Below, piece by piece: positions 1-64,000 of a stretch of 64,000 nt of DNA; position 1 is the first letter of the stretch; each line of letters starts with the position of its first letter. The position numbers were made by a program, and so were the translations under genes. The stretch is from Omphiscola glabra (lineage: Eukaryota > Mollusca > Gastropoda > Lymnaeidae): positions 4,543,284-4,607,283 of the forward strand of contig OZ024808.1 in the NCBI GenBank assembly GCA_964017045.1, in the 5' to 3' direction. The notes beneath the pieces were generated by a model. The model worked only from the letters and a program-made list of their open reading frames with translations. It made no database searches and had not been told where the DNA came from.

Positions 1-70
1 ATATGAGGTCATCCTTAGAGATCACGGATGAGGTTATCCTTAGAGATCACAGATGAGGTTATCCTTTCCT
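1..70. repeat. Short tandem repeat, about 24 bp unit, cut by window edge
   Basis: About two and a half copies built around GAGGTTATCCTTAGAGATCA at the very left edge. It may continue outside the window. Confidence 0.6.
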
Positions 71-294
71 GAAATTTCAAGTTCAGTTAATTCACAAAAA
101 TGGACCTTCAGTCCATAGTAATAAAAACCAAACAATTTTATTTGAAATTCATTCTATTTAGCGGTAATATTTGAATACGTTTTTGGTTTTACCGAAGTAC
201 CTAACTCTAAACATAATAATTTTAATATTTAAACTTATATTGTATCACAACGTCTCTTGTTCCATAAGTTTTATCAAACAAATTCAACTACCAT

Positions 295-361
295 CGGCGG
301 GCCTGATGAACTGACGTTGCGGGCTGGATCCGGCCCACGGGCCGTAGTGTGGTGACCCCTG
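295..361 (+). mobile_element. hAT-type terminal fragment
   Basis: Ends in GGCCGTAGTGTGGTGACCCC followed by TG, resembling hAT terminal inverted repeats of the CAGGGGTCACCA type. Only this end was recognised. Confidence 0.4.
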
Positions 362-369
362 GTCTAGGG

Positions 370-690
370 CAGTGGTTCTCAAGCTCCATCGGCCCGAAGT
401 TTACACATTATTAGCAGCCCATGTCTATCGTGTTATTAGCATTCTCTATGGAAGATTAAATTTCCAATTATAATATAAAAATGTAAACACTATTTAAGAA
501 AGACAATACTTCATTAAAGGTGAATGTAACGCTCACTTTTATTTATTCGATACTAAGATTATTAATTTGATCCAGCGATACATCGGCGTTTAAAGTGCTA
601 CTTAGCATAAGTTATGGATATCTAACGTCTTCTCTGATCGATTATTCTTATTGAGAAGTGTGAGCCTAGTAATGTGATATATGAGTTTTT
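370..690 (+). mobile_element. hAT-like interspersed element, copy 1
   Basis: Starts CAGTGGTTCTCAAG, a typical hAT terminus, and is co-linear with 37550-37860 (shared ACGCTCACTTTTATTTATTC and GATCCAGCGATAC). No transposase frame is visible. The right end was not defined. Confidence 0.55.
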
Positions 691-1039
691 TAAAGTCTAT
701 CGGAAAGTTTTTGCATATATTAATATACTATGCACATTTTTATCTTTCCTTTATTGATTGGAGCCAAGTTGAACGCGCGCACTCTAAGCGCTTTGAACAA
801 TATAAAATGGAATTTCGAATATTGGTTTTTACTGCACACACGACTCGCATCGCTTCACGTACTGCATACATTATGAAAACTGCTTCCTCCTTCATCCCGT
901 GAGTTCAAATCCTTTACTACACAATATCTCTCCTAATACTTTATGAAACATGTCTAAGTTTGTCTCCAGCTACTTGCAGATAATTATCTCTTTATCTCCC
1001 AGCTCAGATCACGTTCAGATAATTGCATACGATGATCTT
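691..1039. other. No gene recognised
   Basis: AT-rich sequence. A 73-codon open frame at 681-902 shows no family likeness, no repeat structure and no splice support. Nothing else is seen. Confidence 0.5.
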
Positions 1040-2090
1040 CTTTGAATAATTTAATATCATTAGCGCATAATTTCATGTGTCACATATACATCCATATATA
1101 GTCTCAAATAGATTCGTAGAGTACAGATGTATAATGCTATGGGATAAACTCAGTCAATGGGATGAACTCAGTCAGTGGGATGAACTCAGTCAATGGGATG
1201 AACTCAGTCAATGGGATGAGCTCAGTCAATGGGATGAGCTCAGTCAATGGTATGTACCCAGTCAATGGGATGGACTCAGTCAATGGGATGAACTCAGTCA
1301 ATGGGATGAACTCAGTCAATGGGATGAACTCAGTCAATGGGATGAACTCAGTCAATGGGATGAACTCAGTCAATGGGATGAACTCAGTCAATGGGATGAA
1401 CTCAGTCAATGGGATGGACTCAGTCAATGGGATGGACTCAGTCAATGGGATGAACTCAGTCAATGGGATGAACTCAGTCAATGGGATGAACTCAGTCAAT
1501 GGGATGAACTCAGTCAATGGGATGGACTCAGTCAATGGGATGAACTCAGTCAATGTGATGAACTCAGTAACATACTAAGTACTCTTTAATAATTAAACAT
1601 TATTATAAGAATCATTTCGTCGTCTGTTTGTATAACCCGTGCTATATCACCATCATGTATTTTTTATTGCTAGTTAGGTAAGCTCGTCATAACTTTTACG
1701 TTCTAGAGATATCCAGCATGTTTACGGTTGGTTGTGTACATGGCCTAGCGAATCAATTTAATTTTGAGTGTCACAAAGGGATATCATCTTGTTTTTTTAA
1801 TTGACTGATCACTTGGGAGTTAAGTATCAAACACACCTTAAAGAAAGTTGACATTTGTTATCTATTGTGTCACAATGGCACTACGGCATTTACAGGATAA
1901 AGGGATACACGGACAGCTGTACACTCATTATTGAAGCACATAGTTAGCAGGTAAATGCTTTCATCCCCAGTTGATGATTTAACTACACAGTCTATCAAAG
2001 TCAGCATTTTTATCTGCGGTGATCTGCTACGAGAACAAGCATTTTTGTTTGGTAACTAGTTTACGGTGCAACAAATGGATGGGAAGTGCG
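1040..2090 (-). pseudogene. Decayed copy of ABCG2 intron 16 / exon 16 / intron 15 (third gene relic)
   Basis: The stretch aligns piecewise with copy A. 1045-1140 and 1570-1710 match 9530-9870 (intron 16; for example the shared GATGTATAATG-like and TCTAGAGATATC blocks). 1728-1800 matches 11458-11530, including TGTACATGGCCTA, the exon 16 acceptor and first codons. 1880-2075 matches parts of 11625-12505 (intron 15; shared ATCCCCAGTTG and TTTAGTAACCA-like blocks). Most of exon 16 and all of exon 15 are gone, as are A's 21-, 24- and 27-bp arrays. An unrelated 18-bp array has grown inside the relic. It reads as a remnant of a third tandem copy; a duplicated intron fragment is the alternative. Confidence 0.62.
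1141..1569. repeat. Minisatellite, 18-bp unit, about 23 copies
   Basis: Unit GATGAACTCAGTCAATGG with a few variants (GATGGACTC, GATGAGCTC). The unit length is a multiple of three and lacks stops, so three long repetitive frames arise by chance. The related sequence at 9640 carries only the seed GGGATAAACTCA, so the array arose after the two copies split. Confidence 0.95.
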
Positions 2091-2430
2091 CTTTTGAATC
2101 CGGTTAGATGGGAATTGTTGACATGTTTCTCTGACAAGGAATATTTCTTCGCGTATGACATTAACAGACAAACAAATTGTTAACAAACTGCTGTGGTTTA
2201 TAAACTAAAAAGAAATTATTACTGGTTAAGGGCTTAACCCAAAGTGTATGTGCTTAACTTTGTTTCTCTATAACAACCAACAAATTGAAAATTCTGGCAT
2301 GCCGTGGTTCTGTGCTGTCTGCGATGGTCAGAATAGCCAGTCTGTGTTTGACCTCCATAGTGCAAGGACACAATCTACCTTCCGTGATTTCTCCCTAGCG
2401 AACGGACCTTCAAAGTTTTCATCTCCCACA

Positions 2431-2614
2431 CTGCTCTACTCCTATGTGCTGCTCTACTCCTATGTGCTGCTCTACTCCTATGTGCTGCTCTACTCCTATG
2501 TGCTGCTCTACTCCTATGTGCTGCTCTACTCCTATGTGCTGCTCTACTCCTATGTGCTGCTCTACTCATATGTGCTGCTCTACTCCTATGTGCTGCTCTA
2601 CTCCTATGTGCTGC
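2431..2614. repeat. Minisatellite, 18-bp unit, about 10 copies
   Basis: Unit CTGCTCTACTCCTATGTG, nearly invariant. It abuts the 5' end of the LINE fragment that follows. Confidence 0.95.
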
Positions 2615-3460
2615 AGTCAGCACTACAAACAGAATCACAGACCATTTCACATATTGAATGTGAAATTTCAGCCTGCAAGCGGGAAGAGAGTCGAGATAGC
2701 AAACCTGATCAACAGCCTAAAACCTGACATCATCCTGGGTACAGAAACATGGCTGAATCCCTCCATAGCCAACGCAGAGGTTGTACCTCATAATTACAAA
2801 TTATTCCGGAGAGATAGAAGAGACCGAGATGAGGAGTACTTGTTGCTGTCCATCACAACCTGGACTGTCACGCTGTTCCAGAACAAGATGTTGCGAGCTC
2901 CTTTTGGTGAGGATGAAGCTGAAGGGTGATGAACCAGGTCTGAGGAGGCTCGATTTGTCGCTTCAGAGAAAAATACTGTCGAAGAACGCTTACCTCCTTA
3001 TAAAGGGGAGGGGGGTCAACTTTCCTGGTTGGAAATGGCAGATTCCTTCCCTGATGGCCAAGTACCCATACACTGTCCTACACTCTGACTTCATGGAGAT
3101 GATTTACAAGCATGGTCTGGAACAGCTGGTTGAAGAACCCGCGAGAGGGGAGGGGGGAAACACTCTCGACCTACTCCTCACCAACTGTCCACATCTCATC
3201 CCAAAAGTTGAGGTCATCCCCAGGATATCAGACCATTGCATACCATATTATGAATTTCAGGTCAGCTCACTAAAATAATAACAGGCCACACGAGACATGT
3301 ACGCCAAGGCAGACTGGGATAGTCTGAGAAGTGCAACACCAATGATTAGTTTTAACATGCATGAGATTCAGGGTACAGTGACAACAGAAGAGCTGTGGAT
3401 AATATTCGAGAAGACAATTAATGATGCAGTGAAAGCCCAAAGTTGATCACGTATCCTGAA
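2615..3460 (+). mobile_element. Degenerate non-LTR retrotransposon, endonuclease region
   Basis: Frames read KRVEIANLINSLKPDIILGT then ETWLNPSIANAEV, and further on GNTLDLLLTNCPHLIPKVEV and ISDHC. These are the ETWL, LDLLLT and SDHC motifs of the apurinic-type endonuclease of Jockey/CR1-group LINEs. Frames shift several times and stops follow near 3277 and 3444, so it is dead. Confidence 0.8.
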
Positions 3461-3929
3461 AACAACACTTTAAAAAAAAAAAAAAGGAAGCTTTTAAAAT
3501 ATGATCCAGTTCTAGCCGTGAACATTCCTGACGTAAGAGACAATCAAATCAAGGAATTCAATTAGTGGAGTATTCTAATAATAATTTTAAAAAAAAACAC
3601 ACACACACAAACTTTAAGCCACCAATTTCCATGTCATCAGTATTTACATGCCCTTACTCATATTTGCATAACAACATGCGGAAAAAATGTTCCTTTTTTG
3701 AGTGCCTGTGTCTGGAAGGGTTAGGAATACCAAAACAAACACGTGTCTATGATAATGTTGCACCGTAAATGGATGTGCTCATGTATGTCTCTACCTGAAC
3801 TCTCAACGTCTTCATAACTGAGGTCATTTCATGTTCTCATGATTATTCCTGACCCCGGGGGGGGGGGGGGGTGGGGGGCGTAACGATACTGGGGGGGCAC
3901 CAAAATTCTCTCCCTTGCTGTGATATAGC
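3461..3929. other. Interspersed repeat of unknown class, first copy (left part)
   Basis: 3715-3860 resembles 12820-13100 (shared GATGTGCTCAT and GTTCTCATGATTATTCCTGAC). It ends at a G run of about 18 at 3858. No coding potential is recognised. Confidence 0.45.
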
Positions 3930-4240
3930 TGTACAGAAGGCTCTGCACCCGAATATCTTCCAAAAAGGATTTCGAAAAATGTATCCTTACAGAACCTGCG
4001 CTCTTCAACACATTTCGTACTGAGAGTTCCCAGTGTGGATGGACAAAGGAAGAATTCATACGGGGTGCGCTCTTTTGAAGCTATTGCGTCTAAATTGTGG
4101 AACAGTTTGCCTCAATCTTTATGGGCACATTAAAAGTGATAAAAAGTCATTTCAGAACCATTTAAATAAACTCTTTTTTTCTTTAAATACATTTTAAGAC
4201 ACCAGAGCGCTAAAACAGCACGGACACAAGCGCTGTAAAA
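3930..4240 (+). mobile_element. LINE 3' fragment, reverse transcriptase C-terminus
   Basis: Reads [20 protein letters not shown] then ASKLWNSLPQSL, matching the minus-strand fragment at 28240-28735 ([20 protein letters not shown]). It has the tail GCGCTGTAAAAGTA typical of CR1/L2-like 3' ends. It interrupts the unknown interspersed repeat. Confidence 0.8.
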
Positions 4241-4533
4241 GTACTCAATCATCACCATCAGCATCGAGTGTGCAAGTGTTTGGCTCATCAGCTGGACATT
4301 GATGTTACGTACCTCTATGTGGTGGTTCTCACCTTCCTTTGACCATCCAAGTTCTGGCACAGAGCAGTCGCATATAAAATGAAACAGTATTTATTGTGTT
4401 TGCCTACTATAGATTTTGGTTGCTATGGCAACGTAGATATTGCATTTTACTGATAATATAGCTTTTCACCATATTGTGTCTCTTCCTTTGATGGTGGTGT
4501 TGCAACAAGAGATGGTTGTGTCAGGGATTCAGT
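4241..4533. repeat. Interspersed repeat of unknown class, first copy (right part)
   Basis: Co-linear with 13150-13432: shared CCTTCCTTTGACCA, CAAGTTCTGGCACAGAGCA, TGAAACAGTATTTATTGTG and GAGATGGTTGTGTCAGGGAT. No open frame is convincing. Confidence 0.7.
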
Positions 4534-4534
4534 A

Positions 4535-4650
4535 CAGTGGTACCTCGGGATACGAATTTAATTCGTTCTGTTACCTTGCTCGTAAGTCAATTTGCTCGTA
4601 TCTCAAAGCCATTTTCCCCATTGAAATTAATAGTAAAAAGAAAATAAAGA
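4535..4650 (+). mobile_element. Mariner-like terminus, truncated
   Basis: TA followed by CAGTGGTACCTCGGGATACG, then ATTTGCTCGTATCTCAAAGC. This is the same terminal sequence as the complete element at 6349-7000. It is inserted exactly where the repeat copy near 13432 is uninterrupted. The other end was not found. Confidence 0.65.
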
Positions 4651-5080
4651 GAAAGTAACTAAGCTGAGGCTGATCTCGTTTTACTGGGTAATTACTTTTT
4701 ATGTACGGTGGAGCGATCGTTCAGCACATTACGTCATGTAAAAAACATGGTTTAGATCTACAATGTCAGATGAACGTCTGTCTGGGTTGTGCATGTTAAG
4801 CGTACACGAGACAAAGTGAACTGCAACAAAACAGACTTTATGGACAAAATTGTAGATATGTTTGGTAGCGATAACAGACGACTCCAGTTCTTGTTTAAAG
4901 AATACATTTTATTTTAAATTTATGTTGTAATATTTTTTGTTGTAGACATATATTGTGTTAATAAAAAATTTGTTGCAACAGTATGCCCTTCATTACTACA
5001 GTGTCCTGTCAGTTCGTTCACCATACAAATACGCTACAGTAAATTAAAACTACATTAAAACATTACTAAAAATATTTTGA
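4651..5080. other. No gene recognised
   Basis: AT-rich sequence without open frames of note. It may include the interior of the truncated mariner-like element. Confidence 0.4.
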
Positions 5081-5275
5081 CCCCCCCCCTAGAAAATATT
5101 TGGCGCCCCCCCCCTAAAAAATATTTTGCCCCCACCCAAAAAAAAAAAAAAGATTTTGCCCCCCAGAAAATATTTTGCCCCCCCCTAGAAAATATTTCCA
5201 CCCCCTAGAAAATATTTTGCCCCCACCCCCCTAGAAAATATATTGCCCCCCCCCCTAGAAAATTTCCTTCGGGGG
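5081..5275. repeat. C-rich minisatellite, about 24-30 bp unit
   Basis: About seven copies of a C run followed by TAGAAAATATTTTG. C runs of 5 to 10 vary in length, so base counts may be unreliable here. Confidence 0.85.
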
Positions 5276-5953
5276 CCCATGATTGGGATTGCAATTTTTT
5301 AACGTTGTTGTTTTCCAACTTATTTTATTTAAAAACAAAACTTTATTCGATTCTGTAAAATCTGGCTAGCATTACAAGGTGAAGGTCGGAAGGGGGTGGA
5401 GAGTTTCCGAAAGAATTTGAGGATAAAACCATCGGTGTACCCCACCGGATGACCAAACCCAGTGACTCCTCTGACTTTATCTTACCATCAACTGCATTGC
5501 AGGTGTACACCCTAAAGGTACTCTGCATCAAGTCATATTTGGAACGTACCAGGGGCGATTCGTATATTTTAATTTTCTTTTCTTCTTAAAGGGAATTAGT
5601 AACTGATTTGAAACTTAATTTGAACTCACGATTTTAAAAAAATAAATAGAGAGAATAAAAAAGGCGGGTACCCCGTTGTAACATTTCTCCCAGTCAGCAG
5701 CAACATATTTTGGAAACTGACACAGTTGGCATCACTTCCTTTATTAAAGCATGGCTAATGTTCCATCCACTGTCTCCCCTACTTCCTTGCCTTTCCCGGC
5801 CCCCAGCCAACCAAACCAAGTGTAGAGAAAGTTGCTCATATTGATAGTTGCCTTAGAATCGGTTGGTGCACTATGACGAGATGTTTTGATCACTAACATA
5901 ATTTGGTGAAACGCTGACTACAAACTGTAAACGAAAAACAAAAATTCCACTAT
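5276..5953. other. No gene recognised
   Basis: 5340-5530 on the minus strand is a short open frame without family likeness. Nothing else is supported. Confidence 0.4.
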
Positions 5954-6303
5954 ATGAAAATCTCACGTTTAACTGTTAACCACATCTCACCTTCCACTAT
6001 AAGAAAAATCTCACCTTTCACTCTTATGCAAATCTTACTTTTCACTTTTAGGCAAATCTCGAATTTCACTATTTGGCACATCTTATCTTCCACATTAAGG
6101 CAAATTTCACCTCTAACTTATAACGAACATCCTATCTTCCACTATTATGTACATCTCACATCTACTATTTGGCACATTTCACCTTCCACTATTAGGCACA
6201 ACTCACCAGTAACTATTAGGTACATCTAGCCTTCTACTACTAGGCACATCTCAACCTCCTCTATATGGCATATCTAGCATTTCACTATTAGGCAAATCTC
6301 ACA
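5954..6303. repeat. Degenerate minisatellite, about 21-24 bp unit
   Basis: Some fifteen diverged copies of CACCTTCCACTATTAGGCAC and close variants. The divergence suggests an old array. Confidence 0.85.
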
Positions 6304-6348
6304 CTCGTTTTAATTCCTGAACAAGTTTCAGTCTGAATACAATAAATA

Positions 6349-7000
6349 CGGTGGTACCTCGACATGCGAGCGCCCTGACATACGAGATTTTTTGGATACG
6401 AGCCGTCGAGTGAGCGATGTTTTGCTGTGAGATAGGAGAACTATTTGAGATACTAGGAACCTGATCAGGGGGTCAGCCGGCTGCGGTGACGAAAATTAAG
6501 CGAAGGTAACAAAAAAAATTGTACAGTGGCATTTAAGCTCAAATAAATTCAGTGAAGTTTAGTTAAGTTCAATTAAGTTTAGGGATAAAGTGTAGCATTA
6601 ACAGTGTAACGAGCAAGTGAATTAAAGTGACCGAAAGAGTTTAGCATTAACAGTGTAGCCAGAAAATGAACGAAGTGAAGCTCCTTCGCCTTTCTCCTCC
6701 ACCCTACACCTCCGCCAGCATCTTCCGTACGCTCCAGTCGGCTGATTTCCAAGGTAAATACCCTTTATAAAACCAGTTGATTTCTTTACATTCTCTTTTA
6801 TTATGTTTTTTATACGATACTTTTCATCTATAAATAAATTTTTCTTATTCAAAAACGCGTAACAAAAACAACTGAGTTGGCATTTTGTGGGCTGAAACGG
6901 AATAATGGCATTTCTATAAAATTCAATGGGGAAAATTGCTTTGAGATACGAGCAAATTGACATACGAAACGAATTAAATTCGTATGTCGAGGTACAACTG
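6349..7000. mobile_element. Mariner-like element or MITE with TA target duplication
   Basis: Ends CGGTGGTACCTCGACAT and, inverted, CAGTTGTACCTCGACAT, flanked by TA on both sides (6347-6348, 7001-7002). The inner terminal region repeats ATACGAGCAAATTGACATACG. The interior has no intact transposase frame, so it is non-autonomous. Confidence 0.75.
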
Positions 7001-7002
7001 TA

Positions 7003-7862
7003 CTTTGGTTCACTTATTTTTCCCCTTCATGATCTAATATGACACAGTCAAGGCTTTCTGCGATTTTGTATTAGTTAAAAGTGATGGTTCGTCTGTCGAA
7101 AGCCAACCATGCCCATTCCAAACTTTGGCCTGTTGCCGACGCTGAATCTGTCTGTTGGTGCGCAGATGGATGATCAGACCAATTCGGGCACGAAATCTTC
7201 AGGTGCAGAAGATGCAGGGGTTGGATGGGACAGCTCCAGGTACAGAGTTGAGGGGACGTGTGGGTGAAAAATCTAAAAAAATTTGTTGGCTTTATATGGG
7301 GAATTTTTTTACTTACACCTTATTTGGCATTGATGATTGAAATGGAGGTAGAAAACAGGTTTTTAAGAAAAAAAAATCCATTTGTTGCCCTTGTAACCCA
7401 TAAAATATTCCGCCATTTTAATTCTTTTTTTTAGTGTATCTAAAATCACTCAGGTTTTTACAAATATTAAATTATGGCCATCACATTTTAAACATAGACT
7501 ATTTAACCTGTAATAAAACCGTGTATAAAAGGACTTTTTATAGATATATTTATAAATTTAAATGTATATCAATTGGTGAGAGGCTCCATTGAACTGGCTA
7601 CATCATTAACACGACTCCAACAAAAAGTATGAGTTAGTTAAAGTATCGAATCAAATATAGGAAACGCCCTCTGAAGCATCTCATGAAGGTTAAATTGATA
7701 CTTAATAAACTTTATGACTGATGTGTTCGTGACTCCATTTAGCACTAGGAGTGTGGTCGCTTATGAAAAGTGGAAGGAGAAATCCGTAAAAAAATATAAA
7801 TTGTTTTTTTCTTTTGACTTGCAGACACATCACAGAAGAGTTCTAAATCAACTCCATTAGCC
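7003..7862. other. 3' flank of copy A
   Basis: 7820-7862 is conserved after copy B (ACACATCACAGAAGAGTT) and is likely 3' UTR. The rest shows no gene. Confidence 0.5.
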
Positions 7863-8013
7863 TTATGTTGTTTTCTTCATACGCCTCAGCTGAATGTACG
7901 TCAGAACCAACAGACAAAGTGTGTACACAGCCAAAGCGAGGTAGTTCTGCCAGAAGTCCCACGGTTCTTTGTAGTCCATGTCTTGCATAGAGAGATATTT
8001 ATCTCCTGATTCA
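7863..8013 (-). CDS. ABCG2: Copy A exon 17 (TM6, stop)
   Basis: A 151-bp exon, residues 593-642 and TAA. Cys593 is split across the junction. Reads [20 protein letters not shown], then the helix [17 protein letters not shown] and the basic tail RRMKKTT. Acceptor TCTCATAG. It is nearly identical to the copy B exon, and about 35 bp of 3' UTR is also conserved between copies. No clear AATAAA was found downstream. Confidence 0.95.
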
Positions 8014-11000
8014 CTATGAGAAGAAAACATAAACATATGGTTATATAACTAAGTGCAAACAAAATGTCAACAAAAACATAAAATATGTGATATATGTTTT
8101 GATCTCACATAAAATATGTCACATATGTTTTGATCTCACATAAAATATGTCACATATGTTTTGATCTCACATAAAATATGTCACATATGTTTTGATCTCA
8201 CATAAAATATGTCACATATGTTTTGATCTCACATAAAATATGTCACATATGTTTTGATCTCACATAAAATATGTCACATATGTTTTGATCTCACATAAAA
8301 TATGTCACATATGTTTTGATCTCACATAAAATATGTCACATATGTTTTGATCTCACATAAAATATGTCACATATGTTTTGATCTCACATAAAATATGTCA
8401 CATATGTTTTGATCTCACATAAAATATGTCACATATGTTTTGATCTCACATAAAATATGTCACATATGTTTTGATCATAAATAAAATATTTAATGAATGC
8501 ATAAATAAAACAATTCTTTTTACAAATAAAGAATATTATGTTTGAACATACGAGAACATACGAGAACATACGAGAACATACGAGAACATATATGGATGGG
8601 GATGGTAAGATATAGATAACTTATATTTTCATATATTTAAAAAGTTAGATAGTTTTATAGATTATTTTGTCTGTCAACATGGCGGCATAGTCTGGTGTCC
8701 TAAATATTGGGATTTGTATTAAAACAATGAAACACACAAAATCCCAGTCTGTGTCTTCGTACAACCAACTAGTGACTATACCAGAAATGCCTCGTGTGAT
8801 GTACGTTAATGAACACATTATCATCTGTTGGAAATAGAAGCACCCCCCCCCCCCCTTGTGGTATGGCTGAGTGGTTAGACAAAAACTAAATCTGAAATTA
8901 AATGAATGAAAGATTCGATGCCATCATGAAGAAGTGTCTTTTTATTGTACGCATGAATGAATGCATGATTCTATGACATCAGGAAGAAGTGTCTTTTTAT
9001 TGTACGCATGAATGAATGCAAGATTCTATGACATCAGGAAGAAGTGTCTTTTTATTGTAATCATGAAGAGCTCAAATAATATGAAACTATTTAGCTCTGA
9101 AAAGATAGTTTTAATTCCATTAAGATTGAAATGCCATCATTTTTGACGTGGCAGTGTATGACACGGAACAAAGCGTAAGACAATCGTGAATTTGACCACT
9201 AGGGCAAGGTACAACTACTTTCTGTACAGCCACCGCGACCATGGTTTTAGATATAAGCAAGATCACAAATTAATTTGTGCTTTTTTGTAGACGTTAAATA
9301 CTACATCTTCCCGGAACATGCCACGAGCTAAATTCCCAACTAGGAAATGTTGTGTGCGCTGGAGTAACACTAACATCTGTATCAATATAGTAGTCTTACC
9401 GCAATGCACTCATGTCTTTAAAGAAAAGATTGAACGATACAACAGTATCAAATGAACTGTTATAAAACACTTTATAATATCGTAGTAAATATCCTGTAAT
9501 GTTCTTTCCTTACTTGAACACCACAGTGGCCATCGAATAATTTAATAAATCAACAGATAATTTTAATTGCCATGTTTTATAGCTCGCGTATCTCAGATAG
9601 ATTCAAAGAGAACGAATGTATAATGAAATGTTGTGGGATAAACTCACCAACATAAAACTGTTTCATGATCAAACATTATTAAAAGAATTATCGCTCGATT
9701 GAATAACCGATTGCTAGTTGAGTAATTGTGTCATAACCTCTACCGCATCATCATCATAGAATCTTTATTGCTAGTTGAGTAATTGTGTCATAACCTCTAC
9801 CGCATCATCATCATAGAATCTTTATTGCTAGTTAAGTCATAACCTGTATAATCTAGAGATATCAAAAATTGTTGAAAGGCAGGACCTGAATTTCTTGTAT
9901 GTAATTTTGTATTGTTGCATTTTGTATTTTTATAGCACTTCGAGTTTTAATTAGGGATGAAGCGTGTTTTGTAAATGAATTTATTTTTATTATTATTATT
10001 AAATATTTAAAACTGTTGGTCACTCACAGACACGGCTACGATAACATGAACTTTGGACTTTGACATGGAAAAAGCAAAGGGATGTTGCAATTATGACAAC
10101 TGTAAATAGTGGATCAAAAGAGGGGAAGAAATTGAAGAGAAAAAAGACTTTGGAGGAAGAGAATCCTGGACGCTGGATGACACGTCCAAAGGAAATATCC
10201 AGATTACCATGTATACCAAGAAATGGGAGGTAATGAGCTCAGCCCAGTGAGACAAAATAACTTTTTAGGGAAACTTGCAAATGAAGCAGAGACTTGAAAA
10301 AAAAGGACAACAAGAAAATATAAATGACAACAGCTGAAAGAACACAATAAACAAATCTAGGGCATTCTATTCAAAGCAGAGAATTGTGCCCCCTCCCCTC
10401 CTCCCCCGGGCAGAGAAGGCTGAAAGAAAGCCTGCTTATGACATTGGAGTGACAGCTTATGACATTGGAGTGACAGCTTATGACATTGGAGTGACAGCTT
10501 ATGACATTGGAGTGACATCTTATGACATTGGAGTGACAGCTTATGACATTGGAGTGACAGCTTATGACATTGGAGTGACAGCTTATGACATTGGAGTGAC
10601 AGCTTATGACATTGGAGTGACAGTACCAGGTCGTTCGGCGCTGGGGATGGCTTTGTAATGTCATAAGATTAGCAGAGGTCAGACTTCCTCACATAAATCA
10701 CTTATAATGAAACCATGGAAGCCCTAAAGAAACTTGGAGCATAAAAATACAGAATGCTCTGTAGATAGGAATCTGAGCGTGCAGACAGGCGATAGAAAGG
10801 GTTGATAATTCTTGACCGTTAATTTAAGCTTGCATCAATGGCCAAGCGACGACTGAAAGAAATATGAAGAATATCTGTCAACATTCACGTCACCAACAGT
10901 TTGTATGACGTTTGTTGTAAATAACTCACCAGTATGTCTTGTTGTAAATAACTCACCAGTATGTCTTGTTGTAAATAACTCACCAGTATGTCTTGTTGTA

Positions 11001-14000
11001 AAAAACTCACCAGTATGTCTTGTTGTAAATAACTCACCAGTATGTCTTGTTGTAAATAACTCACCAGTATGTCTTGTTGTAAATAACTCACCAGTATGTC
11101 TTGTTGTAAATAACTCACCAGTATGTCTTGTTGTAAATAACTCACCAGTATGTTTTGTTGTAAATAACTCACCAGTATGTTTTGTTGTAAATAACTCACC
11201 AGTATGTTTTGTTGTAAATAACTCACCAGTATGTCTTGTTGTAAATAACTCACCAGTATGTCTTGTTGTAAATAACTCACCAGTATGTCTTGTTGTAAAT
11301 AACTCACCAGTATGTCTTGTTGTAAATAACTCACCAGTATGTTTTGTTGTAAATAACTCACCAGTATGTCTTGTCGTAAATAACTCACCAGTATGTTTTG
11401 TTGTAAATAACTCACCAGTATGTCTTGTTGGCACAGAAAGATCTTCCTTTAAACTCATTGATGTACATGGCCTATGAAAACAATTTAATATTGAATGTCA
11501 CAAATGGATGGCATCTGGTTTTTGAATTTGAGGCTTAATTTGGATTTGTTTTTTTTAAAAATTAGAACAAGTTTAGATTTGATCATTATGGTTTAGATTA
11601 CGTCATGAACAATTGTGGCACTAAAACATTTAAATGATTAAGATATAAAATGACAGCTATACATTTTGTTGTTGATGAAGATCGAACATGTCATTTTAAA
11701 ATGACAAACTCTTATTAGTTAACCTAAAAATTGTTATAGCATTTTGAACAAATTATTATCAAAACTACACAAAAAATAATTTTTAAAAAAACTCATATAA
11801 ACCATCACAAAACTTTTATATAAACCATCACAAAAACCTTCATATAAACCATCACAAAAACCTTTATATAAACCATCACAAAAACCTTCATATAAACCAT
11901 CACAAAAACCTTTATATAAACCATCACAAAAACCTTCATATAAACCATCACAAAAACCTTTATATAAACCATCACAAAAACCTTCATATAAACCATCACA
12001 AAAACCTTCATATAAACCATCACAAAAACCTTCATATAAACCATCACAAAACTTTTATATAAACCATCACAAAACTTTTATATAAACCATCACAAAAACC
12101 TTCATATAAACCATCACAAAAACCTTCATATAAACCATCACAAAAACCTTCATATAAACCATCACAAAAACCTTCATATAAACCATCACAAAAACCTTTA
12201 TATAAACCATCACAAAAACCTTTATATAAACCATCACAAAAACCTTTATATAAACCATCACAAAAACCTTCATATAAACCATCACAAAAACAGAAATCTA
12301 GACATCTTAACTTGCAATCATTTTTTTTCTTTAATAATAAAAGTATTAAAAGTATGTATGATGAGACGTAAAGTCAATCACGAATGAAGCACATCGTAAG
12401 GAGGCACATACTCCAATCCCCAGTTGGTGATACAACTAAACAGCTTTTCCAAGTCCGAATCATCTGCCATGAGAGCCAAATTATTTTTAGTAACCATTTT
12501 TAACGATGCAAGAACCGGTACTTACCTTCAAAGCGTACTTATAGAAGCTGAGGTACTGTGCCCAGTTCAACCATGGTCCTATAGAATCAAAGTTGATCAG
12601 GAATCCCGCAAACAACTGTGTGCAAAAAACAACATTCAGGTCTAGTTGTGATAAGTGACAACCAACTCAAAGAAATAAATCACTAAAGCATTGAAACAAA
12701 TTTTTTTTTTTAAAGCCTCAAGCCAGACATGTCCATAGCGTTGACATACATTTAAATGACGTCACGTATAATGATTGACACATCAACATGGGCAAGAACC
12801 GTGTTCCTGTTTTGGGGACTGAAATGTTTAGGAATCCCAAAAAACTAAATTTCTCTGATAAGTTTGCAGCGTCAAATAGATGTGCTCATTTCTGTTTCAA
12901 CTTATCAGTTGGTGCCTGTACACTCACAGTTTGTACCAGTACTCTCACAGTGTGTACCTGTACTCTCACAGTTTGTACCTGTACTCTCACAGTCTGTACA
13001 TGTACTCTCACAATTTATACCTGTGCTCTCACAGTTTGTACATGTACTCTCACAGTCCTCATGACTGTGTCAATTTCTTGTTCTCATGATTATTCCTGAC
13101 CCGGGTGGAGGGGGGAGAGTAAGTATACTTAAATAGTCTATAGGTGACACCATCGAGTGTGCCAGTGGTTTGGCTCATGGGCTGGACAATGATGTTAAGT
13201 ACCTCTGTATCCTGGGCCTCACCTTCCTTTGACCACCCAAGTTCTGGCACAGAGCACTCGACTAGACAATGAAACAGTATTTATTGTGCCAGGGAGCTTT
13301 ATATTATGTTTGTTGTGACAAAGTGGATGGAGCCATTTTCTTGATAATGTAGCTGTTCACCATATTGTGCATCTCCCTTTGACGGTGGTGTTGCAACAAG
13401 AGATGGTTGTGTCAGGGATTCAGTCTTCTTTGTATTCAAACCGGAACTCATTCGAGCATTAAAACGAGTGTCAGTACTGCGTGATTTGGGAGGGGCTGAG
13501 ATAGGGGTCAGCACTACAAGATATGGGAGGGGCCTATAAAGAGGTCAGCACTGTTTGATGAGAGAGGGCCTCATGAAGGGGTCAGCACTACAAGATGTGG
13601 GAGGGCCTCATGAAGGCGTCAGCACTACAAGATGTGGGAGGGCCTCATGAAGGAGTCAGCACTACAAGATGTGGGAGGGCCTCATGAAGGAGTCAGCACT
13701 GTTTGATGTGGGAGGGCCTCATGAAGGGGTCATCACTACAAGATGTGGGAGTTCCTCATGAAGGGGTCAGCACTACAAGATGTGGGAGGGCCTCATGAAG
13801 GAGTCAGCACTACAAGATGTGGGATGGCCTTATGAAGGGGTCAGCACTGTTTGATGTGTGAGGGCCTCCTGAAAGGGTCAGCACTACAAGATGTGGGAGG
13901 GCCTCATGAAGGCGACAGCACTACAAGATGTGGGAGGACCTTATGAAGAGTTCACCACTACAAAATGTGGGAGGGCCTCATGAAGGGGTCATCACTACAA

Positions 14001-17000
14001 GATGTGGGAGGGCCTTATGAAGAGTTCAGCACTACAAGATGTGGGAGGGCCTCATGAAGGGGTCAGCACTACAAGATGTGGGAGGGCCTTATGAAGAGTT
14101 CAGCACTACAAAATGTGGGAGGGCCTCATGAAGGGGTCAGCACTACAAGATCGTGCAGGGCCTCATGAAGTGTTCAGCACTACAAGATGTGGGAGGGCCT
14201 CATGAAGGGGTCAGCACTACAAGATGTGGGAGGGCCTTATGAAGAGTTCAGCACTACAAAATGTGGGAGGGCCTCATGAAGGGGTCAGCACTACAAGATC
14301 GTGCAGGGCCTCATGAAGTGTTCAGCACTACAAGATGTGGGAGGACCTTATGAAGAGTTCACCACTACAAAATGTGGGAGGGCCTCATGAAGGGGTCATC
14401 ACTACAAGATGTGGGAGGGCCTTATGAAGAGTTCACCACTACAAAATGTGGGAGGGCCTTATGAAGGGGTCAGCACTACAAGATGTGGGAGGGCCTTATG
14501 AAGTGTTCAGCACTACAAAAAGTGGGAGGGCCTTATGAAGAGTTCAGCACTACAAGTTGTGGGAGAGCCCCATTAGGGGGTCAGCACTACAAGATGTGAG
14601 AGGGCCTTACGAAGGGGTCAGCACTACAAGATGTGGGAGGGCCCCATGAAGGTCTCAGAACTACAAGATGTGGGAGGGCCTCATGAAGGTCTCAGCACTA
14701 CAAGATGTGAGGGGGCCTCATGAATGTCTCAACACTACCAGATGACTAACAAAGCCTTGCTATGGCTAACCATTATTTCCTCTTACCATCGTGACCGTGT
14801 ACCAAAGGGCTAACAGGAGCTTTGCTACGGCTAACACGCCAACTGACGCGCTGATGAGGAAAGCCACGCTTGCAGCTGTCATCGTGGTGCAGAACAGACA
14901 CAGGGTGAACTTGTAGAAGTGGTCACCACCATCGTTGAGACCTGGGTTACAAGGCAAACAAACAATAACAACGTTTTACTCTGTTGAAATCTTAGGCTAG
15001 AAACACAACAAAATAACTCTGTTTAATTCTTGTAGTCTTACCGTAATATTTCTCTTTGCACGAACTTCAGATGTGACATCTACTTATGTCTATTGGCGTG
15101 TTTCAGGGGATTGCGCAACTGCTAACAGTCATTTGCTATTGGCTAGTTCGGGCACTTATCATTTGATCGACAATTGCGTTAAGGGTCAGGGCGAAAATCA
15201 AAACTTTGCGTACCCCCACCCCCCAAACTGTTATAAAAATAATGCACTTCAATAATATCTTTTATTTTTAATTTTAGGATCATGAAATTCATTACATTGG
15301 ACAGCAGTCTAGACATTGGACAGCAGTCTAGACATTGGCCAGGAGTCTAGACATTGGCCAGCAGTCTAGACATTGGACAGCAGTCTAGACATTGGTCAAC
15401 AGTCTAGACATTGGACAGCAGTCTAGAAATTGGACATCAGTCTAGAGATTGGACAGCAGTCTAGACATTGGACAGCAGTCTAGTCATTGGACAGCAGTCT
15501 AGATATTTGACAGCAGTCTAATATATCCTAATCTTATTCTTATCCTGTATTTAGGATCTAGCTTCCGGTTACATTTCTCGAAAAGGATTTAAGATTTTCT
15601 AAAATAGTAGACTGTGTTGACATGTTGACATGTTGATATTGTGTTAAGTCAAGGGAAAGTGGTGACGATTTCTTCCTTGGGTTAGAGAAATTCATTTTTT
15701 TTTTTTTTGACGGAGAGTATTGACATTTTTGTCTGTATATTAATAGTTCTTTATGAATACACTACTATTTACCATATGAAATATCACTTGCAAATATCCT
15801 TTGTCAATGTTAAGTCAGGGATCCCCCTGGGCTCGGTGCTAGGCCCCTGTTTGTTCCTAGCATATATCAATGACCTACCCGAGAAATTGACATCCCACGC
15901 AAGACTGTTCGCAGATGACACAGCCGTGTATAGGACGATCACCAACAGATCTGACCAGGACCAGCTACAAGAGGATCTCAATCGATTAGCTGAGTGGGAG
16001 GCGAGCTGGGACATGGAATTTCATCCAGCCAAGTGCCAGACACTGTCAGTCTCTAGAAGTTGTACTCCTCTACGCTACCACTATGAATTGCATGGTCATT
16101 TGCTTGAGTCAGTTTCCTCCGTAAGGTACCTGGGTGTTACCATTCAGAGAGAGGTCCGCTGGGACGAGCATATTAACAATGTGTGCAACCAGGCAAACAA
16201 GACCCTGGGGTTCTTAAAGCGTAATCTAAAGATCAGCAACTCTGGTGTGAAAGAAAGAGCCTATAAAGCCTTTGTCCGGCCGCTTTTAGATTATGCATCT
16301 TCGGTCTGGGACCATTCACTCAGAAGAGCATCGACAGGTTGGAGGCAGTACAGCGACGGGCAGCACGCTTTGTCCTGAACCGCTACAGGAATACCTCTAG
16401 TGTTGGCAGCATGCTGGAAACACTGGGCTGGTCACTATTGGAGGAACGACGACGACTATCCAGGCTCTCCATGATTTACAAGATAAATAATGGGCTAGTC
16501 CACTGCTCTGGCATTAAACAGAAACTCGTCCCTCTCCCCCATAGACAACGACGAGGCCACGACAGGCAGTTCCGGCTCATACCAGCGAGAAGCCAGTATA
16601 GGAACTGCTTATTCCTACCAAAGACAATCAGGGACTGGAACAAGATTCCAAAAGGAACAGTTGAGGCGACAACACTTGACTCATTTGCGTCTATTACCTC
16701 AGGCCTTCCAACCCCTAGTGCATGATACCCTCAAACAGTTAACTCTTGTAACCAGTGAAATATCCTCATCAACACCAGGCACAGAAACATTGCAAATCCC
16801 ATCTACATTCATAGGAGCCATAATGATCAATAAATTGATCGTGGGCCCTTAATATATAGAAGAAAAAGAAATAATTCCGTCCTAAATATAGACACATAAA
16901 TACGTACAACGTGAGGATATCCTTCAAAAAATGACAGATGATCAAAAAGAATTGACTTAAGGGCGTCAACGTAAAGAGAACCCAATGACTTAATAAAAAC

Positions 17001-20000
17001 GAAAGATTCATATTTTGCACATATGAAAATATATTTTAAATAACAGCAGTTAGGAGCCACCAAAACTGTTAGTAAGTTATAACACATTAGACTTACCAAC
17101 GGCAAAGTAGATAATGGCAGACGAGATGATTAAAGGAAACAGTCTCAGAGGTACTATGTCAAAAATAACTTTGACCAGGAAGTAGACAGAGACTCTGTAG
17201 AATCCACTGATACTTTCATGCCTGTGGATATAGCCATTGACATAGACATAGTGTGATGGACAGAATATTTTCACGGCTGTGGACATAGTGAGATGGACAC
17301 AATACTTTCATGCCTGTAGACATAGTGAGATGGACACAATGCTTTCATGCCTGTAGACATAGAGAGATGGACACAATGCTTTCATGGCTGTGGACATAGT
17401 GAGATGGACACAATACTTTCATGGCTGTGGACATATTGAGATGGACACAATACTTTCATGGCCGTGGACATAGTGAGATCGACACAATACTTTCATGGCT
17501 GTGGACATAGTGAGATGGACACAATACTTTCATGGCTGTGGACATAGTGAGATGGACACAATGCTTTCATGGCTGTGGACATAGTGAGATGGACACAATA
17601 CTTTCATGGCTGTAGACATAGTGAGATGGACACAATACTTTCATGGCTGTGGACATATTGAGATGGATACAATACTTTCATGGCTGTGGACATAGTGAGA
17701 TGGACCCAATACTTTCATACATGTGGACTTAGTGAGCTTGACATAATACTTTCATGCCGTTGACATAGTGAGATGGACAAATTATCTTCATAGCTGTGGA
17801 CATAGTGAGATTGTCACAGATGAAGATTCTTTAAAATAATGTTTTTAAAAAAAAACTAATTCATTGAAACACTAAGGCTATTACTAGTTTTAAACACATG
17901 TAATAGTCAGCAGTCCTAAAATGTAAATAGTCTATCCACAAGCACACAGGTGTATACTAAAAACATTTATTCTGAACACATCAAATTCAACCGTCTGTCA
18001 ACAAACACTAAGATTTCCCCTCAAACAAACATCCATAAGCCTGCCGTACACCAAAATTCTAATTTCTTTTCATTAAAATCCAATTTATCCAATATATTCA
18101 TCCACGTATGCAGTGGTTTCCATAATTTTCGATTCTAAGCCCCTTTGATAATTCCATGTTACCCCAAGACTCCCTATGTTAACATCTAACAAGTACTCGG
18201 CCAAATAACCAATCTCCTTCTTGTTTCAAGGTTTTTTGATAAATTAAGTGAACAAAAACTTAAGTGAACAAATAAATGAACGTGTAAGCAAATATTTCAA
18301 AGTTGCGCTCTTTCAGAATGAATTGAAAATGGAAATATAATTATTAAAAGGGGTGAATAACCCTCGGCACGTGCTTGAGAAAGCTATTGCTCCCCAAAGG
18401 GAACCACTGACCAGATGGACACAGTAAATCTTAAAATTCTTACATGAAATTTTTTCGTTCATCTACGAACACTTGTAGGGCTGTTAAATTGATGAACAGT
18501 TGTTTAAAGATGGCTAGGAACAAAACACCCGATCTGATGAAATAGTCAACACATTGAAACAGATGAAAAGGATTATTAAAACAACTTATTGAGTAGAAGA
18601 CAAAGATGAAAAAAAAATAAAAAAATATGCTCACAAATGTGAACCGCTCTAAAGAATTTAACCCAAAAATGGGTCCAATAGAATTTAAAATTAAATGTGT
18701 GCATCAAACATTATATTAGAGAATAATTTATAATTTGCTAAATGATAATTGTACCAAATTTCTTATTATAGAGCATATCAAAGCATTCGTATAGCAAACA
18801 TATCATTTGTAAAAATGTTGATATTTCTTTGCTAACAAAAGTTAATGGAGCAGGCACCAACATGTGCAGTACTAAAACTCCGGCATGATGAACGTGTTAG
18901 TCAATGGGAGCAGTGTTCCAACTGTGACGTAATACTAGTATTGAAATGAATGATACACCTATGCCTCGCTATACGGCCGCTCTTTATACGGCATTTCGCT
19001 TTACGGCCAACTTTAAATTATGGCACTTTTTCGGTTTACGGCCCACGATGTTTCATTATACGGCCAATAGATACCCTCTCTTTAGTTTCAGCTTCTCCTC
19101 TTAGGCGGCTCTGCTTTAGTAGTCTGCCTTATTTCCTGTGCTATCCCACCTTATTCATATCCTGTGACTCAGTAAGTTGACGTGTTTGTTTCTGTTTTGT
19201 TTGTTTGGATTCATTGGTGAATTTTATTTTATGTATAAATATGTGCATATGATTTCTTTTGTTTCTTAATTTATATGTTTATTTTTTTTTAAATTTCTAT
19301 TTACTATTACAATGTTTTGTACTTTAATTTTTATAGGAAATGAAAAGAATAAAATGATTTATGAACTAACGACTATATTATTTTATACAAAAATTGGAAC
19401 AGATCAAATTAAATGTGTATGTGTTTATATCAAAATTATTGATTCATTATACGGGTTTTCGCTTTACGACCAACTTTCCCGGAACGTATCTAGGCCGTAA
19501 AGCGAGGTATGGGTGTATTTTGGGCAACTGTAATTGGATTTGGAGCGGTGCTCAGAGCTCTGGAGCAGGTTTCTTTGCCCGTCACTAGAATGGAAATGGA
19601 GCTGTTACAAATGTATTACTGCTCCAGGCTCATTATATATATATATATAAACATATATATATATATATATATATAACTTCGTTTTGTATGTGGTTAAATG
19701 CGCAGATTAATGACCTATTCTTCTACCAGGGTGCTGGTTGGCGTAGTAGTCTAACCTGAGTCAATCCCAAACTACTAGCGTTCAATCACCAGACAGGCAA
19801 GCAATGCACCAGCACCCCGGGTGGATGGGACACGTTAGCCCGGGATTGCAAATCGGAAAAGCGATCCCGGAAATGGTGTACCGTAGATGTTATGAAAATC
19901 CCGACAACTCCTGCGTCGTAGAATACATAAATGGCGCAGTGAAACACATACACACACACATACTACTGGTCATCTACTGCATCTATTTCCAGGCGTCTTA

Positions 20001-23000
20001 ACTTAGTCTTGCCAATTGGATAAAATAGGCAAGAATGAGCGAGTAAGGCTGACGAATTGAGCAAGTCTCCCACACTTAAACGAAATACTGCTATAGTCAA
20101 AATGTGTCTTGTTCATCCACACGAGTGATGGATGTTCAACTCTCTTTAACAGCAATATAGCCTTACTCGACTAACTCCTATGTGATCACATTCTTTTACA
20201 ACATAGAGCACCACTCATTTACAATATGGAACACCACTCATTTACAATATGGAACACCACTCATTTACAATATGGAACACCACTCATTTACAATATGGAA
20301 CACCACTCATTTACAATATGGAACACCACTCATTGACAATGACGTAATGGGCATTTATGGAGATCATATTGTGATTACAATCATAAAAAAAAAAACAGGC
20401 GAGTAACACGTGGCCTTTTAAAGATGTGTTTTGTCTTAACACTAAGATACAACCAACAGGAGACAAACGTATACAAATCTCACCTGTCTTTGAAAGCGTG
20501 GCTTGGATCCTCACCAAGTTGCCAATATAATACACTGATGAGTATGGCTAAAAACATAGAAGTGAACACCTGGAAAATAACACAACTCAATTTTGGTTTA
20601 CATTGTTTAAACTTATTATAAAGCTTATCAGTTTTTCGCCAAATCATATTGTTATTTTAAAAAAATGAAGCAAATGAGGCTGATAAATTTAGTCTGAGAA
20701 TATTAATGTTGTATAAGAAATAATATATATATATTTTTTTTTTAAAAAAATAAAATTTATGTTTAAGAATATTTATAATAGGTATATTTTATTTGGTTGA
20801 TTCAATCTATATTGTCTAATTACGATAAATTGCAGTAAATGTAAAAAAATCTAAAGACAATAATTACTGTGAAGATACTTGTCTGAGGATTTCTCAACAT
20901 ATTCATCATAGCTCTCTTGGCCAACACCAGGACCTGAAACATAAGGTTGTCAACACTAATAGCATTGGAAATCTTTTATGCAATTGTTAATTTAATGTTA
21001 ACCAAAAGTCTTAAGAATTATTCACACATTTTTACCTCAAGTTATTGATCAAATTTACAGAAGTTTCAATTTTTTTATGTTCATTTTTAGGTTACAAGTT
21101 AAAACAAAAAGTGTTTTTTTTTCCTAGTGTCATACTTGGTGTCCAAATGGCGTGACGTAATCAACAGCTTCATGTCGTTCACCCAGGAGTCCTCCACGAG
21201 CTTCAAAGTTTTTCAATATGGCGACTGCTTCTTCCTGAAGTCTAAACACACATACATACATATTTATACATACAAAAACACGAATTCTAAATTCAAATGT
21301 TAAGAGGTAGGCGAATGTAAAAATAAACATGGATCAAGGGAATTTAGGGTCTTAAAGCTATGAGCTACAGAGTTGTGATTAATTTATTTTTCTTCTTTAA
21401 CTGTAAACATAAAATCTAAAATCACAAAGTGTTATTTTGGGGCGATCATATTGTTGTAATTCTGAGCGAGAAATAGTTCCTATGTTTCGATATTTTGTAA
21501 GAAAATAAAAAAGTTGTAAAAGAAAGTAATTAACTTGGTTGTACAAGTTTGTGTTATCAGCATAAGTTTGTGTTATCAGCATAAGTTTGTGTTATCAGCA
21601 TAAGTTTGTGTTATCAGCATAAGTTTGTGTTATCAGCATAAGTTTGTGTTATCAGCATAAGTTTGTGTTATCAGCATAAGTTTGTGGTATCAGCACAAGT
21701 TTGTGGTATCAGCATAAGTTTGTGGTATCAGCATAAGTTTGTGGTATCAGCACAAGTTTGTGGTATCAGCATAAGTTTGTGGTATCAGCATAAGTTTGTG
21801 GTATCAGCATAAGTTTGTGGTATCAGCATAAGTTTGTGGTATCAGCATAAGTTTGTGTTATCAGCATAAGTTTGTGTTATCAGCATAAGTTTGTGTTATC
21901 AGCATAAGTTTGTGTTATCAGCATAAGTTTGTGTTATCAGCATAAGTTTGTGGTATCAGCATAAGTTTGTGTTATCAGCATAAGTTTGTGTTATCAGCAT
22001 AAGTTTGTGTTATCAGCATAAGTTTGTGGTATCAGCATAAGTTTGTGGTATCAGCATAAGTTTGTGGTATCAGCATAAGTTTGTGGTATCAGCATAAGTT
22101 TGTGGTATCAGCATAAGTTTGTGTTATCAGCATAAGTTTGTGTTATCAGCATAAGTTTGTGTTATCAGCATAAGTTTGTGTTATCAGCATAAGTTTGTGT
22201 TATCAGCATAAGTTTGTGTTATCAGCATAAGTTTGTGGTATCAGCATAAGTTTGTGTTATCAGCATAAGTTTGTGGTATCAGCATAAGTTTGTGTTATCA
22301 GCATAAGTTTGTGGTATCAGCATAAGTTTGTGTTATCAGCACAAGTTTGTGTTATCAGCATAAGTTTGTGGTATCAGCATAAGTTTGTGGTATCAGCATA
22401 AGTTTGTGTTATCAGCACAAGTTTGTGTTATCAGCACAAGTTTGTGTTATCAGCATAAGTTTGTGGTATCAGCACAAGTTTGTGGTATCAGCATAAGTTT
22501 GTGTTATCAGCATAAGTTTGTGGTATCAGCATAAGTTTGTGTTATCAGCATAAGTTTGTGTTATCAGCATAAGTTTGTGTTATCAGCATAAGTTTGTGTT
22601 ATCAGCATAAGTTTGTGTTATCAGCACAAGTTTGTGTTATCAGCATAAGTTTGTGGTATCAGCATAAGTTTGTGGTATCAGCATAAGTTTGTGGTATCAG
22701 CATAAGTTTGTGGTATCAGCATAAGTTTGTGGTATCAGCATAAGTTTGTGGTATCAGCATAAGTTTGTGGTATCAGCATAAGTTTGTGGTATCAGCATAA
22801 GTTTGTGTCCACAACATAAGTTTGTGTTATCAGCATAAGTTTGTGTTATCAGCATAAGTTTGTGTTATCAGCATAAGTTTGTGGTATCAACATAAGTTTG
22901 TGTTATCAGCATAAGTTTGTGGTATCAGCATAAGTTTGTGGTATCAGCATAAGTTTGTGTTATCAGCATAAGTTTGTGTTATCAGCATAAGTTTGTGGTA

Positions 23001-26000
23001 TCAACATAAGTTTGTGTTATCAGCATAAGTTTGTGGTATCAGCATAAGTTTGTGGTATCAGCATAAGTTTGTGGTATCAGCATAAGTTTGTGTCCACAAC
23101 ATAAGTTTGTGTTATCAGCATAAGTTTGTGGTATCAGCACAAGTTTGTGGTATCAGCATAAGTTTGTGTCCACAACATAAGTTTGTGTTATCAGCATAAG
23201 TTTGTGTTATCAGCATAAGTTTGTGTTATCAGCATAAGTTTGTGGTATCAACATAAGTTTGTGTTATCAGCATAAGTTTGTGGTATCAGCATAAGTTTGT
23301 GTCCACAACATAAGTTTGTGGTATCAGCATAAGTTTGTGTTATCAGCATAAGTTTGTGTTATCAGCACAAGTTTGTGTTATCAGCATAAGTTTGTGGTAT
23401 CAGCATAAGTTTGTGGTATCAGCATAAGTTTGTGTTATCAGCACAAGTTTGTGTTATCAGCACAAGTTTGTGTTATCAGCATAAGTTTGTGTTATCAGCA
23501 TAAGTTTGTGTTATCAGCATAAGTTTGTGTTATCAGCATAAGTTTGTGTCCACAACATAAGTTTGTGGTATCAGCATAAGTTTGTGTTATCAGCATAAGT
23601 TTGTGTTATCAGCACAAGTTTGTGTTATCAGCATAAGTTTGTGGTATCAGCATAAGTTTGTGGTATCAGCATAAGTTTGTGTTATCAGCACAAGTTTGTG
23701 TTATCAGCACAAGTTTGTGTTATCAGCATAAGTTTGTGGTATCAGCATAAGTTTGTGTTATCAGCATAAGTTTGTGTTATCAGCACAAGTTTGTGTTATC
23801 AGCACAAGTTTGTGTTATCAGCATAAGTTTGTGTTATCAGCATAAGTTTGTGTTATCAGCACAAGTTTGTGGTATCAGCATAAGTTTGTGGTATCAGCAT
23901 AAGTTTGTGTTATCAGCACAAGTTTGTGTTATCAGCATAAGTTTGTGGTATCAGCATAAGTTTGTGGTATCAGCATAAGTTTGTGGTATCAGCATAAGTT
24001 TGTGGTATCAGCATAAGTTTGTGGTATCAGCACAAGTTTGTGTTATCAGCATAAGTTTGTGGTATCAGCATAAGTTTGTGGTATCAGCATAAGTTTGTGG
24101 TATCAGCACAAGTTTGTGTTATCAGCATAAGTTTGTGTTATCAGCATAAGTTTGTGGTATCAGCACAAGTTTGTGTTATCAGCATAAGTTTGTGTTATCA
24201 GCATAAGTTTGTGGTATCAGCATAAGTTTGTGGTATCAGCACAAGTTTGTGGTATCAGCATAAGTTTGTGTTATCAGCACAAGTTTGTGTTATCAGCATA
24301 AGTTTGTGGTATCAGCACAAGTTTGTGGTATCAGCATAAGTTTGTGGTATCAGCATAAGTTTGTGTTATCAGCATAAGTTTGTGTTATCAGCATAAGTTT
24401 GTGTTATCAGCATAAGTTTGTGTTATCAGCATAAGTTTGTGTTATCAGCATAAGTTTGTGTTATCAGCACAAGTTTGTGTTATCAGCATAAGTTTGTGGT
24501 ATCAGCATAAGTTTGTGGTATCAGCATAAGTTTGTGGTATCAGCATAAGTTTGTGTTATCAGCATAAGTTTGTGTTATCAGCATAAGTTTGTGTTATCAG
24601 CATAAGTTTGTGTTATCAGCATAAGTTTGTGTTATCAGCATAAGTTTGTGTTATCAGCACAAGTTTGTGTTATCAGCATAAGTTTGTGGTATCAGCATAA
24701 GTTTGTGGTATCAGCATAAGTTTGTGGTATCAGCATAAGTTTGTGGTATCAGCACAAGTTTGTGTTATCAGCATAAGTTTGTGGTATCAGCATAAGTTTG
24801 TGGTATCAGCATAAGTTTGTGGTATCAGCACAAGTTTGTGTTATCAGCATAAGTTTGTGTTATCAGCATAAGTTTGTGGTATCAGCACAAGTTTGTGTTA
24901 TCAGCATAAGTTTGTGTTATCAGCATAAGTTTGTGGTATCAGCATAAGTTTGTGGTATCAGCACAAGTTTGTGGTATCAGCATAAGTTTGTGTTATCAGC
25001 ACAAGTTTGTGTTATCAGCATAAGTTTGTGGTATCAGCACAAGTTTGTGGTATCAGCATAAGTTTGTGGTATCAGCATAAGTTTGTGTTATCAGCATAAG
25101 TTTGTGTTATCAGCATAAGTTTGTGTTATCAGCATAAGTTTGTGTTATCAGCATAAGTTTGTGTTATCAGCATAAGTTTGTGTTATCAGCACAAGTTTGT
25201 GTTATCAGCATAAGTTTGTGGTATCAGCATAAGTTTGTGGTATCAGCATAAGTTTGTGTTATCAGCACAAGTTTGTGTTATCAGCACAAGTTTGTGTTAT
25301 CAGCATAAGTTTGTGGTATCAGCATAAGTTTGTGTTATCAGCATAAGTTTGTGTTATCAGCACAAGTTTGTGTTATCAGCACAAGTTTGTGTTATCAGCA
25401 TAAGTTTGTGGTATCAGCATAAGTTTGTGTTATCAGCACAAGTTTGTGGTATCAGCATAAGTTTGTGGTATCAGCATAAGTTTGTGTTATCAGCACAAGT
25501 TTGTGTTATCAGCATAAGTTTGTGGTATCAGCATAAGTTTGTGGTATCAGCATAAGTTTGTGGTATCAGCATAAGTTTGTGGTATCAGCATAAGTTTGTG
25601 GTATCAGCACAAGTTTGTGTTATCAGCATAAGTTTGTGGTATCAGCATAAGTTTGTGGTATCAGCATAAGTTTGTGGTATCAGCACAAGTTTGTGTTATC
25701 AGCATAAGTTTGTGTTATCAGCATAAGTTTGTGGTATCAGCACAAGTTTGTGTTATCAGCATAAGTTTGTGTTATCAGCATAAGTTTGTGGTATCAGCAT
25801 AAGTTTGTGGTATCAGCACAAGTTTGTGTTATCAGCATAAGTTTGTGGTATCAGCATAAGTTTGTGGTATCAGCATAAGTTTGTGGTATCAGCACAAGTT
25901 TGTGTTATCAGCATAAGTTTGTGTTATCAGCATAAGTTTGTGGTATCAGCACAAGTTTGTGTTATCAGCATAAGTTTGTGTTATCAGCATAAGTTTGTGG

Positions 26001-29000
26001 TATCAGCATAAGTTTGTGGTATCAGCACAAGTTTGTGTTATCAGCATAAGTTTGTGGTATCAGCATAAGTTTGTGGTATCAGCATAAGTTTGTGGTATCA
26101 GCACAAGTTTGTGTTATCAGCATAAGTTTGTGTTATCAGCATAATTTTGTGGTATCAGCACAAGTTTGTGTTATCAGCATAAGTTTGTGTTATCAGCATA
26201 AGTTTGTGGTATCAGCATAAGTTTGTGGTATCAGCACAAGTTTGTGGTATCAGCACAAGTTTGTGTTATCAGCACAAGTTTGTGGTATCAGCACAAGTTT
26301 GTGGTATCAGCACAAGTTTGTGTTATCAGCACAAGTTTGTGTTATCAGCATAAGTTTGTGTTATCAGCATAAGTTTGTGGTATCAGCATAAGTTTGTGGT
26401 ATCAGCATAAGTTTGTGTTATCAGCATAAGTTTGTGGTATCAGCATAAGTTTGTGTTATCAGCATAAGTTTGTGGTATCAGCATAAGTTTGTGGTATCAG
26501 CATAAGTTTGTGTCCACAACATAAGTTTGTGGTATCAGCATAAGTTTGTGTCCACAACATAAGTTTGTGTTATCAGCACAAGTTTGTGGTATCAGCACAA
26601 GTTTGTGTCCACAACATAAGTTTGTGTTATCAGCACAAGTTTGTGGTATCAGCATAAGTTTGTGGTATCAGCATAAGTTTGTGTCCACAACATAAGTTTG
26701 TGGTATCAGCATAAGTTTGTGTCCACAACATAAGTTTGTGTTATCAGCACAAGTTTGTGGTATCAGCACAAGTTTGTGTCCACAACATAAGTTTGTGTTA
26801 TCAGCACAAGTTTGTGGTATCAGCATAAGTTTGTGGTATCAGCATAAGTTTGTGTCCACAACATAAGTTTGTGGTATCAGCATAAGTTTGTGTCCACAAC
26901 ATAAGTTTGTGTTATCAGCACAAGTTTGTGGTATCAGCATAAGTTTGTGTCCACAACATAAGTTTGTGTTATCAGCACAAGTTTGTGGTATCAGCATAAG
27001 TTTGTGGTATCAGCATAAGTTTGTGTCCACAACATAAGTTTGTGTTATCAGCAAAAGTGGGCAGATGAATTTTTTTTTTTTTAATAATAAAACAAACGGT
27101 TTTCATTTATGAAACATCCAAAAATAAAAATCATCCTTAAATGAAAATGTATGAAATATAAATTCATTTGTTATTATAATTAAAAGGAACTAAAAAAAAA
27201 ATAAAAATGACATTACCTTATATACCATATTGAATTTGTGAATCCTAAAACTAATTTTTCCTGTTCACTTGGAGAATCTATTAGGTTAGAGGGGGAAAAA
27301 TGGTTGTTTTTTATTTACAAAATAATAATGTTTATGGATGTCAACAGTCAAGTCTTTGTTTTCAAAGAAGTTTTAATGGTGCAAGTAAAATAAATAAAAT
27401 TTAATTTATTTCAAAATTTGTAATGTCTGGTGCAACTTGTTCATCAACGTTCATGTCATTAGTGGCATATTGAACTAACTTACTTTCAGAGTCTGATTCA
27501 ACTTGTTCATCGACGCTCATGTCATTAGTGGCATATGTTGTTGGGTCTCCGTTTATGACATCCAAGAAAAAATCCGAAGGGTTATTATGTTCGTGACAGA
27601 CGTAGCCTAGAAGTTGACAAGAAAAAATCTGAAGGGTTGTAATGTTCCTGACAGACGTAGCCTAGAAGTTGACAAGAAAAAATCTGAAGAGTTGTTATGT
27701 TCCTGACAGACGTAGCCTAGAAGTTGACAAGAAAAAATCCGAAGGGTTGTTATGTTCCTGACAGACGTAGCCTAAAAGTTGACAAGAAAAAATCCGAAGG
27801 GTTGTTATGTTCCTGACATACGTAGCCTAAAGTTAAAAAACAAAGTCCTTTTGAATATTATGTTAACTCTTCGACTCACTCTCTAGCATAGGACAAATTG
27901 AAGATTGCCAGTACATCGGAGACCACTATGGATACTACAACAAACATCTTTCACGGGCGCTGAAAAAACATTTCTCAAGTTCTGGTGCATAAAAATAAGT
28001 CAGGGAGACGAAAAGGAAGCCGAGCTGTTAACCGACTCATGTCGAATGAGGAAAGTGACAAATATGTTGGACCACACAATATCCTGAGATTTTCTCTAAA
28101 ATCTACACATTAATCGAACTGCTTCCAAAGCTCAGATTGTGTAGACCGGCACAATCACCACGAGAAGACGAAATCAACAATGAGATAATCACTCACCTAG
28201 GTGGAAAAGCGAAATAATCGCAGCTCATGCTAATAGAAAGACATTGGATTGATTGCTGGATTGATTTGATACTTCTATAGCGCTGGTATCCATGCTACTT
28301 TAGCATGCTCACTGCGCTCAGGTGTCATCAAATCTATTAAACAAAAAAGTCTTTAAATGTTTCCTAAATAAATTTCTGTCCTTTTTCAATACTCCTCAAA
28401 GATGGAGGTAAACTATTCCATAACTTTGGCGCTACCGCTTCAAAAGAGCGCACTCCGTACGACTTTTTTCTGTGTTCATCCACACTGGGAATTTTCAAAA
28501 GGACTGAGTTGAGGACCGCGGGTTCTTTAAGGTTACATGTTTTTAAAGGAGTTCTTTCAGATATTCCGGTGCAATCTCGAACACATTTCATCGTCTTTTC
28601 CCTGACTTCGTCGTGTTTGGGGGAAAGTTGATGAAAGAATTTGATAATGAAAGACTTTAAACGAACTTGGAACGTACAAATAAGCTCCACGTGAAAAGGC
28701 GGCCTCTAAAGGGTAAGGCAACCAACAGACCAAGTTGTTTAATAAACCATGTAGTCCATTAGACCAATAGTCCATTAGACCAAGTAGTCCATTAGACCTA
28801 GTAGTCCATTAGACCAAGTAGGCCATTAGACCAAGTAGTCCATTAGAACAAGTAGTCCAATAGACCAAGTAGTCCATTAGACCAAGTAGTCCAATAGACC
28901 AAGTAGTCCAATAGACCAAGTAGTCCATTAGACCAAGTAGTCCATTAGACCAAGTAGGCCATTAGACCAAGTAGTCCATTAGACCAAGTAGTCCATTAGA

Positions 29001-32000
29001 CCAAGTAGTCCATTAGACCAAGTAGTCCATTAGACCAAGTAGTCCATTAGACCAAGTAGTCCATTAGACCAAGTAGTCCATTAGACCAAGTAGTCCATTA
29101 GACCAAGTAGTCCATTAGACCAAGTAGGCCATTAGACCAAGTAGTCCATTAGACCAAGTAGTCCATTAGACCAAGTAGTCCATTAGACCAAGTAGTCCAT
29201 TAGACCAAGTAGTCCATTAGACCAAGTAGTCCATTAGACCAAGTAGTCCATTAGACCAAGTAGTCCATTAGACCAAGTAGTCCATTAGACCAAGTAGTCC
29301 ATTAGACCAAGTAGTCCATTAGACCAAGAAGTCCATTAGACCAAGTAGTCCATTAGACCAAGTAGGCCATTATACCAAGTAGTCCATTAGACCAAGTAGT
29401 CCATTAGACCAAGTAGGCCATTAGACCAAGTAGTCCATTTTGTACAGACAATGACGGATGAACTGGAAATTAAAGACCATACAGTTGAAGTATTTTACAT
29501 TGCAGTAGGACAAGAATAAAGTATGGAGGGAAAGTCTAGTGTTAAATCGACAGCAGATATGTGTCATTGCTAACTTGTGCTATCGATAGATTTAGCTGTA
29601 TCTTTCAAAGTTCAATATCTTTACAATAACAGACTCTTGTAAAACTCTCTAAGCCACTTTCGAAATCTTGGCAGACGTTCTCGGTTCATTTGTGATAGCA
29701 GTATAAGATGACAGATAAACTTTATTGACATAATAAGCAAACGTTTATAATTTTATTTTTTTAAATATCCAAATATAAAATCAGCCTAAAATTTAAATTT
29801 ATCAACGATAAATGCACTTGTTTTTATAACTGAAAGGAACTAAATATAATAAAAATTAAATTACCTATTGTTCCATATGTAATTTCCAAATCTTGATGCC
29901 AATTTTTAATTAAATATTTTTATGATTAGACACGTCATAAACTTGATTCCAATAGCAAGACAAGTAAGTTCAGAAGACGCGGCATAGAAGAGAAAGATTT
30001 ATCGACACGGGATATGAACTGGAAACAAGGATTCAATCCCAAAATAAGGTGGATAATACAATTGTTCTAGCTGCGGGCTGAGAATAAGGGTTTTATCTTC
30101 ATGAGATCGGTCTTCTCTTGCAGAAGGAAGGCGCATTGGAGACGGTCAATCATTTCAATATTATTCGTTAGAGTCTTCCCTGACGGCCAGGTGACAACAA
30201 AGCGAAAGAATGACAAGGTATGGAGCCCTGATACTTTACCACAAAGAGTTTCCACCAACTGAAGAGATCTCAGAGTTAGTCTTCACTGATCTACTCCCAG
30301 TTCTGGAATTAGTTGGACAAAGACATAAGCCACATCTGGCCACCACGATCTGCTGCAACTGTTTACACGCGCGCAAATGCTGTTCTCCGCGTGGAGTGGG
30401 TTGCTGTGATGGATTAAGGGTTGCTGTGATGGATCGGGGGTTGCGGTGATGGATTGGGGGTTGCTGTGATGGATTGGGGGTTGCTGTGATGGATTGGGGG
30501 TTGCTGTGATGGATTAAGGGTTGCTGTGATGGAGTGGGGGTGGTGTGATGGATTAAGGGTTGCTGTGATGGATTAAGGGTTGCTGTGATGGATTGGGGGT
30601 TGTGGTGATGGATTGGGGGTTGCTGTGATGGATTGGGGGTTGCTGTGATGGATTGGGGGTTGCTGTGATGGATTAAGGGTTTCCACCAACTGAAGAGATC
30701 TCAGAGTTAGTCTTCACTGATCTACAAATGCTGTTCTCCGCATGGAGTGGGTTGCTGTGATGGATTAAGGGTTGCTGTGATGGACCGGGGGGTTGCGGTG
30801 ATGGATTGGGGGTTGCTCTGATGGATTGGGGGTTGCTGTGATGGATTGGGGGTTGCTGTGATGGATTAAGTGTTGCTGTGATGGATTGGGGGTTGCTGTG
30901 ATGGATTAAGGGTTGTTGTGATGGATTAAGGGTTGCTGTGATGGATTAAGGGTTGCTGTGATGGATTGGGGGTTGTGGTGATGGATTGGGGGTTGCTGTG
31001 GTGGATTGGGGGTTGCTGTGATGGATTGGGGGTTGCTGTGATGGATTAGGGGTTGCTGTGATGGATTGGGGGTTGCTGTGATGGATTGGGGGTTGCTGTG
31101 AGGGATTTAGGTTGCTGTGATGGACTGGGGGGTTGTGGTGATGGACTGGGGGTTGCTGTGATGGATGGGGAGTATGCAGTGGACTGGAAAGGTGTGGTTG
31201 AGTTGAGGAGGTGTGATGGAGTAAAATTTCACGTTATAGAGAGAGTGTATGCAATTTCCCAGCGCGTGAAGTTGTGCCATTACCATTAAGATAACTAATG
31301 GTAAGCTCCAAAAGATTATGTTTGAGCATGTTATGAGGATGTTCACCTTACTATTGCCTGATGTAGGCTATAACAAAATGTTGTATACATCACTAAACAG
31401 CATACATTATATGTGTTTTCTACCACAAGATTTTCGTTCTGAGATAGGAAGAATTAATTTACATACGTATCTTGAAACTATCTTGATGAAAGCATGCTAA
31501 TGTTGACAAACGTTGCTAATATCGTATTATACGTTAATCAGAGTAAACTAAGACAATACAAACCTTGTGAAGAGAAGAATTCCAAAGCCTCCTTCGATGG
31601 TCCGTGATACACGGTGTGCCCTTGGGACAAGAGCATCAAACTGTCAAACAGGCGATAGATGGAGTAACGGGGTTGGTGGATGGAGAAGATGATGGTCCTT
31701 CCTCTTCGAGACAGTCTTGGAAAAAAAACAACCAACATGAAATAAATTCATCCAACCCCCAATGCGTGACACCCTCACTAAGAAACCCTGGCAACCAGTG
31801 ACATATCCTCATCAACACCAAGCACAGAAACATTGCAAATCCCCTCTACATGCATAGGAGCCAGGATGACCAATGAATTGATCGTGGGTCGTGGACCCTC
31901 AATGTATTGAAGAAAGAGAAAGAAGATTTCAATTTCAATCCCATCTATTTGAGTTGTGTAACAATTCAAGCACTAAATCCACCTTAGACTTCGTGTCAAT

Positions 32001-35000
32001 TTTATAATTAATATTTCTTCACCATGTCGTGTAAAACAATTATTCTCACGAACCGGACATTGTTTGTCTTTCAAATTTTTTCAGCGCTATTCAAATAACC
32101 TAGAAAGTTGAACTTTTCCTGATGCATTCATCTCGTAAGTATTTTAACAAATGTTAACAATCATTCATTTCTTTATAATAATTTGCTTCATAAAATTTCA
32201 AGTGTTTAATTGATATTTGCTGAAAAATAACTTACTTTCTAAAAAGTTTTTAAAAAAGTTGTACAAAATATTTCAAAAACATGAAAATTTGTTGTAAGGC
32301 ATCATTTTAAATTGTCACGTCATTCAGAATTCTCCTAAGCCACACTGTTTACATCACACATGGCTTTTGAGAACATTCATCTCCATTTGGAGACCACTCG
32401 TCTAACTACTATTCAAACCTTTTCAAGAACTTGAGAACTATGTTCGCAGTGTTGGCATCAAGACCTGTCGTTGGCTCATCTAAAAATAGCACGGCAGGGG
32501 AGATAATGAGCTCCATGCCAATGTTGCATCTTTTCCTCTCTCCCCCTGAAACACCTCGGATAAATTCATTTCCAACCTGACAGAAAGATTCTATATTTAG
32601 ATTGATAGAAAATTTTTTAATTTAGATCTACAGAAACATTATATATTTAGATTGACAGCAACATTCTATTTTCTGATTAATAGAAAAATTCTATATTTAG
32701 ATTGAGAGACACATTCTATATTTAGATTAACAGAAACATTCTATATTTAGATTGACAGAAAGATTCTATATTTAGACTGGCAGAAACAATCTATATTTAG
32801 ATTGACAGAAACAATCTATATTAAGATTTACAGAAACAATCTATATTTATATTGACGAAACATTATACATGTAGTTTGACAGAAACTTTATAAATTTAGT
32901 TTGAAAGGAACATTATAAATTTAGATTGACAGAAACATTATAAATTTAGAACAATGTGTTTAGTCATGTACTTATCTGATGAAAGATTAAAGTTCCAGAA
33001 ACTGAAATATTTTCTAAACATAACTAAAGGTTATTGAGTGGATACTATTACAGTTCAACTATAAGCTTTAAAGCTACTCAGTAGTTAGTCAATAGGCCTA
33101 ATGAAATATATTTCTTACCTTGGTGTCAGCACACCTCTCCAGGCCAAGTTCTTTGATGATCTGGTCGATCTTCTCTTTCCTCCCGTTGGCCTTGACCGAT
33201 GTGGGCAGTCTCAGGGCAGCAGAGAACGCCAAATTTTCTCTGACAGACAGAGTTCCCATCACAACATCATCCTGAATAACACACACGCAAACATTGTAAT
33301 ACAAACATTTATATAGGGAAATAATCAACCACTCATAAGAAATATATTGAAAAAAACTACCAATTAAAAGACGTAGATTGAAATATTCAACAAATGATAA
33401 GACAGATTGAAATATTCAACCAATGATAAGGCAGATTGAAATATTCAACCAATGAAAAGATATGTATTGAAGTGAACTTTGACAATACCTGCACAACATA
33501 TCCCAACAATAAACTACAACAATACCTGCACAACATATCCCACCATGCACTTGAAGTTTTTAGGGACAGCTTTACCATCCAAAAGGAGTTGTCCAGATAC
33601 ACCATCTGGATCTTTCCTGCCAGCTAACACGTCAAGAAAGCTGAAACATAGAAAGATTTGCCTTATGTAGTTGATTATTTTAAGAAAATTATTTTATAAA
33701 TACTTTTATGCGTTGAATCTTTTTTTTATATAAATTCGTGGTCTTATAGCTAACAGTGGCTTAATGTACAACAATTTATAAATACATGATATCATAAATA
33801 TCTATAAAAGTCAAAATTAGTTTGTTTCTGGACATGTGTGTTTGTTCCGCTTATGTTTTCACACGGATCGATGGAACCTGAACAAGGGTGGCACACGTAT
33901 CCATCATAATTCAGAATCATATACCAGAGGCGTAGCTAGAGTGCTTGGCACCCTGGGACAAAATTTTCGCCCCGGGGACAAGATTCATTTTAAAGCGCCT
34001 CGCTTTCTGTTTTAAACTCTCAAACCCATTATTTTCATCAATAAAATAATATCAAAACACATTTTGGCGCCCCTAACTAGCTGGCGCCCGGGGACATATG
34101 TCCCCCCTGCCCCTCCCCCCATTCGCCACGTCTATGTCATGTAATAGGGCATTTCGAACTTTTATAACATTCCTTTTAACTTAAAATTTAAAAATTATTA
34201 TAGCTATTGCATTAGTAGTAGAGTGTTTTGTATTGGAAAAATACTTAAACTGAAAGTCATTTTTTCACAAGTTTGGCGGAGTTTCTTAAATTAAATGAAG
34301 AAGGTTCCAGAAAGTTCTGTATTGTTCCAAAGGGGGGAGGAGGTGTTTAGTGGGATCTAAAAGCCTATTGAACTGTTGGTTTTTATTTCTACTCATTTCT
34401 CTACCCTCCAAAGTATTTGCTCAGTGACTTTGTGTTTATCTCTTCTGAAGTTTTGTGAAGTTTCGATTTATTCTAGAATCTTCGATATTTTTTGTTGTTG
34501 TAATTTTGTTTAAAGATTATATTAATGCCCATCGGGAAACGGGATTCAACCGCAAAATAGATCGCATCAGCAAAACGGGAACTCAATTAGTTCGGTATCC
34601 CAAAATGTGGTCGGGATCCTACTGAGAACGGGATATGTCATCCCATTTGGAAAGGGGATCCCATTGCGATCGGAATGCAAATTGGGTCGGTATCACAAAG
34701 GGAATTGCATCTCCCCGGGATTGCAGTAATACGGAAAGTTATCATACAGGGAAAACGGGACCCCAGTATAAAAAGGGATCCCACCATCATCGGAATACCA
34801 CCGGTATCGGGATCTCACGGGGAACCGAAACCCATCAAAATTTTAAATACCATTTTGAAACGAGATCCCATCCAAATCCCAGTAGGGTAGGGATTCCATC
34901 GGGAAAGGTAAACCACTGAGGCCGGGATCGCATCTGGATCAGGATCCCATCGGGATCGGGATATCATCGGGATATGGGTAACATACTGGGAAATGGGGTA

Positions 35001-36170
35001 ACAATAGGGAAATGATTCACTGGTTATCAGGATCCGAATGGGAAATGGGATCCCCCTGGGGTCGTTATTTTAAAAATGTTTTTCGGAGAAAATTTTAAAT
35101 TTTTTTCTTAGCTTCCACCAAAGATGTCTGCCTCTTAGCAAGAAGCAGCTTCACTGGCCAGGCCATTTCTGAGAATGGACAAAGGCGTGTTTCAAAGCTG
35201 TCTGGAGATTTGGCGAAGTGGTCAAGATTTATTGGACGGCCGCGGCTGCGATTTAAGAACGTTTGCGAAATGAATATAAAGGAAACCCAACATAGAAATC
35301 AACAAATTGGAGCACATTTCCAGCAGCCGAACAGCAGTGTATGAAGGAAAACATGCGCGCGAAACTAAGCCCTTCTGCGAGAAGTGCAGCACAAACTTCA
35401 ATTCCAGGATCGGTCTCATAAAAGGAAGGATGCCATGGAAATATGCATATATCATTTGAAAAAAAAATTCATGTAGTAGTACATTCTTGCCATTTGTGTA
35501 AGATAGTTTTACTACAAAGCTCCAAAAATGACTCACGATGACTTCCCTGAGCCAGTTGGCCCCAACACAGCGTTCAAACCTTTCTTGAAAATTCCACTGG
35601 AAAAAAGAGCAACAAAAAAAATATAAAATATATATATATATTATTTTTAAAGGAGGAAAAAAATATTTGTTAAAATTCACCCTTAACATAAAGGATAACA
35701 TTTCATTGTTAATTATTTTCATTGGTCGCGGAATAAAAGTTCAACAAATTGAAACGAATTTCTTTATATTCAAAACACCAATTAAAAAATTAGGCGCCTT
35801 CATTCAAACTTTAAGAATGATGATTTTATTTGAAATATTCATATTTATGTTATGTATAAATGATACATTTACGCCCCCCCCCCTTTTTTTTTTTCCAAAA
35901 CCAAATAAATGAACCATAACTGTCAAGTAATCCAACCACTGACGTCAAGAAATATAGTTGTAAGTTATTTTTACTTTATTCTACATACGAGATGTTAAAT
36001 AGTATTTGCTTGTCCGTCTTGACCAGACCCAACTTGGTTGCCACCTTCACGGTGTAGTTGATGTTGTGGGCAGAGAGGACTGAAGCTGTAGGGCCGTTGA
36101 GAGCTTGATATCCGATCTTTGTCTTCCCCATGGCAAGTGGTGTCTCCATGTCAATGGTGGCCACAGCCAT
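7863..36170 (-). CDS. ABCG2: ABCG2-like half ABC transporter, copy A (17 coding exons, complete)
   Basis: Seventeen minus-strand exons joined in phase give 642 residues and a stop, close to human ABCG2 (655). In order: Walker [10 protein letters not shown] at 73-81, Q-loop Gln119, signature VSGGE 179-183, Walker B VLFLDEP 199-205, D-loop Asp210, H-loop His236, a linker to about 370, then six membrane helices. These NBD positions are all offset by 7 from human ABCG2. Arg460 matches the human Arg482 position (GFYRVSVYF). The last extracellular loop keeps Cys587, Cys593 and the sequon NKT at 589. ABCG2 proteins dimerise and use ATP to export amphipathic compounds; the substrate here is unknown. 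All junctions obey GT-AG. The start chosen is the first ATG after a strong acceptor at 36187; any upstream untranslated exon was not identified. Copy B, about 7.8 kb upstream, has identical exon lengths. Only 1.9 kb of 28.3 kb is coding; the introns are packed with minisatellites. Confidence 0.95.
8072..8477. repeat. Minisatellite in intron 16 of A, 31-bp unit, about 13 copies
   Basis: Almost perfect copies of TTTTGATCTCACATAAAATA plus TGTCACATATG. Each unit carries the short palindrome ACATATGT. It starts about 60 bp before exon 17's acceptor. Confidence 0.95.
8545..8588. repeat. Short tandem repeat, 10-bp unit
   Basis: Four to five copies of GAACATACGA. Confidence 0.9.
8852..8890 (+). other. 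Possible tRNA-derived SINE head
   Basis: GGTATGGCTGAGTGGTTAGA resembles the 5' end and A box of a Leu/Ser-type tRNA. No B box follows, so it is not a tRNA gene. Confidence 0.3.
8905..9065. repeat. Tandem repeat, about 58-bp unit, nearly 3 copies
   Basis: Repeats of GAAGAAGTGTCTTTTTATTG with GCATGAATGAATGCA. Confidence 0.9.
9711..9837. repeat. Tandem repeat, 57-bp unit, two copies
   Basis: Two copies of TTGCTAGTTGAGTAATTGTG through ATCATCATCATAGAATC and the start of a third. Confidence 0.9.
9880..10005 (+). mobile_element. CR1/L2-like LINE 3' tail
   Basis: GCACTTCGAG, GGGATGAAGCGTG and a terminal (ATT)n run match the 3' end of the element at 58860-58960. It is truncated to the tail. Confidence 0.65.
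10433..10623. repeat. Minisatellite in intron 16 of A, 21-bp unit, 9 copies
   Basis: Unit CTTATGACATTGGAGTGACA plus G, nearly invariant and stop-free in two frames, which creates spurious open frames on both strands. Confidence 0.95.
10909..11430. repeat. 27-bp array containing exon 16 donor of copy A, about 19 copies
   Basis: On the minus strand each unit reads AACAAGACATACTG|GTGAGTT plus ATTTAC: the last 14 bases of exon 16 and the donor. The first unit is the real exon end. All units keep GTGAGT. Reading through in frame meets TGA at once (TGG TGA). Confidence 0.95.
11416..11471 (-). CDS. ABCG2: Copy A exon 16 (third extracellular loop)
   Basis: A 56-bp exon, residues 575-593. Reads [18 protein letters not shown], with an N-glycosylation sequon NKT and Cys587. 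It corresponds to the human HNEFLGQNFC loop. Acceptor TTTTCATAG, donor TG|GTGAGT. The last 14 exon bases plus the donor are the unit of the 27-bp array that follows. Confidence 0.93.
11792..12292. repeat. Minisatellite in intron 15 of A, about 24-bp unit, about 21 copies
   Basis: Unit AACCATCACAAAAACCTTCA plus TATA, with C/T variation and a few shorter units. Confidence 0.95.
12526..12615 (-). CDS. ABCG2: Copy A exon 15 (TM5 and re-entrant loop)
   Basis: A 90-bp exon, residues 545-574. Reads [20 protein letters not shown] then [10 protein letters not shown], matching the human SGLLVNLTTIASWLSWLQ motif. Acceptor GCACACAG, donor AAG|GTAAGT. Confidence 0.95.
12790..13440. repeat. Interspersed repeat of unknown class, second copy, with 21-bp array inside
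   Basis: Matches 3715-3860 and 4241-4533. 12918-13058 is a seven-copy array of ACTCTCACAGTTTGTACCTG-type 21-bp units not present in the other copy. It lies in intron 14 of copy A. No convincing protein is encoded. Confidence 0.7.
13505..14745. repeat. Minisatellite in intron 14 of A, 37-bp unit, about 33 copies
   Basis: Unit GGTCAGCACTACAAGATGTG plus GGAGGGCCTCATGAAGG, with many point variants and local doublets (GAAGAGTTCA next to GAAGGGGTCA). It ends about 40 bp from exon 14's donor and does not include exon sequence. Confidence 0.95.
14787..14941 (-). CDS. ABCG2: Copy A exon 14 (TM4 to start of TM5)
   Basis: A 155-bp exon, residues 493-544. Reads [35 protein letters not shown] and [11 protein letters not shown]. 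Acceptor ACCCAG, donor ATG|GTAAGA (phase 0). Intron 14 downstream holds a 37-bp array, about 40 bp from the donor. Confidence 0.94.
15296..15525. repeat. Minisatellite in intron 13 of A, 19-bp unit, 12 copies
   Basis: Unit GACATTGGACAGCAGTCTA with scattered substitutions. Confidence 0.95.
15690..16860 (+). mobile_element. Non-LTR retrotransposon, reverse transcriptase C-terminal half and 3' UTR
   Basis: Reads [20 protein letters not shown], then LFADDTAVY (the catalytic YADD-type motif as FADD), [21 protein letters not shown] and [15 protein letters not shown] single missing base near 16310 moves the frame to [20 protein letters not shown], ending [13 protein letters not shown]. The 3' part (16700-16855) recurs at 31745-31925. 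It lies in intron 13 of copy A, opposite to the gene. It is truncated at the 5' side and not functional, but rather young. Confidence 0.9.
17097..17221 (-). CDS. ABCG2: Copy A exon 13 (TM3)
   Basis: A 125-bp exon, residues 451-493. Reads [20 protein letters not shown] then [19 protein letters not shown]. Arg460 corresponds to human Arg482, a residue known to affect drug specificity. Donor G|GTAAGT. The acceptor TCCACAG plus the first dozen exon bases form the unit of the 37-bp array upstream (17222-17815). Confidence 0.95.
17213..17815. repeat. 37-bp array containing exon 13 acceptor of copy A, about 16 copies
   Basis: On the minus strand each unit carries GTCCACAG then CCATGAAAGTAT: the 3' splice site and the first dozen bases of exon 13 (TCCACAG|GCATGAAAGTAT), with CATCTCACTAT as spacer. 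The copy nearest the gene is the real junction. Confidence 0.95.
17816..18443. other. Rest of intron 12 of copy A
   Basis: Unique AT-rich sequence. An open frame at 17950-18138 has no family likeness. Confidence 0.4.
18444..18533 (-). CDS. ABCG2: Copy A exon 12 (TM2)
   Basis: A 90-bp exon, residues 421-451. Reads [20 protein letters not shown] then [11 protein letters not shown]. It aligns with the human RAGVLFF to VEKKLF segment. Acceptor TTCATCAG, donor AT|GTAAGA. It has diverged more from copy B than the NBD exons have. Confidence 0.92.
18956..19515. mobile_element. MITE with inverted repeats and TA duplication, in intron 11 of A
   Basis: Left end CACCTATGCCTCGCTATACG and inverted right end CACCCATACCTCGCTTTACG, flanked by TA (18954-18955, 19516-19517). 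560 bp with no transposase frame. It resembles Tc1/mariner-superfamily MITEs; internal copies of TTTACGGCC recur. Confidence 0.75.
19630..19675. repeat. (TA)n microsatellite
   Basis: Two runs of alternating TA separated by AAACA. Confidence 0.9.
19722..20010 (+). mobile_element. Possible tRNA-derived SINE
   Basis: TGGCGTAGTAGTCTAACC resembles an A box and GCGTTCAATCACC a weak B box 40 bp on, followed by a conserved-looking body with CACCAGCACCCCGGGTGG. No second copy in the window confirms it. Confidence 0.4.
20199..20340. repeat. Minisatellite in intron 11 of A, 23-bp unit, 6 copies
   Basis: Unit ACAATATGGAACACCACTCA plus TTT, nearly perfect, ending about 145 bp from exon 11's donor. Confidence 0.95.
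20484..20569 (-). CDS. ABCG2: Copy A exon 11 (TM1)
   Basis: An 86-bp exon, residues 393-421. TM1 is [16 protein letters not shown], followed by the loop [12 protein letters not shown]. Acceptor TTTTCCAG, donor AG|GTGAGA. Confidence 0.93.
20868..20933 (-). CDS. ABCG2: Copy A exon 10 (connecting helix)
   Basis: A 66-bp exon, residues 371-392, reading [20 protein letters not shown] then FT. It matches the family's elbow helix pattern (SKRSFKNLLGNPQAS in human). A nearer donor-like GTATCT would break the frame. The phase-0 GTAATT at 20867 matches copy B, so it was chosen. Confidence 0.92.
21136..21241 (-). CDS. ABCG2: Copy A exon 9 (linker)
   Basis: A 106-bp exon, residues 335-370, reading [20 protein letters not shown] and ending YVTPFGHQ. 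It joins the linker to the amphipathic helix before TM1. Acceptor GTGTTTAG, donor CAA|GTATGA. Confidence 0.92.
21545..27053. repeat. 5.5-kb array of a 19-bp unit in intron 8 of A, about 290 copies
   Basis: Monomer GCATAAGTTTGTGTTATCA with two frequent variants (G for T in GGTATCA; C for T in GCACAAG) and a rarer TCCACAAC form. Variant order shows higher-order repeats. The TCCACAAC form is spaced 38, 57, 76 bp three times over between 26513 and 27026 (171 bp, nine monomers). Blocks also recur at about 722 bp and 1577 bp (38 and 83 monomers). It fills nearly all of intron 8. Confidence 0.97.
27217..27277 (-). CDS. ABCG2: Copy A exon 8 (linker)
   Basis: A 61-bp exon, residues 315-335, reading [20 protein letters not shown]. 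This is the interdomain linker, weakly conserved in the family. Acceptor CTAATAG, donor AG|GTAATG. Copy B's exon has the same length and the core EKLVEGFRNSIWNKR. A decayed extra copy lies in intron 6 near 29862-29930. Confidence 0.88.
27420..27483 (-). repeat. In-frame duplication of the end of exon 7 of copy A, past the donor
   Basis: 27433-27470 repeats 27498-27536 of exon 7 (ATGCCACTAATGACATGA). Reading through the donor stays in frame: ESKLVQ then [15 protein letters not shown]. The period is about 66 bp or 22 codons. The second copy's own donor has decayed. Confidence 0.85.
27484..27606 (-). CDS. ABCG2: Copy A exon 7 (NBD to linker)
   Basis: A 123-bp exon, residues 274-315. Reads [20 protein letters not shown], then [17 protein letters not shown]. 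The acceptor AACTTCTAG and the first 42 or so exon bases are repeated in tandem upstream (27607-27832). The last part of the exon is duplicated past the donor A|GTAAGT (27420-27483). The true exon has His where the repeats and copy B have Gln (VCQEH). Confidence 0.93.
27564..27832. repeat. 55-bp array containing exon 7 acceptor of copy A, 5 copies
   Basis: Each unit on the minus strand has CAACTTCTAG then GGCTACGTCTGTCA, the 3' splice site and the first roughly 42 bases of exon 7 ([15 protein letters not shown]). The downstream-most unit is the real exon. The four upstream units keep Gln, like copy B, where the real exon has His. Confidence 0.92.
28240..28735 (-). mobile_element. CR1/L2-like LINE, reverse transcriptase C-terminus
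   Basis: Reads [20 protein letters not shown] then [18 protein letters not shown]; a frameshift near the end precedes a LINE-like tail with AGCGCTATAGAAGTA. It is the same family as the fragment at 3930-4240. It lies in intron 6 of copy A, in the gene's orientation. Confidence 0.8.
28741..29443. repeat. Minisatellite in intron 6 of A, 17-bp unit, about 41 copies
   Basis: Unit GACCAAGTAGTCCATTA with GGCC for GTCC at several places. It starts where the LINE fragment ends. Confidence 0.95.
29700..29932 (-). pseudogene. Decayed extra copy of ABCG2 exon 8 in intron 6 of copy A
   Basis: 29866-29925 on the minus strand reads [14 protein letters not shown] in the exon 8 frame with an intact AG|GTAATT donor. 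Compare EKLVEGFRNSIWNKR in B and [15 protein letters not shown] in A. The following 150 bp also resemble intron 8 of copy A (shared AGTTCCTTT near 29840 and 27185). The 5' half and acceptor have decayed. It is out of order, lying between exons 6 and 7, so it is not part of the normal transcript. Confidence 0.55.
30245..31170. repeat. 20-bp minisatellite with nested segmental duplication, intron 6 of A
   Basis: About 38 copies of GGTTGCTGTGATGGATTGGG (variant GATTAAGG). The leader TTTCCACCAACTGAAGAGAT and CTGTTCTCCGC, seen at 30248-30395, recurs at 30680-30745 with about 80 bp lost, so a block of roughly 430 bp was duplicated with the array. Confidence 0.93.
31564..31715 (-). CDS. ABCG2: Copy A exon 6 (H-loop)
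   Basis: A 152-bp exon, residues 223-274. Reads [20 protein letters not shown] with switch His236, then [19 protein letters not shown]. Acceptor TTTTCCAAG; donor G|GTTTGT. A LINE 3' end lies about 25 bp upstream of the acceptor. Confidence 0.96.
31740..31935 (+). mobile_element. LINE 3' UTR fragment beside exon 6 of copy A
   Basis: Shares CATATCCTCATCAACACCA-type sequence, GCACAGAAACATTGCAAATC and TTGATCGTGGG with 16750-16850. It is the 3' end of the same retrotransposon family and stops about 25 bp from the acceptor of exon 6. Confidence 0.75.
32419..32576 (-). CDS. ABCG2: Copy A exon 5 (signature, Walker B, D-loop)
   Basis: A 158-bp exon, residues 171-223. Carries [12 protein letters not shown] (ABC signature), [12 protein letters not shown] (Walker B with catalytic Glu204, then the D-loop) and [10 protein letters not shown]. 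Acceptor TCTGTCAG; donor AG|GTTTGA. A 25-bp minisatellite starts directly at its acceptor. Confidence 0.96.
32577..32950. repeat. 25-bp array starting at exon 5 acceptor of copy A, about 14 copies
   Basis: Unit GACAGAAACATTCTATATTT plus AGATT. On the minus strand its TTTCTGTCA block forms the pyrimidine-rich acceptor TTTCTGTCAG of exon 5. Copies degrade with distance from the exon. Confidence 0.88.
33119..33271 (-). CDS. ABCG2: Copy A exon 4
   Basis: A 153-bp exon, residues 120-170, phase 0 at both ends. Reads [20 protein letters not shown] and ends [10 protein letters not shown]. This is the alpha-helical part of the nucleotide-binding domain. Acceptor TTATTCAG, donor AAG|GTAAGA. Confidence 0.95.
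33375..33455. repeat. Tandem repeat, about 29-bp unit, 3 copies
   Basis: Copies of GACAGATTGAAATATTCAAC in intron 3 of copy A. Confidence 0.85.
33482..33540. repeat. Duplicated donor region of exon 3 of copy A
   Basis: CAATACCTGCACAACATATC occurs twice, 36 bp apart. On the minus strand it is GATATGTTGTGCAG|GTATTG, the end of exon 3 with its donor. The second copy lies in the intron. Confidence 0.9.
33526..33640 (-). CDS. ABCG2: Copy A exon 3 (to Q-loop)
   Basis: A 115-bp exon, residues 81-119. Contains [16 protein letters not shown] and ends GYVVQ with Q-loop Gln119 as the last codon (CAG|GTATTG). The donor and its flank are duplicated at once downstream, at about 33482-33505. Confidence 0.95.
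33915..34145. mobile_element. MITE-like interspersed element in intron 2 of A
   Basis: From CAGAGGCGTAGCTAGAG to ATTCGCCACGTCTATG, with imperfect inverted ends and an interior rich in GGCGCCC. No coding capacity. ATTCGCCACGTC recurs at 40318. Confidence 0.45.
34527..35065. repeat. Degenerate tandem repeat rich in GGGATC
   Basis: Loose copies of CATCGGGATCGGGATCCCAT with period around 17-26 bp, much diverged, in intron 2 of copy A. Confidence 0.8.
35105..35440 (+). mobile_element. Degenerate LINE 3' end with zinc-knuckle-like tail
   Basis: Reads [18 protein letters not shown] and later [14 protein letters not shown], matching VGRPRLRYIDMQKR and CGTCKRDFHSRIGL of the fragment at 39365-39880. 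Frames are broken. Confidence 0.65.
35537..35596 (-). CDS. ABCG2: Copy A exon 2 (Walker A)
   Basis: A 60-bp exon, residues 61-81, reading [20 protein letters not shown]. It holds the Walker A lysine (Lys79), which binds the ATP phosphates. The acceptor is TTTTTTCCAG and the donor TC|GTGAGT. The flanking codons rejoin as Ser61 and Ser81. Confidence 0.95.
35989..36170 (-). CDS. ABCG2: Copy A exon 1 (start codon, N-terminus)
   Basis: Residues 1-61. Begins [15 protein letters not shown] and runs to the motif [13 protein letters not shown], matching the family's N-terminal VLSFHNICYRVK strand. The spliced exon probably begins at 36186, after a pyrimidine-rich acceptor (TCTCTCTTCCTCCAG), leaving 16 bases of 5' UTR. 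The donor is TC|GTATGT at 35988; Ser61 is split and phase is kept. The frame stays open upstream to another ATG at 36257, but that lies before the acceptor and is less likely. Confidence 0.88.
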
Positions 36171-36351
36171 CGCTACAGATGGGGGACTGGAGGAAGAGAG
36201 AGATGCAACAATCTCTAAGGGAGATTTCACAGGAAAATGATTGGCAACTGGATTCAAATCTGGTGTGCATGTTAAATTTATTCACTATAAAAATAATTGT
36301 TGTAGTTTTTTCTTATAAATTTTTATTTTTATTTTGCAATGACCCAGCCGA

Positions 36352-36940
36352 CTATCTGTGGCCCTAACTCAGCCGTCTATCTTTGGGTCTAACTCAACCA
36401 TCTATCTTTGGGTGTAACTCAGCTGTCTATATTAGGGTCAAACTCAGCCGTCTATCTTTAGGTCTAACTCAGCCATTTATCTTTAGGTCTAACTCAGCCA
36501 TCTATCTTTAGGTCTAACTCAGCCATCTATCTTTAGGTCTAACTCAGCCGTCTTTCTTTTGGCTCTAACTCAGCCGTCTATTTTTGGGTCTAAATCGGCC
36601 GTTTATCTTAGTGTCTAACTCTGCCGTCTATTTTTTGGTCTTACTCAGCCGTCTATTTTTGGGTCGAACTCAGCCGTCTATCTTTGGGTCTAACTCAGCC
36701 GTCTACCTTTGGCTCTAACACAGCCGTCTATCTTTGGGTCAAACTCAGCCGTCTATCTTTGGGTCAAACACAGCCGTCTATCTTTAAGTATAACTCAGCC
36801 ATCTATCTTTGGCTCTAACTCAGCCGTCTATCTTTGGCTCTAACTCAGCCGTCTATTTTTTGGTCGAACTCAGCCGTCTACCTTTGGCTCTAACACAGCC
36901 ATCTATCTTTGGCTCTAACTCAGCCGTCTATCTTTTGATC
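36352..36940. repeat. Minisatellite upstream of copy A start, 25-bp unit, about 24 copies
   Basis: Unit TAACTCAGCCGTCTATCTTT plus GGGTC with many variants. It lies 165 bp upstream of the likely acceptor of exon 1, so it is probably in a 5' UTR intron or the promoter region. Confidence 0.93.
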
Positions 36941-37549
36941 ACCTCAGTTATTCATCATGAATCCATTATTAAACGTCGCGAGACTGTGAACAAACAATAA
37001 AACATTGAATGTCAGGACTTACCTAAAACTTGGATTTATTTTCTTTCCTTACCACCCAATCATCCCTTTTTTTATTTGCTTGTGACAGATAAGATTGAAA
37101 CTTAAACCGGTTTCTTTTATTTGGTGCTTGCTCCTTTCACGTTGTGTGCATCACGTTTCATAAGCTCAACATTTGAGAAAAGACGTCAAGATCTTTCGTT
37201 TTAAAAACAAAACACTTTAACATACGGATGAAGAACCGTACAAGAAACAAGTAAAATATAATATTTAACTCTCACACAGATCTCGTATGGAAGTAATGGC
37301 GCAGCAGGGTAGATAACTGGCAAAGCTAGAAAAGATCCTGCGACTTATTCTGCCTGCTGCGTCATGGAAGGTTTTACGATTCCATCTGATGTCGGATCGG
37401 GACAAATGAATTCGATTACTCGACCTCCGATTCTTAATTTTTTTACTTTATTACAGAAATTTTGATTCAAATTTATATAAGTCACTTTTGGATTATGAAA
37501 GAATACATTTTAACGTCTATGGATTTATCAACATCACGTTGGTCTGGGG
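36941..37549. other. No gene recognised; possible promoter region of copy A
   Basis: Unique AT-rich sequence. No TATA box or untranslated exon could be assigned. Confidence 0.35.
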
Positions 37550-37860
37550 CAGTGGTTCTCAAACTCACTCGGCCGGCGATTCACTCATCATCAGCACCCC
37601 TTGCTTATGGCGTTATCGGCGTTCTCCATGTAATATTAAATATACAATTTTAACAATTTGAGAACAAGAGTACTTCATTAAACATTAATGGAACGCTCAC
37701 TTTTATTTATTCGATACTAAAATGATTAATTCGATCCAGCGATACCCCAGCTTTTAAGTAGGATATACACTTGGCATACGTTTTCGATGTCTAACGTCCT
37801 CTATGATCCATTATTCTTAGTGAGAAGGTTGGGCCTAGTAATATGATATGAGTTTCCATT
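37550..37860 (+). mobile_element. hAT-like interspersed element, copy 2
   Basis: Starts CAGTGGTTCTCAAACT and is co-linear with 370-690 (GAACGCTCACTTTTATTTAT, GATCCAGCGATAC, GCCTAGTAATATGATAT). Confidence 0.6.
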
Positions 37861-38077
37861 TGATCTCCTAGTTCAGAAGGGCACGGTCGCAAAACGTGAG
37901 ACCAATATGACTGAACAAAATATTGTAGAGAAACATTTAAACCGTTGATAATATCACGTTGTTGTCAACTTATTTAATAACTCAGACCCCAGGGCCGGTA
38001 CAAGGGGGCAGTGGGGTCCTGGGCAAACTGAATTTCGCTGGTCGGTTGACGTTATAAAAACCGACCAAGAGGATGTA

Positions 38078-38310
38078 AAGACACGTCATAGTCAGATAGG
38101 GCTTAATGGTCATGCTGGGACACGTCATAGTAAGATAGGGCTTAATGGTCATGCTGGGACACGTCATAGTCAGATAGGGCTTAATGGTCATGCTGGGACA
38201 CGTCATAGTAAGATAGGGCTTAATGGTCAAGCTGGGACACGTCATAGTCAGATAGGGTTTAATGGTCATGCTGGGACACGTCATAGTCAGATAGGGCTTA
38301 ATGGTCATAC
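38078..38310. repeat. Minisatellite, 39-bp unit, 6 copies
   Basis: Unit GACACGTCATAGTCAGATAG plus GGCTTAATGGTCATGCTGG, followed by a (TA)n run at 38330-38370. Confidence 0.95.
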
Positions 38311-38328
38311 GATAAATAGTGAAATTCT

Positions 38329-38372
<44 letters not shown>

Positions 38373-38649
38373 CCTCTTGGAAGCACTAGAGAAATAAGCC
38401 TGTGGTGGGGTTATGCAAGTCTCCACTAAGATCTACAATTTAATTAATGGAAGGAATTTTTTTTAATGTTGAGACAGACACTGAGAGAAGCACACACATT
38501 TATCGTGGTGCTACACGTCTGCAATCTTCAGGTGAACAAAACAAGCACAAAATGCCAACATGTTAAATACTCCAGATTTTTAAAGCGAAAAATCACATAC
38601 ATTGTTTTTATGGTGGCAAAAACTAATGGGAGCTCTTCAAGTTCAATGG

Positions 38650-38862
38650 TCTAGGGTGGTAACAATGTCTCGTGAATGGCAGTATCTCGTCAAGGGTGGT
38701 AACTCTCGCTCTCTTAAATGGCGGTAGCAATGTCTCTCCAAGGGTGGTAACAATGTCTCTCCAAGGGTGGTAGCAATGTCTCGCCAAGGGTGGTAACAAT
38801 GTCTCGCCAAGGGTGGTAGCAATGTCCCCGTCAGTGGCGGTAACAATGTCTCATCAAGTTTT
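38650..38862. repeat. Minisatellite, 23-bp unit, about 9 copies
   Basis: Unit AAGGGTGGTAACAATGTCTC plus GCC with variants. Confidence 0.92.
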
Positions 38863-38894
38863 ATTTAGAAAAACTTCTTTCTGTGCTTGCTACA

Positions 38895-39060
38895 GCTACG
38901 GAAAATGTTAACATTATTCCGTATGTGATCTTGCAATAGTTACTGGAAATGCTATCTTGCGATAGTTATTGGAAATATTAACATTACAATGTTTGCGATC
39001 TTGCTAAAGTTACTGAAATGTTAACATTATTTTGTATGCGATCTTGCTATAGATCTTATT
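38895..39060. repeat. Degenerate tandem repeat, about 50-bp unit, 3 copies
   Basis: Copies built on GTTACTGGAAATG, TTAACATTA and GCGATCTTGC. Confidence 0.75.
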
Positions 39061-39364
39061 ACAACTTTAACGTATAGTAGCAATTGCTGTAAACGTTTCT
39101 TCAAGGATCACAACGTCTGATTCACTTCCTACTGGGGATATTGTTTCCTGAAAGATTACATCGACTTCTTCCTCGATGCAGATACTTCTTCTCTATATTT
39201 TGGGAAGAAACTGATGAAGTATTGGCCAACGAGTTGATGGACAGATTTATTTGATTACATCGTACTTTGGACTATTGTGTTAACTTGATATGACGAGCTG
39301 TGACTATAAGTACACACGACCTTGCTTTATTAATGTATGGCATCTTTCCGTCTACGAGAGACGA

Positions 39365-39880
39365 TAGATTTATCTTTTCTGATTGCAGCTCTTGGTGTGG
39401 CTAGTGAGACCGATCCTCGAGTGGAAGTCTCTTTTGCAAGTCCCACACACGAATGCGGTGGAGCAGTGTTTTCTAGCCTTTCTCTGCGCTTTCTTTACAG
39501 CTGCTTCCGCCCTGTAGAGCTCCTCGGCACGTAGTGATCCTGCCTTCACGATGCCCGGCATGTGGATCGATCCACCGCCAGGTCCTCCCAATTTGAGATG
39601 TTGATGTTCGCCGCCTTCATGTCTCTTTTGCATGTCTATGTATCTGAGACGAGGCCGTCCAACTGACCTTTTCCCTGTCGCCAGCTCGCTGTACAGCACG
39701 TCCTTAGGTATGGGACCAGGTTGCATTCGCTTGACGTGCCCAAGCCAGCGGAGGCGTCTTTGGATTAAAATGGCTGGGACGCTGCACATATTTGTTTGAG
39801 ACAGGACATCCGTGTTGGGGACTTTTTCTTGTCATTTGATGTCAAGGATGCGGCGCAGGCATCAGAGGTGGAAGCCAATG
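39365..39880 (-). mobile_element. Non-LTR retrotransposon C-terminus with Cys/His tail
   Basis: Reads RRLRWLGHVKRMQPGPIPKD, VLYSELATGKRSVGRPRLRY and FVCGTCKRDFHSRIGLTSHT. This is the well-known C-terminal region of endonuclease-reverse transcriptase LINEs with a CX2C...H tail. The frame is open for 139 codons; the reverse transcriptase core is missing. Confidence 0.88.
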
Positions 39881-40206
39881 AGCCTTATTAATAATATATA
39901 CGATATTTCACATTTTCAATCTAAAAATTACCACCCAAAATCACTCCATTGCACGTCCTAATACCAAATATAAGTGTCCGCAGTTTTAGATTGGGGTTTG
40001 GGCTCAGCGTAACAGCCATATTCAATTCTGAGCCATTTAAAACTTCCAGTGTTTCATATTTAAATTTAAAATGTTATGATACAAGCTATTTGTGCATTTG
40101 GGATACTTGGATTTTCACTAGAGAAGAAATTTATGCTGAAATATGGTATTTAGAGGGTAAATTTGGGGATAGTGGGTAGTGTCATGAAGTACAATGAAAC
40201 CATCAA
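39881..40206. other. No gene recognised
   Basis: Unique sequence. An open frame at 39949-40179 shows no family likeness. Confidence 0.4.
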
Positions 40207-40280
40207 CCCCCCCCCCACACGCGTAGCCCCCTTGTATTATACGGTTATAATACAAGGGGCTACGCGTGTGGGGGGGGGGG
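40207..40280. repeat. Near-perfect inverted repeat, about 34-bp arms
   Basis: Left arm: a C run, then ACACGCGTAGCCCCC and TTGTATTATA. A four-base spacer CGGT follows. The right arm mirrors it and ends in a G run. Arms differ only in one homopolymer length. It could extrude as a cruciform or mark a folded-back MITE end. Confidence 0.92.
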
Positions 40281-40589
40281 AATCCCCCAAGAGCGAATGG
40301 CCTTGGATGATCACCCCATTCGCCACGTCCCCTGGAGACGTCACCTGTCTGAACATTCAGTCATAATTGTATTACCATCATGGCAATTTTTTGCGGTTTA
40401 TATTATTAAGTTATGGTTTAAGTAGCGGTCTTGATTAGTCGGTAACAGTAGGTGAAAGTGATCGAATACAACAGCTGCTGCCCCGTATCATGATTGCAAA
40501 CTTGAGGATTGAATAGCAACTGTGGGCTTTGTGAGTGAAAGCTGAGTGGCTGAAACTGAACTGGGACATTAGCTCTACAGCGTGAATCG

Positions 40590-40738
40590 ACTTCATAAAC
40601 AAAGAGTGGGCTACTTCATAAACAAAGAGTGGGCTACTTCATAAACAAAGAGCAGGCTACTTTATAAACAAAGAGCAGGCTACTTCTTAAACAAAGAGTA
40701 GGCTACCTTATATACAAAGGGTAGGCAGCGTTCATAAT
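40590..40738. repeat. Minisatellite, 23-bp unit, 6 copies
   Basis: Unit CTTCATAAACAAAGAGTGGG plus CTA. Confidence 0.95.
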
Positions 40739-40904
40739 ATGAATAACGTTGTCCGAGATCACCTACTACAGCTATTCCCAGTCTTTTATCCCGGACCCCT
40801 TGATTAGAATGTGATTTATGAGTATCATCCCTCAAAAATTGTTTTTACCTTACGCCCGCACATCCCAAAAAATATTTCAATGTGGAACGTAGCTTGAATA
40901 GGGT

Positions 40905-41095
40905 GAAGACCATCTCAGACCTTCCAGGACTTTTACTTCCGTGTGTAGAATCAGCTCTGCCATTTGATTTGGGGGATGATTTGCGTTGGAGACTTATAAG
41001 ACCATGTCATACCTTCCAGGACTTTTACTTTAGTGTGTAGAATCAGCTCTGCCATTTGATTTGGGGGATGATTTGCGCTGGAGACTTATGTAAGA
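40905..41095. repeat. Tandem duplication, about 95-bp unit
   Basis: CCTTCCAGGACTTTTACTT, GTGTGTAGAATCAGCTCTGC and GGGGGATGATTTGCG each occur twice in the same order. Confidence 0.92.
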
Positions 41096-41221
41096 AAACT
41101 GGTTCAACGTTCTTGCATGGTGTTTTTTTTACCAGTCCAACTTTTGCAAGTGTAAGGAACACAACGACCGTATGAACTGGTAACTTTGTCATGGCGCAGA
41201 AGCCCATTCTATATCAGACAT

Positions 41222-41408
41222 TGTTTCTGGCTCTGAGTAAGTCGATAGTGTAGTGTTGTGGTAGCGTGCACTGGCTCTGATTAAGTGTAGGTTTGTGGTA
41301 GCGTGCACTGGCTCTGACTAAGTGTAGTGTTGTGGCAGCGTGCACTGGCTCTGACTAAGTGTGGTGTTGTGGCAGCGTGCACTGGTTCTGACTAAGTGTA
41401 GTGTTGTG
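41222..41408. repeat. Minisatellite, about 37-bp unit, 5 copies
   Basis: Unit CTGGCTCTGACTAAGTGTAG plus TGTTGTGGCAGCGTGCA. Confidence 0.93.
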
Positions 41409-42069
41409 ACGGTGCTATGCCAAAGGGGTTAGATCTGTTTACAACATTTGCCCTCTGCCATTGCTGGCGATGTTACTGCACGTTAGGCTTTCTAACATAT
41501 GGATGTAGCAGGACTTGTCTTTGTATGGATGGTGAGAGCGAAACTGGCGCAGGTATTGGGGAATTCTCAAAACTTCGTGGGGTATGGGGGTGCTCGTTTA
41601 GAGGTGAAAGTAATACCTCAGTAGAGGGTAGCCACTCAAACTTTGGTCCCGCGTAGTCTCTTATACCATAATACATAATAATATATATTGCCAAACATCT
41701 CCTTTTCCAGATGTCATTATATCTTGCCAGGTATAAATCATTCTTGCCAGACCTAAATCTCTCTTGCAAAAAATTGGCTAAATTGCAAACAGAAAATAGT
41801 CTCGACACAATTACAAGCATATTTTTATTATTACAAAATTGCATTACTCATCAGTTGTTAGAAATATGTAACATTCTCAAATATATAAATATATATATAA
41901 TTTACCAGTCGAAATCCACCATGATCACCTTAATGAACACATTTTGTAATTGTGAACTTGGCTGTGGGTGCGCAGATGGCTGAAGGGACGGTTGTGGCAA
42001 GAAATGTTCTTCGGTCATCTCTAGGTGTAGAGTTCATCGGGGCTTTTTTTTGGTTATCTTTTGTGTTGT
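41409..42069. other. No gene recognised
   Basis: Intergenic sequence. Open frames at 41417-41983 have no family likeness and no splice support. Confidence 0.4.
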
Positions 42070-42492
42070 GCAGCCTCTGTTCAGATGGCTTCATGTAGTA
42101 TGGAGACTTTGTGTTCTGATGGATTCATGTAGTATGGAGACTATGTGTTCTGATGGATTCATGTAGTATGGAGACTTTGTGTTCTGATGGCTTCATGTAG
42201 TATGGAGACTTTGTGTTCTGATGGATGCATGTCGTATGGAGACTTTGTGTTCAGATGGCTTCATGTAGTATGGAGACTTTGTGTTCTGATGGCTTCATGT
42301 AGTATGGAGACTTTGTGTTCTGATGGATTCATGTAGTATGGAGACTTTGTGTTCTGATGGATTCATGTAGTATGGAGACTTTGTGTTCTGATGGATTCAT
42401 GTAGTATGGAGACTTTGTTTTCTGATGGATTCATGTAGTATGGAGACTTTGTGTTCTGATGGATTCATGTAGTATGGAGACTTTATGTTCTG
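42070..42492. repeat. Minisatellite, 34-bp unit, about 12 copies
   Basis: Unit GATGGATTCATGTAGTATGG plus AGACTTTGTGTTCT, highly uniform, abutting the 3' end of the LINE fragment. Confidence 0.95.
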
Positions 42493-43205
42493 AAAAACGC
42501 CATGGGTCTCGGTTCTTTGCCGATTCTATCCAATGTGTCCGTGTGTATATCATACGCTTTAATTGAGGCTTTTCATCACCATCATTATGTCCCCTAGTCC
42601 TTTGGACCGTTGGGGCGCCACAGATGACCTGAGAACTATCCTTCTCCATTCCTCTCGGTCTTCTGCACTACGCATAGCGTCGACTAGTTTTAATCCCGTC
42701 CACTCTTTAATGTTATCTTCCCATCATTTTCTCTGTCTTCCTCTTCTTCTCCCTCCTCTAGTTGTGCCCTGCATGATTTCTTGTTTTCTGGTCACGTGGC
42801 CATACCACTAAAGTTTGCGCTTTTCTACAGACACCAGGAGGTCATGGTACTGCCCAATTGCTTGACGAATCCTTTCTTTCACTTATTCATTGGTGATGTG
42901 GTCTCTATAGCAGACGCCAAGAATGCCTCTGTAACATCTCATCTCCATCGCCTTTATTTTCCTTTCAAGTTCTGCTGTTAATGTACAGGACTCACAGGCA
43001 TATAAGAAAATGGAGAGGATTAATGGGCGCATCAGCCTGATTTTGGTGCTGGAGGCTATATTTTTGTCGTTCCATATTTTCTTGAGCCTCCTTAGTGCTG
43101 TTGTGGTCTGCGCAATCCTGGCCATCAATTCAATCTTAGAGCCTTCTTCCGAGACTATTGCCTCAAGGTAATTGAAGCTGCCAACTGTCTCTAATCTTTT
43201 GAGGC
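42493..43205 (-). mobile_element. RTE-like LINE, reverse transcriptase C-terminus
   Basis: Reads FNYLEAIVSEEGSKIELMAR, LKKIWNDKNIASSTKIRLMR, ILSIFLYACESCTLTAE and MRCYRGILGVCYRDHITNE, then WYGHVTR after a frame break. These are hallmark blocks of endonuclease-reverse transcriptase LINEs. It has several frame breaks. Confidence 0.87.
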
Positions 43206-43956
43206 TTTTAGGTTGTCTTTAAATTGTTTCTTCTGTCCACACACTGACACAATGATAGACAGCAACAGTCATTTCTGTGTTTCTGTGTGACCGTGGTAAT
43301 AATTTTTATTTTATGCCATTCGGCAGAGAAGCTAGATTGTCGTGACGTCCTTGACTTTGCTGTGACTTCCTTGACCTTGCTGTCCCTCGCTCGCGAACAT
43401 AAAATAAATACACATCATACAAAAGTAATATTTTACACTAAATAGAGAAGGCTGAAAAGGTCACACTTCGAATGGAGCTGACCGCAGCTGCCCGCCACTA
43501 TCATTCTACACCTGTGTATGCACTAAGTAGAGTATACTATTTACAATTAACTCAAGTATAAAGAATACTACTGTAAGTACGATATAAAGTACAATATGTA
43601 GACCTAGTATTTGTTCTATGAGTACTTTAACGATGCTTGAAAGTACTTCCGGTCTGATGTTTGCCTCTCTCCGTAACACTCAGTCACACTCAGCGGTGCA
43701 TTGCCCAATTCGTAACTAAGGGTTCGCAGTTAGTATGTCCCCTTATGCCATATCGGTCACCGCCACAGTCAATCAAATTTATTATTTTTGAACTAACGGT
43801 TCGCACGAACCTGACCGAACCGACTCCAAACCACCGCTGGTCACACTGCGTCAAACTCCGCCACACTCCGTTAAACTCCATAACATTCCATCACACTCCG
43901 TCACACTCCGTCAAACACCGGGTATGATATTCCTCTGAGCGAATAATGTTATTATG
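43206..43956. other. Region downstream of copy B
   Basis: No gene seen. 43850-43920 holds a few imperfect copies of CCGTCACACTCCGTCAAAC. Confidence 0.4.
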
Positions 43957-43962
43957 TTTATT
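43957..43962 (-). terminator. Candidate polyadenylation signal of copy B
   Basis: AATAAA on the minus strand 57 bp past the copy B stop. The sequence between (ACACATCACAGAAGAGTT on the plus strand) is also conserved after copy A, supporting it as 3' UTR. Copy A lacks an exact AATAAA at the same place. Confidence 0.5.
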
Positions 43963-44018
43963 TTCACCTACATACACATCACAGAAGAGTTTTAAATCAA
44001 CTCTATGAGCGATATGAC

Positions 44019-44169
44019 TTATGTTGTTTTCTTCATACGCCTCAACTGAATGTACGTGAGTATCAACAGACAAATTGTATACAGAGTCATTGCGACGTAG
44101 TTCTGCCAGAAGTCCCACGGTTCTGTGTAGTCCATGTCTTGCATAGAGAGATATGTATCGCCGAGTTGA
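44019..44169 (-). CDS. ABCG2: Copy B exon 17 (TM6, stop)
   Basis: A 151-bp exon reading [20 protein letters not shown], the helix AMTLYTICLLILTYIQL and tail RRMKKTT, then TAA. Acceptor TCTATTAG. Confidence 0.95.
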
Positions 44170-47100
44170 CTAATAGATTAAAAAAAATGAATATTGGTGG
44201 ATTGGATTTTGTACAGACAAACACGGCACTGTTGTTTTTCCGCTCTTTCTAGATTTTAGAGATCTTGAAAAGAACTTATTAATTTTATGCGATTGTATTT
44301 TAGCAAGTCAAAAGTGTTTCACTTAAAAAAAACACTGTTTAGGATTTAAGGTTAAAAAATAATGTATGAATATTTACAGTTAATGTCTAAATAAATCAAT
44401 GGTTCTAATTATACTTGTAGTATGGCAGCATAGAGTTGTGTTCTCAACAATGATTATTTATCTAAATATAAATTGGAGCATTACAGTAACTCACTCGGAC
44501 AGCTAACGATAACACCCACCCAACTGACCAGGATTTACAGTAACTCACTCGGACAGCTAACAATAACACCCATCCAACTGACCAGGATTTACAGTAATTC
44601 ACTCGGACAGCTAGCAATAACACCCATCCAACTTACCAGGCCGTCTCATTGGCACAAAACAATCTGCCTTTAAACTCAATGATGTACAGGGCCTAGGGAA
44701 ACAATGTTGAAATTAAAATATGAACGCCTTGACCAATTTGTATTTGACTTCAAGTTTGAGTTAAATAAATTCATCACGGGCAGGAAGTTACAATTTTAGA
44801 TTTTTTTGTTTTGAAATAGATGAAACAAAAACCAGAAGCTGATGGGGAAACCTTGGCACATCCCACAGAACTATTCATTCTCTGACAATAAACGTTAACA
44901 TTTCCAATATGAAAATAGCAGCTTCCCTTGAGTCTTTACAGCTTTTGTTACAATATCAGTTCATTCCTTACTATCACTTTCAATATCTAGTCTATACGTT
45001 ATATACTTTGCAAACTTTAAGGACGCGCAATCAAAACCCCAGAAAACAAAGAACTACACATCACTGATCCTGTAAAGTATACAATAACTTCCAGTGTCTC
45101 TTTAAATCAAGATCAATGGTTCTCAAATATTTGAGACAGGTGACTTGTAACTTGCGGATTGATGCCAGCCTGTGGACCACCAAAGATAAGTTTATCTACC
45201 AAAGACAATCTTCAATCGAAATTTTATTTACAGTGGTTTAGAGTGAGTCATACAAGAAAACCTTAAGCAGGTACCTGTTTCAGCACGAGACATTGATTCA
45301 AAACAAGGCCCGGAAGTGCTAACAAACTTTGTCTCAGATGTGAAATGTTAGGAGAATAGTAATTTTTAGATATTTAAAAAAAAAAAATTAGAACTTACAT
45401 TTAAAGAATACTTGAACAGACTAAGATATTGGGCCCAATTCAACCATGGCCCAATAGAATCAAAGTTGATCAGGAATCCTCCAAGCAACTGGCAAGTAAA
45501 AAATAAAACATCTAGGTAAAAAGATTAGTTGTAGAGCTTCAGGTGACAACAGTGTAAGAGATACAACTGACGACAATGTTAGAGATACAAGTGACAACAA
45601 TGTTAGAGATACAACAGACAACAATGTTAGAGATACAAGTGACAACAATGTTAGAGATACAACTGACGACAATGTTAGAGATACAAGTGACAACAATGTT
45701 AGAGATACAACTGACGACAATGTTAGAGATACAAGTGACAACAATGTTAGAGATACAACAGACAACAATGTTAGAGATACAAGTGACAACAATGTTAGAG
45801 ATACAACTGACGACAATGTTAGAGATACAAGTGACAACAATGTTAGAGATACAACTGACGACAATGTTAGAGATACAAGTGACAACAATGTTAGAGATAC
45901 AACAGACAACAATGTTAGAGATACAAGTGACAACAATGTTAGAGATACAACTGACAACAATGTTAGAGATACAACTGACGACAATGTTAGAGATACAAGT
46001 GACAACAATGTTAGAGATACAACTGACGACAATGTTAGAGATACAAGTGACAACAATGTTAGAGATACAACTGACGACAATGTTAGAGATACAAGTGACA
46101 ACAATGTTAGAGATACAACTGACGACAATGTTAGAGATACAAGTGACAACAATGTTAGAGATACAACTGACAACAATGTACAATGTACAACAGACAACAA
46201 TGTTAGAGATACAAGTGACAACAATGTACAACAGACAACAATGTTAGAGATACAACTGACAACAATGTACAATGTACAACAGACAACAATGTTAGAGATA
46301 CAAGTGACAACAATGTACAACAGACAACAATGTTAGAGATACAACTGACAACAATGTACAACAGACAACAATGTTAGAGATACAAGTGACAACAATGTTA
46401 GAGATACAACTGACAACAATGTTAGAGATACAACTGACAACAATGTACAATGTACAACAGACAACAATGTTAGAGATACAACAGACAACAATGTTAGAGA
46501 TACAACTGACAACAATGTTAGAGATACAAGTGACAACAATGTTAGAGATACAACTGACAACAATGTACAATGTACAACAGACAACAATGTTAGAGATACA
46601 ACTGACAACAATGTACAATGTACAACAGACAACAATGTTAGAGATACAAGTGACAACAATGTTAGAGATACAACTGACAACAATGTTAGAGATACAAGTG
46701 ACAACAATGTTAGAGATACAACTGACAACAATGTACAATGTACAACAGACAACAATGTTAGAGATACAACTGACAACAATGTACAATGTACAACAGACAA
46801 CAATGTTAGAGATACAACTGACAACAATGTACAATGTACAACAGACAACAATGTTAGAGATACAACTGACAACAATGTACAATGTACAACAGACAACAAT
46901 GTTAGAGATACAACTGACAACAATGTACAATGTACAACAGACAACAATGTTAGAGATACAAGTGACAACGGTGTCAAATTAAATAATTTAATCAAGTATC
47001 AAATAATAGCAAACTTCTTCTTCAAGAAAGTTGGATTTCATGAAGTTACGTTGATAACAGTAATATGAAAAATGTGTCCAGATATCGCAATACACTGCAA

Positions 47101-50100
47101 CAATCACATATAGTTTTATGAAAAACTAATAGGATCTTAGTATGTCCTTTCCATTAAGTCTTTGTTGGTGATGATGTTTGGCCATTTGATGTTCAGGATC
47201 TTTCAAAGGCAAGTGTTTATGAAGGTCTGTAGTTTCTTCGTAATGCTCGCTGTTGTTCTCCAAGCTTCGGTTCCATAGAGTAGGATTGTTTTGACATGTG
47301 TGTTGAAAATTCTGATCTTTGCAAAGTCAGCTCCTTTGATTCCCATATTTTTCTTTAATGTCACAAATGCTGACCTAGCCTTTACGATTCCAGCCCTGAC
47401 ATCCGCTTCGGATAAACCATTTATGTCAATGGTGCTGTCCAAGTATGTGAAGGCGTCCACTTCTTCCAGTGCCTTTCCTGCCTGAGAGATATGCTCTTGG
47501 TTGGCTGAGTTTATCTTGATGATCTTTGTCTTGCTTCTATTTATATTGGTTCCGAGCTGTGCTGAAATGGTGACAACACCTTTTGTCTCAATGCATTTTG
47601 TAATTGGCTGTGGGCCAGAGATGCAATACCATCTGCAATGTCAAGGTCATTCAGTTGTTCTCAGGGTCCCCAATGTACCACGTTCTCTTTTTGTCTTTGA
47701 ATTTGTTACTATCCATTCAAGGATAAATGATGAATTGAAAAATTGTGGGGGGGGGGGGGGAGGCAAAAGACACCCTTGTCTGACTCCTGTTTCCACTTTA
47801 AAGGCGTCTGTGAGTCTACTTGACTATACCACCCTGCATGTCATCTGTGAGTCTACTTGACTATACCACCCTGCATGTCATCTGTGAGTCTACTTGACTA
47901 TACCACCCTGCATGTCATCTGTGAGTCTACTTGACTATACAACCCTGCATGTCTTTCCTTCATAAGAAATCTGAATGATGATAACCAGTTTTCCGAGTAC
48001 CTCATAATGCTGGAGAAGTTTCCCAAAGGTTTGTCGGTCCAGTCTATCAAAAACCTTTTGGAACAACATACATTAATAAGGGTTAAAAAAAAGTTCTGAT
48101 TTTAACATTAAAAAAACTTTCTGGGCATTCCAAAATTTCCCAATATTTCCACTACCACCATGAGGACATAACACAGTCCTACCATCATGAGGACATAAAA
48201 CTGTCCTACCATCATGAGGACATAACACAGTCCTACCACCATGAGCGCATAACACAGTCCTACCATCATGAGGACATAACAAAGTCCTACCATCATGAGT
48301 ACATAACACAGTCCTACCATCATGAGGAGATAACACGGTCCTACCATCATGAGCACATAACACAGTCCTACCATCATGAGCACATAACACAGTTATACCA
48401 TCACGAGGACATAACACAGTCCTACCATCATGAGGAGATAACACAATCCTACCATCATGAGCAAATAACACAGTCCTACCATCACGAGGACATAACACAG
48501 TCCTACCATCATGAGCACATACAGTCTTAATATCATGAGCACATAACACAGTCCTAACATCATGAGGACATACAGTCTTAATATCATGAGCACATAACAC
48601 AGTCCTACCATCATGAGCACATAACACATCGCTAGGAGAAGCTGTGCCACAGCAAACACACGAACACTTGAACTGATGAGGAAGCACAGGCAAGCGGCCG
48701 CCACTGTGGTGCTGAACAGACACAGTGTGAACAGGAAGAAGTTTTCAGCCCCCTGGTTGAGACCTAGGATGGAAGTAAAGTTAATTTCACTCTAGTAATT
48801 TTTCATACAGATATATTATTATTATTAGTAGTAGTAGTAGTAGTAGAAGTAGTAGTTTTATATAGCGCGGTACACCAGCCTAGGGCTGGGCTCACCACGC
48901 TGTACACACAATTTAACAAACATAATCATAAACTTAAAAATTAGCATACATTAATTAAATTTAAAAAAAACAAATGTGTACTCGCTCCAACCATTCCATA
49001 ACTTTTTAAATGTCAAGCCATGTACGGCACCCAGCAGTATCGTCTATCGGTCAGAGGGGGGGGGGGGGGAAATCAGTCAGGATAGTGCAGTTTAAATAGG
49101 CCTATTACATTTGTAAAACTTAATAATTGTGCGTGCTTAACTAAGACATTTTTAACAAACAAGAGACTAGCTTTTATGTTATATAGATAATATAATAGAA
49201 GATCGTTATTTAAGGGACATCAATTGATACATATTGAATATTGTACTTAATATAATAATAGAACATAACCTATTTCAGTCAGACAACAAGCTCCCTCACG
49301 TTGTTTGATAGAGAAATACTCTCAAACCTAAACATTTCTTGTTGCACTGCTGAAATACTTTTGGTGGTTGTTATAAACAAAATTGTAACTGTAGTTAAAG
49401 CAATCTTGGCAGTTACTCATAGAAGCAGATGACGGTGTTTATATGTAGGTCTATATCTATTGACCTACTAACAGATGACAGTGTCTATATGATGTCGGCC
49501 TGTATCTATTGACCTACCGACAGATGACAGTGTTCTATATCTATTGACTTACCGACAGCAAAGTAAACTATGACAGATAAGATGACTGCAGGAATCATCC
49601 TCAGAGGTATGATGTCAAATATTACTTTGACCATAAAATAGACGGACACTCTGTAGAATCCACTGATGGTCTCGTGCCTGGGGACGACAACAGACTGACA
49701 CATTCAAGATGATATCACATATGATTTTATAATGGGCTCATAAATCTGAGCCAGTCTCGTTTATTAATTTTTTACACACGGAAAGAGATTATCTATATTT
49801 TAAAGATAAATATCTTGGTCCATAAAACATACGAATTTAATCACTCTACACAAATATTAAGTAAATTGGTCCCGCACATGAAACATAAGAAGGTCGATAA
49901 ATCCAACATAACTATTCTAAGCTCACCTCCAGTCTGATATTGATCTAAGTTTACCTACATGAAAAGTTTCCTCTCCTGTAGAAACACTTCCACTGCCGTG
50001 ATGTTGATGAAAAGTTGATTTATGATCAGGAAAAACAGAACACCTGATCTGATCAAAAAAAGTATAATAATTTTTTTTTACTTCAAGTTTACCATTACAC

Positions 50101-53100
50101 AATATTTTTAGATGAAATCAGAAAGCTTGACTTCCAATCAGAAACCTAGACTTCCAATCAGAAAGCTAGTCTTCCAATCAGAAAGCCAGACTTCCAATCG
50201 GAAAGCCAGACTTCCAATCAGAAAGCTAGTCTTCCAATCAGAAAGCCAGACTTTAAATCACAAAGCCAGACTTCCAATCAGAAAGTTAAACTTCCAATCA
50301 GAAAGCTAGACTTTAAATCACAAAGCCAGACTTCCAATCAGAAAGCCAGACTTCCAATCAGAAAGCTAGTCTTCCAATCAGAAAGCCAGACTTCCAATCG
50401 GAAAGCCAGACTTCCAATCAGAAAGCTAGTCTTCCAATCAGAAAGCCAGACTTCCGATCGGAAAGCCAGACTTCCAATCAGAAAGCTAGTCTTCCAATCA
50501 GAAAGCCAGACTTCCAATCGGAATGCCAGACTTCCAATCAGAAAGCTAGTCTTCAAATCACAAAGCCAGTCCTTAAATAAGAAGAAAATACTTCCCGAAT
50601 TGGCTGCCAAGATATTAAAATTAAAATTCTAGTATCACTTGTACAGCAATCAATCATGCAAAAACATTGCTTATCCAAGATTTCTCAAATATTTTGAAAC
50701 TTTATTTGACTAATTTTTTTTAAATGCCTCATTAAACCGTATGAAAAAAATGTTAATATCACAAGTGTGCAAAGCGCGTCTCTTCATCCAGTTACAACAT
50801 AGTCTTCTATGTGAACTTTTTATTAATCCAGCACATATTCCCCGTGTTGCTCGGGTATCCATTGGTCCCATTAAAAAGAACTTTGCCAAGGCATCAATCA
50901 ATTTCAGAAATGTATCATATAAAAAATGCCATAATTATAATAACTCTTGTAAACATTAAATTTCGGTGCCAGCTTCTTTCAGTTAATATTCCAGCTGTGT
51001 CCAGTCAAAAAAAAAACATTGTTTTAAAACCAAACAAACATTTTAAAATGTTTCAATAAAAATACAATAATTATTTAATAATTTTTAAGAGGGCACAAAA
51101 AAACCTCCCATTATAATATGTTTGAAAGAGCACACCGTTCTGAATAAATCTTTTTATTACTTTTGAATTACAGCTTTTGGGATAAAGGATACTGACGAAA
51201 CTTTCCAGGAAACATCGATGTTTCGGGTTGTTGTTTTTTAAAATTAATTAAAACACACCACAACCCCCCACCCCCACACACACAAATCAATCCAATCACA
51301 CACACGTACATGAGTCCCATAAGAATTTAAATATTAAAGTAGCTTTGTAGTTCTAAAAGACTGCAGCACTTAGGTAGCTTTATATAATAACTCTTGTTAA
51401 CATTGCGTTAGTCGACCCAGTCTGTTTCAGTCTAGATTTAAGCTGGATTCACAGACAGAATCTAACTTTTCAAGGATGTCTTATTACTTTTCACCAATGC
51501 CAAAGCCTTTGCCGTTTATCAATAAAAATAAAATAGGACTCCCACTTAATAAGTGCGATATCAGTTATCCCTAAGATGGGGCATTTTATATATATATATA
51601 AGAGGGAGAGAGAGAGAGAGGGGTAGATATAGATATCAATATATACTTTAAAAATTAAATGTAAATGTATTTTATACAAATGTCTTCAAACAATATCAAA
51701 TTAAATATCTCTAGAGGCTGACCTGTCTTTGAAGGCGTGGCTTGGGTCATCCCCTAGCTGCCAGTATATGGCACTGATGAGTATGGCAAAAACTAAAGCT
51801 GTGACGACCTGGGGAATGTTAGAGCAAGCCTTTGGGCACTGTGAGTGATACAACACACTGTTTAAAACCTAATCTTATATTACATCTAATTTACTGACTA
51901 ATCACTCAAACTAATATGTACAATAAAATTTAGATTAAAAAAATTAGATCTAATAAAAACTAGTGTAGCAAAAAAAAAAGTTGTGAATCTTTAAAACAGC
52001 CATTATAGAAAAATCCAGCATAATTATTTTTATTTCTTACGTTAAGGATGCTTGTCTGTGGATTTCTGATCATATTTATCATAGTCCTTTTGGCCACAAC
52101 CACCAGCTGAAACGTAAAAGAGTATCCCAGCCTTAGCACAGCACTGACAGCACAGTAAATGTAAACTCAGTCAAAATAGTCTTTATTTATTTAGATGGAA
52201 ATTTAAACCTTACCGTCTAACCATATTTCACATGAATGTCAATCAATATTTTGTTCATTTCCCGGCATTAAATTAAATAGTTCACTCCTGCTACTGCGTA
52301 GATATCGGGTGTACTTTTAGAAAAATCACTCTATGTTAGCTTTGTGTTTGTCAAATTTAATAATATATACTTTTGTTTCATGCCAAAAATGTACTTTCAT
52401 CAAATTTATTAAGTAATAACAACTTAACATTTAAAATATTTTTGTATTAACAAGTTAGCCAAATAGCACTGAGTTATTCACGTATCACTCAGCCAAATAC
52501 CACTGACTAATTCACTTATCACTCCTTTAAATACCACTGACTAATTCACTTATCATTCCTTTAAATAACACTGACAAATTCATGTATCACTCATCCAAAT
52601 ACCACTGACTAATTCTGCAACGACGTGTTGGTTGGTACACTTTCAATAGATCAGCCAACGTTTCATGTTGAATGTTGCGCCGACCAACTTTCGGCTAATA
52701 TCTAGGAGGCCCCTGTTTCATTCACTAATGGTTGCTGTCAATTAAGAAAATCTGATGTGCTTACTTGATGTCCGAATGATGTAACATAATCGACAGCTTC
52801 ATTTTGTTCGCCCTTCAGGCCTCCATGAGCTTCAAATTTGTTCAGTATGGTGGTAGCTTCTTCTTGAAGTCTTAACGACAAAAAAAAACATTTTCAAGAA
52901 ATAATTAATTTAAAAAAAAGATAAAAGTAATGTATTATAAAATAGACATAAAACTCACTTTACAGAACGTGTTAAAAATTATGGGCTAGGGTTCAAAGGT
53001 CACTGCGTTATTTGGTGCATCCAGCTTAAAAATAAAACGTAGGATTTTCAACAAAGCATTTTATTTTTCATTGCATGTATTGGTATAAACGTTTGGTACA

Positions 53101-56100
53101 TGAATTGGGCAATATGAGTGTCTTAAAATGCTTAAATTTACAGTTTATAGGCACATAATAATAGATTTATAAATTTTTAGTAAATGAATTTTATAAAAAA
53201 TTGGTAAACATAAAGTAGGCCAATTATCATTTAGTTAATCCAACAAATATTACGTTCAAATAAATCAGGATTTAGTTCTTGGGATAAAGCTGGTTTTCGA
53301 TTCATCTTCTTTTTTAAAAAAAAAGGTTTTATAGTATTTCATTCAGCTTATTCATCTTAAAAAGATAATTGTAAAGAGATTATTGAATTCATCATTCGTT
53401 ACCATTCTATTGTCTTTAAGCTGTCAAACAGATAACTCTTTCATTTTGCGTTATTAATTAAATAAAGTATGGTCAGATTATCGTCCCTGTGGATCCCAAA
53501 ATTTTTCATTAGCAGATAGAATCAATGAAATGGTCCTTTAGTTTGTTGTTTTTTTTAACAAGGGTTGCTGATCGCCGAATTAAAAAGTCTAAATCGGTTT
53601 CTACCACATATTAGCCGCCCACGAACTTTGTCTGCGAATCATCTTATTTGGTTAAACATCAACTGTACGTCATCGGTCCAGTCTGCTACTGCAGCGAGCC
53701 ATTACGAACAGAAGAAACGGTTACTAGAGACCTATTGCTCCTTGATGTCTTCGCCCTAATTGCCAGCTCAGAACTAACAATACTTAATCGCTTTCTAAGG
53801 CCTGAGACAACTACGGCCTGAGACAACCAAGGCCTGAGACAACTAAGGCCCGAGACGACTGCGGCCTCACCAGCGAACTCATAGGAGACATGTGATGGGA
53901 CACAAGCTGGCGAGGCAGACTCACTGATGGGACACAAGCTGGCGAGGCAGACTCACTGATGGAGCACAAGCTGGCGAGGCAGACTCACTGATGGGACACA
54001 AGCTGGCGAGGCAGACTCACTGATGGAGCACAAGCTGGCGAGGCAGACTCACTGATGGAGCACAAGCTGGCGAGGCAGACTCACTGATGGGACACAAGCT
54101 GGCGAGGCAGACTCACTGATGGGACACAAGCTGGCGAGGCAGACTCACTGATGGAGCACAAGCTGGCGAGGCAGACTCACTGATGGGACACAAGCTGGCG
54201 AGGCAGACTGACTTTTTGTTGGAGCACAAGCTGACGAGGCAGACACTCTGATGGAGCACAAGCTGGCGAGGCAGACTGACTGTTGGAGCACAAGCTGGCA
54301 AGGCAGACTGACTGTTGGATCACAAGCTGGCGAGGCAGACTGACTGTTGGAGCAAAAGCTGGCGAGGCAGACTGACTGTTGGATCACAAGCTGGCGAGGC
54401 AGACTGACTGTTGGAGCACAAGCTGGCGAGGCAGACTGACTGTTGGGACACAAGCTGGCGAGGCAGACTCACTGATGAACGCATCAAACTTACTAGACAT
54501 GCCCAAAGAAAGCGCACAGCAAGTAACCCTAGGATCACTTCTATGACCCCCCAGGACACGTGTGTCCTCCATGCGGGCACAAAAAGGTATGTGACGCCAC
54601 TTTCAATGTTTGAGAACCTCTGGTTTACACTTTTATAATATTATAATGAAAACCAATAATTTTACTGGGAAACTAATTTATAAATTAATATAGATGTAAG
54701 TAGATCGAACCTTTTGTTCCAAATTGAATTTCTAAATCCTTCCACCAACTTTTCATGTTGACTTTGTGGAGCTGTCAAAAAATAAAATAAAAGATTCATG
54801 TTTCTATCGAAAACGTTTAAGTCAAGTTAGAAAGGGAGTTGAGCGGTTTTCTCAAATCTTTGATCGAGATTATTGCACTGTTGCGTTACATGAATACACA
54901 ATAATACCGTAACTACCGGTCACTTTGCAAATTGGAGATAAAGAAACATTTTATTTCAAAATGATAACTTAACCCTAAGCACCTAATAACAATAAATTTC
55001 GCCATAAGATTTTAAAAAAAAACTATTTTACACTCAAAATGAAAAAGGTCATAATGCGACACGACGGTAACTGGCATCTGGTAAAGGAAACGCATTAAAA
55101 TACAGAATATTTTTAAAATTTTCAAATGTGTAACCAAGACAATTAAAACACAAGACAATTCAAATGGAAGACAATCAAAATATAAGACAATTAAACTCGT
55201 TTTGGTTGGTGTAATGGATGTCCGAAAATGAACCATTACTTGCGGGAGCGCGTTATTTGGGATGTTACTTTGGATGAGTTCTGGTATTTGGCATTGTGTT
55301 TTAAAGTTATATATGCCTGAATATAATGTTAACTCGATCTTTTTTTTTTTTTTATTATTTGATTCATTTGTTTGGTAGTCGTTAACTTTACTGCGTGTGG
55401 CTACCCAGGGAAAAGTCCTAAATAAATCAGTACTGTACTGGTAAAATCAGTGCACATTGTCACCTTGAGCTCAATGGACTTATCACAAAGACGTTTCAAA
55501 ACCTTTGGAAGGTATTCTACTCACTACTGTAAGCTCATAATTCTACTCACTAATTGTAGCTCCTATTTCTAATTACTACTGTAAGCTCAAATTTCTACTC
55601 ACTAATAAAAATTTATTTTTCCGCTCACTACTGTAAGCTCATATTTCTACTCACTGCTGTAAGCTCATATTTCTACTTACTACTGTAAGCTCATATTTCT
55701 ACTTACTACTGTAAGCTCATATTTCTATTCAGTACTGTAAGCTCATATTTCTGTTCTCTAATGTAAGCTCATATGTCTACTCACTACTGTAAGCTCATAT
55801 TTCTACTCACTAATGTAAGCTCATATTTCCTTTTCACTATTGTAAGCTAATAATTCCACTCACTAATTGTAGCTCATATTTCTGTTCACTACTGTAAGCT
55901 CATATTTCTGTTCACTACTGTAAGCTCATATTTCTGTTCACTACTGTAAGCTCATATTTCTGTTCACTACTGTAAGCTCATATTTCTGTTCACTAATGTA
56001 AGCTCATATTTCTGTTCACTACTGTAAGCTCATATTTCTGTTCACTAATGTAAGCTCATATTTCTGTTCACTACTGTAAGCTCATATTTCTGTTCACTAC

Positions 56101-59100
56101 TGTAAGCTCATATTTCTGTTCACTAATGTAAGCTCATATTTCTGTTCACTACTGTAAGCTCATATTTCTGTTCACTACTGTAAGCTCATATTTCTGTTCA
56201 CTACTGTAAGCTCATATTTCTGTTCACTACTGTAAGCTCATATTTCTGTTCACTACTGTAAGCTCATATTTCTGTTCACTAATGTAAGCTCATATTTCTG
56301 TTCACTACTGTAACCTCATATTTCTGTTCACTAATGTAAGCTCATATGACTACTCACTTGTGTAAGCTAACATTTGTCCTCACCAATGTAAGCTCATATT
56401 TCTGCTCACTACTATTGTCTACTCACTATTGTATCGTTAGGTTCTTTGGATTATTATTGCCCATCGAGAAATGATATTAAAATTAATCAGTATTTCATGT
56501 AGTAATAATAAGCAACTTACTGTCCAAGTCACATTCCACTTCTTTTTCAACAGTCAGACCATTAGTGGCGAATGTCATTGGGTCGCCATTAATGACATCC
56601 AGAAAGAAATCAGGTGGGTTGTTGTGTTCCTGACAGACGTAGCCTAAGATAAGAGACATTACAAGAGACATTACAGGAGACATTACAGGAGACATTACGG
56701 GAGACATTACGGGAGACATTACAGGGACATTACAGGAGACATTACAGGAGACATTACAGGAGACATTACAGGAGACATTACGGGAGACATTACAGGAGAC
56801 ATTACGGGAGACATTAAAGGAGACATTACAGGAGACATTACAGGAGACATTACAGGAGAAATATCAGGAGACATTACAGGAGACTATACAGGAGACATTA
56901 CAGGAGACATTACAGGAGACATTACAGGAGACATTACAGGAGACATTACAGGAGAAATATCAGGAGACATTACAGGAGACTATACAGGAGACATTACAGG
57001 AGACATTACAGGAGACATTAAAGGAGACATTACGAAAGACATTACATTTTAGAGCATGCTGTTTAGTTAATTATTTTTAAATAGAGAATTTAGCTGACGC
57101 ATCGTTTGAATATATCTTGATCGACCTTTCCTTTATGCCTAACTCCTGCGTCTCTTATTTTCTCACTTATTTGATATAAATATGATTCTAAGACAATACT
57201 AACTCTATGAAGACTATACTAACCCTGTGAAGACTATACTAACCCTGTGAAGACTATACTAACTCTGTGAAGACTATACTAACCTCTGTGAAGACTATAC
57301 TAACCCTGTGAAGACTATACTAACTCTGTGAAGACTATACTAACCCTGTGAGGACTATACTAACCCTGTGAAGACTATACTAACCCTGTGAAGACTATAC
57401 TAACCCTGTGAAGACTATACTAACCCTGTGAAGACTATACTAACCCTGTGAAGACTATACTAACTCTGTGAAGACTATACTAACCCTGTGAAGACTATAC
57501 TAACCTTGTGAAGAGAACAACTCCAAAGCTTCCTCTGATGGTCCGTGATACACGGTGTGGCCTTGAGACAAGAGCATCAAACTGTCAAACAGGCGATAGA
57601 TGGAGTAACGGGGTTGGTGAATGGAGAAGATGATGGTCCTTCCTCTTCGAGACAGCCTGAAGAAAATCACAGTTAAAGAAAAACTGATAAATAACTAATT
57701 TAGAAAATTTGGAGAATAGAAATGCAACCTGAGACAAAGACATTTAGGGGTCATGGTACGGTTCTAGACCTAGATCAAGTTGAACACATTCCCTCATATA
57801 GTATTGCCCTATATGTTCTCGGTACAGTACTTGACCCAGGTCAAGATGAACCCAGTCCCATGTACACTATACTTAAAAATGGTAGCGTTCAGTCAAAACA
57901 AACTAACCATTGTTTACATCAAATCAATGTTTCATAACGTCCATCTCCGTCTAAGAATTTAACATTATCAAATGTTAACATGTAGGGCTAAACAGAATGA
58001 TGTTTTTTAAAAAATCTATATTTTTATATAATTTTCTTTAAAGATCAATTGGATTTTCGTATTCATCTATCTGGAACAGTGATCTCCAAACTATTTTTAG
58101 TACGTTGTCTCGAACTGTACACATTTTGTATACAGTTATGATGTTGACTGAGCCTGCGTGTTAAAAAAATACACCATCCATTACTCTCTCAGGCGTGCAG
58201 ATTGAGTTTGCTCAAACAGTGCGAAACCTGGGTGTCTACTTAGACATAACACTAACTATGGAAAATCACATTAACATGATTTGCAAGGCGATTTTTCTAG
58301 AGCTGCGCAGAATTATTCATATCAGACCTTTCTTAACTTTGAATGCATCAAAGAGGCTGATGTCTGCATTTGTTCTATCACGCATGGACTACAGCAATGC
58401 TCTTATGGTGGGTCTTCCAGCTACGCTCCTGGATAAAATTCAAAAAGCACAGAATAATGCGGCTCGAATTGTTCTTTGTAAACGCACATTCGACCATGCT
58501 AAAACTCTTCTGAGAGAACTGCGTTGGCTGCCGGTCCGCGCTCGCATAGAGTACAAAATTGCAACTCTGTGCTACCGCTGCTTGCATGACCTCGCGCCGT
58601 CCTATCTCCAAGCGCTCATGACGCCTTATATACCCACTAGACAACTCCGCTCATCCGATAGTGGCAAACTCTCGATACCGCGTGTTCGCCTTGAGACTTA
58701 CGGAAAGCGCACGTTTGCATTTGCTGGCCCGACCATTTGGAACACCCTTCCTGACGCTCTCAGACACAGCCAGACGCTGGAGTCCTTCAAGACAAATTTA
58801 AAAACTCATCTATTTCGCAAACACCTTATGGGGTGAAGTTGTCTACCATCTTTTCCAGCTAGTTATTAACTCCCAGATTTGTTTTTGTACCGCGCTTCGA
58901 GCCTTTGGGGATGAAGCGTGATTTTTCAAATGAACTTTATTATTATTATTATTATTTAAAAGTTAAATCAAATACATTTTATAATACATCAATGCATTAA
59001 GAACTATCCTGTGCCCTTATATGTACCATCCCCCCAAAGCAGTGGTTCTCAACCTTCTTCATGCCGCGACCTTTAATACAGCTCCTCGTATTCTGGCGAC

Positions 59101-61114
59101 CCCCAACCACAAAATTATTTTCGTTGCTGCTTCATAACTGTAGAGAATATGTGTTTTCCGATGGTCTTAAGCGACCCCTGTGAAAGGGTCGTTCGACCCC
59201 CAAAGGAGTCGCGACCCACAGGTTGAGAACCGCTGCCCCAAAGATGTATTGATATGCTTATTTCGATTTGAGGACCACTGATCTGACGACCATTGCAAAC
59301 CTTTTCAAAAGCTTCATAACTGTGTTCGCTGTGTGCGCATCAAGGCCGGTAGTCGGCTCATCTAAGAATAGCACGGCAGGGGAGATTATGAGCTCCATGC
59401 CAATGTTGATTCTTTTCTTCTCTCCCCCTGACACTCCTCTAATGAATTCGTTTCCAACCTGGGCAGAGGATGACATGACATAACTATAATATGAACCATT
59501 GGATATAAATATGATATGAAAGCAATAGACAACATCACATAAATATGAACTGAAAGCATTGGATAACATGACATAAATATGAGATAAAAACGTTGGATAA
59601 CATGACATAAATATGAGATGAAAGTATTTATCATTTAAAGACTACCCATCGGCATGATACCAGTAATTGCCGAAACAAAATAGAGCTGTCGACTTCTGTT
59701 TCTAGAAATAAATGCTGGCTCGAGTCACCAATTCAAATGGGGTTATCCGAAATAAATTTTAATTAAAAAAATTATAAAAATACTAATTGAAAGTAAACAT
59801 TTTAAAACGTTTTGGTTTTATTTAGTGTCATTTATATTTGTTACTTAATAAGTTCATGTCTCAATCATTAAATAATAAATGATTTGAATTTTTCAGTTTG
59901 AACAGAATTTTGTTCTTACGCACTTCCGTTCTTACACACTTCTATTCTTAAAAACACTTCCGTTCTTACGCACTTCCGTTCTTACACACTTCCATTCTTA
60001 AAAACACTTCCGTTCTTAAACACTTCCGTTCTTACACACTTCCGTTCTTACACACTTCCGTTCTTAAACACTTCCGTTCTTAAACACTTCCTTTTTTATT
60101 AAACACTTCCGTTCTTAAACACTTCCGTTCTTAAACACTTCCGTTCTTTCACACTTCCGTTCTTACACACTTCCGTTCTTTCACACTTCCGTTCTTACAC
60201 ACTTCCGTTCTTACACACTTCCGTTCTTACACACTTCCGTTCTTAAACACTTCCGTTCTTACACACTTCCGTTCTTAAACACTTCCGTTCTTAAACACTT
60301 CCGTTCTTAAACACTTCCGTTCTTTCACACTTCCGTTCTTACACACTTCCGTTCTTTCACACTTCCGTTCTTACACACTTCCGTTCTTACACACTTCCGT
60401 TCTTAAACACTTCCGTTCTTACACACTTCCGTTCTTAAACACTTCCGTTCTTACACACTTCCGTTCTTAAACACTTCCGTTCTTAAACACTTCCGTTCTT
60501 AAACACTTCCGTTCTTTCACACTTCCGTTCTTAAACACTTTCGTTCTTACACACTTCGTTCTTACACACTTCCGTTCTTACACACTTCCGTTCTTAAACA
60601 CTTCCGTTCTTACACACTTCCGTTCTTTCACACTTCCGTTCTTAAATACTTCCGTTCGAACAGATATCCCCATCTCTCTCGCCTAAGTCTCAGACTTAAT
60701 TTATAGTTTTACAAAAAATTAAATTAGAAACAAAAGAAATCGAGCAAACTTTTGTTCGTTTGGCATTCCAACAGATTTCCATTTATTTCCACTTTTCTCA
60801 ATGGCACTTCTTAGATTTAACAACATTTATATAATAAAAACATTTGACCAAAGTTCAGTTCGATCCAATGTCCGTCGATCAATTTATTTTCTGCCGACCA
60901 AATTTCTTTCAAACAAATTTCCGGTAACCATTTCTCGTAGCAACACTATATTTCATCTGACCTTTGTTTCTGCACACCTCTCCAGACCAAGTTCTTTAAT
61001 AACCTGGTCGATCCTCTCGTTTCTCTCACCGGCCCTGACCGACGAGGGCAGTCTGAGGGCAGCGGAGAAGGCTAAATTCTCTCGGACAGACAGCGTTCCC
61101 ATCACAACGTCTTC
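44019..61114 (-). CDS. ABCG2: ABCG2-like half ABC transporter, copy B (exons 4-17, 5' part outside window)
   Basis: Fourteen minus-strand exons encode 523 residues and a stop. They match copy A residues 120-642 exon for exon with identical lengths (153, 158, 152, 123, 61, 106, 66, 86, 90, 125, 155, 90, 56, 151). Signature VSGGE, Walker B VLFLDEP, the D-loop and H-loop (SIHQP) are intact, as are the Arg482-equivalent (GFYRVSVYF), the sequon NET and two loop cysteines. The NBD exons and exon 17 are the most similar to A; membrane exons 12-14 have diverged, so the copies may differ in substrate. Exons 1-3 with Walker A lie right of the window, across intron 3 and its 32-bp satellite. No frame disruption is seen. 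Gene B is upstream of gene A in the same orientation, which fits a tandem duplication. Confidence 0.94.
44480..44637. repeat. 54-bp repeat containing exon 16 donor region of copy B, about 3 copies
   Basis: Units on the minus strand contain CCTG|GTCAGTTGG, matching the exon 16 end CCTG|GTAAGTTGG, and also GTGAGTTACTGTAAATCCTG, which recalls the 27-bp unit at the same donor of copy A. Confidence 0.85.
44637..44692 (-). CDS. ABCG2: Copy B exon 16 (third extracellular loop)
   Basis: A 56-bp exon reading ALYIIEFKGRLFCANETA, with sequon NET and one cysteine. Acceptor TCCCTAG, donor CTG|GTAAGT. Three 54-bp repeats containing a donor-like CCTG|GTCAGT follow. Confidence 0.93.
44693..45398. other. Intron 15 of copy B, no minisatellite
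   Basis: Unique sequence. The first 60 bp resemble the start of the homologous intron of A weakly. This is one of the few introns without an array. Confidence 0.5.
45399..45488 (-). CDS. ABCG2: Copy B exon 15 (TM5 and re-entrant loop)
   Basis: A 90-bp exon reading [20 protein letters not shown] then YLSLFKYSLN. Acceptor CTTGCCAG, donor AAT|GTAAGT. Confidence 0.95.
45541..46975. repeat. Minisatellite in intron 14 of B, two 24-bp unit types, about 60 copies
   Basis: Type 1 GTTAGAGATACAACTGACAA plus CAAT, with C/G and CAGACAAC variants. Type 2 GTACAATGTACAACAGACAA plus CAAT. The left half shows a six-unit (144 bp) higher-order pattern; the right half alternates types as 48-bp dimers. It lacks stops in several frames, so long spurious frames up to 286 codons occur. 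Confidence 0.96.
47140..47790 (-). mobile_element. RTE-like LINE, reverse transcriptase C-terminus
   Basis: Reads TISAQLGTNINRSKTKIIKI, GKALEEVDAFTYLDSTID, SEADVRAGIVKARSAFVTLK, KTILLYGTEAWRTT and ITKKLQTFINTCL, then KILNIKWPNIITNKDL. These blocks are typical of RTE-clade elements. Broken frames; lies in intron 14 of copy B. A G run of about 17 at 47746 marks the edge of recognisable sequence. Confidence 0.9.
47806..47955. repeat. Minisatellite, 37-bp unit, 4 copies
   Basis: Unit GTGAGTCTACTTGACTATAC plus CACCCTGCATGTCATCT in intron 14 of copy B. Confidence 0.95.
48140..48620. repeat. 27-bp array containing exon 14 donor of copy B, about 17 copies
   Basis: On the minus strand the unit is TGTTATGTGCTCATGATG|GT plus AGGACTG: 18 exon bases and the donor. 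The first unit is the real exon end. Unit length is nine codons, so read-through stays in frame as VGLCYVLMM repeats until a TAA near 48393. Two units lost nine-codon length and the GT (reading ILRLYVLMM). Confidence 0.95.
48609..48763 (-). CDS. ABCG2: Copy B exon 14 (TM4 to start of TM5)
   Basis: A 155-bp exon reading GLNQGAENFFLFTLCLFSTT, VAAACLCFLISSSVR and LLLAMCYVLMM. Acceptor TCCTAG. The donor ATG|GTAGGA at 48608 gives the same length as copy A. The last 18 exon bases plus nine intron bases repeat downstream as an in-frame 27-bp array, so several further identical donors could be used. Confidence 0.92.
48820..48960 (-). mobile_element. LINE/SINE 3' tail
   Basis: On the minus strand, GTACCGCGCTATATAAAAC followed by (TAC)n and (TAA)n runs, resembling CR1/L2-like 3' tails. 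Only the tail is present. Confidence 0.5.
48961..49424. other. Rest of intron 13 of copy B
   Basis: AT-rich with a G run of 14 at about 49057. Nothing else is recognised. Confidence 0.4.
49425..49560. repeat. Repeat containing exon 13 donor region of copy B, 3 copies of 35-48 bp
   Basis: Each ends CTATTGACCTACCGACAG or close variants: on the minus strand CTGTCG|GTAGGTCAATAG, the end of exon 13 with a donor. The real donor is GTCG|... TGTCG|GTAAGTC at 49552. Confidence 0.82.
49553..49677 (-). CDS. ABCG2: Copy B exon 13 (TM3)
   Basis: A 125-bp exon reading [20 protein letters not shown] then DIIPLRMIPAVILSVIVYF. It keeps the Arg482-equivalent. Acceptor GTCCCCAG, donor G|GTAAGT. The donor region is repeated about three times downstream (49425-49552). 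Confidence 0.95.
49959..50048 (-). CDS. ABCG2: Copy B exon 12 (TM2)
   Basis: A 90-bp exon reading SGVLFFLIINQLFINITAVE then VFLQERKLFM. It is closer to the human sequence than copy A's exon. Acceptor TTGATCAG, donor AT|GTAGGT. Confidence 0.93.
50120..50580. repeat. Minisatellite in intron 11 of B, 20-bp unit, about 23 copies
   Basis: Unit GAAAGCCAGACTTCCAATCA with GCTAGTC and TTTAAATCA variants. Variant order suggests a 60-bp or larger higher-order unit. Confidence 0.95.
50581..51722. other. Rest of intron 11 of copy B
   Basis: AT-rich; short CA and TA/GA microsatellites at 51250-51310 and 51585-51625. No gene seen. Confidence 0.5.
51723..51808 (-). CDS. ABCG2: Copy B exon 11 (TM1)
   Basis: An 86-bp exon reading VVTALVFAILISAIYWQLG then DDPSHAFKD. 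Acceptor TTCCCCAG, donor AG|GTCAGC. Confidence 0.94.
52041..52106 (-). CDS. ABCG2: Copy B exon 10 (connecting helix)
   Basis: A 66-bp exon reading LVVVAKRTMINMIRNPQTSI then LN. Acceptor CGTTTCAG, donor AAC|GTAAGA. Its phase-0 donor settled the equivalent choice in copy A. Confidence 0.93.
52450..52615. repeat. Minisatellite in intron 9 of B, about 32-bp unit, 5 copies
   Basis: Unit CCAAATACCACTGACTAATT plus CACTTATCACT, imperfect. Confidence 0.88.
52765..52870 (-). CDS. ABCG2: Copy B exon 9 (linker)
   Basis: A 106-bp exon reading LQEEATTILNKFEAHGGLKG and ending YVTSFGHQ. Acceptor GTTAAG, donor CAA|GTAAGC. Confidence 0.92.
52871..53790. other. Part of intron 8 of copy B
   Basis: Unique AT-rich sequence without a supported gene. 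Confidence 0.4.
53795..54475. repeat. Two adjoining minisatellites in intron 8 of B (16 bp and 32 bp)
   Basis: About four copies of GGCCTGAGACAACTAC, then about 18 copies of GCACAAGCTGGCGAGGCAGA plus CTCACTGATGGA. The second half uses a CTGACTGTTGG variant, so the array is subdivided. Confidence 0.95.
54540..54640. mobile_element. Possible hAT terminal fragment
   Basis: TTTGAGAACCTCTGG near 54610 resembles an inverted hAT terminus. No partner end was identified. Confidence 0.3.
54711..54771 (-). CDS. ABCG2: Copy B exon 8 (linker)
   Basis: A 61-bp exon reading TPQSQHEKLVEGFRNSIWNK. The frame is set by exons 7 and 9; the other frames do not join. Acceptor TTGACAG, donor AG|GTTCGA. Confidence 0.9.
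54772..55505. other. Part of intron 7 of copy B
   Basis: AT-rich sequence; nothing recognised. Confidence 0.4.
55510..56420. repeat. Minisatellite in intron 7 of B, 26-bp unit, about 34 copies
   Basis: Unit GTAAGCTCATATTTCTGTTC plus ACTACT. The centre is uniform and both flanks are degenerate, as expected for an array growing from the middle. Confidence 0.95.
56521..56643 (-). CDS. ABCG2: Copy B exon 7
   Basis: A 123-bp exon reading [20 protein letters not shown], then DPMTFATNGLTVEKEVECDL. Acceptor ATCTTAG, donor A|GTAAGT. A 12-bp array begins within ten bases of the acceptor. Confidence 0.94.
56645..57045. repeat. 12-bp array abutting exon 7 acceptor of copy B, about 33 copies
   Basis: Unit GGAGACATTACA with a few CGGGAG and AAATATCA variants. 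It begins within ten bases of the acceptor CTTAG, so it lies in the branch-point region. Confidence 0.95.
57200..57510. repeat. 20-bp array containing exon 6 donor of copy B, about 16 copies
   Basis: On the minus strand the unit is TCTTCACAGG|GTTAGTATAG; the real junction is TCTTCACAAG|GTTAGTATAG. Every unit keeps GTTAGT, so about 15 decoy donors follow the true one. Confidence 0.95.
57505..57656 (-). CDS. ABCG2: Copy B exon 6 (H-loop)
   Basis: A 152-bp exon with [20 protein letters not shown] and [19 protein letters not shown]. Acceptor TTCTTCAG, donor CACAAG|GTTAGT. The donor with its last exon bases is the unit of the 20-bp array downstream. Confidence 0.96.
58150..58960 (+). mobile_element. 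CR1/L2-like LINE 3' end with ATT tail
   Basis: An open frame of 213 codons reads VRNLGVYLDITLTMENHINM, LSRMDYSNALMVGLPATLL, IQKAQNNAARIVL, LRWLPVRARIEYKIATLCY and FAGPTIWNTLPDALR, then FKTNLKTHLFRKH and a stop at 58836. The 3' UTR has CGCGCTTCGAGCC, GGGATGAAGCGTG and an (ATT)n tail. The whole domain end is intact, so it is a fairly recent 5'-truncated insertion in intron 5 of copy B, antisense to the gene. Confidence 0.92.
59040..59235. mobile_element. Complete hAT MITE with 8-bp target duplication
   Basis: Terminal inverted repeats CAGTGGTTCTCAACCT and, inverted, CAGCGGTTCTCAACCT; subterminal GCGACC blocks. Flanked by the exact 8-bp repeat CCCCAAAG (59032-59039 and 59236-59243). 196 bp, no coding capacity. 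Located 65 bp downstream of exon 5's donor in copy B. Confidence 0.92.
59301..59458 (-). CDS. ABCG2: Copy B exon 5 (signature, Walker B)
   Basis: A 158-bp exon with [37 protein letters not shown] and LLKR. Acceptor CTGCCCAG, donor AG|GTTTGC. A hAT MITE sits 65 bp past the donor and a 32-bp repeat starts within about 20 bp of the acceptor. Confidence 0.96.
59480..59632. repeat. Tandem repeat near exon 5 acceptor of copy B, about 32-bp unit, 4 copies
   Basis: Unit GAAAGCATTGGATAACATGA plus CATAAATATGA; the first copies begin in the acceptor region (ATGACATGACATAAC at 59469). Confidence 0.88.
59920..60655. repeat. Minisatellite in intron 4 of B, 16-bp unit, about 45 copies
   Basis: Unit CACTTCCGTTCTTACA with AAA and TCA endings. 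Repeated order of these endings around 60100-60320 and 60320-60540 points to a higher-order unit of roughly 200 bp. Confidence 0.95.
60962..61114 (-). CDS. ABCG2: Copy B exon 4
   Basis: A 153-bp exon reading [20 protein letters not shown] and ending LGLERCAETK. Acceptor TTGCGCAG, donor AAG|GTCAGA. Confidence 0.95.
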
Positions 61115-61224
61115 CTGCGCAAAAACAAAATAGTTTTTCGTTAAGAAATGAAGGGCGTGGTCCCCGAGAACAGTCGGCGTCAATGACTTCTGTTAAGTCA
61201 AGTCTCATTTTAATAAGTCATTTT

Positions 61225-64000
61225 TCCTACAACCTTTCACCTTAACTATAACCCAGTTCTACAACTGTTCACCTCAACTATAACCCAGTTCTACAACTGT
61301 TCACCTCAACTATAACCCAGTTCTACAACTGTTCACCTCAACTATAACCCAGTTCTACAACTGTTCACCTCAACTATAACCCAGTTCTACAACTGTTCAC
61401 CTCAACTATAACCCAGTTCTACAACTGTTCACCTCAACTATAACCCAGTTCTACAACTGTTCACCTCAACTATAACCCAGTTCTACAACTGTTCACCTCA
61501 ACTATAACCCAGTTCTACAACTGTTCACCTCAACTATAACCCAGTTCTACAACTGTTCACCTCAACTATAACCCAGTTCTACAACTGTTCACCTCAACTA
61601 TAACCCAGTTCTACAACTGTTCACCTCAACTATAACCCAGTTCTACAACTGTTCACCTCAACTATAACCCAGTTCTACAACTGTTCACCTCAACTATAAC
61701 CCAGTTCTACAACTGTTCACCTCAACTATAACCCAGTTCTACAACTGTTCACCTCAACTATAACCCAGTTCTACAACTGTTCACCTCAACTATAACCCAG
61801 TTCTACAACTGTTCACCTCAACTATAACCCAGTTCTACAACTGTTCACCTCAACTATAACCCAGTTCTACAACTGTTCACCTCAACTATAACCCAGTTCT
61901 ACAACTGTTCACCTCAACTATAACCCAGTTCTACAACTGTTCACCTCAACTATAACCCAGTTCTACAACTGTTCACCTCAACTATAACCCAGTTCTACAA
62001 CTGTTCACCTCAACTATAACCCAGTTCTACAACTGTTCACCTCAACTATAACCCAGTTCTACAACTGTTCACCTCAACTATAACCCAGTTCTACAACTGT
62101 TCACCTCAACTATAACCCAGTTCTACAACTGTTCACCTCAACTATAACCCAGTTCTACAACTGTTCACCTCAACTATAACCCAGTTCTACAACTGTTCAC
62201 CTCAACTATAACCCAGTTCTACAACTGTTCACCTCAACTATAACCCAGTTCTACAACTGTTCACCTCAACTATAACCCAGTTCTACAACTGTTCACCTCA
62301 ACTATAACCCAGTTCTACAACTGTTCACCTCAACTATAACCCAGTTCTACAACTGTTCACCTCAACTATAACCCAGTTCTACAACTGTTCACCTCAACTA
62401 TAACCCAGTTCTACAACTGTTCACCTCAACTATAACCCAGTTCTACAACTGTTCACCTCAACTATAACCCAGTTCTACAACTGTTCACCTCAACTATAAC
62501 CCAGTTCTACAACTGTTCACCTCAACTATAACCCAGTTCTACAACTGTTCACCTCAACTATAACCCAGTTCTACAACTGTTCACCTCAACTATAACCCAG
62601 TTCTACAACTGTTCACCTCAACTATAACCCAGTTCTACAACTGTTCACCTCAACTATAACCCAGTTCTACAACTGTTCACCTCAACTATAACCCAGTTCT
62701 ACAACTGTTCACCTCAACTATAACCCAGTTCTACAACTGTTCACCTCAACTATAACCCAGTTCTACAACTGTTCACCTCAACTATAACCCAGTTCTACAA
62801 CTGTTCACCTCAACTATAACCCAGTTCTACAACTGTTCACCTCAACTATAACCCAGTTCTACAACTGTTCACCTCAACTATAACCCAGTTCTACAACTGT
62901 TCACCTCAACTATAACCCAGTTCTACAACTGTTCACCTCAACTATAACCCAGTTCTACAACTGTTCACCTCAACTATAACCCAGTTCTACAACTGTTCAC
63001 CTCAACTATAACCCAGTTCTACAACTGTTCACCTCAACTATAACCCAGTTCTACAACTGTTCACCTCAACTATAACCCAGTTCTACAACTGTTCACCTCA
63101 ACTATAACCCAGTTCTACAACTGTTCACCTCAACTATAACCCAGTTCTACAACTGTTCACCTCAACTATAACCCAGTTCTACAACTGTTCACCTCAACTA
63201 TAACCCAGTTCTACAACTGTTCACCTCAACTATAACCCAGTTCTACAACTGTTCACCTCAACTATAACCCAGTTCTACAACTGTTCACCTCAACTATAAC
63301 CCAGTTCTACAACTGTTCACCTCAACTATAACCCAGTTCTACAACTGTTCACCTCAACTATAACCCAGTTCTACAACTGTTCACCTCAACTATAACCCAG
63401 TTCTACAACTGTTCACCTCAACTATAACCCAGTTCTACAACTGTTCACCTCAACTATAACCCAGTTCTACAACTGTTCACCTCAACTATAACCCAGTTCT
63501 ACAACTGTTCACCTCAACTATAACCCAGTTCTACAACTGTTCACCTCAACTATAACCCAGTTCTACAACTGTTCACCTCAACTATAACCCAGTTCTACAA
63601 CTGTTCACCTCAACTATAACCCAGTTCTACAACTGTTCACCTCAACTATAACCCAGTTCTACAACTGTTCACCTCAACTATAACCCAGTTCTACAACTGT
63701 TCACCTCAACTATAACCCAGTTCTACAACTGTTCACCTCAACTATAACCCAGTTCTACAACTGTTCACCTCAACTATAACCCAGTTCTACAACTGTTCAC
63801 CTCAACTATAACCCAGTTCTACAACTGTTCACCTCAACTATAACCCAGTTCTACAACTGTTCACCTCAACTATAACCCAGTTCTACAACTGTTCACCTCA
63901 ACTATAACCCAGTTCTACAACTGTTCACCTCAACTATAACCCAGTTCTACAACTGTTCACCTCAACTATAACCCAGTTCTACAACTGTTCACCTCAACTA
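61225..64000. repeat. 32-bp satellite in intron 3 of B, at least 86 copies, runs off the window
   Basis: Unit ACAACTGTTCACCTCAACTA plus TAACCCAGTTCT. Only the first unit differs; the remaining 2.7 kb look identical copy to copy. It continues past the right edge, so its length and copy B's exons 1-3 are not visible. Confidence 0.97.

Follow-up and report, generated by a model that had tools for sequence, protein, structure and literature searches.

What leads minisatellites to sit on the exon-intron junctions of a gene: does splice-site sequence itself provoke them, or do duplications fall there by accident and survive? The question is raised by two ABCG2-like genes of a lymnaeid snail, in which the unit of several tandem arrays contains an exon border. 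The window analysed here is a stretch of 64,000 nucleotides from Omphiscola glabra (assembly GCA_964017045.1, OZ024808.1:4,543,284-4,607,283, forward strand). It holds two intact genes on the minus strand, A and B, whose exons we name by gene and number (A16 is exon 16 of gene A).

7863..36170, minus strand: ABCG2-like gene A, 17 coding exons (36170 to 7863), complete open frame
44019..61114, minus strand: ABCG2-like gene B, exons 4-17 (61114 to 44019), open frame

Exons 1-3 of gene B lie beyond the window edge, past a 32-bp array. All 59 junctions of the two gene models carry GT/AG, and both reading frames are open. A second spliced aligner agreed on the internal junctions of gene A and gave identical ones for gene B, where 12 of 14 exons were the same and the other two differed at their outer ends only. 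The proteins have the layout of ABCG2-like half transporters, an NBD followed by a membrane domain, and their closest solved relative is ABCG2 (best PDB match of a 185-aa NBD piece: 6eti_A, E 3e-77). The closest proteins are from Lymnaea stagnalis, with 81% and 76% identity over the full length.

A junction was counted as repeated when its 16-mer (8 exon and 8 intron bases) found a match of at least 12/16 in the adjacent intron. By this measure 8 of the 59 junctions are repeated, six donors (A3, A16, B6, B13, B14, B16) and two acceptors (A7, A13), so that 5′ and 3′ boundaries are both affected, and the list is exactly that of the eight junction-spanning arrays named in an earlier note on this DNA. 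Shuffled introns give a chance similarity of 0.0076 per junction, or about 0.45 over all 59, and the repetition of junctions in A and B is confirmed. Two further donor-spanning duplications, at A7 and A14, had been missed by the earlier note. Unit length at the junctions of the window is roughly 20-66 bp.

33482..33541, minus strand: A exon 3 donor, 37-bp unit (16 exon and 21 intron bases), about 1.6 copies; unit common to paralogs B, C and D
27563..27834, minus strand: A exon 7 acceptor, 55-bp unit, 5 copies, 44 exon bases per unit
27425..27536, minus strand: A exon 7 donor, exon 27491-27536 copied at intron 27425-27470, 42/46 identical, lag 66 bp
17222..17818, minus strand: A exon 13 acceptor, 37-bp array, unit of acceptor and about 11 exon bases, exon-side copy diverged
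14736..14835, minus strand: A exon 14 donor, exon 14800-14835 (36 bases) copied at 14736-14770, decayed, lag about 65
10912..11430, minus strand: A exon 16 donor, 27-bp unit, 19 copies, each with donor CTG/GTGAGT
57190..57514, minus strand: B exon 6 donor, 20-bp unit (10 exon and 10 intron bases), 16 copies
49426..49557, minus strand: B exon 13 donor, 49-bp array, first lag 35, about 5 exon bases
48152..48628, minus strand: B exon 14 donor, 27-bp unit, 18 copies, 17-20 exon bases
44481..44640, minus strand: B exon 16 donor, 54-bp unit, 3 copies, 4 exon bases

Tandem Repeats Finder (TRF) alone returns five arrays with at least 4 exon bases: the A7 acceptor (44), and the B14 (20), A16 (15), B6 (10) and B16 (4) donors. 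The A3 donor duplication, at about 1.6 copies, is not listed there even at score 30, and the TRF arrays at B13 and A13 begin 12 and 23 bases off because the exon-side copy is truncated or diverged. Three more arrays had been described as starting at or close to an acceptor; this holds for A5 (gap 1) and B7 (gap 9), but B5 is 46 bases off by TRF. The B5 array comes nearer only when a degenerate partial unit, judged by eye, is included.

32578..32950, minus strand: array before the A exon 5 acceptor, stops 1 base short of it; not exon-spanning (TRF)
56653..57046, minus strand: 12-bp array before the B exon 7 acceptor, stops 9 bases short of it; not exon-spanning (TRF)
59505..59628, minus strand: 34-bp array, 46 bases before the B exon 5 acceptor; not exon-spanning (TRF)

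Within the junction arrays the splice signal is kept to varying degrees: all 19 A16 copies retain the donor, B14 copies do so in part, and A13 is mixed. In the two arrays compared for exon-edge and inner copies, the edge copy differs at A7 and equals the consensus at A16. Reading through the A16 array produced Pfam matches (Pro_CA and others), which we rejected as repeat artefacts, since no stretch passes alone.

The earlier note reasoned that exons make up under 10% of the locus, so that chance would rarely hit junctions so often. This is the wrong baseline, because a duplication straddling a junction spares the exon just as an intronic one does, and because arrays fill 47% of the intron bases of A and B. 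We replaced it with founder placement in introns and with tests of junctions against random intron points. In the uncollapsed sequence, 41% of points drawn at random from introns pass the 12/16 cut-off, compared with 8/59 junctions. With copy number collapsed to two units, 7 of 58 junctions reach 13/16 where 2.3 are expected (P 0.008), and at the 12/16 cut-off P is 0.064; with three units kept, 7 are found against 3.9 expected (P 0.09). Founder placement in the collapsed introns predicts 1.7 arrays, giving P 0.03 for the 5 strict arrays and 0.002 for 7 including those with a diverged edge, and weighting by GC raises the expectation to 2.2 (P 0.07 and 0.007, respectively). Taken singly at 13/16, gene A has 4/32 against 1.3 (P 0.04) and gene B 4/32 against 1.6 (P 0.08). 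These tests of excess in A and B rest on the same data that raised the idea. Block permutation within introns, with exon entry of 10, 20 or 30 bases allowed, gave means of 0.9, 2.0 and 3.0 and P values for at least 5 arrays of 0.001, 0.04 and 0.17; we give it little weight because the outcome depends on the entry allowed.

The same measurements were made on paralogs of the same genome, for six ABCG2-like genes in all (A to F, with F partial), every one an ABCG2 relative. Genes A, B, C and D have 17 exons each, with exons 2-16 equal in length, and the models of A to E preserve open frames with the exon-edge copy as splice site; for the partial F model, 8 of 9 exons were counted, the last, which extends into an array where the stretch ends, being dropped. 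In C, D and E, 7 of 100 junctions are spanned against 6.2 expected (P 0.43), which is no excess, and gene E alone has 0 of 36. With F included, C to F have 8 of 114 against 8.97 expected from random intron points (P 0.68). Pooling A to E gives 15 of 164 against 9.1 (P 0.04), or against 13.1 with three units kept (P 0.33). Several paralogs have repeats at the exon 3 donor and at the exon 13 acceptor, so these counts are not independent events. From one paralog to the next, a given junction can carry different units: 55 bp in A and C and 58 bp in D at the exon 7 acceptor, 27 bp in A and 54 bp in B at the exon 16 donor, and, at the exon 14 donor, a 27-bp unit in B, a lag of 44 in C and of about 65 in A. 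Reading the A and C exon 14 repeats as one 44-bp unit was rejected on these lags. Array copy number also differs among the paralogs of this one assembly.

The most probable explanation, in our judgement, is that these are mirage-type minisatellites: duplications that straddled a junction by accident in a repeat-rich region, were nearly neutral, and grew as intronic arrays do. Short tandem duplications would arise throughout such a region, and some would cross an exon border by accident. A straddling duplication would leave an intact exon and splice site at the exon edge while its second copy goes into the intron, and splicing would presumably use the exon-edge copy. Being near neutral, the duplication could then expand as other arrays in introns do, through slippage or through unequal exchange. 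Arrays occupy 47% of intron bases in A and B and 22% of the remaining window, so the birth of repeats is general here and does not need splicing. Across the ten junction units the exon share is compatible with a uniform distribution (KS P 0.76), which is the expected outcome if duplications start anywhere. Neutrality towards splicing is an assumption, because the genuine sites have many decoys of equal score. The genuine donor is matched by 18 decoys at A16 and 11 at B14, and 7 AG sites at A7 and 12 at A13 score no more than 1 bit below the genuine acceptor. At B14 the inner donors 102, 129, 156 and 183 bases into the intron are in frame, ahead of a stop after 213, and their use would lengthen the protein by 34 to 61 hydrophobic residues. 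The nominal excess in A and B at 13/16 and the pooled A to E value (P 0.04) count against accidental placement. The suggestion that arrays persist because each copy restores a splice site is borne out in the sense of tolerance: the junction stays intact in the copy on the exon side, and junctions are affected about as often as intron points. Tolerance alone suffices to explain the junction arrays.

The earlier note had also proposed splice-site sequence as the starting point of slippage or unequal exchange. If splice-site sequence, or structures linked to splicing such as R-loops, seeded slippage, arrays should start more often at junctions, and the nominal excess in A and B fits this (5 or 7 arrays against a founder expectation of 1.7, and the 16-mer result at 13/16). 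However, C to F show none (8/114 against 9.0), and the claim of placement beyond chance mostly fails, a mild excess being left in A and B with copies collapsed. In A and B a local-alignment test found 3 of 29 donors and 1 of 29 acceptors against 4.9% of random points, which is not significant. The 31 array units away from junctions are no more donor-like than random intron (mean GC 0.37, against 0.35 in other intron). The window's bias towards donors (8/29 against 2/30 acceptors, P 0.04) was rejected, as it disappears in C to F (4 donors and 4 acceptors at 13/16). With the even exon share as well, seeding is unsupported and we regard it as improbable. Mobile elements that brought arrays and landed beside exons by chance have two interspersed repeat pairs of the window in their favour (4133-4557 with 13062-13544, and 16702-16848 with 31781-31972), one of which adjoins an array, and such an origin may hold for some intronic arrays. 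The units of the junction arrays, however, hold the host exon's own coding bases, so these arrays were made in place and a mobile origin is refuted for the eight of them; as a general account it is very improbable. False expansion during assembly is just as hard to credit. Arrays are difficult to assemble and copy numbers may be off, and one amphioxus counterpart was aberrantly assembled in a draft genome, according to the available text of PMC3087553; yet unit variants are interspersed along the snail arrays, like structures occur at other loci of the genome, separate paralogs have units in common, and the amphioxus cases are described as backed by RT-PCR and resequencing (PMC3087553, PMC3902484).

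The exon 3 donor invites two other readings. Its 37-bp repeat is present in all four clustered paralogs (A to D), within a near-identical block of about 160 bp. Averaged over five pairs compared without gaps, the first 58 bases of intron 3 are 76% identical among these genes, where the other 15 donors give 31-46% and 16 acceptors 34-50%. A CAG/GT donor stands at +37 of the intron in A, B, C and D, its use is predicted to lead to a stop at residue 122-164, and gene F has a weaker 38-bp repeat (12/16) at the corresponding position. Some junction repeats might be kept for function, for example with regulated use of the +37 site as an alternative donor causing a frameshift and reducing the amount of protein made. 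We give this little probability: the C copy is degenerate (GTTTCA), a gapped alignment of the same five pairs weakens the contrast (0.83-0.88 against 0.10-0.84 at other donors), and third codon positions of exon 3 are 0.91 alike, where 14 other exons give 0.47-0.79, which suggests that gene conversion acted on the entire block and weakens the case for functional conservation of the intron 3 start. It is conceivable, though unlikely, that junction minisatellites are exchange points between the tandem paralogs, where conversion starts or ends; they would then keep exon 3 and about 45 intron bases (the block of about 160 bp) near-identical in four paralogs while other exons and introns are more diverged, and would pass coding variants between array and exon. 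Some array copies do hold coding states absent from their own exon. All four inner copies at A7 encode glutamine, as do B and five related proteins, where the exon itself has histidine, and all five CATGAAA-bearing copies in intron 12 of gene D match the exon 13 sequence of A and C and not that of D. Such states suggest either fossil copies of the exon or sequence exchange, and inner copies, as with the A7 glutamine, can act as fossils of an exon.

Tandem genomic duplication across AG/GT, which carries splice signals along, is reportedly a known route of intron gain; the snail duplications also carry splice signals but have made no new intron, with the exon count the same in A to D. The closer parallel is amphioxus, where the available text of PMC3087553 and PMC3902484 describes "mirages", in which exon-intron boundaries of the Adh3, globin, TnC and PGBD5 genes are duplicated in tandem in minisatellite fashion, with units of 10 to about 160 bp at 5′ or 3′ boundaries, copies located in the intron, many but not all with AG/GT, and reports normal mRNA and length polymorphism. 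The snail arrays are the same phenomenon: their units take in bases from both sides of a real exon-intron boundary, both exon ends are affected, and the gene is otherwise intact. They differ in their gastropod host, in the many copies per junction (19 donors at A16, 35 acceptor copies at D exon 7), in having many junctions affected together within a single gene cluster, one unit being common to four paralogs, and in being known from the DNA of one assembly, whereas the amphioxus cases have the mRNA and polymorphism described there. In the available text on an abalone TSSK1-like gene (PMC6905558), a 27-bp minisatellite array of intron 3 resembles the snail arrays in unit length and copy-number range, but it is described as intronic and exon bases are not mentioned. 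For earthworm metallothionein, the available text (PMC12783039) likewise describes intronic minisatellites and does not mention boundary-spanning ones.

Boundary-spanning minisatellites are hereby extended from amphioxus to a snail, and their tolerance is quantified, in that an exon border of these ABCG2-like genes is affected about as often as any intron point. The arrays also offer natural experiments for splice-site choice. The most extreme in the window is A16 with its 19 identical donors, and D exon 7 has 36 identical acceptor 22-mers, 35 exact copies and the genuine one downstream; at both, the gene models require the exon-edge site.

The analysis covered six related genes (one of them in part) in one assembly of 745 Mb and 37 contigs, on which the copy numbers rest and in which the window is C16:4543284-4607283. 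The minus strand of the window carries two ABCG2-like half-transporter genes; ABCG2 is the best PDB match of a 185-aa NBD piece from gene A, and Lymnaea stagnalis supplies the nearest proteins to gene A, at 81% and 76%, so the DNA comes from a lymnaeid snail. All 59 splice junctions of A and B have GT/AG and the frames are open, and a separate spliced aligner reproduced the manual internal junctions of both genes. Exons 1-3 of B were recovered from the DNA neighbouring the window. The six genes, with A and B in window positions and C and D in contig positions, are as follows.

Genes compared
36170 to 7863, minus strand: gene A, 17 coding exons
61114 to 44019, minus strand: gene B, exons 4-17 in the window
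4637825-4621932, minus strand: paralog C, clustered, in neighbouring DNA
4514738-4537427, plus strand: paralog D, clustered, in neighbouring DNA
Contig C2: gene E, 19 exons
C16 near 1.81 Mb: gene F, partial

One Lymnaea stagnalis protein, P0001, is nearer to A over exons 4, 5, 7, 9 and 10; B is the nearer of the two for exon 8 and exons 11-17 (88-100% over B exons 11-17), with exon 6 equal for both and B exons 1-3 outside the comparison. Recombination in the gene or a fault in its model may account for this.

Repetition of splice junctions was scored independently of repeat-finder settings, by taking the 16-mer centred on each junction and matching it to the adjoining intron at lags of 10-120. 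At a match of at least 12/16, 8 of the 59 junctions of A and B recur in the adjacent intron, against 0.0076 per junction in shuffled introns, and these are exactly the eight at which an earlier note had described arrays with a junction in the unit. Three more arrays had been set no more than about 20 bases from an acceptor; TRF agrees for two (gaps of 1 and 9) and puts the third, at B exon 5, at a gap of 46. TRF itself gives five arrays with at least 4 exon bases, and in unit tables exon and intron bases repeat jointly at five junctions, named here by gene letter and coding exon.

Arrays across junctions, from unit tables for A and B, with one from F
A16 donor: 19 copies, CTG/GTGAGT (slash at the junction) in all
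B6 donor: 16 copies, 20 bp
B14 donor: 18 copies, 27 bp
B16 donor: 3 copies, 54 bp
A7 acceptor: 5 copies, 55 bp, 44 exon bases
C16:1814848-1815377: F exon 4 donor array, 27 bp, 20 copies, spanning the donor

Two further spanning duplications, at the donors of exons 7 and 14 of A, appear when exon ends are aligned to introns.

With the B gene body taken to the window end, 38 TRF arrays of score at least 50 cover 21,214 of the 44,789 intron bases in the two gene bodies, and 18 cover 3,492 of 15,710 bases in the rest of the window. In the raw sequence at 12/16, random intron points recur at 41%, exon-internal points at 2.8% and junctions at 14% (8/59); the question we set was how junctions and intron points compare in frequency once copy number is removed. 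Under a founder null, in which arrays are collapsed to one unit and the first duplication may fall anywhere not wholly exonic, the expectation is 1.7 arrays across a junction, or 1.1 to 1.4 with a minimum of 6 to 8 bases per side, so that P is 0.03 for the 5 observed strictly and 0.002 for 7 with A13 and B13; GC weighting raises the expectation to 2.2 and P to 0.07 and 0.007. In collapsed sequence at 13/16, 7/58 junctions recur against 2.3 expected from random intron points (P 0.008), with P 0.02-0.06 at thresholds of 12, 14 and 15, and with three units kept the count is 7 against 3.9 (P 0.09). A local-alignment version of the junction test on A and B gave no significant excess. All these window tests were run on the same data that raised the idea of seeding at junctions.

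Junction repeats are also carried by C, D and F, with a 57-bp unit in C at the donor of exon 4, the one spanned by the array in F, but none of the 36 junctions of gene E is repeated. Arrays cover only 16% of the introns of E, and by eye one lies near its exon 8 acceptor. At 13/16 the count in C, D and E is 7/100 junctions against 6.2 expected (P 0.43), and in C to F it is 8/114 (four donors and four acceptors) against 9.0 (P 0.68), so that neither the nominal excess nor the donor bias of the window is reproduced in C to F. On neither strand do the 31 non-junction array units resemble donors (mean percentile 0.48), and in ten duplications across junctions, part of them judged by eye, the exon share is compatible with a uniform spread (KS P 0.76). 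We conclude that junctions are struck at about the rate of introns in general and that duplications across them are tolerated; the proposal that junctions are hit more than chance is not supported, and its companion, tolerance, is. Some arrays are common to paralogs by descent or exchange, so the counts are not independent; this undermines an argument for excess more than one for its absence.

A duplication spanning a donor leaves its 5'-most copy at the exon, and one spanning an acceptor its 3'-most copy; with the exon-side copy used, the frames of the gene models are open. Of duplicated donors in vitro the intron-proximal one is often preferred, so that the choice of the exon-edge copy supposed here should not be taken for granted. 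On a simple matrix, with each genuine site omitted from its own scoring, 18 inner donors at A16 and 11 at B14 come within 1 bit of the genuine one, and the D exon 7 acceptor has 35 exact copies of a 22-mer. Splicing at an inner A16 donor would bring a stop in the second codon from the junction (TGG TGA). Reading through the B exon 14 donor (48609) to 48396 meets inner donors at +102, +129, +156 and +183, in frame and before any stop; splicing there would lengthen the protein by 34, 43, 52 or 61 residues, most of them hydrophobic.

The exon 7 acceptor arrays of A and C are similar (55 bp) and D has another unit (58 bp); the exon 14 donor repeats have a lag of about 65 in A (decayed), a lag of 44 in C and a unit of 27 in B; and the exon 16 donor units of A and B differ. 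Since units and lags differ in this way between paralogs, several junctions were probably struck more than once. At exon 7 of A, the four inner copies each encode glutamine, as do B and five related proteins, and the real exon has histidine; the intron copies apparently preserve an older exon state. In exon 13 of D the intron copies (5 with a CATGAAA core) read CATGAAAGTAT, as the exons of A and C do, and its own exon reads CATGAAAACAT. Because the D relatives P0002 to P0005 carry asparagine at that position (P0001 has threonine), sequence has probably passed there from one paralog to another or between the array and the exon, in one direction or the other.

The 37-bp exon 3 donor unit is common to A, B, C and D at about 1.6 to 4 copies, and F has a weaker 38-bp relative. 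Measured in steps of 20 bases, identity among paralogs ranges from 0.65 to 1.0 across exon 3 and intron 3 as far as about +45; the 20 bases upstream of the exon give 0.5-0.9, the 20 bases past +45 give 0.05-0.7, and values further out are lower. Ungapped identity over the first 58 bases of intron 3 is 76%, compared with 31-46% at the other donors, with weaker separation in gapped scores (0.83-0.88 against 0.10-0.84). Among exons 2-16, third-position identity is 0.91 in exon 3 and 0.47-0.79 in the remaining 14. Such a pattern would be expected after gene conversion of a single block, the alternative being that strong constraint has kept the block.

In anatomy the snail arrays match the 'mirages' of amphioxus, which two papers (PMC3087553, PMC3902484) describe as tandem repeats that cross exon-intron boundaries at either end, with AG/GT in many, not all, copies; the normal mRNA and length instability are reported there for amphioxus. 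Exon number is equal in A, B, C and D, which means no intron gain so far in this cluster. Among the matches listed in the open-licence PMC literature, as excerpted, none reports boundary-spanning arrays in molluscs; one excerpt describes gastropod haemocyanin genes with large, highly repetitive introns (PMC7931591).

Two interspersed repeat pairs were found by similar translations, 4133-4557 with 13062-13544, whose second copy adjoins a 37-bp array (13483-14744), and 16702-16848 with 31781-31972. Two open fragments on the minus strand, 42886-43218 and 47206-47640, are 31% alike over 90 aa, with sub-threshold DUF6451 matches, and we take them to resemble remains of reverse-transcriptase elements. 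A 19-bp array of about 290 copies (21545-27058) makes up most of A intron 8, and the 32-bp array at 61227-64000, in B intron 3, extends past the window to about 231 copies over 7.4 kb (C16:4604510-4611891), 99% alike.
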